A stretch of 64,000 nt of DNA, from the NCBI GenBank assembly GCA_027972325.1, contig JAPMOS010000015.1:261501-325500 (forward strand), read 5' to 3'. The position numbers and the translations under genes were made by a program. Below, in pieces: positions 1 through 64,000 of the stretch. Source of the DNA: Paratrimastix pyriformis. Lineage: Eukaryota > Preaxostyla > Paratrimastigidae. The stretch's first letter is position 1, and each line of letters begins with the position of its first letter. The notes beneath the pieces were generated by a model. The model saw only the letters and a program-made list of their open reading frames with translations, searched no databases and was not told the origin of the DNA.

Positions 1-87
1 TGATTTCCTTTCCTTTTCCCATATTTCTGGCACATTCCTCCTCCTCCTCCTCCTCCCCCCCATTTTGTTTTTTCATTTCTGGTCCAG

Positions 88-3000
88 TGGCCACTGCGCA
101 TCGTGCGAGGCTTCTATTTCCTGTTGAGCTGGATTCTCTTTGTTCCGGCCTTTGGGATCTTCTTGGACGTCGTCGACTGTACCTACCGTCCCGGAGGTGT
201 TGTCACGCACGATCTCTTCCCCACGGTGGCCTGCTGGGCGTTGCCGCACGCCGTCCCCTCGGCGCTGTCCCTGCTGCTGATCCTCGTCTTCCTGGTCTTC
301 GCGGCTGGGAATGCCCTCTTGTCTGTCTCGCATGCAGCACGCCACGCCATGCCACGCCATGCCCCGTCTCGTCACGCCATGCCTGCCTGCCCTGCCCACC
401 AGCCACACACCCGCCACGCGCCCGCGCCCGCCATGCCCCGCCATGCCCCGCCCGCCCGCCATGCCCGACATTCTCCTCTCACCTATTCCACCAGGGCCCG
501 TAAAAGGGAAACAAAGAGAGAAAAGAAATCACTTAAAATACCCGAACCAGCAGCTTCTCTCTCATATTCCGGGAACTGAGCCACCGGGCCCGTAAAAAGG
601 GAACACAAGAAAGACCGAAATCACCCAAAACACAAAAGGGGAAAACAAAAGGGAGGGTCTCTCTCTCATATTCCGGAAAAACGAGCCACCAGGGCCCGTA
701 AAAGGGGAACAAAGAGAGGAAAGTAATTCTATCTCTCTTCTTTCAAGGGCATCTCTGTTCTGTTCCCTCCTATCCCATCTATCTCGTTTCCTGACCACCT
801 GTTTTTTCCCGTTTCGGCGCAGCGTTTTCCCCTCTGCCGGGTTCGACAGCCGTTCCCGGGGCCGATTCGACCTACTGGTGGTCCGTCTCCCCTCCCCAAC
901 GTCGGCCCCCTACGCTGCTCAATCGCTGATGCCTCTTCCTCTCCGCCCCTCCGCCCTGTCCTCCGCACCCACCGTCGTCGCCCAGCTGCTGGCCAAGTGC
1001 CTGATCGTGTGCGCGGAGCGTGTGCTGACGGTGCACACGGTCCTCCGTGTCGTGCTCATCATGGCCTCGACGGGTGTCGTCCTGGTGATGCTCCTCTGGA
1101 TGCTGCCCTACCACACCCGCCTCGCCAATATGATGGTCAGCCGTCCCATGTCATGCCAATGCCATGCCACGTCACACTCCATGTCGAGTCCTGACCCGGA
1201 CTCGGAGGGCAGGGTTGGATTGTTGTGCCGGGTGTGGTCGTGGCTCTCATCCGCACGCAGGCGCGCACCTTTTCGCCATCTTTCTTTCTTTCACGCGCTC
1301 CCTTGGCGGCGGGCTTGTGGGCGGGCAGTTCATGGGCGAGTACTGGGTGTGTTTCCTGGCCGCCCTGGAGTGGAGCATCCTCCACCTGGCCCTGCCCCAG
1401 TACGCCGATGGCTGGGTGCCCTTTGTCATCCTCATGGGCGCCTGTCTGGTGACGACCCCCTTGGCTGTCTGGGTCATGTGTCCGTCCCAGCCCTCAGCCC
1501 TCAGCTCTCAACCCTCAGCTCTCAACCCTCAGCTCTCAACCCTCAGCCCCCCTCGCTTGAGGGTGAGAAGGGCGGCCCGAGCAGCCCGGGCTTTCATTTC
1601 TCTTCTAATAATCGCTTTCACTTGCGCCGGGCTGCAGACATCCGGTACACGGCCACCCTTGCCCTCAATCGGGCCGATGTGCGCCGTTTGCTGAGCACCA
1701 TCCAGCCCGCGGTAACCCCCAACACACCCGGACCGCGTATTCTCTGTCCGCCCCAGCTCCTCCCTGCCTTGCTTGCTGCCTGCCAGATCAGCCACATCAG
1801 GATGTCCGCCCTGGCTCGTCCATCGTGCCCTCTTCCTTGACATGATCGCCGCTCCCTCATCGCATTCGTGCTTTCGCCATACTGCCCGGCATCGCCAACC
1901 ACCACCCACCACCCACCGCGTCCGCCTGTGCAGCTCCGCCGATCACCCCAACGGCGGGCGAGGGGACCACGGCTTCTTCGGCTGCGCTGGAGGACGGCGC
2001 CCAGCTTCTCGGAGGCGACCTGCCCTCAGCCGACGCGGTGGTGGCTCGGTGCCGGTGGAGCCTCAGCGTCGAGTGGGCGACCCGCTTCCTGCGCTGGAAG
2101 GAGACCGTCGGGGACGCGCGCCTGCAGGCTTTGGCCAAGGCCATCTACGCCAAGGGCACCACCAAGTTCCCCGAGTCGCACGGGCTGCTCCTCAACTACG
2201 CAGAGTTCCTCTACGTCCGCCCGCTTCCTGCCATGCCCACCTGCCCCACCTGCCCCTCTTGCGGCACATACTATCATCCATGGACTCCTCCGACGTGCAT
2301 CTCCTATTCCAAGATATCTGCCGCTCTATGCTCATTGCGCGACCACTCCCGTCTTCTTTTTCCCTGCTCGCCCCCTTCTCCATTTCTTGCGCCGTTTTCC
2401 CCGCTGCCTTGCCACAGACCATACAGCGCAACTCGTCATCGGCGATGTCGCTCATCCGGCGTGTGACGGCCTTGCCCGGGACAGCCCTCGATACTCGATT
2501 CAGCATATACGCCGCTGAGCGGAAGTTCGAATCGGTCCGTCCGCCGTCAGCCCCTCCCGCCCCTCCCGCCCTCCTCCCTCCCTCCCCTCCTCCTCCCTCT
2601 CTCTCCTCCTCCTCCTCCTCCCCTCCCTCCTCATCTCTCGACTCTTGTCTGCCCCCACCCACCACCCAGCGGCGTGATGCCCATCCCGCCGGGCCAAGAG
2701 TCTGTCCCGTCCCGCCGTCCCCTTCCCCGACCCACCTTGTCTGCCTCCACCACGATTTCATCTTTTGCTGGTCGCGCCCATCCGCCGCCTTGTTCCACAC
2801 CCCCAGACCGGCTGGCCCGGGTGTGGGCCTTCCTGATGCGGCCTCACTTGGACGTCCAGTCGCTGCCCCCGCTGCTCGACTCGGCCGTGGCACACGCCAA
2901 CACGGCCCTGGAAGCCTACTCGTCTCTGATCAAGTCCTTCCCCACCAACGTCCCCCTTCTCAGGTCCCGATCCCCTCAGCTGTCGATGACGATAGCCCGC

Positions 3001-4836
3001 CTGCTTCGTAAAATCTCCATTTGCCATATATCCGGCAAATTCGACCACTTGCCCTCCTCCACTCACCAAACCATCGGTCGCGCTGTCTCCCCCGCTCCTT
3101 CCCCCGCCCTTCCCCTCCACAGAGCCTACGGGTCGCTGCTGCAGGACCTGTACGGTGACACGGATCTTTCAGACACGCTCTTCATCCAGGCCGACCAACT
3201 CGAGGAGGAGAAGGGCGGCGGCGGCGGCACGGGTGGGACGGGTCTGCGCTTGCCCTGAGGCCACGCCCTCGACCCTTTTTGTTTGGGCGCCTGGGGCACG
3301 CATTTTTCGCGTTTGTTGATTTTCCTCCTCTCGCGGCGGCTCGTGGCGCGCTCCTTGGGCGAGAGCAGACGGCGAGTCGATGGCCGGCCACTCGGTGGCC
3401 AACACGGCCAAGAAGGGCTCCCTGGGCCGGGCGCCCTCGGTGGCCTCCCGCCAGACGCGCTCCCAGATGAGCCTCACCATGGGCGAGGGCGGCACCGGCT
3501 TCGACTACCGGTCCGCACGCGCGGCCCTCGCACACAGCAGCACCTTCGATTGACGTTTCCCGATGTGTCATATTCTTGTCCGTGTTCGTGTGCCCGTGCA
3601 GGTCGGTGATTGCCTTCCTGCTGCGCCGACACAAAGGCGCAGCCGCCCACGACGCTTCTTCGGAGGACGGGGCCGAGGAAGTCACTGGGGGCTGCACGCC
3701 CCTGCGGGCCACCACCTGGGCCGTCTTTTTGCTGACCGTGGTCACGGTGGCCTTCCTGGCGGGCTGCCTGGTCATCCTCTACACGGCCGTCGATGCATCC
3801 AACGACATGGGGGCCATCCTAGTTGGCAACAGCAACTGCTCCGTCATGGTCCAGAAGATGGCCTACGTCAGCCGGAAGATCTTCGAGAGCATGATGGAGG
3901 GCGGCACCCTGCGGCCCGACGGGTCTTACAACGTCGACAACTTCACCCTGAGCGCCTGTCTGCCGCGCTCGCCCATCTGCCTATGCTCTCTTTGTCCTCT
4001 CCCTGCAACCGCCGCTTCCTGCATGGGTCGGGGGTCGGAGCCCCGCGGTTGTCGCCCTATGGGGGCCCTCATCCTCTTTGTGGTTCGCTCCCTCTTCGGG
4101 TTTCTCGTGCAGTTTGGAAGCCGAAGGTTCAGGGCTGGGTGGCCAAGCTGACCGTGCTGGCCAACACCATGAATACTATCATCCAGGCGACCGGTGCGAG
4201 AGGAGCCCTCCGCGAAGCATGGACGGTCCGTCCGATGCCCCCGTCCACTCCACGGGTTGTGACCGACTTCATCCCGTTGCCTTCTTCGTCCCGTTTGCCC
4301 GGCATTTCCCTCGCGCCGCTGGCTGGGCAGACCTGGGAGTATCCGGTGGCGCTGCCAGTGGTCTCGGAGGGCGTCCTGACCACGATCAACTTCGCCACGG
4401 CCAACCTGTGGGCCCTGGCCGAGGACATGATCGGCAAGAGCAGACACGTGGGCCTCTCGGGGATCGCCCAGCTCGAGTCTGCCCGCCCTTCCCGCACTGC
4501 CCCCCCCCCCCCCCCCCCCCCCCGGACCCCTCGCTCAAGATGATCCCGATGCCGTTCCCCTGACACGCCTCTCCCTCCGGTGGGCTGCTGTGGGAAACGC
4601 AGCACTGACCCTGTTCAATCCGAGCTGTTGTACATGATGCTCAACGGCCCGTACATCCTGGGGCCAGCCCTGGCCAACATGTCCATCTACAGCGCCCTCT
4701 CGATGAACACCAACAACCGGATCATGGCCCGTCACCCCTGCCTCCTCCACACTCTGCCCCCATAAGCCCGCCGTCTACGGCTCCGGCTCCGGCTCCGACT
4801 CCGGCCCGGTGGATGCGTCTCATTCGAGCCACCCAA

Positions 4837-4882
<46 letters not shown>

Positions 4883-7800
4883 ACACACACCCGCATCCTG
4901 CAGGAGACCTCGCCTTTCTACACCGGGGCCTGTGCGCTGCTCTTCTTCCTGGGCGGAGTGCTGATCAACTACCTGTCCTTGCGCTATGTCGCCCGGGAGC
5001 GGCGCGGGGTGATGGCATTCTACACCAACCTGCCCCGGGACGTGGTCCGGGCCGAGTACGCCCGCCTCAAGAAGAACAAGGAGGCCGAGGAGACCGGTCC
5101 GCACCCTGCGTCTCCTCCTGCGGCCAATCGGGGGTCTGGCAGCACATCTCAGCCTCCTGCCCTTCCTGTGGATCTCCCAGATGCGCCGCCGCTGGTGGAG
5201 ATGAGCTCCGGGGCACCAACACGCCTGACTGCCGGCCGGCCCGAGCAGCGTCCGGCCGCCGCCGCCGCCGCCTCCTCCTCGTCCTCCTCCTCGATCACCC
5301 CGGCTGTTGGGAGGCCTGTCTCGACGCCTCCCCTCGCCCACTCTCCTCCCTGTACATTCTCTTGGCGGCCCCTGCCGACCATTGCTGCCACCACGACCCC
5401 TGTCATGTGCTTATCGTCATGCCCCCGCTCCTGCCCGCAGCAGCGCGGATGCCCCCCCGCAAACTCTGGAAGAGGTGGACGATGAGGCCTCCGGCGACAT
5501 GGTGGCGCCCCCTTCGCTGGTGCCGCCCCGAGGAGCCGGCACGGCCAGCCCCGCTCGTCGCTCCCCCGTCCTCGGCTCTGCGGTCACTTCCTCGCCGGTG
5601 GTGCCCGATGATGAGGGGACCGAGGGGGGCGATGTGGTGGCACCCTCGCCGGTGTCCATGGCCGTCCCGGCGACCCCCCTCATGGCACCCGGCCCGCTGC
5701 CCCTGGGGCCGGATCTGCACAAGCGGATGCAGGTCAGCCTGGAAGACCTCCCGACCAGCAGCGATGAAGATGCCGACGGGGGCAGCCCCGAGTCCCGCCG
5801 GCGGGGACACCCATCCCTGCGGCACCCCTCGGCCACGGGAGCGGTGGGCGGCCTCCCTGCCACTGCGAGCATCCCCGAGAACCCGCTGGCATCCCTGCTG
5901 GCCATGACACAGGCCAGCCAACAGGCGGCCTCGGCCTCCCTGCTGCCTCCACTTTCCGACCGTGCCAATCAGGTTGATGAGCAGGAGGAGGAGGGGCGCC
6001 CCACAGTTGCATCCCTGACCACGGCCCCCGTCCCGAAATTATCGAGTGGCGAGGCGGCGGACAGCGAAAAAGATGGCGGCGGGGCCGAGGGAGAGGACGA
6101 GGGCGAGGAGAAGTCCGAGGCCCGTCTGGAGGCCGAGTCCAAGCGAAAGGAGGCTGTGCGCAAGCTGCCTGCCACGGCGGTTATCTCCAAGAGTCCGTGG
6201 CTCCGTGCACATCTCCCCTCGTCAATGTGGGTGGGCTCATCATCCCTGCAGCTCACTCACTTTCGTCCATTTCCCTCATTTTGTTGGCCTGTCTTGGTGC
6301 TTGGCTCCATGTTGTTGGTCGTTGGGCTTTGGGGATCCGCGTGCAGACCTGATCATCCGGCTGACGGTCGCCGTGGTCTTCAGTACCTTCTTCATCCTGG
6401 GGACGGGCTTCGTCGGCTACTCGCAGGCCTCCTCGGTGACGCCATTCTTTGGCCAGGTGGCCGCCTACGGGGCTCGGGGGGCCCAACTGGCCCAGACCAA
6501 TGTCCTCGTCTATCAGCTCATCTACAACCACACCATCGCCTACTCGCCCTTTGCAGGGGTCGACCCTGCCGTCGTGGCCCGTGTCCGATATTTGTCCGTA
6601 TCCACCCACCCGGGGCGCGACTCATCGTACCTTTTGTCCGTCGCGTAATGACCTTTCCATGGCCGTTCCTGGTCGCGACACTGCATGAAAATTCCCCTCG
6701 GTGACGAGTGGCCGTGCTGATGCGATTTCTGGGCTCGTCTGGCCTCACAAAATTGCCGTTGGATGCCGCACCGCCGCATCTCCGGCTGGCTGGGCTTGGG
6801 GCTGGGGATGGGGATGGACTGTGGTACAGGCTCGATGTGGATGACACGTACCCGCTTGCCACCACCAGCCGGGACCTGCTCCGCGAGCAAATCGGCTCGT
6901 CCCTGCGCAACCTGACCCAACTCCACAACATCATCTCGTCCGTCAGTTCTCATGTATGGCCTTTCACCAAACGATGATTTATATCGCATCCATCTCACCA
7001 ATTCGGCAAGACCCCCTCCCTGCCTCCGAATCCTTCTTCATCCGCGTCCACTCGTATCCCTCGATTTCATGTCGCTCTCTGCTGTGTTCTCGGTTGCAGC
7101 TTCGGGGGGCGCTTCCACCAGCTAAATCTTCCCTCCAGGTCACCCTTGCCCCCGTTGCACCTTGCCGTTGCCCCTTGCCGTTGCCCCTTGCCGTTGCCCC
7201 TTGCCGTTGCCCCTTGCCGTTGCCCCTTGCCGTTGCCCCTTGCCGTTGCCCCTTTTGCCGTTGCCCCTTGCCGGCGATTCCCACCACGCAGCTCCCCTCA
7301 CAATTCATTGGCTCGCACACACGCACACACGCACACGCACACATGCGCTCTCGGGTTGCAGCCTGTGGGCCTCTCCCGAGATCCACTCGCTGTGGTTCGA
7401 CGTGCATGAGTGCCTGCTCTACCCCTGGTCCCAGTGGCGCTGCGTGCCGGGCCGCATCGTGGGCTGGCCCAACAACGGCACCCTGGCCGAGCTCTTCAAC
7501 ACGTCCGTCATGCCGCCCCAGCCTCTGCTCCTCCGCTCGTCTTCTGGGCGTCTGGCGAGTCGTGATGGTTCATGGCTCATTCTCCTTCATTGCCGTCGAC
7601 ATGTACACTCGAAACGATGATGTGCGCGCAGTTACCTGCAAGCCGTCGACCGGCTGACCTCTGTGGGTGATTACGACCTGGTGCCCAGCAACCTCGATTT
7701 CCAGTCCGCCCCTCTGCGCCACCACGCCCGTATTTATCTCTTTTCCCCTGTCTTCTGCCTTCCGACCATCGCTCCCCGGCGATCTCTCCGTCCCGCCTGC

Positions 7801-9246
7801 TCGATCGCAGGTTCGTCGACACGGCCTTTGACTGGGACCTCATCGAGGGCCTGGGTCGCACTACGCTCCTCTTCATGAGTCCGCCCCCGGTCGCCGTCAT
7901 GCTTATGAATGTCCCCTCGGATGTGCGTGGGGTGCAGCTCCTTCAAAGCGGTCGTGGCGAGCCAGCTCAACCAGGTGGTGATTTTCTACACCCTCTGCAT
8001 GATCAGCGTCCTGCTCGGCTACCGTCCGCCTCCCCCCCCCCCCCCCCCCCCCCCCCCCCCACAGACACACACACACACTGTTTCTTCTACCTCTCTGGTT
8101 TTTGTTTTCCCGTTACTTCTTTCCTTCTTTACGACACACACCACACCCGGCTGGTGCGAGGCGCTCCCCTGTTCACGCCAACCTGTCCCTTTCAACATTG
8201 TCCTTCTTGCTTCCTTTTGCTTCTGTACAACACACACTACGGTGGTGGTGTCGCGGTGTGATGCTTTGGCGCAGTCTTTTTGTACCGGGTGAACGTCATC
8301 AAGACCGAACTCACCAAGACGGCCCTCCTGCGGGCCCTGCTGCCCAACGCAGCCTTCGGTCCGTCCCAGTCCCGCCCAGTCCCGCCCAGTCCCCCCAGTC
8401 CCTCCTGCCCGTCTCCGCTTGCTCACGCGCCACCTGTCCTTCCTTTCCACCATTGCTGCGGGCGTGGGCGGCAGAGGTTTCCGCGACCTCGCTGAATTCG
8501 GTGCCCCAGACAAACGTCAAGGAACTCGACGAGCTCCACCTGGCGATCGCCAAGGCCCTCAACGTCGTCCGGGACGGTCTCACCGTCATGCAGCCCCTGA
8601 CTGTCCGCCAGCGCTTTCCACCCCCCCCCCCCCCCCCCCCCCCCCACCCCCCCCCACCCCCCCCACCCCACTCTGTCGCTCGTCTCCAAACCCTCACCTG
8701 TGCGCGCGTTGTTTGTTTCCCTGTGGATGATGATGACGACGACTGGATGATGATGATGACCGGATGATGATGATGACCGGATGGTGATGACGATGATTGT
8801 TTTGCCCATGTCCTTCACCTGATCGGCCCCAGCAACTGGCGGAGGGCTACGAGGTGGCCCTGGCGGCCATCGCGAAGAGCTTCGAGGTGGAGGAGCACAT
8901 GATGCGCCAGCACGCCATGCCTGCCCGCAAGGCCCACGCCGCCGACCATGCTTCCCAGCTGCAGAAGGTCCCACCTCCGCCCACCTGCCCGCCCGGCGCC
9001 GTGACGAGTCGCCTCGAGGCGTTTGCCCACCTTCACTCACACCGCCTCACCACCACCACCGTCTTTTGACCTGTCCGGCGGTACACACGCACACAGTACG
9101 GGGACGTGCTGCCTGCCCTGCGGGAGGAACGCCCCGAGGCCGTGGACATGCTGACGGCCATTCTCCGTGAGCGGCCCCTGATCGCCCACTGCGTTAAGTT
9201 CGACGTGGCCATGGGACACTTCCTCAACCGGCGTGGCGTTTTTTGA
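88..9246 (+). CDS. TmcB/TmcC-like multipass membrane protein with TPR/HAT-like repeats (5' partial)
   Basis: Many short exons on the plus strand read as one protein; the start lies upstream, since the first visible exon (88-320) follows an acceptor AG at 86-87. N-terminal exons (88-320, 826-880, 986-1135, 1329-1478) encode hydrophobic segments, including LLILVFLVFAAGNALL and VVLVMLLWMLPYHTR. Exons around 1640-3258 hold TPR/HAT-like helices such as FPESHGLLLNYAEFLY, TALDTRFSIYAAER and YGSLLQDLYGDTDLSDTLF, which match the pattern of the Dictyostelium TmcB family. From 3600 on there are further membrane segments (TTWAVFLLTVVTVAFLAGCL; ALLFFLGGVLINYLSLRYV; LTVAVVFSTFFILGTGFVGY; FYTLCMISVLLGY) and a Ser/Pro-rich linker near 5460-6190. 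The last exon ends HFLNRRGVF and TGA at 9244-9246. Family function is poorly known (proposed plasma-membrane sensing). Family call is by motif memory; it could be two adjacent genes, but no promoter-like break was seen. Confidence 0.75.
337..475 (+). repeat. CACGCCATGCC-type minisatellite in intron
   Basis: Imperfect tandem copies of an 11-base unit built on CACGCCATGCC and CCCGCCATGCC. They lie in the intron that follows the exon ending at 320 of the TmcB-like gene. Confidence 0.8.
490..745 (+). repeat. About 100 bp diverged tandem repeat in intron
   Basis: Three successive blocks begin with CCACCAGGGCCCGTAAAAGG or close variants, near 492, 580 and 690. Each continues with an A-rich stretch, and the first two end with CTCTCTCATATTCCGG. 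The block is AT-richer than its surroundings and sits in a TmcB-gene intron. Confidence 0.75.
1494..1552 (+). repeat. CCCTCAGCTCTCAA tandem repeat
   Basis: About four copies of a 14-base unit CCCTCAGCTCTCAA, just after the GTCCG donor at 1479 in a TmcB-gene intron. Confidence 0.85.
4840..4892 (+). repeat. Poly-C run followed by (CA)n
   Basis: About 30 consecutive C followed by about 11 CA dinucleotides, close to the 3' end of a TmcB-gene intron. The tract probably serves as, or has expanded from, the polypyrimidine tract. Similar C runs occur at 4501-4522, 8032-8060 and 8622-8644 in the same gene. Confidence 0.9.
7155..7275 (+). repeat. CCTTGCCGTTGCC 13-bp minisatellite
   Basis: About eight nearly perfect copies of the 13-mer CTTGCCGTTGCCC inside a TmcB-gene intron. 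Confidence 0.9.
8725..8802 (+). repeat. GATGAT/GACCGGATGATG repeat
   Basis: Degenerate GATGATGATGACCGGATG units in a late intron of the TmcB-like gene. Confidence 0.75.
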
Positions 9247-9758
9247 GCGTCCAGCCGGCCCCACGCGAACCGTTTTCTGAGCGTCCAGTGCATCGAGTTG
9301 TCGCTATGTATATTCTACCTGGCTCTCTGTCGTGTTGTCGCGGTGTTTTGCTTAATTTGTTTGATTTTTCCGAACTGCCTGGAGGCACGCATTTTGTGCC
9401 CTTCCCGTGCAAACCTCTGTACGGACTCGTGTATGTAACTTTGGATCCATTCTATGTCAATGATTTTTGATTTCTTCTGGCCGAACGTGTTTTTGTCGGT
9501 GTATGGGGAAGAGCGCAGCAGCGGGCGATTGACCCTCGGCCCTCCTAAAGGGGTGAAAACGTGTTGGGAGAAGCACGAAGGGGTGAAAACAATGGGGCCC
9601 AGAGAAGCACAAAGGAGGAGGAGGAGAAAAGGGAGGGGAATGGAGAAAGTGGGAGAGGTGCCAGGGTAGGGCTTCCGTTCCGTGGGTGGGGTGCGTGCAT
9701 GGCGAGCGTTGATCGGGGGCTCCGTTCAGAAGAGGTCCTATCACTGCGCCAACAGCGA
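9247..9758. other. Intergenic region between convergent genes
   Basis: AT-richer 512 bp between the TmcB-like stop and the SMP-30-like stop, presumably two 3' UTRs. It contains a duplicated AAGGGGTGAAAAC motif (near 9547 and 9580) and purine-rich sequence at 9600-9660. No gene is seen. Confidence 0.6.
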
Positions 9759-10853
9759 TCAATGGCATTCCCACCTATACACGGTATTCGTCGAGGCTTC
9801 GGTGATGTACAGCATATTCGGCTGTTCCCTGGAGAGCAGCGAAAGGCAGACGGTGATGAGGTCGCGCGGTGGGGGGGGCAGGCGGTCCAGACCGGGAGAA
9901 GGCGAGGCCGGTCACCTCGGGGGCGCCCATCTGGATCCGCTCGAGCTGCTCGCCCTGGGGGGTGAGCACCGTGACGTACCCCACGGCGCTGCTGTGGGTG
10001 CCGGCGAAGTCGTAGTTGGCCACGTAGAGGTTGCCCGTCGTGGGCTGGACGGCGACGGCCATGGGGCCCATGCCCCCCGAGAACTGGTGGAAGACCGAGA
10101 AGTGGAAGACCCCCGTCGGCCGCTGCACGGCCCGGAGGATGCGGTTTTGCATCAGCTCGCAAACGTACCTGCGTGGGTGGGTGAGGGGTGGGCCGGTGGG
10201 AGTGAGGATGACCCACGGCGAGCGGGTGGGTGCGCAGACAGGGTGCTGTCGTCCGGGGATAGCGCAATCCCGGTGGGGCAGGCCAGCGTGTCCAGCATGA
10301 GGGGCTGCAGCAGTTGTCCTGGCGGAGTCAAATGAAACGTGAGGTGGCGAGGGTTGGTCGCAAACCATCAGGCGACACGCAAAAGACGGAGCCCCTGGGG
10401 TCCCGAAGACCCGTCTCCCCCACGGGGCCCGAGTCTGTGAAGTAGAGCGAACCCAACCGGTCGAAGCAGCAGGAGTGGGGGCCCTTAAAGCTGCGACCCT
10501 CGTAGTCACGAATGAGGGGAGTGATTTCTTCCTCTTGCTGGAGAACTGGGAGGGGATCAAGGAGAGCGGGAAAGCGCTGAACAGACGAATGGCATGGTGA
10601 TTGAAATCCCCCAGGTACATTTCGCCCTCGTTGTTAAACCGGACGCACGAAGGAGCGCCGCCCACCGCAAAAGACTGGGATTTCTTGTCGAAAATCCGGA
10701 AGATTTCGCCAGTCCCCGTCGACACAATGTGGAGGGTGTCTTTCAGCTATCGTCGACAATGTGAATGAGTGATTTATTTGATGTTTTGGAAATTCGGACA
10801 TCGAAGACAGGTGAGCAGATCTGGCTTCCCAAGCCACTTGCCACAACTTGCAT
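9759..10853 (-). CDS. SMP-30/gluconolactonase/LRE-like six-bladed beta-propeller protein
   Basis: The six-exon model is solved by reading frame: complement(9759-9828, 9893-10168, 10240-10318, 10366-10545, 10587-10746, 10800-10853), 819 nt, 272 residues. The N-terminus is MQVVASGLGSQICSPVFD. Blade motifs follow: LHIVSTGTGEIFRI, GGAPSCVRFNNEGEMYLGDF, GSLYFTDSGPVGETGL, ACPTGIALSPDDSTLYVCEL, GMGPMAVAVQPTTGNLYVAN and LYITEASTNTVYRWE. These are the repeated G-x-A/V-hydrophobic plus LYV-type strands of the SMP-30/strictosidine-synthase superfamily. Members are metal-dependent lactonases or lyases, and substrate cannot be inferred here. There is no signal peptide. The gene lies in tandem behind ABCF3, with 147 bp between the ABCF3 stop and this start. 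All five donors start GTC or GTT (GTCCG, GTCTG, GTTTG, GTCTG, GTCTG). Confidence 0.92.
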
Positions 10854-11000
10854 TTCAAAAAAAGCGAAAAGCCGACTGCTCCACTGGGCATAGACCCGCT
10901 GCCGGAAAGCGGAAACATGGCATCCCTTCTTTCATCGTCCCCCAAGGTCCACCCAAAAACGCGAATAAAAAAATCGATGTTCAATCTCGCTGGGCAAAGT

Positions 11001-11449
11001 TTACTGCACGTGGAGCTGGCGGAGAATGCGTGCCTTGTACTCCTCGAAAGTGCCCGTGAAGAGGGTCACCGACTTGCCCTCGCATACCCACAGTTCGTCG
11101 CACACTGAGGTGATCAGGTGCTGGTCGTGACTAGAAAAAAGGAGGTCAATGAGTTGGGTGAAACCCGTCATCCGAACGACAGACGTCACAATGAGGTAGG
11201 CGCCCTGGAAGGACTTCAGGGCGGCAATGAGGGCATCACGGGCGGCCACATCGAGATGGTTGGTGGGCTCATCAAGCAGCACCAGGTGAGGGTTCTTGTT
11301 CAGGGTCAGGGCGGCCAGGGCCACACGCATACGCTCACCACCCGAGAGCGACCCCAGGTACTGTGCGCCCTGCGTGCCACTGGAGGGACGGGCGAGACGG
11401 AGGTGAGGTGGGTGAGGAAGGCCCGGGCGGCACGGGGACAGGGGACCAG

Positions 11450-11487
<38 letters not shown>

Positions 11488-14207
11488 CCCAGGAGAGGGA
11501 GACGGACGTGATACCGAAGCTGCCCAGGTGCTTGCGAATCTTCTCGACGCCCCGCAGGCCGGTGAACTCGGGGATGGAGACCACCATGCCTTGCAGGTAC
11601 GAGATGGGGTCCAGCGAGGGGTCCATCTGCCCGGCACCATCACCACCACCACCACCAAACCGCCACAGATCGAGTGAGTGAGGGGGTGCCCGCGGGCGGT
11701 GGGTGTATTGGGGCATCGCATTGGGGCATCGCATTGGGGGCGGACCTCATCGACGTGGTGCTGACTGAAGCGGACGATGTTGAGCGAGCTGCGGCGCATC
11801 ATCTCACCGGCCGAGGCCTCGAGCTCGCCGGACATGATCTTCAGCAGGGTTGACTTGCCCGCCCCGTTGCGGCCCACGCAGGCCACCTTGGACCGGAGGC
11901 CCAGCTGGCAGGTGACGTGCTCGAGGACGGGCTTGCCGACCGTGTAGGCGAAGGAGACGTCGCGCATCTCGAGGAAGGGGCTCTTGATCTGGCTGATCAG
12001 GTCCGGGAAGCGGAAGGTGACGGCGTGCTCGTCGTCGGGCACCTTCTGGATGATCTCCATCTTGGCCAGGGTCTTCATGCGCGACTGGGCCATCTTGGCC
12101 TTCTTCTCGGACTTGGCCCGGTTGATGTCGATGAACTGCTGGATGTGCTTGATCTGCATCTGCTGGCTCTCGTAGGCCCGCTGGTCACGCTTGATCTGCT
12201 CCTCACGCTGGCCCACGAAGTAGTCGTAGTTGCCTGGCGGCCGTGCAGGGGCGGGGAAGGACGAGGGCAATGAGACACCAGGACAGGCAGACAGCACAGC
12301 CAGCCGGGGGCAGGGGCGGACGGGAGGGGAGCGGGATGAGGGCAGGGGCGGGGGGGGCGGGCGCGGACCGTGGTAGAACTGGAGCTTCTCGTTGTTGTAG
12401 TGGACGATGTCCGTGCAGACCCCGTTGAGGAAGTAGCGGTCGTGGGAGACCACGATGAGGCACTTCTGGTAGCGGCGCAGGTAGGACTCGAGCCACAGGG
12501 CCCCGTAGATGTCCAGATGGTTGGTGGGCTCATCCAGCAGCAGGAAGTTGGGCTCGCGGAAGAGCGCCCGGGCAAGCGAGATACGCATACGCCAGCCACC
12601 TGGCCAGGGCGGAGGGGGGCGGGGCCGTAGCCACATGGTGAGACCAGGGGCAGGGGTTGGGGGAGGCAAGTGCGGGTGGTGGGAGGGGGACAGGTCCGGA
12701 CCGGAGAAGCAGTTGCTGGGCATGTCCTGCTCCTCCTGGGAGAAGCCGAAGCCGGAGAGGATCATCCGGGCGCGGGCCTCCATCTGGTCGAGGGAGATCT
12801 CCTCCATGCGGGCGTACACGTCGGCCAGCATCTCGTGGGTGGGCTGCTCGGCAGCCTTGGGGGCGGCCGCCGCGGGCTCGGCCCCACCGCACCCCAGCAG
12901 GCCGGCCTCCTCGTCGTTGCAGAGGAGGCGCCGCTCGGCGTCGAGCAGGTTGGCGCGCTCCTTGTCGGCGCCCAGGACCCACTCGAGGGCCGAGGCCGGG
13001 TTGCCGGGCACCTCCTGCTCGATGTACAGGATGTCCGGGTTGCCGGCAAGCTGGAAGGCGCCCTTGGCCAGGTGCCGCAGCAGGGTCGACTTGCCCACAC
13101 CTGTCGCCGCCACCCCCACCCCACCCCACCCCATGGCCGCCCCACGCCATTGCCGCCCAGCGGGGGTCAGCCAGACGCCAGCCACTCCGACCTCCCCGAC
13201 ACTGCCACTGCAACCGCCACCGACACCGCAGCAACACGCCATCCTCCTGCTGGTGGGCGGGTCGCGGACCGTTGCGACCGATGATACCGTACTTGCGGGC
13301 CCGCTGGAAGTGGAACGAGGCGTTCGAGAGCAGCTGCCGGCCGCCGAAGGACAGGCTGAAGTCGGTCACACGAATTTCCTGTGGGCACCACCCGGAGAGG
13401 TGGTGGGTGGGGTTGGGGTTGGGAGAACACAGAAACGAGTGGTCAGTCGCATGGACGCGGAGTGGGGGGGGGGGGGGGGGAGGGGAGGGGGAGGAGGCAG
13501 ACATCGGGTGCACTGCAGTCTGCGCCAGGGGCCTTGAGAATGACGGCATCGCTCATCAGGTCGGGGTTGTATGGCCGGCGGCCCGTGTTGGTGCCCGGCT
13601 CGACGAACTTCTGGTCGCCCTCGTCAGGCTCCTGTGCCCCCCCGGTAGAACAGGCACAGGCAAGGACGGTTGAGAACAGAAATGCCAAAAACGTTGTGTG
13701 GCGTGGCTGTGCAGCGAGTGAAGGGGTGAAGGGTCCACCAACCTTCGAATCCTTCTTCTTCTTGTGAGGCTGCAGCATCGTCTTTTTCCCTGCATCCAGC
13801 GCCTTCTGAACTTGAGCCAGACGCTGGTCGGTGGTCTTGCGCTGAGAGGCAGAGATCTTCGCACGCTGCCGTTCGAGTTGCTCCTGAGCGGACGGGGAAG
13901 ACGAGGAGAACTGGACAAGGTGGTCGGCGATGCGCTGGCACAGGTCCCGAGACTCATCTTCGGTCGCGGTCAGACCCCAGGCTTGGAACGAGGGACCAAT
14001 GCTGGAAAACAGGGCCGAACCATTCTCGCCCAGTGGTTCACTGGCGCAGAAACCGCACAGGTAGGAAGTGAACAGATCATCAACGGCCCTCAGGCGTTCT
14101 CCAAACGAATCTTCCAACAAAGTGCGAACAGATTGCTCAATGTTGGCTTGAGAAGGTTGAGGAACGGCTGCCGTGGCCAGCGCGACAGCGGTGGAACCAG
14201 ACTCCAT
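11001..14207 (-). CDS. ABCF3: ABC-F ATPase, ABCF3/GCN20 type
   Basis: The start is ATG at 14207 (MESGSTAVALATAAVPQP) and the end is ILRQLHVQ with stop at 11001. The N-terminal 100 residues (RAVDDLFTSYLCGF, SIGPSFQAWG, DLCQRIADHL) resemble the GCN1-binding head of ABCF3/GCN20. ABC1 follows: VTDFSLSFGGRQLLSNASF, Walker A GRNG-intron-GVGKSTLL, then GWRMRISLARALF and Walker B NFLLLDEPTNHLD with the H-loop VVSHDRYFLN. A coiled linker (YFVGQREEQIKRDQ and on) leads to ABC2 with Walker A GRNGAGKSTLLK, signature LSGGERMRVALA, Walker B LVLLDEPTNHLD and H-loop SSHDQHLI. Two ABC cassettes without membrane segments define ABC-F. The family acts on ribosomes and in GCN1/GCN2 translational stress control. 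At least seven introns are present, one with a sense-strand G run (11454-11486). It is head-to-head with eIF3h, 58 bp between start codons. Confidence 0.93.
11454..11486 (-). repeat. Long G run (sense strand) in ABCF3 intron
   Basis: About 32 consecutive C on the plus strand, so a G run in the ABCF3 transcript, inside the intron between the two parts of ABC2. Most other long homopolymers in the window are C in the sense strand. Confidence 0.9.
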
Positions 14208-14265
14208 AAAGGTGGACTTGACCGTGTCGCTTCACTCCTTTCGAGTAAAAGAGTCTTCGTGCGGG
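14208..14265. promoter_or_regulatory. Bidirectional promoter, ABCF3 / EIF3H
   Basis: Only 58 bp separate the divergent start codons. GC is lower than in flanking exons and no clear TATA box is seen. Its promoter role is inferred from position only. Confidence 0.6.
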
Positions 14266-15946
14266 ATGACCGATCAGAAGCCGAAACTTTCTTTCCGCGC
14301 CAAGGTGCTGGGTGAGGTTGCGAAGGATCTGGCCCCCCCTCAGCCGGAAGAGCAGATTGAAGTCGTGGAGATTGATGCTCTGGTCTGCACTAGAGGCACA
14401 CGACCCCTTCTAAACCTCTCCACACTGACTTTGTCCCTTGTCCCACCTGATTCTCTTTCGGAAAATCCGACCAGGTGGTCATGAAAATCGTGAAGCATGC
14501 CACCGAACAGCTCCCCTCTGCCGCCAACGGGAATCTTTGTGGCCTTGACTTTGGGAAACGTCTCGAGGTTACCAATTGTTTCCCCTTCCTCAAGACCGGT
14601 CAGTGGCACCTCTTCACCAAAAAAAGTCCTCACCCAAACATCACCTAGCCTCTGATGAGAGCGATGAGAAGGTCAACGAGTACCAGGTGGAGATGATGAA
14701 GCATCTCCGGAAGGTAAATGTTGATCACAACGGTGTCGGGTGGTACCAATCCGTGATCAACGACAACCTCATCCCCACGCAATTCGATTTCCAAGATAAC
14801 CTGGGGAAGTCCATTGTTCTGATCTATGATCCTCTTCGGAGCAGCCAAGTCTGTGTGTGCCGGCTCGTCTTTTTCTCTGCTCACCCCAATCCCAATCCGG
14901 TGCCGGTATTGGCTTCCACCACCCCAGGGTCCTCTCTCCCTGAAGGCCTACCGCCTCACCCCCGAATTCCTCGCCCACTATCGCTCCCTCCGTGGCTCCT
15001 CTGTGACCGCCGAGAAGTCTGTTGAACCTTCTTCCCTCCTCGTGCCCGGATGCCAATACCACCCCCCCCCCCCCCCCCCCCCAGCCTGACCAAGGCCCGC
15101 CTCCGGCCCCAGGATGTCCTGGAGGAGATCCCCGTGGTGCTGAAGTCCTCGACGGGCCTGACGCCTGCCCTGCTGGCCGAGCTGCAGGACAAGCCCGAGC
15201 TGGACTGCGAGTTCGACCTGCTCGACCTGAACCCCGACGCGTTCTTCGAGAAGCACCTCGAGTTCCTCACCGAGTGCGTCGACGAGCTCTCCACCGAGCA
15301 GACCAAGGCCCACGCCTACCACCGCACCCTGGCCAAGTACCAGTCGCTGGTGGCCAACTTCTACGCTAAGAAGCGCCAGGAGGCCCGCGAGCAGGGCGAG
15401 ACCAACTTCCGCGAGGAGCAGGTGCCGCACCCCTTCAACAAGCCCCTCGAGCCCAACCTCCTGCCCTCCCTCACGGTCCGTCACCCCCCGCAACACCCGC
15501 CCCCGCCATCCCTCCCCCCTGTCGCGATGACGTCCTCCTCACTCCCCTGCCTCTTCTCTTTGGGTCCCGTGGCGCGGATGACACCAACAGCTCAGGACGC
15601 AGATCGCCCACTACGCCGAGGGCCTCAGCCGGGCCGCCTCGCAGCAGATGGGCCAGCTGTACATGCTGGGCGGCCTCCACAAGAACATCCACCAGGCCTC
15701 AGCCTCCACCTCGGCCTACCCGGCCCCCGCCAAGAAGATCGTCCGTGCCCCGTGCCCCGTGCCCCTCGCCCCTGCCCGCACACACACCGTTCGCCCGCTC
15801 ACGCCGCGCCCGGTTCCTCCCTGCAGGGCCCCTTCGGGGACGAGGAAGAGGACGACGCCGAGGAGGCCACCACCGCCCAGCGGGCCGTCCTCGACGGGGG
15901 CCCAGCCGTCATGGAGTCCCTTTTGCGGGCTGCCGTCCCCAAGTGA
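14266..15946 (+). CDS. EIF3H: Translation initiation factor eIF3 subunit h (MPN domain)
   Basis: Seven exons are fixed by reading frame: 14266-14382, 14475-14598, 14649-14848, 14928-15016, 15085-15475, 15603-15740, 15827-15946; 392 residues. The MPN region starts at VEIDALVVMKIVKHATEQL and continues with GLDFGKRLEVTNCFPF, EMMKHLRKVNVDHNGVGWYQS and LIYDPLRSSQGPLSLKAYRLTP. It lacks the JAMM zinc motif (NVDHNGVGWYQS replaces HxHx-type ligands), as expected for eIF3h. The C-terminal helical part includes EEIPVVLKSS, FEKHLEFLTECVDELSTEQ and MGQLYMLGGLHKN, and the tail is acidic (DEEEDDAEEA). Cytosolic subunit of eIF3. The six introns are 50-127 bp with donors GTCTG, GTCAG, GTCTG, GTCTG, GTCCG, GTCCG. 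Codon GC rises strongly from first to last exon. Confidence 0.97.
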
Positions 15947-16464
15947 GCCCACCCGCTCGGCTTGGGTCAACCCCGCCACGATCCCCCCGCCGTCTCCTTC
16001 CCTCCCGCCCGGACGCCCCTCCCTCCCTCCCCGATCCCCGCTTCTCATCGGCTGAGGGGCGGCCCGCGATCTCCCAACCCGCGGCCTGGGACCTCCTCCT
16101 GGGGGGAGCCGAGACATGCGGCGGCCGGGGGGAAGCCTCGTGATCTCGCGCCCCTCCCTCCTCTCTCTCTCTCCCCCGCGCGTCCACGGACCTGCTCCCG
16201 GCCAGGCCACCCGCCCCTCCGCCCCCCTCGCTCCCACCCATCCGGCCCCCTCTTTTTTATATTTGGGCACCATCCCCACCCGGTCCCCGTCGAATCGATG
16301 TCAAGTCGCACCGTCCGTCGCACGTTCCGTCTCCACTGGGCGCTGAAAGGGAAAATGCGTTCTCCCCTCCCCTCTTACGGGAACGGGACCCCGCCATGCC
16401 GCTGGCGGTCGCCTTCTCCCCCCCTTCGCACCTTCCCCTCCCCTCCGTCCCGGCCCGGCCCGGC
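15947..16464. other. Intergenic region between convergent genes
   Basis: About 520 bp between the eIF3h and RFC5 stop codons, C-rich on the plus strand with many CCTCCC stretches, presumably 3' UTRs. No coding signal. Confidence 0.6.
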
Positions 16465-16692
16465 CTACTGGGTCTGCTGGCCCTGGGCCTGGGCGGCCAT
16501 CTGGAGGACGCTGTGCCGGGCCCGCTGCATGACGGCCAGGATGCCCGCAAACTGGATCTTCTCCGAGAGCCCGTACGAGGCGTTGTACCTGCCCAGACAC
16601 CGAGGAGAGCGGGAGGGAGGGGAGGGGAGGGAGGGGTCAGTGGTGCCGTGGGGGGGTAGCGACCGGCTGGGAGAGCGCCTCCATCCCCCTGG

Positions 16693-16752
<60 letters not shown>

Positions 16753-18217
16753 CCGACGGACGCGATGGTGGAGAGCTGGTCGAGGACGTCGCACTTGACC
16801 ATGGGGGCCAGGTCGACGTGCAGCAGCCGGGCGTGGATCTCCGTCGCCACGTCCTGCAGGGCCAGCCCCTTGGCCGTCTTCAGCTCCCAGCACACTGGCC
16901 GCCCACCACCACCACACGAGAAAAGGAACACTCAGCCCCAGGGCAGGATGACCCCATCCCAGTTCCAGAGGGAGGCGGGGACAGGCGGACGGTGGAAGGC
17001 GCGGGTGAAGTCCTCGTTGAGCATCCACTCGAGGAGCCGGGTGATGTCCTCCGGGTGCGGCTTTCCCGTCGTCTGGTAGACCATGTCGGCCGTCACCTCC
17101 CCCCGCTCGCCCGACTGCAGGGCCGTCGACTGGACGCAGTGTGGTGGTGGGTGGGGCATGTCAGCGCTGATGGGGGGGGGGGGGGGGGGGGTGTCTGCGC
17201 CACCCTGAGGTTACAGCACGTGTGTGTGGTGGGGGCGGACCTGGAGGACGTTGAGGCACTTGCGCATATCGCCCTCGGCCAGCGAGACGATTGTGGAGAT
17301 GGCCTCGGGGGTGATGGCGATGCTGGCACACAGGCACAGACGGGCAAGGGGGGGCGCGAGTCGCCGGGGTGCAGAGACGGGGAGATGGGAATGGTGAACA
17401 CAACAATGGGACAGCCTCACCACCCCCGGGGCTGAGCCACACCCTCTCACCCCCACGGACTGCTCGGCCTGGGCGATCTGGTGCATGCGGCCCTCGACGG
17501 CCTTGTGGTCGAGGGGCCCAAAGCGGAACTTGGTGCACCGTGACTGCAGGGCGGGGATGATCTTGCCCACGTAGTTGCAGATCAGGCAGAACCGCGCGTT
17601 GTGCGAGCACTTCTCGATCACTGGTGGGGGGCGAAGAAGACCATGCGGCTGGAGAGTTGCTCCGGTGGGGGCAGCAGACCTCGCCTCAGCGCAAACTGGG
17701 CAGGGTGTGTCATTGCATCAGCCTCGTCCAGAATGACCAACTTGAACCCCTTGACCCCCAGTGCTCTGGTCGTGGCAAAGGTTTTCACCTGTTCCCGAAC
17801 GACATCGATACCGCGTTCATCGGAAGCATTCAGCTCCAGGACCATCGGACCAAACTTGTCGCCGTAAAGTTTCTTGGCGCATGCGAGAATGGTAGATGTC
17901 TTACCAGTACCAGGAGGTCCGTAGAGGAGAAGGTGGGGGAGGCGATTTTGGTCGATCAGCTTTGTGACTGCGCAAAGAAGATCACATAAAACGGTGGAAA
18001 AGATCTAGTACGGACTAGTTCCGATGATATCCTCGTGTGAAATGAGATCAGAGAGCTCTTTGGGACGGTATTTTTCAACGAATGGGAGAGTGGAGGAGCC
18101 TGAGGCAGGGGGGGGAGGGACAGTTTTTGGTGTACTTTTTGGAGGCTGCGGGGCGGGCGCCTGGTCCGCGGGAACGGGCTGAACGACAGGGGCTGGCTCG
18201 GGCTTTTCAATTTGCAT
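16465..18217 (-). CDS. RFC5: Replication factor C small subunit, RFC5 (yeast Rfc3) type
   Basis: The start is ATG at 18217 ([12 protein letters not shown]); exon 1 runs to 18016 and exon 2 begins at 17967, the frame proving a 48 bp intron with donor GTCCG. A Pro-rich leader of about 45 residues precedes [19 protein letters not shown]. Then come Walker [35 protein letters not shown], Walker [32 protein letters not shown] and sensor-type RFRFGPLD. The C-terminal collar contains [57 protein letters not shown] and a tail ending QAQGQQTQ. The DEAD box and sequence match RFC5 rather than RFC2/RFC4. It is a nuclear AAA+ clamp-loader subunit loading PCNA. A (GGCA)n tract sits in one intron. Head-to-head with the RING/B-box gene, 54 bp between starts. 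Confidence 0.95.
16686..16752. repeat. (GGCA)n tetranucleotide repeat
   Basis: About 16 perfect GGCA copies inside an RFC5 intron (CCTG in the sense strand). Confidence 0.95.
17172..17190. repeat. Homopolymer run in RFC5 intron
   Basis: About 18 G on the plus strand, hence a C run in the RFC5 sense strand. Confidence 0.85.
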
Positions 18218-18271
18218 CTTAGGTAATAGTACCTCTTGGGCGGATTCTCTGAACCAGCTCTGCGTTTCGAA
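18218..18271. promoter_or_regulatory. Bidirectional promoter, RFC5 / RING-B-box gene
   Basis: 54 bp between divergent ATGs, moderate GC. Promoter role inferred from position. Confidence 0.55.
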
Positions 18272-21200
18272 ATGCAAGAGCCCCCAGGACCTCTGGGGCA
18301 GCCCATCCGTTGCCCACAATGCTTCCAACTAAAAAATGCATTGACATTGCTCGATTGCAAGGCCGGAGATCATTTTATGTGTTCGGAGTGCCTACAGTCT
18401 CTGTACGCTGTCGAGTTGAGGATGATTCAAAGCAAGAGGAGCCTTGCTGGTCAAGAACCTCCGAAGGCTGTCACAATCAGATGTCCTGTTTGTCATGACG
18501 AGACCATCATCCCGGTCGAACTCGGCCCCACTGCTCTTCCCCCCCTTCAAAGAACCCCACCAGACGAATCCAGGACACCGTGCTTATTTTGTCAGTCTCC
18601 TAACACTGAGTACGCTTGCACGAAATGCCAAGGCGTCCTTTGCCAACATTGTCGTGATACCATTCACGCCAAAATCGCGGCGCATGCAGGTCAGTGTGGC
18701 GGTTGTCTCACCACAGCATCCCTTCGAACCCTTTTCTTTTTCGCACGGAAAGACTCCGTCACCTGGGGCGGCGCCCGCCAAAACACCGAGCTGTGTCCGC
18801 ACCACCAGCAGCCCCTCCGCCTGCTCTGCCAGGACTGTAACACCATCGTCTGCCCGTTCTGCCTCCTCCTCGGTCCGCCCAGCCACGGCACCCTCCGCCT
18901 CCCCCCCCCCCCCCCCCCCGCGCACGGTCTTATGGTATCTCACCCCGGTTGCTGAGCAGGTCCCCACGTCGACCCGGCCACGAAGCAGCCCCACCGGAAC
19001 GTCAACGTGATGGAGGCCACCCTGGGGGCGCGCCGAGAGGTCTGGTCGCTGTGTCAGCGGCTGGCCGCCCGAGAGAAGGAGGTGGCCGCCCTGGTGGGGA
19101 AGGTCGACTCGACCGGGGAGGAGCTGGCCAAGGTCCGTCTCCCTCGCCCCCACCCCGGAGCCCCATCATCACACACACACCGCCCCCCCTCCACAGAACG
19201 CGGTTGCCTGCCTGGAGGCCATCACGCATGACATCTCCCGGATGCAGGCCATGCTGGAGCGGCGCAAGCAGCAGCTGCTGGACCAGTGCCGGGTCGCCAG
19301 CATCGCCAAGGGGGAGGCCCTCCGCATCCAGGTTCGTTCGCCCCCCCCCCCCCCCCCCCCTCCCCGCCCCGGGCACGAGATGAGGCCAAGCAACGGACTT
19401 TCGCCTTGGAGCTCAGGCTCCGGCGGCAGCCACCACACAATGTCCCTGCCTGCTTCCTCGTGGCCCACGTGCCGGCATGGCGGCTCATCTCCTTGCTGGG
19501 GGGCGGGCGGGGGCGGGATGCGCAGGGGACGGGCCTGCGCGCGTATGCGGACCTGCTGCAGGCGGAGGTGGGCAACCTGGAGCGCCTCCTGGGCGAGGCC
19601 CCGCTCTCCGGTCCGCACCCACATCCCCACCCATCCCCACCCACCTATTCCCACCCATTCCCACTCATTCCCACTCATCCGCACCACGCACCCTCGCCGT
19701 TCGTTTTTTGTCGCGCCGCCTCGCAACGTCACGTCACGTCACGTCGTCCTGTCTGTGCTGCTGCGGGGTGGGTGTGGGGGCGTGTGGTCCGTGCCTGGGG
19801 GTGCCCTGCAGAGCCGACGGAGGGCCACCGGCTGGGCGAGCTCATGTCCACCCCGGCCGAGGCCATCCGGCTGCTCCGCTCGCGGGACCCCCTCGAGACC
19901 CGCGTCCAGGTCCGGGCCGCCTCCGCCCACCGCCCACCCCGCGCCTGAACCACTCGGGGCTGGCTGACGTGTGCTCCTCCGGGGGCTGTGGTGGCTCTCA
20001 CCCAGGCGCTTGTCGACCGGCCCATCCCGGCGATCCCCTGCGCGGACACCCTGGTCAAGTACACCTACCGGGGCGGGGGCCAGTTCGAGGCGGGCGTCAG
20101 CTCCCTGGGGACCATCCTCACCGGTCCGTCCATCCCCCCCCCCCCCCCCGAGGGGTTCAGTTAGCAGAGCTGGGCAGTACCACCTCCTCTTGCCGATCGG
20201 TTCGCTGACTGCCCCGTTCCGACCGCGGATGGCGCCTGTGGGGCAGACGGCGAGCTGGCCGCGGTGGGGCTGCTGAACTACGACCAGCTGCGGGACTTCT
20301 TCGCCCAGAGCCACCGGCTGCTGGTCGCCCAGCCGGCCGGGGGGTCCACGGCCACCCCCTTCACCTCGCCCTCGCCCAGCCCCTCGCCGGCCCCCTCGCC
20401 GGCCCTCTCGGTCCGCTCGGCGGCCTCGCCCCGGCCGGCGGTCACCCCCGAGCCGCCCCCCGTGGCCGCCCTGGAGCGGGACACCGAGCGGCGTCTGGTG
20501 GTGGACATGGTCTGCCTCAACGCCGCCGGCCAGCCGCTGGGGCCGAGCCAGTCGCTGGGGCTGCTCCACGAGTGGCGCCTGGGGGCCCTGCTCTTCGACC
20601 CGCCCCTTGAGGTCCGCCCAGCCACGGCACCCTCTGTCCCTCCCGCCGCCCCGCCCCCCTGCCCCGGTCCCGGGGGTGCTGACCGGGGGCTGACGCCGCG
20701 CCGGTCGGTCACGGGGACAGGACGGGCTTGCGGTTCGCCTGTCGCCCATGGTCTACACGGCCCGGACGGCCCTGCCCACGTCGGGCGGGGCCTCCTCCTC
20801 CCCCTCGGCGGCCTCGCACCGCTTCGGGAGCGGCGTCGGGGGCTCGGGGGCCGGCGGCTCGCTTCTCGAGCAGAGCCCCACCGCCGACGAGGAGGTGCTC
20901 TTCGGCTTCCGGGCGGTGGTCGAGGCCCGGGTGCCTGGCGTCTACCGGCTCGTCCAGGCCTCCCTGGTCAGGCACCGCGGGCCCCCGGGACACGTCAAGC
21001 CCACCGAGGAGCGCCGCACGGTACCCGTCGTGCCCTGCACCCGCCAGCTGGCCCTGGCCCGGCCCGGGGGCAGCCTGCTGTACCGGCACCCCGACCAGGA
21101 CCCGGCCAGCCCCGAGCCGCTCCTCTGGGCGCCCCCGCTCAACCCGGGGCTGCTGGGGCTGCGCCAGCGGCACCAGGCCTTCGTCGACCGGGCCGTCCGC

Positions 21201-22747
21201 GAGGGGCAGCTCGGGATGGAGGCCATCGCGCGGGGCGCCGAGTGGAAGGCCACCGTCTGGACGGAGCTCTTCTTCGAGTTCGAGGGCGCCGCCGTCCCGG
21301 TCCGCACCACCGCGCCACCCTCCACGTCCACTCCATCTCCTGTCCACTCCACCATTTCCCTGCCTGAACCCATCCCCGTCAGCCAGGCCGTCCCCTCGGC
21401 CCATGGGACGGCCCTGGTCCGGGACACCCGCACGGGCAAGTGCTACCTGTGCTCCTGGCTGCCACCCATCCTGCCCGCGACGGCCCCGCCCCTGGTGGTT
21501 CCCCCCACGCCCGCCTCCATCCCGCCCCCGCCGCCCCGCCCCGCTTCGGTGAGTCGCCCCGCCTGCAGCGGCCCCTGGCCACCTCGCTCGCCCACATGCA
21601 TCTGGGCCTGGCCCCGCCCCCCTCCCTGCCGGCCAGCCCGTCGCTCTCCTCGCTGGGGCTCCGGGCCGCCTCCCCGGCCCCGTCCTCAGCCTCCGCGGCC
21701 ACCCCCACGCCCCGCCCCTCGCCGGCCTCCCTGCCGGGGGCCTTCACCGAGCGGCCCTCGTGCTGGGTGGTGCTCGAGTACCCCTCGATGGAGGGCCTGC
21801 TGCTCGGCCAGCACCCGCCCCGGCCCGTGGTCCTCCAGCAGCCGCTGGCCGAGGGCTGCCACCCCGTGGCCCTGGGCGGCCACCTGTACTACACCACGGT
21901 CGTGGCTCGGTCCCCGGCCGAGCGGGCCGTCTTCTTGGTGAAGGCATCCCTGGCCGACGGCAGCGTCGTCCGGGAAGCCCTCCTGCCCCGGGTGGCCCCG
22001 GGCCAGTTGGCCCCGCCCGCCCCCATGGTCCTCGCGGCCGTCCACGCGGGTGCGGCCCCGCCCCGCTCCCGGCCGGGGACCCCCATCAGCCCCGCGGCCT
22101 CGCCCCAGCCCGACACCTCCATCGCCGCCTGGGTGGCCAGGTCTTCGCAAGCCCGCTCGCCCGCCGTCACCCCCGGGTCCCCGGTCCCCGAGGCCGCCGG
22201 TCCCCCGCTGGTGTCCAGCCAGGCCTGGCTGCCCCTGGGCGCGGAGGCCCTGCGTGGGGCGACGGTGCGGCTGATGGTCGATTCGGGGGACGTGCTGCAC
22301 ATCATGCACGGGGCCCGCGAGGACCCGGCCCTGACCCTGCTGGGGATGGTGGAGCCCCTGACCCTGGCCGCCCTGCAGAGCTGGCGCATCCCCGTGGCCC
22401 CGGCCCAGGTGGGCCTGGCCTTCATGGCCCACGGGGTGGTCTACATGGGCAGCACGGCGGCCAACCTTCCCCTCTGGGAGGCCAGCGCCACCGAGGGGGC
22501 CCGGGTGGGGGCTGTCGTCGACGGGGCCTTTGTCCTGGCCACGGAGAACCTGGTCCAGGCCCGGCTGGCCGACCTGGGCGCCTTGCCCGTGGCCGCCGTC
22601 CGTCCGGCCCGACCCGACTCGGGGGTCCCCCGGGGCGGGGCCGTCATCGCGCCCCACTTCTGCTGGGACTGGACCAAGAACACCCTCCTCAAGGCCACCC
22701 TCGACGCCAACCCGTGCCTCGTCTACGCTGAGGTGGTCCACAAGTGA
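18272..22747 (+). CDS. TRIM-like RING finger, tandem B-box, coiled-coil protein
   Basis: The chosen start is ATG 18272 (MQEPPGPLGQPIRCPQCF). RING: CPQC, DC, GDHFMCSEC and later RCPVCHDE (C3HC4-like, roughly residues 14-75). B-box 1: CLFC, CTKC, CQHCRDTIH. B-box 2 after an intron: CPHHQQPLRLLCQDC and CPFC, spacing C-x2-H-x7-C-x2-C-x4-C-x2-C. A coiled-coil follows (VWSLCQRLAAREKEVAALVG; AITHDISRMQAMLERRKQQ). This RING-B1-B2-coiled-coil order is the TRIM/RBCC architecture of E3 ubiquitin ligases. The C-terminal half (from about 20460) is long, Pro/Ser-rich and ends in a repetitive beta-rich region (HGVVYMGSTAANLPLW, VVDGAFVLATENLVQARL, CLVYAEVVHK) that I cannot assign. The stop is at 22747. The N-terminal exons are far less GC-rich than the C-terminal ones. 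Confidence 0.85.
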
Positions 22748-22802
22748 CACTCCTCCCTCCCTCCCTCCCTCCCGCCTTGCCTTGTCTTGCCTCTTTTCCA
22801 CG

Positions 22803-23066
22803 TCACCCTTTTGGGGATTTCTTATGGTGTGAGACATCTCCTGCTGCCAACCCCACCCCCTCTCCGTTCGCTTTGTAGCCCTTCCTTTTTTTTTCAGTGC
22901 GCTTCTTTATTGCGTCTATTCTCGCACCCCCGCATCCATCACGCTGTTCTTTTTGAGCGTAGCTCGCCTCGTGCAGAGTGTTTGCGGCCACCAAGATCCT
23001 CTTCTTCTGATGCTGTCTCAGGAACACCTTTGGGAAAGAGGACACGCGAAAGGCGAGTTTGTGCAT
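22803..23066 (-). CDS. Small basic hypothetical protein
   Basis: ORF from ATG 23066 to TGA 22803 (87 residues), beginning MHKLAFRVSSFPKVFLRQHQ and rich in Lys/Arg (KKRTEKKRKGYK). It lies in the otherwise empty 370 bp between the RING gene and ERH. Its start would be 57 bp from the ERH start, matching the head-to-head spacing elsewhere. An upstream in-frame extension without ATG is also open. No family recognised; it may be chance. Confidence 0.35.
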   Translation of the reverse strand: MHKLAFRVSSFPKVFLRQHQKKRILVAANTLHEASYAQKEQRDGCGGARIDAIKKRTEKKRKGYKANGEGVGLAAGDVSHHKKSPKG

Positions 23067-23123
23067 CGCATAAAAAGGCGAATTGTCAAAGAGATCCCGC
23101 GTCACAAGTGTGATTGAGTGGAA

Positions 23124-23616
23124 ATGCCTGTTCGATCAGCATCACCCTGGCAATCGCCAAAAGAACCGAAAGGTAAATTTCTCATGGAGGGCCAAGAAGT
23201 CGACCTTGAAAAGCACACAATCCTTCTTCTGCAACCTCAGGCCAGCAAGTCTACCCGGACATATCGCGATTATCCCACTGTTCATCGTTGCCTCTCTGAT
23301 GTCTGCTCCCTTTTTGAAGCACACCTCCGTGAGACCGCTCCTCCTGGGCCAATCACATACACATGCGCCCAATTGTTGGAGTACCTCGATAGGTCTGGAT
23401 CGGTCCATCAAGCGCCCATTCATTTTTTTGTTGTTTTTTTAGCTTCCGGGACTGCTGCTGCCTTGTCTATTCCGAGGCTACAAATTCCTACCTTCCTTTC
23501 AACCGTTCGTGGCTTCAGTCCCAGGTGGCCAACCACCTCCTCACCACCTCCCAGCGGGGCGCCGCTCAGCCTCAGCAGGTGCAGCCCCAGCAACAGCCGC
23601 AGCCCCAGCCCCAGCC

Positions 23617-23662
<46 letters not shown>

Positions 23663-23728
23663 ATGAGGTTTCCTGCCCAACCTGGTGCCCCGGCTGGTGG
23701 GCGCGGCGGTCGCCGGAGGAGGGCATGA
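23124..23728 (+). CDS. ERH: Enhancer of rudimentary homolog with polyQ/RGG tail
   Basis: Two exons fixed by frame (23124-23392, 23443-23728), 184 residues from the first ATG; ATG 23184 is an alternative start. The ERH core reads KHTILLLQPQASKSTRTYRD, CLSDVCSLFEAHLRE, ITYTCAQLLEYLD, FRDCCCLVYSEATNSYLPFN and RSWLQSQVANHLL, matching the ~104-residue ERH fold end to end. ERH is a conserved homodimer linked to mRNA splicing/export, chromatin and selective RNA elimination. Unlike the compact animal protein, this one has an N-terminal extension of about 33 residues and a C-terminal extension: QP/QQ repeats (about 23580-23660) and a basic end PAGGRGGRRRRA. The intron is 50 bp with donor GTCTG. Confidence 0.95.
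23582..23662 (+). repeat. Polyglutamine-coding CAR repeat in ERH
   Basis: CAG/CAA/CCC codons encode QPQPQP then about 16 Gln in a row, in frame. Confidence 0.9.
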
Positions 23729-23928
23729 ATCAATTGTCGCGCTTGTTAGTGCACTTCAACTTACTGCAAAAGAAGCAGCGAGAAGTTAACCAGCAGCCAC
23801 ACACCGGCAGCCCCTCGCACACCGGAAGGGGCATATGGCCGTGTTTGTACTTTTTGTTCAACTTGGTGTTTGTCGTTTCTCTCGCGTGGAAACAACCCAT
23901 CGGAGCCGGACGGCGACCCGCGGATTTT

Positions 23929-26900
23929 TCATCGCACCCCAAGTTGGGCCATTGGTGATGTGTAGCCCAGCCCTTGTAGGAGGCGCACGATGGGCTCGAT
24001 CGAATGCACCGAGCTGCGGGGTGGGGGACGGAGAGCATGCCGGGGGGTGATCCGCGTGACGGGGGCAGGGGCCAGGGGCAAGCAGACTCTTCGAAGAACC
24101 GGTCGTACTCGGCCTGGTCGCACCGGCCCTGGGTGAGGTCGGCCTGCTTGGCCTCGAGGGCCTCCCGGAAGGCCTGCAGCTCGCCCCCCACGCGGCGTTG
24201 CAGATCGGGCCGGTCGGCCAGCCCCGGCGGCTGGGCAGGTGCCTTTGGGCCGGGGGCATCGGGAGCCAGGGGCGCCGCGGACGGTGGGAAGCCCCGGGGA
24301 GGGGCTGCGTCGGCTGTGACCACGCGATGCCGGGCCGGGGGCGGTGATCGTGGGGGCGAGTGCTGCGTGGGGGCCGGCAGCCCGAGGGCCGAGAGGCTCA
24401 ACGGCCCGCCGGAAGCCGGCTCGCCCTCGCCCTCGCCCTCGCGGTCGGACCCCCGCTGGGGCAGCGGCTCACCCTCGCCCTGCTCCTCTGGGGCGGGCGG
24501 CCGGGTTTCGCTGTAGCTGCTGCTGGTGATGGCGCTGCTGTGGCTGCTGCTGCTGCTGGCGGGCGAGGGGGGCGCGGTGCTGGTCGGATCGGCCGTCGAG
24601 GGCGGGAGGGCCGTGGCGGCGGAGGTGGTGCTGGTCAGGGCCAGCGAGGTGCCCGTGCCCTGCGAGCTCCGGGCGGCGGCGCCCGGTGGGGGCACTCGAC
24701 CCGCCCCGCCGCGCAGGCCGCCCAGAAGAGCCGCGAACTGCATCGAGTCGGACAGGGGGCCGGGACCCTCGGCCTGCTGCTGCCGCTGCTGCTCCGCCAA
24801 TGCGGCCGGGGATGGGGCTTTGGTGGCCAGGGGCGCGGGGCCGCCGGGGGCTGATGAGGGCGCCAGCAGAGGGGGCGCGGGCAGGCCGCTGGCCCACGAG
24901 GAGCCGAAGGTGGTCGATGCGGAGAGGGCCAGCGGGTGGCAGGTCAGCCGGGACCCGTCGGCGGTCGAGTCTGCCCCGGCGGCTCCCACCCGGGGGGCGG
25001 GCCGGATGAGGGAGGCGCCGTCCCCGGGGCTGACCAGGTGCCGGTGGCGCGGCCGGGGGGTCAGCTGGCCCGAGGTGGGCAGGAGGGGTGGGGGTGAATC
25101 TTCCCCATCGCCGGACACCACCGCGGCGGCGGGCGGGGCGGGGGCGGGGGCAATGGGGTCGGCAGGCGCGAGCAGACGGAGGGCATTCATCTCGGGGGAC
25201 TCGGGGGATGTGTCCCCGGCCGATGGGGCGGCAGCCGTGGTCGGGGCCGGGGGCGGTGCCGCGCGCAGCACCCGGGATGGCGAGGCTGGGGGCGGGGGCG
25301 GGGGCGGCTTTGGGGAGGCCCACCGGACGTGCGGCGACGAGGGCGGCGCCCCTGGGCCGGGCTGGTTCTGCGGCCGGGCTGCTGGTACTGCTGCCGCGCG
25401 AGCGGGCGGGGCGGGCGGCGGGCGGACGCGAGGCGGCAGAGGCGGTGGGGCCCTGGCGGGGCTTGGCCAGGGGTTCGGGCTGGGGCTGGGCTGCTGTGCT
25501 GGCTGAGCAGGGACAGGGGCAGGGGCAGGGGCAGGAGTCGGGTTGGCCGAGGCCACGGGGCGAGCGGGGTCAACGGGGCCTGCCAGGCCGGGGCCGGTCG
25601 GGGCTGTGGGAGCCGCGGCCGGAGCGGGCATGACCAAGTAGAAGCTGGCCGGGGCGGGTGCCCCGTTGGGGACGAGAGGAGGGGCCGGGGCCTCGGCGAG
25701 GGCGGCCGTCGTGAGGGCCGAGAGGGACGAGGGCGGCACGACGGGCACCAGGGCGGACGCGGTCCCGGGCGGGTAGACCAGCTGGCCGGCGGGCAGCAGG
25801 TAGGCCGTGGCCGGGGCCCCGGGCGACGCGGGGGCGGACATCATCAGGAAAGAGGAGGCCATCCGGGGCGCGCCGTCCGTCCCGCTGCTGGCCAAGGGGG
25901 CCGGCAGGGGCGCGGGCGGGGCGGGCGAGCGGGTGCTGGAGAATGAGGACGAGGAGAAGCTCGAGGCGGTCGAGGTCGATGGGGGCCGGCTCCCCAGCCC
26001 GCTGGCCATCGCCGGGGGCGGGCCGGTGCGGGACAGCGGAGTCGAGGCGGCCAGGGGGGGCGTGGGCCAGCCCGACGCAGCAGCACCGCCCCACGCGCCG
26101 GCCGGCCCGGGGGCAGCCGAGGGAGCGGGCGGGCGCAAGGCCCCGGTGGAGAGGTGGCTCTGCAGCCGCATGACGGGCACCCCGCCGGCCGGCGTGGCCT
26201 CTGCCGCCGTTGGCTGGCGGCCGGGGGCGGGCGCAGCTGCGGGGCGGGCGGACATGGGGGCCTCGTCGTAGACTGAATACGAGGCCGAGGCCGAGGTGGA
26301 CGAGGCCGTGGTGCAGCTGGAGGCAGTGACCGACGACCCGCCCACCGACCGGGGGCCGCCCCTGCTGGCGGCACTGCTGGCTGGGGAGCCAGGGCTGCCC
26401 GGCCTGGGCGCAGGGGGCAGGAGGGCAGGCTGAGAGACGGGGTGCGCGGTGGCGGTTGTGGGGGGGACCCGGGGAGCCGGGGGCGGAGGTGGGGGTGGCT
26501 TGGGGGAGGACAGCCGGGACATAGAGAGCCCGGGCGTCCAGACGGCTGAGGGAAGGGGAGACGGGGCGGTGGAGGCCACAGCCGGTCCGCCGGCCGGGGG
26601 TGGGCGGGCGGACTGGGGCTGGGGCTGGGGCTGGGGCTGGGGCTGGGGCTGGGGCTGGGGCTGGGGCTGGGGCTGGGGCTGGGGCTGGGGCTGGGGCTGG
26701 GGCTGGGGCTGGGGCTGGGGCTGAGGCTGCGGTTGCGGTTCCGGCTGAGGCTGCGGTTGTTGTGGTTGTTGCTGTGGCTGTGGCTGTGGCTGTGGCTGGG
26801 GCTGCTGCTGGGGCTGGGGCTGTGCGGCTTGGACGGGGGTGAAGATGAGGTGCTGCGGGGGCGTCGCCTGCGGGGCCGCGGTCGGCACGGCCTGCGACGA

Positions 26901-29900
26901 GAGATGGATGAGCGGCGAGATGGGCGCCTGGTGGCGCGCGGGGCAGACCTCCACGGGGCCCAGCTGGCGCGGCCGGGGCAGCCTTCGGACGGAGGAGCCC
27001 CCCGCAAGGGGAGACGTGGGGCCCGCGGCGGCGGGAGGTGGCGGCGGCAGGGAGGCGGGTGCCGGGACCTCCTGCAGGGTGATGCGCAGCTGGCCCCCCC
27101 GGGGCGCCCCCAGCGAGGCGCCCTCCACCCGAATGCCAACCTCGGGCAGAGGCGCCCCCCGGGGCGACAGCGACACCCCAATGGCCATGCCCCTTGGGCC
27201 AGGGCCAGGGGGCGCAGCCGGCCCTTCCTCGGGGCGCGGACTGCGGGGCGGGCTGAGGGTGGGCGGCCGGGCGGGGGCCGCGGACGTGGGCAGGGAGGGC
27301 CACTTCTTCAGGGGCGGGGCGGGGGCCCGGGACAGGGCGGGCGGGACGAAGGGCGGTGGCAGGGTAGCCATCGCCACCCCCTCGGCCCCGGGGGACGGCT
27401 GGGGCTGCCGGTCGGCGGCCAGGTGTGTGACGGCCGGGTGGATGCCGCGCAGGGGCGGCGAGTGGCGCGGGGGCGCCTCCGAGGGCCGCGGAGCCACAGG
27501 CGGGGCGCCCGCGGCGGCGGGGGCGGGGGCAGTGCGATCCCGTGGCCGAGGGTGGGCGGCGAGCCGCTGCCCAGCCGGGGGAGCCCCTCGTAGTGGATTG
27601 AAGGCACCCGGCCCACCGCGGGGGCCGCACTGGCCGCACCACCAGAGACGCCGCCGGGGGGGACGATGCCTGCCGCTGGGGCGGGGGCGGGGGCGGCCGT
27701 GATGATGCCCGTCCCGGATGCGGTCAGGGTCACCAGGGTGCCGGCCGGGGCGTCCGGGCGGCGGGTCGGGGTGAGGGCCGTGAGGGGCCGGATCCGGCAG
27801 GGCGTCGGCGGGCCATCGTCCGCAGGGGGGTTCGCCCCATCGCACGGTAATCCCCCGGGGGCGAGACCATCCGCAGCAACAGCAGCTGGGCCACCCGGGG
27901 CGGCGGGTGGCGCGGGCGCAGGGTCGTGGAAGTGGGCCTGCACCTGGAAGAGCAGCCCCGCCAGCCGCTGCAGGAATTCGGCGCCCGTGCGTGGCGAGGG
28001 CGGCTGCCCCGCGGCTCCCGGACAGGGAGGACCGGACACAGGCGGGGGTGAGCTCGGGGCCACCCGGGTGGTCTGGGGCACCTGGGGCGAGCCCGGCGAC
28101 TGCTGCGGGCCCGATGCCGGGGGCGGCACTTTGGGCGGCGGCGAGAGCCCCTCGACGATGGTGGGGCCGGGCTTGGGCGGGGATGGGGGTGGGGATGGGG
28201 ACGGAGTGTGCCGCCTCTCCGCGGCGAACCCCGCCGAAGGGGATGCGGGGTGCGGGGGCGACAGTCCGCTTGACGGCTGAACGGCCTGTTGGACGGCGGG
28301 GGCACGAGCGGTCGGGGAGGAGCCAGCGGGCGCACCGGCTGGCGGGGCGGTGGCGGATGGCGGGGCGGGGACGGGGCTCTTGGAGGCGGAGGGCTGGCTG
28401 CTGCTGGCCGAAGACACGGACGAGGCCTCATCGGCCTCACCGGGCGGGCCTGCGGGCTGGGGTGCCGCGCGCCGACTGGGCGACCAGAGGTGGCTGTGGC
28501 CGCGGTGGTGATGGTGGTGGTGATGATGATGATGATGGTGGGGGTGTTGGAGTTGGCCATCCTCGGCTGAGGTGGCGGTGGAGGTGGAGGGCGATGGGGA
28601 CCGTGCCGAGGGTGAGGACGAGGGGGAGAGCGAGGCTACGGCGCGCGCGAGGCCCGCCGGGGGCCGGGCCGATCGTGCGTGGCGCCGGTTGGGATGCCGA
28701 TGGTGCCGGGCAGCGGCCGCGGCCGGGGAGGCGGCAGGGGAGCCCATGCCCCGGCCGGTCCACCCGAACGCGGAGGCCGACCGGACGTGCGGCTGCCCGA
28801 CCCGGGTGGCCCTGGAAGAGGTCGAGAGGAAAAGCGCAAGAAGCCCAACCGACAGGCGTCATTCGGGTGTGACCCCGGGCGGGCAGTGATAATGGTCGGG
28901 GGTCCGAGGACGGGCGGGGAGGAGGAGGAGGATGGGATCCACATACGGACCAGGTGGCGTCGCCCTCCATCGAGGCGCGGCCCCGAGCAGCCGCGGGGCG
29001 GGGCCCGAGGGGCGAGGGCACGTGGCGCCAGCTGGCCCCCCAGGGCGCCCTGGGCGAGGGGGTGGCGGACTCCTCCCCGGCGCTGCTGGTCAGCCCCTCG
29101 AGGAGCTCCCGCCGGATGCGCGCCATGGCCGCCGCCTCCTCTTCCGCCTCCTCCTCACCGCTGCCCCGGGGCCGGACAGCGCCGACGGGGGGCTGTTGGT
29201 CGGCCTCATCAGCGGCCCCCAGGTCCCAGGCGGCCACAGAGCGGCCCGAGGCGGGTGGGGGGCCCAGCGGGGGCTCCTCGGGGGGGGCGTCACCGAACAG
29301 GAGCAGATCCGCCTCGGACGGCCCCAGGCCATCGGGCGACCCAAGCCCTCCGGCTCCATCGCCCCAGCCCTGGGCCTCCCATTGGGTCCGCTCCGGCTGA
29401 CCCGGCCCGGGGCGGCGCGGGTGGGCGGGTGGAGGAGGGGCCGATTGGCGCAGCGCGGGGACCGCGCGACGGGCGGCCGTGGGGCGCGGCTTGGCGGTGG
29501 GTGCGAGGCGCCTCGGGGCAGCAGCGGGCGGGCTTCGCAAGGGGCGGGGCAGGGGGGCCGTCGGTTGCCCGGCTGTGGGTGCCGGGTGCCGGGGGGGCGA
29601 GGTGACTTTCTTGGGGCGGGCGCCCGGGGCCCGGAGGGACCTGCTGGCCCCGAGAGGCGGGGTGACGGGGCTGCGGAGATGCTGGTGCCAGTGAGCCTGC
29701 TGCTCCCCGAGGGGAATATGCCCCTCCAGGATGTAGGCCCCCTGGGGGCCCAGGTGGGTGATGGCATCGGAGCGTGCGTGATCGCGGGGGGTGGGAGCGG
29801 GTGGGGAAGCCGCATGAGAGGCGGCAACGGCGCGCTGTTGGACGCGCCGGGTGGGGGAGGCCGGGGCTGGACGGGAAGGAGGAGCGACCGTAGCAGGGTC

Positions 29901-30137
29901 GGGAGGCTGTGGGGGTGGAGGAGGCGCTGGGGGAGGAGGAGGCTGGGGTTGGAAGGGAAGCTGCGGCTGTTGAAAAGGCATTTGGTACATTTGGGGCTGA
30001 AGAAATGCTGGCGGAAAGGCGCCAACAAGAGGGCCCGTGAAGGAGGAGAGCCCCAATAATGGGGGAGGTTGGGGTTGACATGTGGGAGGGTAGCTTGGCG
30101 GAATGGAGACACCTTGCGGGAAAAGTACAGGCCCCAT
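23929..30137 (-). CDS. Giant Pro/Gln/Ala/Ser-rich low-complexity protein
   Basis: Starts ATG 30137 (MGPVLFPQGVSIPPSYPPTC). Exon 1 runs to about 28961, where the donor GTCCG is followed by an acceptor near 28825, continuing in a second frame (WATRVGQPHVRSASAFGWTG). A third in-frame stretch runs from about 27500 to 24090 and a last exon ends GLGYTSPMAQLGVR with TGA at 23929. The total is about 1,950 residues. It is dominated by Pro, Ala and Ser, with a His run ([12 protein letters not shown] near 28520), acidic EEEAEEEAAAMARIRRELLE and about 35 PQ units. The only folded-looking parts are ELLEGL near 29110, TGAEFLQRLAGLLFQVQAHF near 27960 and the C-terminal helices ELQAFREALEAKQADL, AEYDRFFED and IEPIVRLLQGLG. 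No family recognised; it resembles disordered transcription or condensate scaffolds. The junction between the second and third stretches (27480-27560) is not resolved. Confidence 0.6.
26614..26724 (-). repeat. (GGCTGG)n coding repeat, PQ repeat
   Basis: About 18 perfect copies of GGGGCT/GGCTGG, encoding alternating Pro-Gln in the Pro/Gln-rich protein. Degenerate PQ and QQ units flank it to 26830. Confidence 0.95.
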
Positions 30138-30415
30138 CTGCTATTTTTGGACAATTTGGAGAAAAGGTGGCACAAATAAACGCAAAAACCTGTGCCTGAG
30201 ATGCCGAGAGAGCTCCAGAGGTCGCTGGAACTGGGTTTCGCCGAGCGCTATATTGAACGGTAAGCTAGTTTTTCCGCTACAGCCAGCCGAGCACCGACCT
30301 GTATTCGCGAACGTACGCCTCGAGGAGCTCTTTGAACATTAAAAATAGTACATTCCACCCAGAAGCCAAGAGACAATCCGGCAGAATCAAATGTGGGAGG
30401 AGAGAGATATATATA
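30138..30415. other. Intergenic region between tandem genes
   Basis: 278 bp of AT-richer sequence between the stop of the F-box-like membrane gene and the start of the Pro/Gln-rich gene, presumably its promoter plus the upstream 3' [11 protein letters not shown] at 30407-30415 flanks the upstream stop. Confidence 0.5.
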
Positions 30416-32477
30416 CTAAAAATCGTAGATACCCTTCTTGCGGTAATAATTGGCAAGAAGGTTCCGCCTTGTGCGGGCGAACCACCGATAGAACCGAGTT
30501 TTCATCTCGGATAACCTCGGAGCCGCCCACCGATGGGTCGCGATGAGCGCTTGGTCGAGGTTCCGAATGAAGGCAAACTGACATCGGGAAAAAATTGGGG
30601 CTGCCTTTTGGGAAGCCCACCTGATGGGCCTCCAACCAACAACAAAACCGTGACCAATGCCGAAGAAGACGCGCTGAAGGAAACGGTCGGTCTTGGCGTC
30701 AGCATCGCGCCGCCATTGCTTGAAACGGGGAAGATCCCACCATTTGAACATTTGACGCAGGGGGCGAGTGATGGCGCGGAAAATCCGTCTGACACGCCAA
30801 CCGTACGGCTCGAAAGGCTTGGACAGGACGGCCCACCACATGCGGTAGGTTTCCCTCATCACGGCCCACTTGGCATCGAAGAGGGCAAAGAAGAACCAAA
30901 CCTGCCCCCAGAAAGAGAAATGACCATTGAAAATCGCACGTCCCAAGAACCACCCGGGGACAGACGCAGGCTTCCAGCTCGTCAATCATCGTCAAGAGGC
31001 CCCAGAAGTTCCCCTTCCCCTCCAGGTGGCTCTGGGAGACCCAGTACCGCAGCAGGATGGGAAGCATGAGAATGGCCACCGTGTCGACCACACAGAGAAA
31101 AGGATGGAGCGCACTCGTGTAGCGGAACATGGAGCTCCACAAGGTTGCCAGACTGAGTGCCGAGAAGATGCACGGCTCATATACCAGCACCCAGTTGAAC
31201 GCGGCCGTTCCTGGCACCAGGGACCCGAGAGGAGATGAGCCGGGACAAAAGATCAGCGGAGACGGGCAGAGGCCGAGCAGGCGAATGCTGACCGTTGGCC
31301 CATTCGATGAACCCAATGAGCGCGCATGTGAGCGGGTGGACCAGGACCAACAAGAGCCAGTTGGCGTAGTCCAGAAGCGTCCAGGCCGAGTGGCCGATCA
31401 TGATTTCCTGTTCGCCGTAAGAGACTCTCGAGGCCTCGCGAGCCCGGTTGTGGAAGATCACCACGCCCTCCAGAACGGCGCAGAAGAGGAGGTTGGCGAT
31501 CAGCATCCACCAAAGGGCCTGCCGAAACAGCCCCATCGGCCACCTCTGTGTCGACATCGAGAGGAATCAACCGGGCGAAGAGGTGCCGCAAGAGCAGACA
31601 GCGTCTGACGTGGCGATCAGCTCGGAGTTGATGAAAGGGGCGGCATCCCACCAGCCCCTGCGAAGCCTGACACACTGCATCCAGACGGGACAGGATTTTG
31701 TCTCCCTCCCAAGGTCGTACACTAAAGAATCGGGGACGCAGAACTTGAGGCCCTTCATTGAGAGCAAGCGGCACCAATTGAAATCTTCGGGCTACCGAAA
31801 GAAGCTGATGAACCGGAAGAGGTGAGGGGGCCGACCGATGCCCAAGAGACGCGGCCACGAGTCCATGATTGATAAGCAGGAGACACGGCACTGTGGGGGC
31901 CAAACCACAGGGCCCAGATGCTAAAAGGAAGGCGGGAATGCTGGCCCCAGGTCTCGGGCACCACAGACCAGACACTCATTGCGACGCTCCAAAAGAAGGA
32001 ACTCCACGCAAAAAGCTTTTTCCAACGCCATGTGGCTGTGGCCTGCCACCGCAGGGCGACGGAGAGCAAAATGAGCGGGCCCAAGGGCAAGGTAAGGCAA
32101 GGTAAGGTGAAGGTCAAATTCCCGCTTGAGAGGAGGATAAACGGTAGAGAGGCAACGCCAGTCAACCAGAGTGGGAGGAGAATCGGATAGAGATAAAAGC
32201 GCTCCCATTTGAGGACGTGCCGACGGAATCGAGCCAGCCATTCCCTTTGCTTATTGGCCCGAATCAGAGAAGATACTCGAGAATCGAGCATTAATGTGCG
32301 GTAAAAGAGTCTACAGGTTCGAAAGGATCCCAGCAGTTCTGTAGGATGGGCGAATGAGAAGATGTGCGGGAGGAGGTCAATATTCGCAAAAAGAGCTTCT
32401 CGGGCATTATCCAATCCCTGAATTGCCCGGAGATGCCGCCTGGCATCCGTTTTTTTGCGTTCCCGAGCGTCCGGCAT
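30416..32477 (-). CDS. Multipass membrane protein with N-terminal F-box-like motif
   Basis: Starts ATG 32477 (MPDARERKKTDARRHLRAIQ). Residues about 30-70 (LLPHIFSFAHPTELLGSFRT, CRLFYRTLM) resemble an F-box. A basic stretch and hydrophobic segments follow: LYPILLPLWLTGVASLPFIL, LPCLTLPLGPLILLSVAL, FAWSSFFWSVAMSVW. Later exons give LWWMLIANLLFCAVLEGVVI, WLLLVLVHPLTCALIGFIEW, FNWVLVYEPCIFSALSLATL and LCVVDTVAILMLPILLRYW. The C-terminus is a basic, Trp/Arg-rich tail (MWWAVLSKPFEPYGWRVRRI to NYYRKKGIYDF, stop 30416). There are probably seven or more membrane segments, with introns near 31900, 31560 and 31240. No family recognised. Lower GC than neighbours. Starts 36 bp from the divergent CBM9-like gene. 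Confidence 0.6.
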
Positions 32478-32513
32478 CGCCGGCGAGAAACGCAGGTCGG
32501 GGCAGTTCTCGCT
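32478..32513. promoter_or_regulatory. Minimal bidirectional spacer between divergent genes
   Basis: 36 bp between two divergent ATGs, the shortest head-to-head spacing in the window. At least one transcript must start inside the partner's coding region or be nearly leaderless (inference). Confidence 0.5.
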
Positions 32514-33246
32514 ATGCTCACACGGTTTTCTCTCTTGGGTTTTCTCTTCGGGTTTCTTTTCGTGGGCGTGACGTGTACGACCCCTATTTTGGAAGTTTCT
32601 CCATGCTCAGCGGGGTTTACGAAGATCCCTGACGCATTCATCATCTATGACGGAAGTTCTCTTGCAACACAAACCACCTCGGTGGAGCTCTGCCACGGTG
32701 CCCACGCTCTGGTTCTCAATATCACCTGCGCAGATCGGAATATTTTGACACCATTCAAGAAATGTAACGATCCTTTATTCAAGGCATCCGCCGTCGAATT
32801 TTTCATCACTCCTGAGACGGCTGATGGCGCTTGGGATCAACACCATTACCTAGAGCTTGAAACGAGCCCCAATGGGATGCTCTTTCTATCGCACATCACC
32901 AACCACAATCTGGATTGCACAAGTCTGATGCTGCACGTTTCTGTCACCCTCCAAGCCATTCGGGCCCGTAGACTTCGCTGGGTCTTACATCGACTGCAAT
33001 CAAAGCGGGATTGTTGTCGAAGCAGCCGCGGATATTCCCCAGGCGGTGTGGAAGACCCACCTCGAAATCCCCTGGACCACGATGATGCCCGAGGGCGTCA
33101 CCCCCAGGGCAACACCCACCGTCTGGCGGGCCAACCTGTATCGGATTGCGTTCCCCAAGGGCCACACCGAGTACTCCTGCTGGCAACCCACGAAGACCCT
33201 CTGCTTCCACCAGCCACTGACCTTTGCCCGCCTGGTCATGAAATGA
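32514..33246 (+). CDS. Secreted protein with CBM9-like carbohydrate-binding domain
   Basis: Two exons (32514-32922, 32972-33246), 227 residues, frame-proven with a 49 bp intron and donor GTCTG. A signal peptide is clear: MLTRFSLLGFLFGFLFVGVT then C-rich mature start. The body matches the CBM9-like pattern: SAVEFFITPETADGAWDQHH, YLELETSPNGMLFLS, VWKTHLEIPWTTM, TVWRANLYRIAF, EYSCWQPTKTLCFHQPLTFA and RLVMK. In this family such motifs form a beta-sandwich that binds glycan ends. Cysteines suggest disulfides. Probably secreted or wall-associated; the ligand is unknown. Tail-to-tail with the CH-domain gene (106 bp). Confidence 0.75.
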
Positions 33247-33352
33247 TGACACACGACGTCATGCCCACCCTCTCTCCCACCAACCTACACAGGAAAAGGG
33301 AAGAAAGGGACACCATTATATACATGAGTGAGTGAGCCACGAGCCAGAGGGG

Positions 33353-36019
33353 TTACTCGCCCTTTGGGGGGCTGGCCCGGCCCCGGGGCGGGCGGCACAA
33401 GGGGAAGATGAGCTGCGAGAGGACGGTCATCTGGGTCCAGTCGAAGTAGCGGAAGGTGCCCGGGGGCGCCTGCAGCAGGGCCTTGATGTCGGATAGCTGG
33501 AAGGCCGAGGTCTGGGTCACCTGGCCGATGTGCTCTGTGAAGGGCACAAGCGTCGCCGCCGGCACGCCCGCCGTCAGGGCCAGGGCCACCACTGCACCAC
33601 CGCCCGGACGGGACCCCGGGGTGCGTGGTCGTCAGGCCGTTTCCACGACGGAGGGAATGACGAGAGGCCAAGAGACAGGTGACGAGAGGGGTGGGCAGGC
33701 GGACCTGCGTGGAGGACGTTGGCCGCGACGGCAGCCTGGGTGGCGAAGATGGCCTTGCGGCCGATGGTGTTCTTGGGGTTCCGCTCGAGGTGGGCGCACC
33801 AGCCGCCCGCGACGGTCACGTCCAGGGTGCGGGTGAAGCTGTCGAAGAACATCTCCTGCCAGACGGCCGTGCTCGCCCAGGCCGGGTGCCCCCGCAACAC
33901 CTGGGTGATCGTCACCGGGCAGGCGTTGGGCGGCACCGGGTGGCCCGTGTGCAGCTGCAGCCCAAGGACAGCCATGGCTGCGGGCGGGCGGGCGGGCGGG
34001 AGGGCGGGTGGGATGAACCGGCGGTCCTTCGGCAGAGGAAGTAGGGCGGGGGGGGTGGGGGTGGGATTCGGGAGCGGACCCTCGATGGCGGCGCTGTCCT
34101 TCTGATCGGCGGAGACGTCGAGGAGCACCCGGCAGGCGGTCGCCAGGATGTCCGCACGGTCGGGGGCCAGCAGGGGCATGCTGCACCATGGACGCGCCCC
34201 GCCCCCAGGTGATGAGCATCAGGCAGCGCTCCTCGGGACGGAGCAGCAGCAGCAGCAGCAGGAGTGATGGTGGAGGGTCATGCGGGCGGCAGACCTGAAG
34301 GCGTCAGGGGGGCACAGGACGCCCACGCAGTTGTGGACGGCTCGGAGGAAGGCCGTCCGGGCGGGGGCCGGCTGGAAGATGCGCCGCAGCTCGTCCTCCC
34401 AGGACCCGTGGGGCCCCGCCGGCTCCTGACCGGCGGCATCGGCGGAGCGCCCCGTCAGGAAGGGCGCCAGCGGCTGCAGCCGGTTGGAGCGGGGCGTCAA
34501 CAGGACGTGGCGGATCAGCTCCCCCACCGCGCCTGCATCACCACCCCGGGCGAGGAGGAGGGGAAGTGAAGTAGGGCACAACAAGGGAAGGGTGGGTCGT
34601 GGGTGATGCGTTTGCTGGTGATGTGTGGCGATGGCGGGTGTGAGGGGTTGCGGGGATGAGGGACGGACACTCCGGAATCACCTGCATGGGCGGGGGCAGT
34701 ATGGGAGACGGGGGCGGGGGCGGCGGGGGGCACGCGGGCGGCGGGCCCGAGATGAGGCGGGTGGCCGGCGAGGGCGGCACGGCGGCCGGAGGGGCGAGAG
34801 GGGCGGCAGGGCCCCGTCGCCCAGCAGTTGGATGGGCCCCGTCAGGGGCGCCTCCGGCTCGTCCTCGTCCTCGGCCTGGTCCGGCTCGTCGGCCGGGGCG
34901 GCGGCGAAGTCGATCCGCTCGGTGAAGACATCCGCCTCGGCATCAAGCGGCGTCGGGGCCGGGGGCGCAACCCCACTGGATTCCGGTACCGGGACCGGGG
35001 CCGGGGCCGGGGCCGGGGCCGGGGCCGGGGCCGGGGCCGGAGCGGGTTCATGTGCTGGGGCGGGAGCTGGGACGGGTTCAGGTGCGGGTGCTGGCGCGGG
35101 CGCGGGCGCGGGCGCCGGGGCGGGCTCAGAAGCGGGGGCTGGGGGAGCAGGGGCAGTTTCGGGGGCAGGGGCAGGCTCGGCTGCAGGAACGGGCGCAGGA
35201 ACTTCGGCGGAGGGCTCCGGGGCCGCGGGGGAAGGCTCTGGTGCAGGAGGTTGAACTTCCTCGGCGGTCGGAATGGGCGCGGGCGCGGGTGCGGGTGCGG
35301 GCGCAGGTTCCGGGGCCGGGGCCGGGGCCGGGGCCGGGGCGGACGGCTCCTCGGAAGCGGCGAGCTGAGCCTGCGATTTGGGAGCTTGCGCTTTCACGGC
35401 CTCCAGGGCTGCTTGCATCTCCTCGCTGGAGAACTCGAGACACTCGGCCCGAACCGCGTCCATGGGCATCGGCTGAGCGGAGTAGACCGGGGTGAGGGAG
35501 GCCGCGGAAGAGCGCAGACCTTGTCGACGACGCACTGGATGCCGTACTTCAGGCACCGGTCGGCAAGCATAAACAGGCAGTCGACAAGGCGAACGAGTGA
35601 CTTCTTGTTGACAATCTCGGAAGGGAGCGGGAGCCAATCGGCCCTGATAGAAAACGCGTTTGTAAGCGCGTTGTTAAAAAAGATGATGTTCTGCATTTGG
35701 TGAAAGGCGTTTTTGCTCTCAGATATTTTTTTGATGGTGTGAGGAGCAATCACCTTCATCAAGCGGCAAAGGACAGTTCCATCGCGCACAATCTCCGCGA
35801 GATCGCTGTTTTCAAGGGTGGGGTCTGCTAAAATATCAATGATCCATCGCTTACACGCTCGTTGGCGAAGGAGAAATTCTCGGGCCAAGAGTTGTTTCCT
35901 GGCACGAAGTATGAGAGAGATGAAAAACCAAACATTTCCGCAACAAACCGAGAAAGAGTCACGCCATGCCGATTCGGTACCGAGAATCTTTCCCGTTCGG
36001 GACGCTGAATCTGCTGCAT
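33353..36019 (-). CDS. Calponin-homology domain protein with Pro/Ala linker and helical C-terminus
   Basis: Start ATG 36019 (MQQIQRPERERFSVPNRHGV); exon 1 36019-35949, exon 2 35898-35520, exon 3 from 35472, all in phase (donors GTTTG and GTCTG). The CH domain spans about residues 25-140: LLRQRACKRWIIDIL, LAEIVRDGTVLCRLMKVIAP, FHQMQNIIFFNNALTNAF and SLVRLVDCLFMLADRCLKYG, typical of actin/microtubule-binding CH modules. A disordered linker of (AP)n with repeated PAPAPE follows (about 34980-35350). The C-terminal half is helical: AVGELIRHVLLTPRSNRLQP, SWEDELRRIFQPAPARTAFL, LLAPDRADILATACRVLLDV, AVWQEMFFDSFTRTLDVTVA and FRYFDWTQMTVLSQLIFPL; stop TAA 33353. I cannot name this region; a DIL- or MyTH4-like fold is possible but unproven. 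Confidence 0.72.
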
Positions 36020-36136
36020 CGATGACGACCAAAAAAAGGGCAACGGCTGACGATTAGTGAACTTGACCGCGTTTTGCTTCCACTATACTCATGTAAAACT
36101 CATTTCGCGCACCCTCGCGCCTGAACAAGGGCAAAG

Positions 36137-39100
36137 ATGCGCGCGTTTCGCCTCCTGGTATTGTTCTTAGTCACAATTACTTATGCGGCTTCGATGCAAT
36201 CCTATCGGGAGCTGAAGGCTGCGATGCAAGCCGTCTTTGCTCAAACACCCAAGGGAGGTGCTGGGGCAGCACCAGTGATACCAGTGGTGGCACCACCCAC
36301 ACCAATTCCTTCACCTTCCTTTTCTCCCTATGGGCGACGCCCGTCAACGACAATCTCCGCTCGCGATCCAAAATATTCGGGCGGTGATGTTTTAGGTGCT
36401 CCTGTATCTGTGCCACGCGCGCTCCCGGGAGCCCTTCCCATGAACCCACTCCAAGCAACAGCAACCACGGCACCACCTCTCCTAACCACAACCTCCATTC
36501 TCGCCACCTCTGGTGCCTCTGGTGCCCCTGGTACTGTTCCACCACCCACGACCACGACTTCCCCTTCTTCCAACTCAAAAGCCCCTGTGGATCGCCCGTC
36601 GTCACAGCAATCATCTCTCGAACCCCAAGTAGAAGTGGGGAACGGGGTTGTGCGCCTTGTCCTGCCCGCCTCGCGGTCGTTCTCCCTCTCGTATGCCGCG
36701 AGCAATGACAGCGCCACGGCCCAGCCGTCCGTAACGGTGGAGCTGAGTATGCCCGGGACGAAGGTTACCCCGGGGCGATACCCGCTTTCTGGTCTCCTTC
36801 AGACTGCGAGCGGATCGGCCCAGACCACCACCCCCACAACCAGCACCCCCGTCGCGCCCTCATCGCAGACAAGCTCCGCGGACAAGGCCGACTCGAGTCT
36901 GCACTTCCACGCCCACTCTGCTTTCGTGCATACCGACTGCCGTCCCCCGTCGTAGCGGTTCGAGCCCCCCGGGTGCTGGTGGCTGACGCGTCGCTTTTCA
37001 AGACCCAAACCACCAAGTCTGTCCCGGCCGCTGCACCCCACCACCACCGATCACCGCGGCGCGTTTACTCGTAGGGGCTGGGGCGAGCAAGGCGGCTTCC
37101 GGCCCCTCTCGCTGGCCTTCTCCAAGGAAGGCATCGCCCCGTACCCATCGCCCAGCCCGGCCGCCTCGGTGCCGGGCCGGATCGCCCCCACGACGGACGT
37201 CCTCTTCGATGAGACCCCCAGTCTGCACCTCCCTCGGCACTGAGGTGACTTTGGTGGGTGTGGCCTCACGCCGCGGGGCTTGGGATGGTTGATGGATGGG
37301 TTGTGATCGATGATGCGGCGTGGTGGTGGGCGCTTGATGGGTGGGCCGTGGGGTGGGCAGCATACGGCCGGGCCTTCGACCGGACCAACCAGAAGGAGCT
37401 CACTGACCAGGGGCCCGAGTCCAACAAGCCCACATGGGTCTTCGAGGTCTCCCCGGCCACACCCCTGCCCGCCCCATCCCACCCATCCCGCTCAGCCGCC
37501 CCAAAGGGCCTCGACACCCGCTCATCTCCCCACATGATCGTTTTCCCGCGGCAGGGCGACGACCGGCGGCCCTTCCACAACATCAGCTACCCCTGGTCGG
37601 CCATCGGGCGGGTGCGCAGCGCACGCGGCGTCTGCACCGGTCCGCACCTCCGCCCCTACCGCCCCCCACCACCTGCGCTGCCCGGACATCCGGCCGCCGC
37701 TCACCCGCTGCTGCCGTCCTCCGCCGCCGCCCACCACCTGCCCCTGCTCACCCGTAGGGACTCTCATCGGCCGGCGCCTCGTGCTGACGGCCAGCCATTG
37801 CGTCTGCAACCCCGGCCCGCCGCCTTGGGGCGCCTCACGAAGACGCGTTTTTCTTCATGCCCTGCCGGTCGCCTTCCTTCCTTCCTTCCCATACCTGCGC
37901 AGATTCCCTGGACGGCCGGGGGCGGGTCCGAGTGGATCACCTTCACGCCGGCCTTCTACAACAACGAGGAGCCCTTCGGGACGAGCGCCGTCGAGAACGT
38001 GCTGGTCTACGTCAAGATCCAGGGCTCCATGTCCAACCTGCAGTCGGCCTTCGACCAGGCCGTCCTGGTGCTCGCCCAGCCCCTCGGCGAGAAGGCCGGT
38101 CCGTGCCCAAGCCAAGCCCTCGCGCCCTTGCTCGACTTCATCCCACTTCCTCCTCTCGCCGGCCCGTCTCCTCTGTCTGTTCCTGGCGACTGCTGACGCT
38201 GCCTGGTTGTTGCCCTGGTGCTGACTGACCGCTGGCCACGCGTGCCCTGTCGGTGCATTGTGACGATGGCCGCCAGGGTATGTGGGCTACACGACCTTCA
38301 CCAAGGATTGGCTCAGCAAGCGCTACTGGGTCAACATCGGCTACCCCATCGAGCTCTCCTCCATCCTCCTCCCTCCCCCCCTCCATCCCTCCGCCCCTCC
38401 GCCCCTCCCGCCCCTCCCGCCCCTCCCGCCCCTCCCGCCCCTCCACCCCTCCAGCCCCTCCAGCCCTCCAGCCCCTCCAGCCCCTCCAGCCCCTCCAGCC
38501 CCTCCAGCCCCTCCAGCCCCTCCAGCCCCCCCACACACACACACACACACACATTCTATCGCCGCCGCATTGGTCGCCGCTCCCATCGTCCCACGGCCCC
38601 TCACCCTCGCTCCGCCACCTCCTTTGGTTGCTGTGGGCGGCGGCGGCGGCGGCGGCGGCGGCGGGCAGTCGTCCGTGCCGGTGATCTCGAGCGAGGGGCT
38701 GTGGACAGCCTGGACGAGTACAAGATCAACCAGTGGACGGGCTACCTGATGGGCACCTTCATCGACATGACCGGCGGCCACTCGGGCGGTCCGTCCGCCC
38801 TCCCGCCCCCCACCACGGCGGCATCCCCCCGTTCATCCACCGTCCATCGTCCACCATCCACCATCCACCCAATACTCCCATCACCTCACTCATCCCCATT
38901 CCATCACTGCCCCGTCACCTCGGTTCTCGGCTGGCTGATGGGGGGCCCGGGGTGCGTGCGTGGCCCAGGCCCGGTGCTGGGCTGGTTTGGGGAGGAGATG
39001 TTCCCCCGGGTGGTGGCCGTCATCAGCTCCGAGTCGGCCAGCCAATGTCCGCCCCTGGCGCCTCCTCCCTTGCACCCCCTCCTTCCCTTCCCTTCCTCCA

Positions 39101-39471
39101 GTCCCCTCCTCGACCATCACCGTTCGCCGTTCCCGGATGTCGGTCGGCTTTTTGGTTGGGGGGGGCAGCGCGGGACAAGGACGGCGACAACAACCTCTCC
39201 GGGGGTCTGCGGCCCCTCTTCCGCCCCCCGCACTCCCTCCCCCGCGCCGTTTCCTGCTGGCCAACATGCCCTGCCCCCACCTTCTTCTTCTGCCCTCATT
39301 CGGCACTGGTGGGTGCGCCGCGCAGGCCCTGCCCTGACCCACCTGCTGAACTTTGCCCGCGAGCAGCACGACAATGCCGCCCCCGCCCCCGCCGCCCCCG
39401 CCGCCCAGACGGTGGACTCGCCCGCAGGCAGCAGCAACACCACCCAGCCCGCGGCCCCGAACACCCTCTGA
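36137..39471 (+). CDS. Secreted trypsin-like serine protease with long Pro/Ser/Thr propeptide
   Basis: ATG 36137 opens a signal peptide (MRAFRLLVLFLVTITYAAS). About 270 residues of Ser/Thr/Pro-rich linker follow. The protease part is in later exons: DDRRPFHNISYPWSAIGRV, then TGTLIGRRLVLTASHCVCNP (catalytic His), FDQAVLVLAQPLGEKAGYVG (Asp candidate), YWVNIGYPIE, INQWTGYLMGTF and DMTGGHSGGP (catalytic Ser). This is the chymotrypsin/V8-type triad order, and the sequence resembles fungal and bacterial glutamyl-endopeptidase-like enzymes. The C-terminus (ALTHLLNFAREQHDNAA then Ala/Pro/Thr-rich) ends at TGA 39471. Probably secreted extracellular digestion enzyme. Donors seen include GTCCG at about 37640 and 38100. 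Introns hold CTCCAGCCC-type minisatellites. Confidence 0.85.
38370..38555 (+). repeat. CCCCTCCAG/CCCCTCCCG minisatellite and (CA)n
   Basis: About 16 copies of 9-mers CCCCTCCCG then CCCCTCCAG, ending in (CA)n, in a protease-gene intron. Confidence 0.9.
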
Positions 39472-39670
39472 GCGGACCGCCGCCGCCCCAAGTCAGAGTT
39501 AAGCTGTGTCGTCGTCGTCGTGGGTGGTTTCTCTGCGGATCGATGGAGGGCTGTGTTGGGTTCGGGCCAACGGAGGTTATGTGTGGCCTCAGAGGAAGCG
39601 GGGCAGGGAGAGAGGGTCAGCCGGCGGGGAGAGGAAGGGGAAAGGGTCTGAGATCGCAGGCAGCAACACA

Positions 39671-42600
39671 TCATCGGCAGGTCCTCCTGAGCGGGCCGCT
39701 CGCCGCCGTGCTCGCCCCGCCCCCAGCCGCCCCTTCCGTGGCAGCCCCGCCCTCGCAGCCCTCGCATCCCTCGCCCTCGCCCTCGCCCTCGCCCTCGCCC
39801 TCGCCCTCGCCCTCGCCCTCGCCCTCGCCCTCGCCCTCGCCCTCGCCCTCGCCCTGCTCGCCGTGTGAGGAGGTCCACAGGGACGAGGCAGACGAGGGCA
39901 GCGAGTGGCCGCTCCCGCTGCTCTCCTCGTCCTCCTCGTCCTCGTCCTCCAGCCCCGGTCCGGGCCCGTCCCCAGCCCGACCCCACGCACCACCAGCGTC
40001 CACCGCCTCCGCCCCCGCAGTCGTGCCCTCGCCGCTGCTCCTGCCGAGCCACGTCCGCGCGGCCGGCCGCCGCCACTGGGATTCCTCCTCCTCCCGGCGT
40101 CGGGCGCGCTCGAGAAGCCGCCGCACGGCCACCCGAGCGCACCCCGGGACCCCGTGGGGCCCCGGAGGGTCCCGCACATGGCGGCAGCCGGGGGGCGGCC
40201 GGAGGGCCTCGTACCGAGCGAAAGGGGACTCGCGGTCGTCGTCCCCGTGGCGGCCCTCGGCCCTGAGGGCCCGGGCCCAGTCGAGGCGCAGCTGGGCCAC
40301 CAGCTCGGGGACGGTCATCCAGGTGAACCGGTGCACGTCCCGGTAGGCGGCCAGCCAGCAGGCGTCAGTCGACTCGAAGGCGGACCAGTCGAGGCCCGTC
40401 GCCCGCAGGTCGTCGGCCGTCAGGTGGCTCAGGCATGCAGGCCGGTGGGCCGCCCAGTGGCCCGCCACGCATGTGGACGAGCAGTAGCAGGCCCGGTGGC
40501 ACCGGGGGCACGCCTGCGGGGCGGCCGTCACGCAATGGCACTCGGAGCACCGCCAGAGGCGGACGCCCTCCAGCCAGGCGGCCGCGAAAACCCGGGGCAG
40601 GGGCAGCCGGCCGACGGGGGCGTCCCGCCGACGTTCCTCGCAGGGCGGCCGGCTGGGCGGGTCTGCAAAGGAGGGCGATGGGAAGCCAGGTGGGTGTGGC
40701 GCGCCGACGACAGGAGGATGAGCCACGGACCGGGGCGGGGGAGGCAGGGCAGGAGGGCATAGATGGCCTGGGCCCACTGCATCCACTGTTGGGGCCCTGA
40801 CGAAGGGCTGGGGCTGCGGCCTGGGACCGGCCGAGGCGGAGGAGCCCCCGGAGGGCGGGGGAAGTGGGACAGCGGCATGGGCAGCGGATCCTCGGGCGTC
40901 ACCTGGGAGGAGCCAGAGGCAAAGCGGAAGCATTGAGAGCGCGCTCCCGTGGGGGGATGGGGGATGCGAGGCAAGCGAGGGAGGACCCGGACCACGAGGA
41001 GGCCCAGGTTGCCCCGGGTGTCGGTGTAGTAGCGCCGGTGGGGGCCCACCTGCAGGAAGTTGGTCATGGACCGGTGGGGGCCCCCCTCGAGGATGCCGGC
41101 GGGCATGTGCAGCAGGTGCCGGTGCGCCACAAGCTCACGCACCCCCTCGCCCTGCGCCGCCCCCAGAGAAACCAAATGACCCGGCGGAGATGGTGAACCA
41201 AAAACCGAGAAGAAAGAAGGCGGCAGATGCGTCTCACCGGCCCCGCACCAGTCCCTCCGAACGGACGAAGATCACGGCCGCGGGGGCGGGCGCATAGGCG
41301 GCCATCCAGGCGGCCCACTCCTGCTGCGGCTGGCGGGGGCCCTTGACGTGGACGGCCTCCGGACGGCCCACCAGGAGCGGCTCCGCCCAGCGGACGGCCA
41401 GGACGACGGCAGGGTCGAGACTCCCCGTCAGGGGCCACCATCCCCCAGCCAGCTGCCCCCGGGGGCCCAGCGCTGCCACGGGCACCTGTGCCACAAGATC
41501 GAACAGGTTCACCCCGGCTGTGGTCGGAGCGGTGCGCGCTGCTTGGGGCGCGGAGGAAGTGACCTCTCGAGGGGTGACAGGCGGCGAGCCGGCCGGAGAG
41601 GCAGCAGCAGCAGCAGCGAACGTCGAGTTGGCGAAGTGGGCCGACCAGCCCATGACGGCGTCGAGGACCTGCATGCCGATCCCGTTGGCGGCCGGGCCGG
41701 GGAAGCCCGTCCGCTTGACCAGGGCCAGGATCTGGCATGGGGTGCACTGATAGCCGTACGGCTGCGGCTGCGGGCCAGGACAACTCGTGCCCTCGGCTCG
41801 CGAGAGGCTGGGTGTGGCGGGCGCCGGGCTGGGGGGCGGGGGCAGGTGGTTGGTATCCGGGGCGAAGAGCATCTCCATGATGAAGACCCGGGCCCCCCGG
41901 GGGTACGGGCTCGCGCCCTCGGGGACGGGGCCCACGAGGCGGGGCTCTGTTCGGTAGCGGCATGGTTGTAGAGTGGAGGAGGAGAACGAAGAGGAGGAGG
42001 AGGAGGAGGAGGAGGAGCGACCATCGTCCCGGATGGGCCCAAACGGGGACAGCGACCACAGCACATACTGTCCGGTCCCGTCCTGGTTCCAGGCCACCAG
42101 ATGGGCGGCATCCGCCTGGCCGGGGGAGTCGGGGTGTGGGCAGGGGCACCGGCCACACCGGCACCCCGAGGCGAACCCGCCCAGGGTGGCGTCGAGGGCG
42201 GGTGAGGGTGGCGGGGCGCCCGAGATGCGGGACATGGCGAAGGGGCGCCCGTCGAGGCCCCGGGCGGGGCCGGCCACAAACACAGGTCCAATCTGGCGCG
42301 GGCTGAATGGGTTTGTCCGGAGATCTCCGGTGCCCGGTGCGGCGGCTTGGGGGCCCTCCGGGATCGGAAAAACGACCAGGTACGAGTCGCGCCGGGCGGG
42401 GATAGCCACCAGAAACCGGGAGTCCGGAGAGAAGCATGCATCTCGATAGGCGAATGTATAGTCTGTGAAAACCAACTCGAAATATGAGCTCGAGGGGGCC
42501 TCCGCAGGCGGCTCGTATACAATCCGGAAACTATTGAAGAAGCAGGATGAGGCGGCGCATGTTTTGATGGCAGACACTTGCACAGCTCTTTTTCGGTGGA

Positions 42601-43039
42601 AACAAGTCCCAAAAAGGAGTAGGAACCTCTTGTCGGAGCTGAGAACGACCTTCCGAGGGGGACTGTAACAGTTCTTGGAGGTCAGGAACTCAAAACGATG
42701 CAAGAGGTGCCCGGTTCGGTCGAGGTCTAATGGCAAATCCCGAAGTGAATATTTGGAGCTGCTCCGAGAGGACGAAGTGTTCAGAGGTCTCAAGGGCGGA
42801 AATCGCGACGGAGCAGGAGTGGATTGAAAAGGATAGAAGAATGCCTCCCCGTTTGCAAAGATCGCGAGTAAACCATCGAGACACCGGAAACCGGTGATCC
42901 TTTCGAAGAGAAGACTTTGCCCGCGAAAATTCGCCAGCGCTCAACGAGTCCAGCAAAATGGTGCAGCAAATATCACCTTTGAGGGACTGTTGGCTCTCTC
43001 GCCGCGGCGAACAAAAGAGTCGTCGGTCATTCCTCTCAT
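39671..43039 (-). CDS. MYND zinc-finger protein with N-terminal propeller-like region
   Basis: Start ATG 43039 (MRGMTDDSFVRRGERAN); exon 1 43039-42988, exon 2 from 42939 in phase, donor GTCCC. The N-terminal ~500 residues have beta-propeller-like strands: LDGLLAIFANGEAFFYPF, RKVVLSSDKRFLLLFG, ACFSPDSRFLVAIPAR and LVAWNQDGTGQYVLWSLSPF, so a degenerate WD40-like fold is possible. Downstream (about 40440-40580) is a MYND finger: CSECHCVTAAPQACPRCHRA then CYCSSTCVAGHWAAHRPAC, with C-x2-C, C-x2-C, C-x3-C and H-x3-C pairs. The C-terminus is acidic and ends with about 14 Gly-Glu dipeptides (39770-39860). MYND fingers recruit PxLxP partners, often in transcription. Exact function unknown. Starts 51 bp from the AN1 gene. 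Confidence 0.72.
39775..39856 (-). repeat. (CCCTCG)n coding repeat, GE repeat
   Basis: About 14 copies of CTCGCC (GAGGGC on the minus strand), encoding alternating Gly-Glu near the end of the MYND protein. Confidence 0.93.
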
Positions 43040-43090
43040 TATGGAGGAAAGAATAACAGGTCCCTCAATTTTTCCAACCTGTTTCGCTCC
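43040..43090. promoter_or_regulatory. Bidirectional promoter, MYND / AN1 genes
   Basis: 51 bp between divergent ATGs, distinctly AT-richer than flanking exons. Promoter role inferred. Confidence 0.55.
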
Positions 43091-43469
43091 ATGACGGGCT
43101 TAGACAAGCAGTTGGACGCTCTCTGGAAAGAAACGCACCGGTGCCATCAACCCGGCTGTACATCAGTTTCGCTTCTCACAACACTTCAATGCGACCATTG
43201 CCGCGAGTATTTTTGCACGCGTCATCAGGTCTGAAGTCTTGCAGTCTTGGGGATTCTGATCCCCGTTGGCGGCACCGCAGCTTCCTGAAGTGCATGGGTG
43301 TGGCGGTGCGGCTCGGCAGCAGGCCCACACGGAATTTAAGCGTGACCAAAGGCAACCAACAGGTTCGGCTGAACCGATGAGCGATCAACAGCGTCAAGTC
43401 CTTCAAAGTCAACTTCGTTCGAACATCAAGGCCAAGCAGGAGGCACGCAAGAAGAAGAAGAAGGGCTGA
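43091..43469 (+). CDS. AN1-type zinc finger protein
   Basis: Two exons (43091-43228, 43281-43469), 108 residues, frame-proven with a 52 bp intron and donor GTCTG. Sequence starts MTGLDKQLDALWKETHRCHQ. The AN1 finger reads CHQPGC, LQCDHCREYFCTRHQ, LPEVHGC: C-x4-C, C-x2-C, C-x4-C-x2-H, x5-H-x-C, the classic AN1 spacing. The tail is basic (KAKQEARKKKKKG), which suggests nuclear or ribosome association. AN1 proteins bind ubiquitin/p97 or nucleic acid; this short single-finger form resembles ZFAND1/SMUBP2-type fingers only in the finger. Confidence 0.9.
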
Positions 43470-43678
43470 TTGGTCCCCGCCCCGCCCCGCGCTTCGGCCA
43501 GAGTCACATTCCATCCATCCCCGTTTCGGTAACGAGAGCGTGCCTCAAGACGGATTCGTGGGCATTTCGCCCGACAGAGCACGACAGATGCGCGTCAACA
43601 TTAAAATCGAGGAAAAGGGGGGAGGGGGAGGGAGGGAGGGGGAGGAAAGTGAAGGGAAGGGAAGGAGAATTCGGGTGA

Positions 43679-45108
43679 TTAGGAGGTAGTTGTGGTGCAA
43701 ACGGGGATCGCGCGATGGCCCACTGGGACGGGCAGGCCGTTGACGTGCACCTTGTCGATGTTCTCGCACCGGACGCACCGCACCGATTTGCCGTCCCCGA
43801 TGGGGACCATCTGCAGCAGGGGGTCCGCGACGTCCAGCACGGCCCCACTGGGGATCGCGTCTGCGGTCATGTTGTACAGGGCGCAGAGGAGCGGCGCCCG
43901 GTTGCGGTCGGCGCAGAGGAGGAGCTGGGGCACGGCCGTGGGCGAGGAGATCGACTGCATCACGATGCAGCCCAACCGGACGGCGGGGTTGGCACCTAAG
44001 CGGAGGCAATGATGACAATGGGGGAGAGCGGCGCGGGGCGATACGGACCAGGGAGGAGGGCATCGGCAGCCTGAGAGCCGGCGGGGAAGGAGGCGATCTT
44101 GGTTGTCCACTGCTTGGCGCTGAGGTATTGCGGCTGGCGGGAGAATCGCGAGGGTCAGGTCGGGTGGAGGGGGCGAATGGGCAGACCTTCTTGGAGAGAG
44201 AGGCTTGGATCTGGGTGACAACCTCCCGGAGCTGCTCCAGGAAGTTCTGCGCCTCGGCGCAGTTGGGTTCGATCCGGAGGGCGTGCTGATAGTCGGCCAG
44301 GGCCAGATCGAAGTTCATCAAAAATCGGTAGACAGTGCCGCGGTTAATATACAGATCCAGCAACGAGGATGACGTGGGAGACGGGGTGGCGCCGGGAACC
44401 GGCGCTGTAGCGTTTCGCTCCTGGGGGCGGGATAGGTAAGCAGGTGGAAGGCAAACCGTTCAGACAGCGCTCTTGTATGCCTTCAGGGCGTTTCGGAGGT
44501 CCTCCGCTTGTGGGGTCCCGCTGAAGAAACGGGCCAGGTACGCGGCTCCAAGCCAGTCTGGGGGTGGCGTCGAAAGGGATCATCGAAGGAGGATGTGACA
44601 GACACCATGAATGGCAATCGGAGACGTCCAGCATGACAGCTTCTTTTGCTTTGTCGATGCTTTCACTAATATGTGCAGGGGCATTCGGAGAGTCTACCGG
44701 GAGATACAACATGGCTGAAATTGGTTTTTTCAGACCCTTCTCGAAATGCCTCAGAGTCACAGAAAGTGCGCGCAAGGCTTCTTTCTTGTTACCGGTGTGT
44801 CCTTCAACACACTAAAGACGGAGAGTGAAATACAGAAGGATAGATGGATAACCACCGCACCTTCTGAATAGCCGTCTCGAAGCAGCTCTTTGCTGCGGGA
44901 ATCTCGCCCTAAATCAAAGGGTCATAAACACAATGATACACGGCTGACCGACCTTTTTCCAGAGACAGTGGCCCAGCGCTGTCCATGCATCGGGAAGATC
45001 CGGAACGGATTTTACGGCTTTTTGAAGAAGCGCCTCCACTTCAGGAACATAGTTGTCACCTTGGGCCAGAGCAGCAGCCTCAGTTAGCAATTGTTGGCCG
45101 CGTTCCAT
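43679..45108 (-). CDS. TTC5: TTC5/STRAP-like TPR protein with OB-fold C-terminus
   Basis: Start ATG 45108 (MERGQQLLTEAAALAQGDNY); an in-frame extension upstream lacks ATG. TPR helices: EVEALLQKAVKSVPDLPDAW TALGHCL-like first repeat, then LRALSVTLRHFEKGLKKPIS, AHISESIDKAKEAVMLDVSD, LDLYINRGTVYRFLMNFDLA and LADYQHALRIEPNCAEAQNF. The C-terminal part (VPQLLLCADRNRAPLLCALY, GAVLDVADPLLQMVPIG, KVHVNGLPVPVGHRA) corresponds to the TTC5 OB-fold, including the VNG motif near the end. TTC5 is a p300/p53 cofactor and also triggers tubulin mRNA autoregulation on ribosomes. Stop TAA at 43679. At least five introns. Head-to-head with FRA10AC1 (76 bp). Confidence 0.85.
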
Positions 45109-45184
45109 TTTGATCAAATTTTTGAATCGGTAGGACTGCCTGCAAGAACACGGGAATCTTGATTATCCTCGTTCGGACAGGAAA
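45109..45184. promoter_or_regulatory. Bidirectional promoter, TTC5 / FRA10AC1
   Basis: 76 bp AT-rich spacer between divergent ATGs (contains GATCAAATTTTTGAATC). Promoter role inferred. Confidence 0.55.
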
Positions 45185-46419
45185 ATGAAAGGAGACTATA
45201 TCTCGGATATTACAGAAGTGCCGAATCTCGCACGTCCCGCTGCTGCTCATCCGGCACCGCCTCGACCTTCTTTCACTGAGGTGCAAGATCACGAAGAAAG
45301 AAGAATGTCAGTGCGACACTCGGGCACAACCAATATCTTCTGGCTTTAGGTACGGGCGAAACCTCTTGCGTATGAATGCCTGGGATCGACACCAGGTGTT
45401 TGTCAATGATTACCTTAGATCGACAGGGAAGCCGATCCAACAATATATTCCGCCCGTCGTCAAAACGGATGGCGATGTCCTTCGCGAACAGTACAGGTCT
45501 TTACAACATATCACTTGATTTGGTACGCCGCAAGAACAGATTCATTCGTTCTGAGGGAGACGATGCCCCGGGAACTTGGGAGACCGAGCTCGCCCGCAAG
45601 TACTACGAGAAGCTCTTTCGTGAATACTGTATCGCGGACATGACCCACTGGAAGGAGGTCTCGGTGCATCTTCCTCTTCGGCAACCCCCGATCTCCCCCC
45701 CGCACCGCAGAACAAGATCGGGATGCGCTGGCGGACCGAGGAGGAGGTGCTGCTGGGGAAGGGGCAGTTCGTCTGTGGGAACAAGGCCTGCTCGTCCAGC
45801 GAGGGCCTCTCCAGTTACGAGGTCTGTGTGGATCTGACCAGGGCGATACCAACCCATCCCCCGCCAGGTGCACTTCAAGTACATGGAGCAGCACGTCCGG
45901 AAGCAGGCCCTGGTCAAGCTGCGCCTGTGCCCCCACTGCGGCAACAAGCTGTCCCCGTCGATCCGCAAGCGACACAAACAGCAGCAGCAGGCGGCCGCCG
46001 GGGTGCCTCCGTCGCCCTCCACCCCGGCCGTCACCCCGAGCCCGTCACCCGCCCTGGGGCGCACCACCTTCCCGGCGGGCGGCCCGGCGGCCCGGCTGTC
46101 CGAGGGGACGCCCCTCTCGTCGCTCGGAACGCCACTACAGACGCCCCGCAAGCACGCCCGAGGAGACGGGGCGCCGGCGGGGGCCGAGGGCGAGGAGGAG
46201 GAGCCTCGGAAGGCCCCCCGCGAGGAGGCCGACGGGGCGACCGCCACCCAGCCCGCCGGGGCCCAGGGCGAGGGCGAGGGCCAGCCGCCCGTGCAGATCG
46301 ACCTGACCAGCGCACGCCCCGAGGGCAGTGAGATCTGGTCGGCCCCGCTGCCCGCACAACACAGGCGCGAAGACGATTTCGAGCAGTACTTCCAGGGTCC
46401 GTCGTGTGACATCCCATAA
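45185..46419 (+). CDS. FRA10AC1: FRA10AC1 family protein
   Basis: Five exons fixed by frame: 45185-45306, 45350-45496, 45540-45657, 45711-45821, 45868-46419; 349 residues. Family hallmarks are continuous: LLRMNAWDRHQVFVNDYL, KTDGDVLREQYRFIRSEG, TWETELARKYYEKLFREYCI, ADMTHWKENKIGMRWRTEEE, LLGKGQFVCGNKAC, ALVKLRLCPHCGNKL and, at the end, EIWSAPLPAQ and DDFEQYFQ. Two CxxC-like pairs (CGNKAC, CPHC) likely bind zinc. FRA10AC1 is a nuclear protein associated with the catalytic spliceosome. Donors GTCAG, GTCTT, GTCTC, GTCTG. A GTCCG at 46397 right after EQYFQ could be another donor leading to a short last exon, so the 3' end is uncertain. Confidence 0.94.
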
Positions 46420-47241
46420 TTTTTCTGGGGCGCCGCTCGGTTAACCTCACGGCCCGGCAAGGCTTCAGTGCCCACCGATGCTTAATCAATCCACCGTGAC
46501 TCTCTTGGCCTGGGCCTTGGATTAAACTAGCACCGCAGAGCATGAGCTTTTGACCGATCGCACGACTGCATAGGTGGCGTGTGATCCTTGGAACGAGCAC
46601 GAAATTTTGCTTCCACTCGCCGGACGATCGCAAGGGCAATCAATGGCACTAAGCAACTGAGGAAGGAAGGGTTTGCCAACCAAGGGGTGGAAGAGGGCAC
46701 ACATTCTTACTGCCCACAAGGTACCGAGCCCGGTGGCCCTAGACTGTGTCGGTGGACCCGCGAGGACAGAACATGCGTTCTTTGACTTCCTGACAAAAGG
46801 GAATTCGTATCATGGAACTGATTCGGCCTTTCAATGTGTCCGTGGTGAAAGGGGACGGGAAGACCTGTTGTTGCCTGCCGGTACCGTGCGCTGATCGTCC
46901 CTCCCCTCCCTCTCGCTTTTCTGCCTTCGATCGCAGGGCTGTTTCCTTGAGCCACCAGGAACACGCCGGCCACCCACCCCGTCGTGCATCGCCCCCCGAA
47001 GCCCACCACCACCACCAGCACCAGCAGCCACCACCACTGCAAGGCCACTTGCCGCCATCGCCATCGACAACGAGAGGAGCATACACACCGCCGGAGGATG
47101 GCCCTTCCCTGCTCCCTTCTGCTCTTTTCCGCTCTTTCCGCTCTTTCCGCTCTTTCCGCTCTTTCCGCTCTTTCCGCTCTTTCCGCTCTTTCCGCTCTTT
47201 CCGCTCTTTTTGCTCACTTTCGGCAGCGGAAAAGAGGGCGA
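46420..47241. other. Intergenic region with a minisatellite, no assigned gene
   Basis: About 820 bp between convergent genes. The first 450 bp are of moderate GC and contain only short open frames without family resemblance; one may hold a last FRA10AC1 exon. The rest has a short-tandem-repeat block. Confidence 0.5.
47112..47215. repeat. CTCTTTCCG 9-mer minisatellite
   Basis: About ten nearly perfect copies of CTCTTTCCG, between the FRA10AC1 end and the stop of the next minus-strand gene. Confidence 0.95.
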
Positions 47242-50200
47242 TCAGGGCATATCGGGGCAGTAGAGGCTGCAGAAGGCCAGGTCGTCCTCGGCAGGGGCCT
47301 CCTCCTCTTCCACGGGCGGGGCCGGTGGGTCGGCCGGCGGCGGCGGGGGGCCTGGGGGCGGACACGAGGAGGCGGGGCCAGGGCCCTCCCAGGTGTCCTC
47401 GGCCCCGTCCGAGGCGGCCCGATCGGACGCAGCCGGGGCCGAGTCTTCGGGGCGCTCGGGAAGAGGTGTTGCGAACAAGGCACCCAGCGGGCGCGAGGCT
47501 GAGGAGGATGGCTGCGAGGAGGACGGGAACAAGGAGGACGGAGCCACCGCCACCCCCTCATCATCCTCCTCCCGGGTGGGCGAGGCGGGCACAACGGTCA
47601 CCTCCTCCATGCTGCCGGCCTGGTCAGGGGCCACCTCGGCCGGGACCGGGGGGCGCCGGGACATCGCACTCCTATCAAGCCCGCCCCCGCCCCAGGTGGT
47701 CGTCCCGGGCGGCTGGCTGGCCCGGCCGCTGCCCCCCGGGGCCGCGCTGCCGAATCCTTCCCAGGTGGTCGTGGCCACGGCCTCCGCGTGGCGGGCCCGT
47801 CGGCGCGCCTGGGTGGGGGGGGCGGTGGGGCTGCGCCCGTGGCGCCGGTGGTGGTGGCGGGCCCCAGGCGCGGCGGCGGATGGGCGCGGCTTGTCGGCCG
47901 GGACGGAGACCAGGCGCCGCTGCATCTCGGCCAGCATGTCCGCCGGCCCGCCGGCCCCTCCGGGTGGCGCCGCAGTGCGTGGGCCGGCCGGGCGATGGCT
48001 GGCCAGGGTGGGGGCTGCCTGCAGGGCGGGGCCCGTCGGCGGGGGCGTCACCGAGCCGGGGCGCGGCTGGCGCAGATGTGGGCTGGGGGCGGGCGGCGGG
48101 GCCGCGACGAGGGCGCAGAGGGCCTGCAGCAGCTCGGGGGTGGCGGCCGAGGTGGGGCCCAGCTGGCTCACGACCCGCTGCAGCCGGTGGGCGAACCTGG
48201 CCTGCGCCTGGGCGCTCGCATGGCGCTGCTGGCGGGCCACCAGCCTTCGGCGCAGCTCGTCCTGGGTCAGCCGGCCGCCCCCCGGGTGTCCCGGGCTGAG
48301 CGGGGGCGGGGGCTGCAGGGGGGCCGGGAGGGGGCCCAGGAAGGGCGAGGGCGAGGGGGCCGAGGCGGGCGTCTCGGGTTCGATGGAGCGGAGCAGGTCG
48401 TCGAGGAACTGCGAGTCCGACGAGGCGGGTGTGGCCGGGGCGGCGGCCCCGCTGGCCGCGCTGCTGCAGGTGCTCAGCGAGGAGCGGGGCGACCGGCCCC
48501 GTGCCGCCGGGGCGGAGGGCGAGGGTGGGGGCGAGGGGGAGGGGGAAGGGGAGGGCGGCACCACGGCGCCTTCGGGATGGCGATTGGCAAAGGCCCGGGG
48601 CGGCAGGGACAGGGCGGGGGGTGGCTGGGGGGTTGCCTGAAGGACGGGTGAGGGCGCCGGGGCCGAGGCTGTGGTTGTGACCGGGCTGGGGCTGGGGCCG
48701 AGGGGCGGCGAGGGGCTCGGATGACGGGCGGCGCGGCGGGTACCGGGGGCCGGGCCGGCTGCCGGGAGTGGCGGGGACCCATCGGCCTCCTGGGGATCCG
48801 CCAGCTCCTCGAGGAACTCGGCCCGCAGGGCGGCCAGGGTCTCCGGGTAGGCGCCCCCGTACCTGCCGCCGCCACCCACACCAGCCGCCCACATCCCCGC
48901 CAGCAACAGGTGAGCTCAGGTCCTGGACGGAGACCGTCAGGCGGGAGTCGAAGTCCTTCGCCGCAAGGAACCCGTCGGCCCTGATGGCCTGGATCAGGTC
49001 CCCGTGATGGCGCAGCGGCCCCCGGAGGTGTCGGGAAGGGCGAGGGGGCGCTCCGTTGCCGGGGGGCTCAGGAGGAGCGGAAGAAGAAGACGGGGAGCGG
49101 CGGGCGGGGGGGCGAACCTGGCCTGGATGCCGTCCATGAAGGCCTCGAAGGTCCCCTCGGCCGCGTCGGGCCCCGCCCCGCGGTCGGCAGGCTGCTCGGC
49201 GCGCCGGGCGGCCGCCAGGGCGCCGGCCATGGAGAGGCCCAGGCCCCCGCCCCCGGCCGGGTCAGGGCCGAGGGCTGTGGTGTCGGTCCGGCCCCAGCCC
49301 CAGCCCGACTGGGACGCGGGCGGCGACGGGGGGCCGCTCAGCGAGGTCGTGGCCGAGGGGTTGGCGCCGAGGGTGTCCTCCAGGGCCGCGAAGCTCAGCG
49401 AGAGGCCGCTCGGGGCCAGGCCCTGCGGTGCCCCCGAGCCCCCCGGCCCTGACGAGGCCACCCCGGCGGGCAGGGCCGACTCGTGGGGGGCCTGTGGCGG
49501 GGCCCCCGCCAGGGCCAAAGCCGACTGCAGGCTCCCCAGCAGCGGCTCAAGGGTCCTACAAGCCCCCCATCAGCAGCAGCGACGTGCGGGGATGAGATCG
49601 GCAGCGAGCGAGGCAGGCAAGAGGGGCATGGCGGGGGGCGGAGCGGGGCATGCGAGATGCAGACCGGACGAGGGGCCCGGGCAGCGGGTCGGGGAGGTCC
49701 TCGTCCCGGGCCAGGGCCAACCGGAGCTCAACCTGCAGACACAGCCTGCCGCATCCCGGGTCGGGCACAGGAGCAACCGTGAGGCGGTGAGGTGCTGTGG
49801 CGTGGGGGGGCCGGGTGCGGGCAGGGCCGGTGCGGACTCGCGCCTCTTGATGAGATCCGGCCCCGGCTGCCCGGCCGTGGCGGCTGTGCGAGCGGGGCCG
49901 GGGCCGCCGCCTGGCGGGGCTGCGGGGCCGCGGCTGCGGACGGCCTGCACGGAGCGGAGGAGCCCCGCCCGGACGAGCAGCGGGCGCACCTTGGCCTTGG
50001 CCTTGGCCTTGCCCTTCGCGTCCTCCTTGCCGCCCAACTGCGGGGCGGCGGGGGGCAGATGGCACCGGGCGGCGGCCAGCAGGGCCGAGGCAGCGGCGGC
50101 CTGGTCGAAGGAGAGCGGGGGCGCCCCGCCGGCCAGCAGGCGCTCGTAGAGCTGATCAGGAAGGACATCAGGAAGGACATCAGGAAGGACATCAGGAAGG

Positions 50201-52298
50201 ACATCAGGAGGACATCAGGAAGGACATCAGGAAGGACATCAGGAAGGACATCAGGAACGACGACCCGCGCGGCATCGGTGAGCAGAGCGGACGCGAGGAG
50301 GGCGATGCCAACGGTGGGCCAGGGGAGGGATGGACGGGGGAGGGGAAGAAAGGGGAGGGGAGGGCGGGCGAATGGGTGAAGGGGGCGCGCAGACTTCTGG
50401 GAGGGGTTCCGGCACGGCGGCAGGCTGCTGCTGCTGCTGTCGCTCGAGCCGAGGTACCGGTGGGGGCGGCCCGGGCGGCCCCGTTTCGCGGCCCGATGGA
50501 GCGGCGGCACGGGACGGCGGCAGCGAAGCGCCTAGGGCAGGGGGGTTGGGGGGCTCCGGTCAGCGGCACGCTTGGCCGGGTCAGGAGTGGCGCCGGCGCT
50601 GGGGTTGAGCGGGTCGGCCTCCGTGGCTCGGGTGGTGCTCGCGGTTGCGCAGGTGGGCGGGGGGCCTGGGGGAGCCTCATCTGGCGGGGGCATGGAAGCC
50701 TCGACCAGATTCACATTCACATCGGCCAGCGGCCCCGCTCGGCCCTCCGCCACGGCCGGGGGAGCGTCACCCACCACCGCCCCGGCCGCGGAGGAGTCCT
50801 CGCGAGCGGCAGCGACCGCCGAGGGGGGCACGGGGGGTGCCGCCGCCGCCGCCGCCGCCGCCGCCGCCCCCGGCCGGTCGTCCTCCTGGGTGGCGGCCAG
50901 CAGGCTGCGGTGATGCTCGGCCACCGCGAAGGCCTTGAGGGCCCGGGCCGTGAGCCAGCGCAGCTTGGCGGGCGCCCCGGGGGGCGGGGGGCCCTCGGCG
51001 GCCTGGGCGGCCTGGGCGGGGGTCCACTCGCAGCTGCGGGCGAGGTGGGTCTTGAGGGCGGCCTGCAGGGCCCCCGGCAGCTTGGCCATGTGGCTGTCGA
51101 CGTAGCGGAGCATGGCCGGCGTGTGCAGGCGGCGCTGGGCCAGGACGGGGTCTCGGTAGAAGTGCCGCACGGCCGCCTGCCCCAAGCGGCTGCGCAGGGT
51201 GGTGGTGGAGGCAGAGGAGGAGGCGGACGGGCCCGCGGGTGGGGTGGTTGGGGCAGGGGCGGGGCTTGATAAAATCGGAGCGGCTGAGCGAGAGGGTGTG
51301 GGCGAGGGCCGGGGTGAGGCCGGGGACGGCGGCCCCGGGCGGGTGGGTGCCGGGGACAAAGGGGAGCCGGCCGGCCCCAGGCGGAAGAGGGAGTGCGGGC
51401 TGAGGAAGCCCAGCTCCTCGCGGGGGGCCGCCGGATCCGCGGACGGCACGACGGGGGGCGGGGAGGGCGGCAAGGAGGGCGTGAGCGAGGGGGTGGGCGA
51501 GAGGGATCCCGGCGGAGGCTGGGACGATGATCCGGGTGGGGGGCAGGGCGGCGGGGGCAAGGGCCGGTCGGCCCGGGGGGTCAGCTCCCGGCCCAGCTGG
51601 GCCCCGAGGGCAGCCAGGGCAGGAGGACATGGCCACGGCTGGGGCCGGAGACGCACGGGGAGCTGGGGTGGCCTTCTCGGGTTGCATGAAACCCCGAGGG
51701 GCGGTGCGGAAGTGGGGGTGGCCTGTGGCTGTGGGGCCAAGGCGGCCAGGACGGCTGGGTGGAGGGGCGTCGGGGGGCCGACGGGGTCGGGAGTCGAGGG
51801 GGCGGTTGCCGTGGGGCGCGGGTCGTGGCGGATCACCCGGAGGAGCAGCGGGCCCGACCCGGTGCCGGCCCAGAGCGGGTGGGCCATGAGCAGGCAGTAC
51901 CGGGTGATGTCGGCAAGGCCGCCCTCGGGGGGGTGGGGGTGCCGGCACCAGGGGCAGCCATCGGCGCTCCCCGGGGGTGCGGGCGTTTGAGTTCGCTTCG
52001 AGACGCCTCGGGTTCCAGGAGGTTGTGCCGGCCGGGGGTTGAACGGGCACTGCCCCCCACCCCCGGAGCCGGGCCGGCAGCAGGGCAGGCAGAGCTCGCA
52101 CCGGCAGACGAGCAGCGTGTGGAACGAGAGCAGCGAGGCCAGCAAGGCCAGAGTCAGCGACTGCGCGGTCTGCGCGGCTGACAGCGTCAGCATCCACTCG
52201 GACTCGTAGGGGCAGCCCGCCGCCCCCGGGACGGGTTGGGGCGGAGCCGCCAGAAAGGGTGGGAGGGACGAGACAGGGAGCGAGCCAATCGTCACCAT
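47242..52298 (-). CDS. Large unknown Pro/Ala/Gly-rich protein
   Basis: Start ATG 52298 (MVTIGSLPVSSLPPFLAAPP). A Cys-rich hydrophobic segment follows (LALLASLLSFHTLLVCRCEL, CLPCC), possibly a membrane anchor. Conserved-looking helices are spread in disordered sequence: LRSRLGQAAVRHFYRDPVLA, LRYVDSHMAKLPGALQAALK, KLRWLTARALKAFAVAEHHR, LYERLLAGGAPPLSFDQAAA, GDLIQAIRADGFLAAKDFDS and LTQDELRRRLVARQQRHASA with QARFAHRLQRVVSQLG. The C-terminus is acidic and ends CSLYCPDMP, stop 47242. Total perhaps 1,400 residues. No family recognised; helices with long disordered linkers suggest a scaffold. Several introns, including one with the 12-mer repeat at 50153-50262. Exon joins not all resolved, so it could be two genes. 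Confidence 0.5.
50153..50262. repeat. GGACATCAGGAA 12-mer minisatellite
   Basis: About nine copies of AGGACATCAGGA in an intron of the large unknown minus-strand gene. It ends at the acceptor before LYERLLAGG. Confidence 0.92.
50848..50875 (-). repeat. (GCC)n coding repeat, polyalanine
   Basis: GCC/CGC run encoding about nine Ala in the unknown minus-strand protein. Confidence 0.85.
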
Positions 52299-52581
52299 TT
52301 TGTGAAAAACTGGCGGGACATGCGATGAAGCGAGGTCGTGAGTGGAGACGCTCAGAGGAAGTGCCGGCGTCACTCGACAATCGAGCGAAGATGATGGCTC
52401 ATTCGGGAGCTCAGATACGATTTCGAAAACTGTTGACCAGCTTTGTGGATGAAGCTGCGCTTTGTTCGTGGTTCCGAGCCGTTGGGTTTCCGTCCGGAGG
52501 TCCCAACAAGTGCTTGAAAGAAAAAGACGGAATTAGTCAACCGCACCGAGGCAATATCTACACTTTTCTGCTCGAGGAAGA
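52299..52581. other. Divergent intergenic region before the MORN gene
   Basis: 283 bp of moderate-GC sequence between divergent starts. An open frame from ATG 52325 runs through it but cannot be spliced in frame to the MORN exons, so it is treated as leader or promoter sequence. Confidence 0.4.
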
Positions 52582-55500
52582 ATGCAGAGCCCGGATCCGA
52601 AAGTCCCCTCTCCAGGGGCTTCGCCGAAGTCCCGAATTTCTTTCGCTACGGTTCGCTTTTTTTTATGCGCGCATTCTTTTGACACGACCACCACACTCTG
52701 CCCTCTGTTCTTGATCTTTGGTCATAGGCTGCCCATCTGGTTGATGCCGTGACGTCCGATGGTAAAATGAACGGAAGTGGCACCATGACTTACTCGAATG
52801 GTGATCGCTACAGCGGCGAATGGTACAGCGGGAAAAGGTTCCATATTTTTTCGCCCTCTTTCTCTGTGTCCGAATCGCGCCGTTCCTTTCCATAGGTGGG
52901 GTAAGGGCACATGCATTTGCGCGAATGGTGACCGGTCTGTCGTCCGACTCTCCAACCATCCCCACCCATGTTTTCATTAGCTATGAAGGCGACTGGTGCC
53001 GTGACATGCGCAACTACAAAGGTGTTTGCCATTATGCAAACGGAGACGTTTACGAGGGCGACTGGATGGATGACAAGTCTGTTTCCGTCCGATTCCGCCT
53101 GTCTGAACCGCGGCCCGTTCCACCACCACCCCGCCAGGCGTCACGGCCAGGGTAAGCTCACCACCGCCACCGGCGATCAGTACGAGGGGGAGTTCCAGTA
53201 CGACACGCAGCAAGGTACCGGTTCCGTGGTCACGCATACCGGGGAGAAGTACACCGGCCAGTGGTCTGTCCAACCCCCGCGTCCCTCGCCAGACTCACCC
53301 CGCCACCACGCAGGATGGCCGGGAAATGGCACGGCCAGGGCACGTGCGAGTCTCCCAACGGGGACGTGTACGAGGGCAAGTGGAAGGACGGCCTCCGCCA
53401 CGGGACGGGCGTCCTGGTCTCGGCCAACGGCGACCGGTATGAGGGCAAGTGGCGCAACGACCAGAAGCACGGCCCGGGGCTGCTGCGGTTCAAGGAGGGC
53501 ACCATCTACGACGGCGAGTTCCAGAACGGCGTCCGGCACGGCAAGGGCAAGCAGACCCCGCCCCCGGACAAGCCCGGCGAGACCTACGAGGGTCTCTGGG
53601 CCAACGACCACCGGTCCGCCACCCGCCGAAGGGCAAGCGGTTGGGTGGGCGGCTGGGTGGGCGGCTGGGTGGGCGGCTGGGTGGGCGGCTGGGTGGGCGG
53701 CTGGGTGGGCGGCTGGGCGGTTGGGTGGGATGGGATGGGGAGTGGCGGCCAAAGGGGGGCAACCCGGGGCCGGGCAATCCGATTCTTGGCGGTGATGTGA
53801 CCCCCCCCCCCTACCTGCCCCAGGAACGGCATGGGTGTGCTGCTCTTCCCCAACGGGGACCGGTACGAGGGCTCCTTCGTGGACGGGCGCATGGAGGGGG
53901 CCGGCATCATGACCTACGCCGACGGGGGCGAGTACCGCGGCGACTGGGTCAACGGCCTCAAGCAGGGTCCGCCCCCAGCCCCGTGCCGCGGGGATGGTGC
54001 GATGACGGGGCCGTGCGCTCGAGCTCACCACGTCTTACCCTCCTTCCCCTCGCAGGCCAGGGGACCATGACCTACCTGGGCGGGGACAAGTACGAGGGCG
54101 AGTGGCTCATGGGGCGCCGCCACGGCCAGGGCACCCTCACCCGCACCGACGGCCGCACCTACACCGGCAGCTGGGTCAACGACGAGCAGGACGGCGAGGG
54201 TCCGCCACCCGCCCGCCCAGCCCCACCCGCCCCGCCCGCCCGCCCGCCACCCCCGCGCCTGACTTTGCCTCATTGTCTTTGCCAATTGTTGTACCTCTGT
54301 CCCTCTGCCCCTCTGTCCCTCCTTCCCGGGCAGGCGTGGCGACGGACGCCAGCGGGAACATGTTCCAGGGCCGCTTCCACCGGGGCAAGCGGGAGGGCGC
54401 CGGGCTGATCGTCTCCAAGGACGGCTCCGAGTTCCGCGGCCACTTCGCCGACGACCGCGAGGAGGGCGAGGGCCTGCTGACCTACCCCACGGGCGACACC
54501 TACGAGGGCACCTGGCGGGGCGGCATCCAGCAGGGCCGCGGCAAGATCGTCCGGGCGGGCGAGATCATGAACGTCCGCGGGCGCCCCTTGGCGGGCAGCG
54601 GGTGTGGCCCATCGCCACCCCCTGAGACCGCCGCTCACGTGGAATGACCTGGGGGCTGCCTGTGCTGCCTTTGTGTCTGTGCCCGTGTCTGTGTCTGTGT
54701 CTGTGCCCGTGTCTGTGCCCGTGTCTGTGCCCGTGTCTGTGCCCGTGTCTGTGTCTGTGTCTGTGTCTGTGCCCGTGTCTGTGTCTGTGCCCGCAGGTCT
54801 TCTGGATCTCGGACAAGATCGGCAAGATCGACTACCCCAACGGGGACGCCTACGAGGGCGAGTTCAACTTCGTCTACCGGGAGGGCAAGGGGGTCATGCA
54901 CTACAAGAACGGCGACGTCTACGAGGGCGAGTTCCACAAGGACATCCGCCAGGGCTACGGGGCCATCACCTACCAGGCGCCCCTGCAGGACCCCTTCACG
55001 GGCGACCTGATCACCCGCTACGAGGGCACCTGGGCCAACGACGTCTACCACGGCACCGGCACGGCCACCCTCAAGGACGGCTCCTTCTCGGGGGTCCGCG
55101 CCACGCCTTCCACTTCCCCTCCTCCTCCTCCTCCCCCCCCCACGCCTTCCCCCCTTTTTGCACCGACGTGCTCACCGGGACGCTCGCCCCTGCCCATGGC
55201 TGCGCGCGCTCCCCCTGGCCTTGGCAGGACTGGGACAAGGGCCACCGGCGGGGCCAGGGCAAGCGGATCTACTCGGACTGCACATACGAGGGCCACTTCG
55301 AGGACGTCCGCAAGGGGACCGGCCTCCTGCGGTTCGCCAACGGGATGGCCTACGAGGGGGCCTTCGCGGGCGACCGGATGAACGGCAAGGGCAAGCTGGC
55401 CTTCCCCAACGGGGACACATACACGGGCGACTTCCTCGACGTCCGTCGCCCCCCCGCCCACATCCCTGCTGCCTCCAGACCCGGATGCGGTCGTGCCCCT

Positions 55501-58500
55501 GTTGTTGGCCCTTCTCCTCCTCCCGGCTGACGATTGCATTGTCGCTGCCCTCCCCACACACCCACACAGGACCAGCGCACGGGCTTCGGCGTGCTGATCT
55601 GCGTCTCGGGCGACAAGTACGAGGGCCAGTGGCACGAGGGCGCCCAGCACGGATCCGGTCCGCCCGCCGCCCCTCCTCCTCCTCCTCCTCATCCTCCTCC
55701 TCCTCATCCTCCTCATCCTCCTCATCCTCATCCTCATCCTCCTCATCCTCCTCATCCTCCTCATCCTCCTCATCCTCCTTCTCGACTGCCGCCTCCGGCC
55801 CCGCCACTCACCAGCCTCCCCTTTCCCTCTCCCCGGCCCCCCCGACGGCGCGCAGGGACCTGCACGTACGCCAACCAGGACGTGTACGAGGGCGAGTGGG
55901 TCGACGGCAAGCGTGACGGGCGCGGCTTCTGCGTGTACGCCAACAAGGACAAGTACGAGGGCTTCTGGCACCGCGACCAGCCCGACGGGGAGGGCGTCTG
56001 CGCCTACGCCTCGGGCGAGAAGTACGACGGCTTCTGGGAGGCCGGCAAGCGGCACGGCAAGGGCAACTGCGTGTGGCCCGACCAGACAAGCTACCAGGGC
56101 GACTGGCGCAACGACAGGAGACACGGTCCGCCCCGCCTCCCCTCCCCCTCTTCCCCCCCCCCCCCCCCCCCCCCCCCCCGGGCACTGCCGGGCATGCGTT
56201 TCATCGGTGCGGCTCTCGGGTGGGCTGGGTTGGGTGGGGGTGGGATGGTGCTGGTGCAGGGACGGGGACGTGTGTGTACCCGTCGGGGAACATCTACACG
56301 GGCGAGTGGGCCGAGGACCTGCGCAAGGGCAAGGGCACGTACATCTTCTACGACCCGCCCTCGACCGACGAGTACCTCGTCCCCCCGGGCTCCGACAGTC
56401 CGCCCCCCATCCCGTCCCTTTTTTTTTTTTTTGGTTAAACCACTCTTATTGGAAGAAATCTCCAAACAAGAGGGTACAGTGGCTTCAAGCCCAAAGGGCA
56501 AAGAAGATACTGTGTACCCGCAGACAGCCAAAAAGTAACACAAAGAACCGATGACCAGAACAAAGAAACAAAGTCCGAGTAAGAAAAATCTCAAAGAACA
56601 ATCACATAACAAACCAGGGGGGAGAACGACCCATACCCCACCGGTTATAAGTGCGCCACACATAAATCCGACGACACCCGTACTTCAGCAACCAATTCCC
56701 CATCCCAGCCAAACGCGAGATCGGTGCAGGGGCGGGCTTCTGGGGCTTCGGCTTAGGAGCGGAAGCTTCCACTGCCTCACGGGCCTCGCGGGCCTCCCGA
56801 GCAGCGACTTCTCCTCGCGTCATAGCAAAGCAGCCTTCCTCATTCTTTGCACCTCCTTCTTCTGCTTTGGACATGGCTGGAGGGGCGGTGCCTTGAGGCT
56901 GGGTGGAGACGACTTAGGCTCGAAAGCGGCACAGAGGCCGCTTTCTCCTCCACAGGCGGTTGTGGTGCTTTGCGACTCGGAATTACATTGCTCATCTTTC
57001 TCTTCACTCCCAGCGCTGAAGCAGGAAGCAGAGCCGATTGAGGTGGAGGTGCGGGAGTGGACCCGCTGATGATGCATTCCTCCTCAGACTCAGTGGCGTC
57101 CGGGTCACATTCAGACTCAGTGGCATCCGGGTCACACTCAGACTCAGTGGTGGAGTCTTCATGCGCCCCGGACCAGGACCACCTCCAAGTTGACGTTCAG
57201 CTGATTGGGCAATGAGAACAGCAATCGCATTCACTAAAATGGCACCCTGTTCCAAAATAGCATCACGAGTAGCACCATAACAACCATCTTGGGTCGTGCA
57301 CAGGCCACGAGGCAAACGAGCAGTGAAGAATGATTCAATATACTCAGGTGTCGGACGAGCATGATTCAAAAGAGTGGCACCAATAACAAGAGCATGCCGC
57401 ATCGAATTAGTAACGTCAAAGCCAATTTTGGCAAATTGCGGCGGAGGAGATCTTGCATTCTCGTAAGGATCCGCAAACAAATGTTCAATCATTTCCAAAC
57501 ATGATTCATTGGCCACAAACTGGCTTGAATCAATAATCGGAACATCCTTGGGAGGCATCAAATGCCAACCCAACGGAAGAAGATTGGAAAATTGAGAGTG
57601 GCTATAACTGCGGGGGGCCCATCCCGTCCCTCCCATCCCGTCCCTCCCATCCCCATGCCCCGCTGGGGAGTCTTGCGTCTGCTGGGCGGGCCGATGCTGA
57701 CCCGGGATGCTGGTGGTGGTGGTGGTGGTGGTGGTGGTGGTGGTGGTGGTGGTGGTGGTGGTGGTGGTGGTGGTGGTGGTGGTGGTGGCGGTGGCGGTGG
57801 CGGTGGCGGTGGCGGTGGCGGTGGCGGTGGCGGTGGCGGTGGCGGTGCAGTGGCGGCCCCGACGGGGTCCCCGTCGAACAAGTACGAGGGCGACTTCGAC
57901 CAGGACATGCGCCAGGGCCAGGGCGAGTGCGTCTACTCGAACGGGGACCGCTACGTGGGCGCCTGGGCGGCCGACATGCGCAACGGGGAGGGCACCATGT
58001 ACTACGCCACCGGCGAGAAGTACTCCGGCCAGTGGAAGAGCGACGAGCGGTCCGCGGCCCCCACAGCCCCCGACCTCCCCGCCCGAGCTGCCCCAGCCCC
58101 CCCCTCCGGGCCGCCCCCCGTCTGATCCGTGCCTTCCGGGTTGCTGGATGGGTGGGTGGGTGGGTGGCGGGTGGGTGGCTGCAGGACGGGCTTCGGGTTC
58201 ATGGTGGACGCCGAGCAGAACGAGTACGAGGGCCAGTGGGACGCGGGCCGCCGGACGGGCCAGGGCACCTGCCGCTACTGCACGGGGGACACGTACACGG
58301 GCCAGTGGCGCGACGACATGCGTGACGGCCAGGGCACATGCGAGTACGCCACGGGCGACCGCTACGAGGGCCAGTGGGTCGAGGACATGCGCGAGGGCCA
58401 CGGGTCGGCCTGCCGCCCCCGCCTGCCCTGCCACCACATCGCATGCCATCCCCACACACCCCACACCCCACATGCCTAATGCCGCTTCCATCATCACCCC

Positions 58501-60266
58501 CGGCCCTCATCCGTCCGCATTCCCTCCGGCCCGCGTGTGGCTGCCTGTCTGCTGCTGCTGCTGCTGCTGCTGGCCGTGGGCAGGGTCTGCACGCACGCCA
58601 ACGGGGACCGGTACGAGGGCGACTGGCACGGGGACGTCCGCAGCGGGCGGGGCACCATGCAGTACGCCAACGGGGACTCGTACATGGGCGACTGGGTCGA
58701 CGACCTGCCCGACGGCCACGGGCTCATCGTCTACGCCAACGGGGACCGCTACGAGGGCTCCTTCGCGGCCGGCTGCAGGAACGACCACGGCCTGCTCACC
58801 CTCAGCAACGGCATGAAGTTCGACGGTCCGCACCCCACCCCAGGCACCACCCCAGGCACCACCCCGCCTGCTGGGGGAATGACCGGCCTCACGCTCGCCC
58901 CGACCCCCTCTCGAACCGCCCGCAGGGATGTGGCTGCGGGACCTGCAGCACGGCGACGGGCTGATCGTCTTCCCGGACGGGGCCTCCTACCGGGGCACAT
59001 GGCGCGACGGCAAGATCGCCGACAAGGGCACGTTCACCTCCCCCACCGGTCCGCCCTCCTCCACACACCCTCGCCCCCGCCCAATCCTCCTCTCGGCCAC
59101 CGCCGCCCCGCCCGCCCAGGGACCCAGGTCTTGATGATGATGTCGGCTGTGTGGTGGCTGGGGGGCGGGCGGTGGTGGGGGGCAGGGGGCATGTCCTACG
59201 AGGTGCAGTGGCAGCTCAATGAGCGGGTGGGGGTCGCCACCTACGCGGACGGCAGCCGGTACGAGGGCGAGTTCGACAACTGCATGCGCAACGGCCGGGG
59301 CACCTTCACCAGCGCCTCGGGGGAGCGATACGCGGGCGACTGGGAAAACGACGCGCGCCACGGCCAGGGCAGCTGCACCTACGCCAACGGGGACGTCTAC
59401 GTGGGCAGCTGGGACCACGACATGCGCACGGGCGAGGGCACCATGACCTACGCCAGCGGGGACCTCTACCAGGGCGGCTGGGCGGACAACCTGCGCTCGG
59501 GCAAGGGCACCTTCACCGCCTCGGACGGCCAGAAGTACGCCGGCGACTGGGACCAGGACAACATCCGCGGCCGGGGCATCGTCACCGAGACCAACGGGGA
59601 CGTCTACGAGGGCGACTTCGTCGACGGCAACCGGACGGGCGCCGGTCGGTGTCGGTTCGCCAACGGGGACAAGTACGAGGGTCCCTGGGTCAACGGGGCC
59701 CGCGAGGGGCCCAACGGCACCATGGAGTACGCCACGGGCGAGTGCTACGTGGGCGCCTGGAAGAACGACGTCCGCGAGGGATTCGGCATGTGCCGCTACC
59801 CCAACGGTCCGCCCCTTGATGACCCCTTGATGACCCCTTGATGACCCCTTGATGACCCCTTGATGACCCCTTGATGACCCCTTGATGACCCCTTGATGAC
59901 CCCTTGATGACCCCTTGATGACCCCTGCCGTGCTCACAGACTGACTGACCGTGTGGGTCTCGGGTTGTTGTTGATGATGGCTGGCGGGCAGGGGACGTGT
60001 ACGAGGGCGAGTGGCTCAACGACTGCCGCCACGGGCGGGGCCGCCTCAAGTACGCCAACGGGGAGATCTACGAGGGCGGCTGGCGGGCCAACAAGCGCTT
60101 CGGCAAAGGCCGCTGCACCTACCCCAACGGCAACGCCTACGAGGTCCGTGCCGCGCCTCCCCCACTGCCCACCCCACCCCACTGCCCCCCGCCGGAGGGA
60201 GGCATCTGTCTCACGCGGGTGGCCGTCTGTGGTGTGGTTCATCCACAGGGCGAGTGGACCGGCTGA
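52582..60266 (+). CDS. MORN-repeat protein with about 52 MORN motifs
   Basis: The tentative start, ATG 52582 (MQSPDPK), splices in phase to [20 protein letters not shown]. From there the whole protein is MORN repeats of about 23 residues (consensus GxGxxxYxxGDxYEGxWxxG), such as [42 protein letters not shown] and [20 protein letters not shown] count about 52 Y/F-x-G-x-W/F cores. It ends NAYEGEWTG at TGA 60266, with no catalytic domain (no SET, kinase or GEF). MORN proteins are structural or lipid-associated scaffolds in cilia, membrane junctions and cell cortex. About 20 introns, nearly all starting GTCCG and falling at repeat edges; the one at 56399-57847 is about 1.45 kb because of a retroposed insertion and a GGT/GGC microsatellite. 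Length about 1,250 residues. Confidence 0.9.
53640..53725 (+). repeat. GGCGGCTGGGTG 12-mer minisatellite in intron
   Basis: About seven copies of GGGCGGCTGGGT in the MORN-gene intron after the donor at 53613. Confidence 0.93.
54670..54795 (+). repeat. GTGTCTGTGCCC repeat in intron
   Basis: Alternating TGTGTC and TGTGCCCG units, about 20 hexamers, filling a MORN-gene intron up to the acceptor before [10 protein letters not shown]. Confidence 0.93.
55674..55795 (+). repeat. CCTCAT/CCTCCT repeat in intron
   Basis: About 20 CCTCAT and CCTCCT units, a pyrimidine-rich microsatellite in a MORN-gene intron. Confidence 0.9.
56156..56179 (+). repeat. Poly-C run in MORN intron
   Basis: About 24 consecutive C in the intron that follows the exon ending in RNDRRHG. 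Confidence 0.9.
56420..57617 (-). mobile_element. Poly(A)-tailed retroposed insertion with 14 bp target-site duplication
   Basis: A block of markedly lower GC inside one MORN intron. The plus strand opens with about 13 T (56420-56432), i.e. a poly(A) tail in minus orientation, with AATAAG about 14 nt before it. The same 14 bases, CCCATCCCGTCCCT, occur on both sides (56406-56419 and 57618-57631), a target-site duplication of the TPRT kind. The element is antisense to the MORN gene and starts about 20 bp after the GTCCG donor. It has open frames on the minus strand: 57558-57004 (184 residues, [20 protein letters not shown]) and 56874-56602 (90 residues, Ala/Glu/Pro-rich then basic). No reverse transcriptase, no terminal repeats. 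Either a non-autonomous LINE-mobilised element or a retrocopy of a host mRNA. The intact tail and duplication suggest it is young. Confidence 0.8.
57713..57847 (+). repeat. (GGT)n/(GGC GGT)n microsatellite
   Basis: About 23 GGT followed by about 11 GGCGGT units, ending at the acceptor CAG before [16 protein letters not shown]. It reads as polyglycine in one frame, but the splice phase places it in the intron. Confidence 0.9.
59816..59927 (+). repeat. CCCCTTGATGA 11-mer minisatellite
   Basis: About ten perfect copies of CCCCTTGATGA in the last-but-one MORN-gene intron, just after the donor GTCCG. Confidence 0.95.
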
Positions 60267-60786
60267 GGGGCTGCCCCGGCCGTGGCTCCGAGGGGCCACA
60301 CAGCCATCCATCCATTCTCTCGTCCCCTCCCCTCATCCTCACTCCTCTCATCCTCTCTCGCATCCTCTCCTCTCATTGGCTTCGCTTGTTTCTCTTTGTC
60401 TTCATCCGCACCGCACCGCGGGGCTGGTGTGTTGTTGTACCCATATCATATCCCTCCCTCCGCCTCCCCTTTCCCCCCTCTCCTTCCTGGCTTCACCATC
60501 CCTCACCCGCACACCGCACACCCACTGGGCTGGGCCGTTGCGGCCGAGGATCCATCCTCCTGCCCCGCCCTAACCCGCGCCTTCCCGCCGCCCTCATCCT
60601 CCGCCTCCCTCCCCCATGGGCGAAGTGGTGGGGTCGTTTGTTGGTGTGCCCGTGGGGCCGCTCGGTGAGAGCCGATCCCACCCGCGAAAAGAAGCCGAGC
60701 AGAGCGAGGGAAACCCGTCTTTGCTTTGCGCCGACCCGAAAGCCGAGCGGGCTGAGGGAGGGGAGGAACGGCGGCGTCTGTGTTGC
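60267..60786. other. Intergenic region between convergent genes
   Basis: About 520 bp of pyrimidine-rich then mixed sequence between the MORN stop and the probable UBE2O stop, presumed 3' UTRs. It has TCCTCTC-type low complexity and no coding signal. Confidence 0.5.
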
Positions 60787-63700
60787 TCATGGCTCGCCCT
60801 GCGAGGGCTGGGCCGGGGGCTGGAGGGCGGCCAGCATGGGCCCCAGTCGGGCCACGAGGGCCTTCAGGCGCAGCTTGAAACCTCGGGTGGGGGCCGCAAT
60901 CAGCGGGGCCGGGGCTGCCGCGGTCGTGGTGGAAGGGGCTGGGCTGCTGCTGGTGGTGGCGGTGATGGGGGGGAGGGCCACCGGGGCTGGGGGTGTGGCC
61001 TCGGGGCTGGGGGCGGGCGCCGGGCTGGGGCCGTGCAAGTGGCGGTGGCGGTGGCGGGGCCCTCGGCGAGCATTCCCTCCAGCCGTCGCAGCAGGGGCGC
61101 CCGTACATCCAGGTACAGCGCCCGCACGATCTCCCCAAAGCCCTGCGTCCGCCACCGGGTGAGAGTGGGTGGTGTCATCATGGGTGTCATGGGTGTCATG
61201 GATGCCACGAGTGGAGTGCCATGAGTGACATGGATGCCATGCCAGGAATGCCGCGAGTGCAATAGCAATGGTGGCGGCGGCGGGGGCAGGGACAGACCAC
61301 TGGCGGGGCGGGGATAGTGACGGTGAGGGTCTCCATGGTGAGCAGGAGGGCGTTCTCGTTGTACTGCATGGCCCGCTCGGCGAAGGCCGGGTCGGAGAGG
61401 TGCCGCTCGAAGCCGGCCTCGTTGTAGAAGGGCGCCTCGTTGAGGACCAGCCCCTGGATGGAGAGCAGCACCTGGAGCAGGGTGCTCTGGCCCGGGTGCC
61501 ACCGCTCGACCGACGTCCCGTCCCACGTGTTCAGCACAGACAGGCACACCTTGCCTGCGGCAGGCCCATCCACCCATCCACCCACCCACCCCATCCACCC
61601 AACCGAGGTGAGACCACAGGAGCAGGAGGAGGAGGAGGAGGAGGAGGAGCAGGAGGAGGAGGAGCAGGAGGAGGAGCAGGAGGAGGAGGAGCAGGAGCAG
61701 GAGGAGCAGGAGCAGCAAGAGAAAGCAGGCAACAGGCAGAAGGCAGACGCATCGGGGGCGGGCGGGGCAGACCGTCGGTGTAGAGGTTGGGGTTGAGCCT
61801 GTCTCTGGTGCAGCTGAGGAAGCTCACCTCGGGCGGGTCGCGGGGGAAGCTGTCGGGCAGCCGAATGTCGAAGAAGAAGACCCCGTCCTCGTAGGGCGTC
61901 CGCCCCGGGCCGACGATCATGGCCCGGAGCAGGTCCATCCGCTGCTCGGAGACCCGCACCACAATGCTGGGCCACCCACCCGCCCCGGGGCGCAGGCCCT
62001 CGCGCAGGGTGGCCCACTCGCGCCGCACGGCACCCGCAGACACGCGGCCAACCTGCGCCCGCAACGCCCGCCACCCCCACCAACACCGACAAGCACAGCG
62101 TCCCGATCAATGGAGCGCTCGCAAGGAGATGTGCGAGGCCGGTGGGGGCAGTGGGGGAGAGGGGGGGGGGTCACGGACGGGGGTCTCGGCGTAGCGATGG
62201 TCGGGGAGCTCGGGGACGGTGCCAAAGGGCTCCACGGCGGCCATGAAGAGCGGCGCCGCCGGGGCGGGTGTGGCTGCGGATGTCGTCAGGCTCGGGGCCG
62301 GGCTGGGCGAGGGGGTGGCCGTCGGCAGGCTGGCCGGTGAGGGGGCCGCGGGAGAGCGGGCGACGGAGGATGGGGCCTGGGAAGATGGGACCGGGGATGG
62401 AGCAGCGGCTGGCGGGGCAGCAGCGGCAGGGGCGGGCGCCTGGGGGGAGGCGGATGGCGGCTCGGCGATGGCGGCCGCGCCCTCGCGGAGCCGTTCGGCC
62501 TGGCGGGTCCCGGCGGCGGCCGGGGTGAGGTCGCGGGCGATCCGGTCGAGGAAGCTGAGCGCCCCCATCCAGGGCTGGGCGTGGCTCGTGGCCAGGGTGG
62601 GCCGGAGCAGGGCGGGGGGCGGCAGGAGGACCCCCTGGGGCGTGTGCAGATCGGGCATGGCCCGGTCGGCCTCCGTCTCGGCCCCGGGGCCCTCGGGGCC
62701 CTGCCCGCCGCCGCTTGGGGCGCGCCCTCCGGGCGGCTGTGGGGGCGCCATCGAGCGCCGGGTGCGGGACAGCAGCCCAAACCCGGACGCCCGCCGCCGC
62801 AGGCTGCTCTGGGCCCACTCGTCGTACTCCTCCCCCTCGTCCTCCTCCTCCTCATCCCCCTCCTCCTCCTCCTCCTCCCCCTCCTCCTCCTCTCCGTCTC
62901 CACCCTCGTCCTCGTTCTCGGCCGCTCTCCTCTTCTTCTTCCTCTTGGCCTCCTTCTTGGCCTCGGTGGCGCCCTTGCCCTCCGGGCCCTCGGCCTCCTG
63001 GTCGGCGTCGTCCCCGGGCAGGTGGCGGTCGGCCCGGTCCCTGACGAGGCGCCCCTCGAGCATGGTCTGGCCCCGGGCCCCCAGCACCGCGCCCCACTCC
63101 TCGTCCGGCCAGCCGCCCAGCCCGGCCGCCATGGCCCGCCGGGTGGCCACGCCCCACTCGGCCGTCTCCGGATCGGTGTCCGGGTCGACCCAGTCCTCGG
63201 CCGGCCCGGCGCGCCACTGCAGCCGAGGGATTGAGGAGGTGGGGTTGTGTGAGGATGGGATGGTCCGGGGATGTCCCACAGAATGAAGGGGATTCGGTCA
63301 CGGGGGATCGGGGGATCGGAAGGTGGGGGCCGACCTGGCGGTTGAGCGGGGGCCGGGCGCCGAAGAAGCGCCTGTGGATGGGGCCCGGCAGGCGGGCCGC
63401 GTGGCGCCAGCCCTCCATGTAGCCCCAGTCGGGGTCCAGGTCCTGGGCCCAGACCTCGGCCGGGTCGTAGTCGTACTGGGGCACGTCCTCCTCGGGGGTG
63501 GGGCGCCCCGGCAGCCAGGCGTCCCCCGCGAAGGTGTGCGGGCCGGCCATGGCCACCGGGTAGGGGGCCGTCCGGGAGAGGGCGTCCTCACGCAGCACAC
63601 GGATGGCCACCGAGATCGGGGGCTGGGCGGCCGGCGGAGGCGGGCAGAGGTCGGGCAGCGAGCGGGTCTGCAGGCCCGCCATGGGGACCCGGTACCGGTC

Positions 63701-63981
63701 CAGGTCGCCAATCAGGGTGGCGAAGATGTTCCCCGTCAGGGAGTCCTGCACCCGGGCAGACACGGCTGCGGCCCCCCCAGCGCCATCGAGGACCAGAGAG
63801 GTCGGAAGTGAGGCAAACAGAAGGATGAGGCGGAGGGGGCAGACCCTCGTCCCGGTTCTGCTCCTGGTCGGCCTCGTCGCCTTCCTCGCCTTCCTCGCCC
63901 CCGTCGTCCTCCTCGCCGCCCCCGGCGCCCTCGTCCTCCTCGTCCACGTCGACGGGGGCCACCGACTCGACCGATGCCCAC
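60787..63981 (-). CDS. UBE2O: E2/E3 hybrid ubiquitin-conjugating enzyme UBE2O (5' partial)
   Basis: The gene enters from beyond 64000. N-terminal exons here are acidic (DVDEEDEGAGGGEEDDGGEE) and then VQDSLTGNIFATLIGDLDRY and ISVAIRVLREDAL. A nuclear-localisation-like stretch (KKEAKRKKKRRAAENEDEGG) is followed by a Glu-rich run. After FGTVPELPDHRY the UBC domain begins (about 62080 downward): AVRREWATLREGLRP, VVRVSEQRMDLLRAMIVGPG, RTPYEDGVFFFDIRLPDSFP, LNPNLYTDG, KVCLSVLNTWDG (catalytic Cys in KVCLS), LLQVLLSIQGLVLNEAPFYN and EAGFERHLS. This is the extended E2 of the UBE2O/BIRC6 type, which acts as a combined E2/E3 on misfolded or orphan subunits. The C-terminal exon has GEIVRALYLDVRAPLLRRLE; the final frame is uncertain, ending at 60787 (TRGFKLRLKALVARLGPML) or about 60900. 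Confidence 0.92.
61622..61722. repeat. (GGA/GCA)n trinucleotide repeat
   Basis: About 33 GGA and GCA triplets in the UBE2O intron that splits the UBC domain (TCC/TGC in the sense strand). Confidence 0.92.
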
Positions 63982-64000
63982 TCGAGGACCGCCCCCAGCC

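Follow-up and report, generated by a model that had tools for sequence, protein, structure and literature searches.

Introns beginning GTCYG and U1 snRNA genes with a matching, altered 5′ end in the protist Paratrimastix pyriformis

The 5′ end of U1 snRNA is counted among the best-conserved stretches of eukaryotic RNA, and in Saccharomycotina position +3 of the donor stays a purine. Changes engineered in the U1 5′ end restore pairing to changed donors. Suppression in adenovirus E1A by altered U1 is mentioned in PMC11732430. In Saccharomycotina, Parker et al. (2023, PMC10581693) describe lineage-wide switches from +4 A to +4 U, towards complementarity to the U6 ACAGA box and accompanied by loss of METTL16, and mention A at U1 position 5 as a change that could conceivably compensate; U1 ACUUACC is given there as invariant in all 236 of 240 fungal-centred genomes with a U1 candidate (227/230 Saccharomycotina and 9/10 outgroups). 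Here we describe donors and U1 genes of Paratrimastix pyriformis (Preaxostyla), in which GTC, mostly as GTCCG or GTCTG, stands in place of GTRAG at the start of most of the introns examined.

Donor motif in gene models and at fixed junctions

Genes were modelled in 264 kb of P. pyriformis DNA, comprising a 64-kb window (the whole stretch that was analysed) and C441:200001-400000, with a gene finder that assumed GT...AG introns and codon usage only. Among the 375 modelled introns, +3 was C in 319 and otherwise G (36) or T (20; together 56/375), and donors were GTCYG in 249 and GTRAG in 3, so that the GTRAGT consensus of U2-type introns, or a near variant of it, was lacking. In the window alone (105 modelled introns), +3 was C in 92, G in 9, T in 4 and A in 0, +5 was G in 85, and 76 donors were GTCYG; GTAAG and GTGAG were both at 0. 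These counts, together with homology, a published protein and a transcript-derived protein, bear out the first-pass annotation of the window, which had described GTCCG/GTCTG in place of GTRAGT and no GTAAG or GTGAG. On the first pass, when no donor motif had yet been learned, GTCYG already accounted for 195 of 348 introns in the window and the 200 kb of C441 and GTRAG for 2, with +3 C in 259 and +5 G in 241; in a reversed-sequence control, 8/146 introns had GTCYG, and in the real sequence GTCYG makes up 5.9% (1570/26391) of all GT sites. Starting the gene finder with a bias towards GTRAGT led to convergence on the same motif. When GT was not required, the commonest exon-end 5-mer of the first pass was GTCCG (37/428; runner-up, 7), with a GT start in 67/428; later iterations of this unconstrained run locked on ATC/CAT microsatellites of C441 and were unusable, and the first pass alone is informative. 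Purines were depleted at +4, where C and U occurred approximately in the proportions of the surrounding intron and U was not preferred over C, and at +6, where pyrimidines prevailed with a mild preference for U. No trade-off between exon and intron side was seen among 266 GTCNG donors; in the 28 feature pairs tested, barring two that are exclusive by definition, only +6/+7 reached P < 0.02.

Homology fixed 21 donors in six genes, of which 19 had +3 C and 2 had +3 U. Junctions inside alignments of ABCF, RFC5, NMT, IDH, and PSAT all had +3 C (18/18; GTCCG in 12, GTCTG in 5, and GTCAC in 1); two of the 18 the model had placed wrongly or not at all, and repair from the homologue gave GTCYG in both. 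A GTRNG-like site lay within 18 nt of 2/18 modelled junctions, at RFC5 residue 70 (GTGAG included) and NMT residue 152. Donors with +3 U do occur, since the U1C gene, with exons joined by eye, has GTTCC and GTTTG in addition to GTCTG. In the window (donors are written exon/intron), ABCF (ABC transporter F family member 3, − strand) has homology-fixed introns at 12600..12701 (CCG/GTCCGGAC, acceptor GGCCAG), 12234..12368 (ACG/GTCCGCGC), 11627..11745 (GAG/GTCCGCCC), and 11380..11507 (CAC/GTCCGTCT), and a 54-nt intron at 11131..11184 (GAC/GTCTGTCG) that the gene finder missed and that was predicted from an 18-residue insertion relative to PDB homologues. The published P. pyriformis ABCF protein (P0122) fits this intron, agrees at 5/5 junctions, and is identical over a 520-residue stretch that includes the junction of 12600..12701. 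RFC5 (− strand) has introns fixed by homology at 17621..17679 (GAG/GTCTGCTG), 17323..17460 (GCA/GTCCGTGG; modelled with GTGTG 18 nt downstream), 17130..17240 (CAG/GTCCGCCC), 16895..16990 (ACC/GTCCGCCT), and 16589..16761 (CGC/GTCCGTCG). The spliced IDH model holds the entire 401-residue protein of transcript GAFH01001654.1 (TSA) across GTCTG, GTCAC, and GTCCG junctions; GAFH is described as a T. pyriformis 454 transcriptome (PMC3596361).

The corrected RFC5 donor was one of three modelled donors without +3 C that proved to be model errors, all of which moved to +3 C. In eIF3h (+ strand), GTGTG was replaced by eye, against homologue P0001, with GTCTG 4 nt upstream (14849..14927, CAA/GTCTGTGT), and in FRA10AC1 (+ strand), GTGCA was replaced with GTCTC 6 nt upstream (45658..45710, GAG/GTCTCGGT), which raised the Pfam PF09725 score from 98.4 to 104.0 bits. 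Modelled junctions within Pfam matches were those of eIF3h introns 15017..15084 (GAA/GTCTGTTG) and 15476..15590 (ACG/GTCCGTCA; PF19445 eIF3h_C, 1.1e-30), FRA10AC1 intron 45822..45867 (GAG/GTCTGTGT; PF09725), and introns 10169..10239 (CCT/GTCTGCGC) and 9829..9892 (CCG/GTCTGGAC) of the SMP-30-like gene (− strand; PF08450, 6.5e-14); eIF3h intron 15741..15826 (ATC/GTCCGTGC), outside the Pfam match, is given by the model only. The gene names of the first-pass annotation held for SMP-30-like, eIF3h, FRA10AC1, and MORN by Pfam, for RFC5 by PDB homology, and for MYND by a MYND-like finger visible by eye in model 39671-41106. Its account of the MORN-repeat gene (53264..60248, + strand; PF02493, 2.1e-45 for one model fragment) stood in that donors were mostly GTCCG (11 of 13 modelled introns, with 1 GTCTG and 1 GTCGG), but 13 introns were recovered rather than about 20, and the GTCTG donors placed in the 5′ introns came down to a single one at that side.

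U1 snRNA genes and other spliceosome parts

A covariance search for U1 (RF00003) gave eight loci in the assembly, at 50.8 to 60.2 bits (E, 3.7e-13 to 2.0e-10), with positions 1-166 matched; all were under the Rfam gathering score (best, 60.2 versus 69.5 bits). At a loose limit of E 10, matches appeared in 9/14 prokaryote control genomes, none above the cut-off. All eight genes begin AUACAGACC and not the canonical AUACUUACC, with the first 13 letters identical; nucleotides 5-6 are AG in 8/8, and the 5′ end is complementary to GGUCUGU, as the first-pass annotation had anticipated when it proposed a donor code co-evolved with U1 and a covariance search for the gene. No canonical U1 was found in the assembly, where covariance scoring covered 41 of 992 first-look candidates; one could lie in an assembly gap. 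Searching with a 41-nt U1 core returned the same eight genes with 0 mismatches (backward control, 0). A CCCATAA element starts at −59 or −60 in all eight and also lies upstream of the U2 (3 of 10 hits), U5 (4/7), and U6 (4/4) genes inspected, and the U1 loci thus have, as snRNA-type genes do, a promoter element shared with other snRNA genes. Mean ungapped likeness among the U1 copies was 0.88 in the body, 0.42 from element to gene, and 0.26 downstream. The element followed by ATACNNACC was found at nine places (none in the backward control), with AG as NN in every one. They are the eight U1 genes and one apparent chance match, C459:3534, which has ATACAGACC, did not come up in the U1-core search, and gave nothing in Rfam up to E 1. 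Seventeen U1 letters are also matched in a viral contig (L054); this place gave nothing in Rfam up to E 0.1 and seems to belong to a phage polymerase gene.

The U6 ACAGAGA, the U5 loop 1 GCCUUUUAC, and the U2 branch-site region GUAGUA were all canonical, and all three RNAs scored over their cut-offs (U6, 96.7 bits; U5, 60.8; U2, 160.1). The introns conform to the U2 type in their GT...AG ends and in the standard functional sequence of U2, U5, and U6; the ends were assumed in the models and are backed by homology and the transcript-derived protein. U1C is present as a zinc-finger protein (L042, exons joined by eye) that matches human U1C at 7.5e-19. Another zf-U1 match (L041) was dropped as U1C in favour of WBP4, which we take it to resemble, and W28 of the P. 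pyriformis U1C was not adopted as a special adaptation; plant U1C has Y at position 28. Homologues of SNRNP27 and a METTL16-type methylase are present; PF05971 also matched in 5/14 prokaryote controls, and the METTL16 assignment therefore rests on the NPPF region and on resemblance.

U1-donor pairing and its rival readings

When the 16 letter pairs possible at U1 positions 5-6 were ranked by mean duplex energy with the 375 modelled donors, AG came second and the canonical UU fifteenth, in line with the co-evolution that the first-pass annotation had put forward. G at position 5 would pair better than A (mean, −9.17 versus −6.13 kcal/mol). The sequence CGGAC guessed in that annotation was wrong at this letter, the gene reading CAGAC, and the +4 C/U alternation is therefore not explained by G-C and G-U pairing; C and U there approximate intron proportions. 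From the gene sequences, U1 G6 would pair with +3 C, or wobble with the minority +3 U, while the partners of +4 U, +5 G, and +6 U could be A5, C4, and A3, respectively, and +1, +2, and −1 would pair in the usual way. Selection for pairing of A5 with +4 U is not visible, because the share of U relative to C at +4 is about what intron composition would give. It is very probable that P. pyriformis has an ordinary U2-type spliceosome in which the U1 end changed from AUACUUACC to AUACAGACC and donors changed genome-wide from GTRAG/GTATG to GTCYGY, the genome-wide extent being extrapolated from 264 kb, and these U1 RNAs presumably pair with the donors inside the cell. U1 has AUACAGA at its new end, exactly as U6 has in its box, and the two RNAs can therefore read +3 to +6 alike; GUCUGU donors would be complementary there to ACAG of both. 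A likely path, in which the order of changes is our inference, would start with a drift of donors towards U6, whose ACAGA box stayed unchanged (cf. the +4 U of yeast and of an oxymonad), with U1 following afterwards. Somewhat short of an even chance, in our judgement, is the larger view that U1 converged, at the end that reads donors, on the ACAGA box of U6, giving one four-letter code at +3 to +6 that U1 and U6 would read in turn and in identical fashion, and removing the usual mismatch between readers, with U6 as evolutionary master of the donor and U1 free to follow. As an extension of that view, U1 A5 or U6 A43 as inosine, or otherwise non-discriminating, would explain pyrimidine-only reading of +4.

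It is very improbable that composition or the gene models produced GTCYG as an artefact, with true GTRAG donors nearby. The genome is GC rich, and its C-rich introns make GTCC common; in raw sequence GTCCG (1.32×) and GTCTG (1.37× Markov expectation) are exceeded by GTGAG and GTCAG (both 1.47×), for which reason the raw pentamer count was dropped as a diagnostic, and at one RFC5 junction GTGAG lies 8 nt from the modelled donor. However, the motif dominated the neutral first pass and not the reversed control, it emerged even from a canonical-biased start, U1 is altered to match it, and homology and the transcript-derived protein fix the junctions, which refutes an artefact for the genes tested. 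Minor U12-type introns are hardly credible: a weak U12 snRNA candidate scored 44.9 bits, under the 53-bit cut-off, but GTCYG is the donor class of the bulk of modelled introns and is matched by U1, and the donor logo, on which this was judged, differs from RTATCCTT, the U12-type consensus read by U11. Nor are these non-conventional introns of the Euglenozoan kind, with non-GT-AG ends and no U1 pairing, as homology-fixed junctions are GT-AG and U1 is complementary.

It is unlikely, if less so than an artefact, that donors are read mainly by the U6 ACAGA box or by U1C or other proteins, with the altered U1 a drifting relic or serving other tasks. Such a reading would fit the complementarity of donor +3 to +6 to U6 ACAG, the failure of +4 to discriminate C from U, and the report that the sites chosen by U6 can differ from those that U1 binds (PMC11732430), and has been proposed for Entamoeba, where GUUUGU donors are reported without U1 and U6 complementarity is suggested (PMC6085484, PMC6018208, PMC13292270). 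Against it, U1 genes at eight dispersed places have one and the same 5′ end and a common promoter element despite differing flanks, the U1 change goes towards restored pairing (AG second of 16), and U1C is retained. Modification of U1 position 5 (and 3) or of U6 A43/A41 in the RNA (e.g., A to I), allowing C or U at +4 and +6, seems less probable still; A stands opposite +4 and +6 in both U1 and U6, and both positions are pyrimidines, with no discrimination at +4, but this could also mean a small contribution of that position, +6 mildly prefers U, and the METTL16-type methylase would predict m6A, not inosine, in U6.

Meaning and comparison with known systems

The change is a natural rewriting of a splice-start signal thought almost universal, in which U1 changed two letters towards the donors; a literature search found no report of this donor/U1 change. 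In an intron-rich protist, U1 segment and donors that changed together are evidence from nature, and from both sides, of U1-donor co-evolution, and because U1 and U6 carry the same four letters, P. pyriformis can help to tell which of the two sets the donor code. Gene finders and splice scorers fixed on GTRAGT would be expected to fail here and may also overlook lineages of a similar kind.

Like those that PMC10581693 describes in Saccharomycotina, donors of P. pyriformis moved towards complementarity to U6 ACAGA, but here they have C at +3, U1 itself is altered at 5 and 6, and the genome has homologues of SNRNP27 and of the METTL16 type. The GUUUGU donors reported for Entamoeba histolytica (PMC6018208, PMC6085484, PMC13292270) are alike in +3/+4 pyrimidines, +5 G, +6 U, and complementarity to the U6 box, whereas U1 is reported absent there and P. 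pyriformis has eight U1 genes whose 5′ ends match its donors. Because of these GUUUGU donors, Archamoebae had been weighed as the source of the DNA, until a protein search pointed to Paratrimastix. The oxymonad Streblomastix strix, also of Preaxostyla, has GT-AG in 20/21 introns sampled but GUAUG donors (A, U, and G at +3 to +5), from which its authors infer conserved U1 pairing (PMC1501061). For the diplonemid S. specki, a natural alternative U1 is described, with a C-run 5′ end and likewise a non-canonical donor-reading end; there, however, canonical U1 coexists, and both U1s are described as comparably complementary to a canonical donor logo (PMC12621601), whereas in P. pyriformis the donor logo is changed and no canonical U1 was found. 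Engineered compensation, finally, is laboratory suppression at single sites, whereas in P. pyriformis the change is natural and extends across many introns.

Donor motif in modelled and homology-fixed introns

A hidden Markov gene finder working on both strands was used to model introns in the window (G000:C57:261501-325500) and in 200 kb of another contig (C441:200001-400000), together 264 kb out of the 56 Mb of the assembly (56,060,509 bases in 495 contigs). The finder was supplied with a codon model and the rule that introns start with GT and end with AG, and further donor letters were withheld. Among the 348 introns of the first pass, +3 was C in 259 and +5 was G in 241, and 195 began with GTCCG or GTCTG (GTCYG). 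On reversed sequence the same finder gave GTCYG in 8 of 146 introns; the share of GTCYG among all GT sites of the real sequence was 5.9%. After eight rounds of self-training, the set comprised 375 introns, with C at +3 in 319, G in 36, T in 20 and A in none; +5 was G in 301, and GTCYG was present in 249 (166 GTCCG and 83 GTCTG), GTGAG in 3 and GTAAG in 0. The same motif was reached from a GTRAGT-biased start (378 introns, 168 GTCCG and 85 GTCTG). With the dinucleotide requirement removed, GTCCG was the commonest first-pass 5-mer (37 of 428; runner-up, 7), and only 67 of the 428 starts were GT; later rounds of this run were discarded because microsatellites had corrupted training. Models of the window by itself contained 105 introns (+3 C in 92, GTCYG in 76, GTRAG in 0).

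Donors were also fixed by residue-by-residue comparison with solved-structure homologues of ABCF and RFC5 in the window and of NMT, IDH and PSAT in C441. All 18 junctions inside these alignments had C at +3 (GTCCG in 12, GTCTG in 5 and GTCAC in 1); an IDH junction (GTCTG) at residue 1, outside the alignment, was left out. The modelled RFC5 donor GTGTG, with GTGAG close by, produced a six-residue insertion relative to human RFC5 that vanished with a GTCCGT donor exactly 18 nt upstream, and an 18-residue insertion in the ABCF model was exactly removed by excising 54 nt (GTCTGTC...CTAG). Upon re-checking, the FRA10AC1 donor moved from GTGCA to GTCTC 6 nt upstream, which improved the Pfam match (98.4 bits before, 104.0 bits after), and the eIF3h donor moved from GTGTG to GTCTG 4 nt upstream (by eye against a homologue). 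Since three corrections moved such donors, some of the 56 modelled donors without C at +3 are model errors. The U1C gene (L042, assembled by eye from its exons; match to U1C at 7.5e-19) has donors GTTCC, GTCTG and GTTTG, so U at +3 is also used. With FRA10AC1 and eIF3h counted separately, the 21 homology-fixed donors had C at +3 in 19 and U in 2, and the earlier claim that donors here are GTCYG instead of GTRAGT was borne out in both sets.

Published sequences supported the models. The spliced IDH model contains the 401-residue GAFH01001654.1 protein as an exact substring spanning three of four junctions (protein search); PMC3596361 identifies GAFH00000000 as the 454 transcriptome of P. pyriformis under its older name, Trimastix pyriformis. 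Without its 54-nt intron, the ABCF model matched a protein published under the name "putative ABC transporter F family member 3 [Paratrimastix pyriformis]" over the last 520 of 531 residues, with all five junctions spanned. According to the genome paper (56,627,582 bp, 633 scaffolds, 60.94% GC; PMC10703272), RNA-seq intron hints entered gene prediction, and this agreement is therefore supporting and not fully independent.

At window positions 23929-30137, 47242-52298 and 60787-64000, the finder predicted long low-complexity or Pro/Ala/Ser-rich proteins in GC-rich DNA, and the reading frame of the last contains stops. Models in these regions are doubtful, and wrong donors may have entered the count through them. 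Across both samples, 335 of the 375 modelled introns had C at acceptor position -3, and intron interiors were C rich, with a strong strand asymmetry (41.5% C versus 15.4% G). A near-identical pair of multi-exon models, each starting MKATTIYFLVSILWAVASALD, lies about 20 kb apart at C441:207546-209548 and 227592-229716.

U1 genes with a changed 5' end

The first-pass annotation had proposed a covariance search for U1, and the Rfam model recovered eight loci in the assembly (E 3.7e-13 to 2.0e-10; 50.8 to 60.2 bits, against a gathering score of 69.5 that none of them reached), each with the changed 5' start AUACAGACCUUGC where canonical U1 has AUACUUACCUG. At a loose limit of E 10, matches also occurred in 9 of 14 prokaryote controls, with none over the cut-off. 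A 41-nt U1 core pattern allowing up to three mismatches returned the identical eight loci with 0 mismatches each. In all eight genes, CCCATAA begins at -59 or -60; it also precedes the U2, U5 and U6 genes that were inspected and looks like a promoter element of Paratrimastix snRNA genes (loci L001-L008, L009-L012, L045-L048 and L049-L051). Mean ungapped likeness among the U1 copies was 0.88 within the gene body, against 0.42 in the stretch separating the element from the gene and 0.26 past the gene end; given the low flank likeness, these are dispersed genes and not one local duplication. A canonical U1 is possibly hidden in an assembly gap. The pattern of the element, N50-55 and ATACNNACC occurred at nine places (the eight U1 genes and one apparent chance match), with NN being AG in 9 of 9, TT in 0 and GG in 0.

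Rfam matches placed tRNA genes shortly upstream of two U1 genes (L003:1031-1115 and L004:1007-1079), and a tRNA-like 3' half was seen by eye upstream of a U6 gene (L010).

Predicted pairing of U1 with the donors

In the standard register, +1 lies opposite U1 nucleotide 8 and +6 opposite nucleotide 3. The dominant capped U1 RNA would carry the 5' end AUACAGACC; with AG at nucleotides 5 and 6, C at +3 would face G6, +4 would face A5, G at +5 would face C4 and +6 would face A3. When the 16 possible pairs at nucleotides 5 and 6 were ranked by mean duplex energy against the 375 donors, AG was second (-6.13 kcal/mol), GG first (-9.17 kcal/mol) and canonical UU fifteenth (-2.36 kcal/mol); U1 is thus shifted strongly towards the donors. 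Complementarity to GTCYG, as anticipated earlier, holds for G6 with +3 C and for C4 with +5 G; nucleotide 5 is A, where G had been guessed, and can pair with U at +4. This A is not the best letter for reading the common C at +4.

In GTCNG donors, purines were depleted at +4, and U/(C+U) at this position followed surrounding intron composition in each GC class (0.40, 0.33, 0.32 and 0.16 versus 0.42, 0.35, 0.27 and 0.21). At +6, the corresponding values were 0.59, 0.46, 0.42 and 0.18, so that U was favoured in all classes but one. Among the pairs of donor positions tested for dependence, +6 and +7 were the one notable pair (P about 0.005), which gives no hint of compensation between the two sides of the junction.

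U1 starts with AUACAGA, a heptamer that U6 also contains, and this identity is possibly the reason for A5 in U1. In the register given in PMC10581693, U6 A43 lies opposite +4, and G44 would lie opposite +3; GUCUGU is thereby complementary at +3 to +6 to ACAG in both RNAs. In the oxymonad Streblomastix, donors are GUAUG in a sample of 21 introns (PMC1501061), with a +4 U that is already a better fit for U6 A43 than for U1 pseudouridine 5. Plausibly, U at +4 would have come first and C at +3 next, with U1 then following at positions 5 and 6.

Other spliceosomal components and known systems

U6 retains AUACAGAGA, U5 loop 1 retains GCCUUUUAC and U2 retains GUGUAGUAUCUG. An SNRNP27 homologue and a METTL16-type methylase are both present, the latter at G000:C332:38824-39682 (L043, L044) with an intact NPPF motif. 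Despite this methylase, A at +4 is rare (6%) among modelled donors, and P. pyriformis is possibly an exception to the METTL16/+4 A association reported for yeasts. With a candidate U12 snRNA at G000:C432:103343-103517 on the minus strand (44.9 bits, E 2.8e-6, under the cut-off), a minor spliceosome may be present.

P. pyriformis, a free-living anaerobe, is classified in Metamonada, Preaxostyla. No report of GTCYG donors or of this U1 was found among the titles and abstract starts of open-access journal papers, and the available text of the genome paper (PMC10703272) has two matches to "intron", one to "splic" and none to "snRNA". According to Parker et al. (PMC10581693), ACUUACC was invariant in all U1 candidates of a set of Saccharomycotina and outgroups, and a change of U1 position 5 to A was a conceivable compensation that was absent from that set. 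Among other departures, Entamoeba has GUUUGU donors and its U1 is reportedly missing, and a diplonemid has an alternative U1 alongside the canonical U1.
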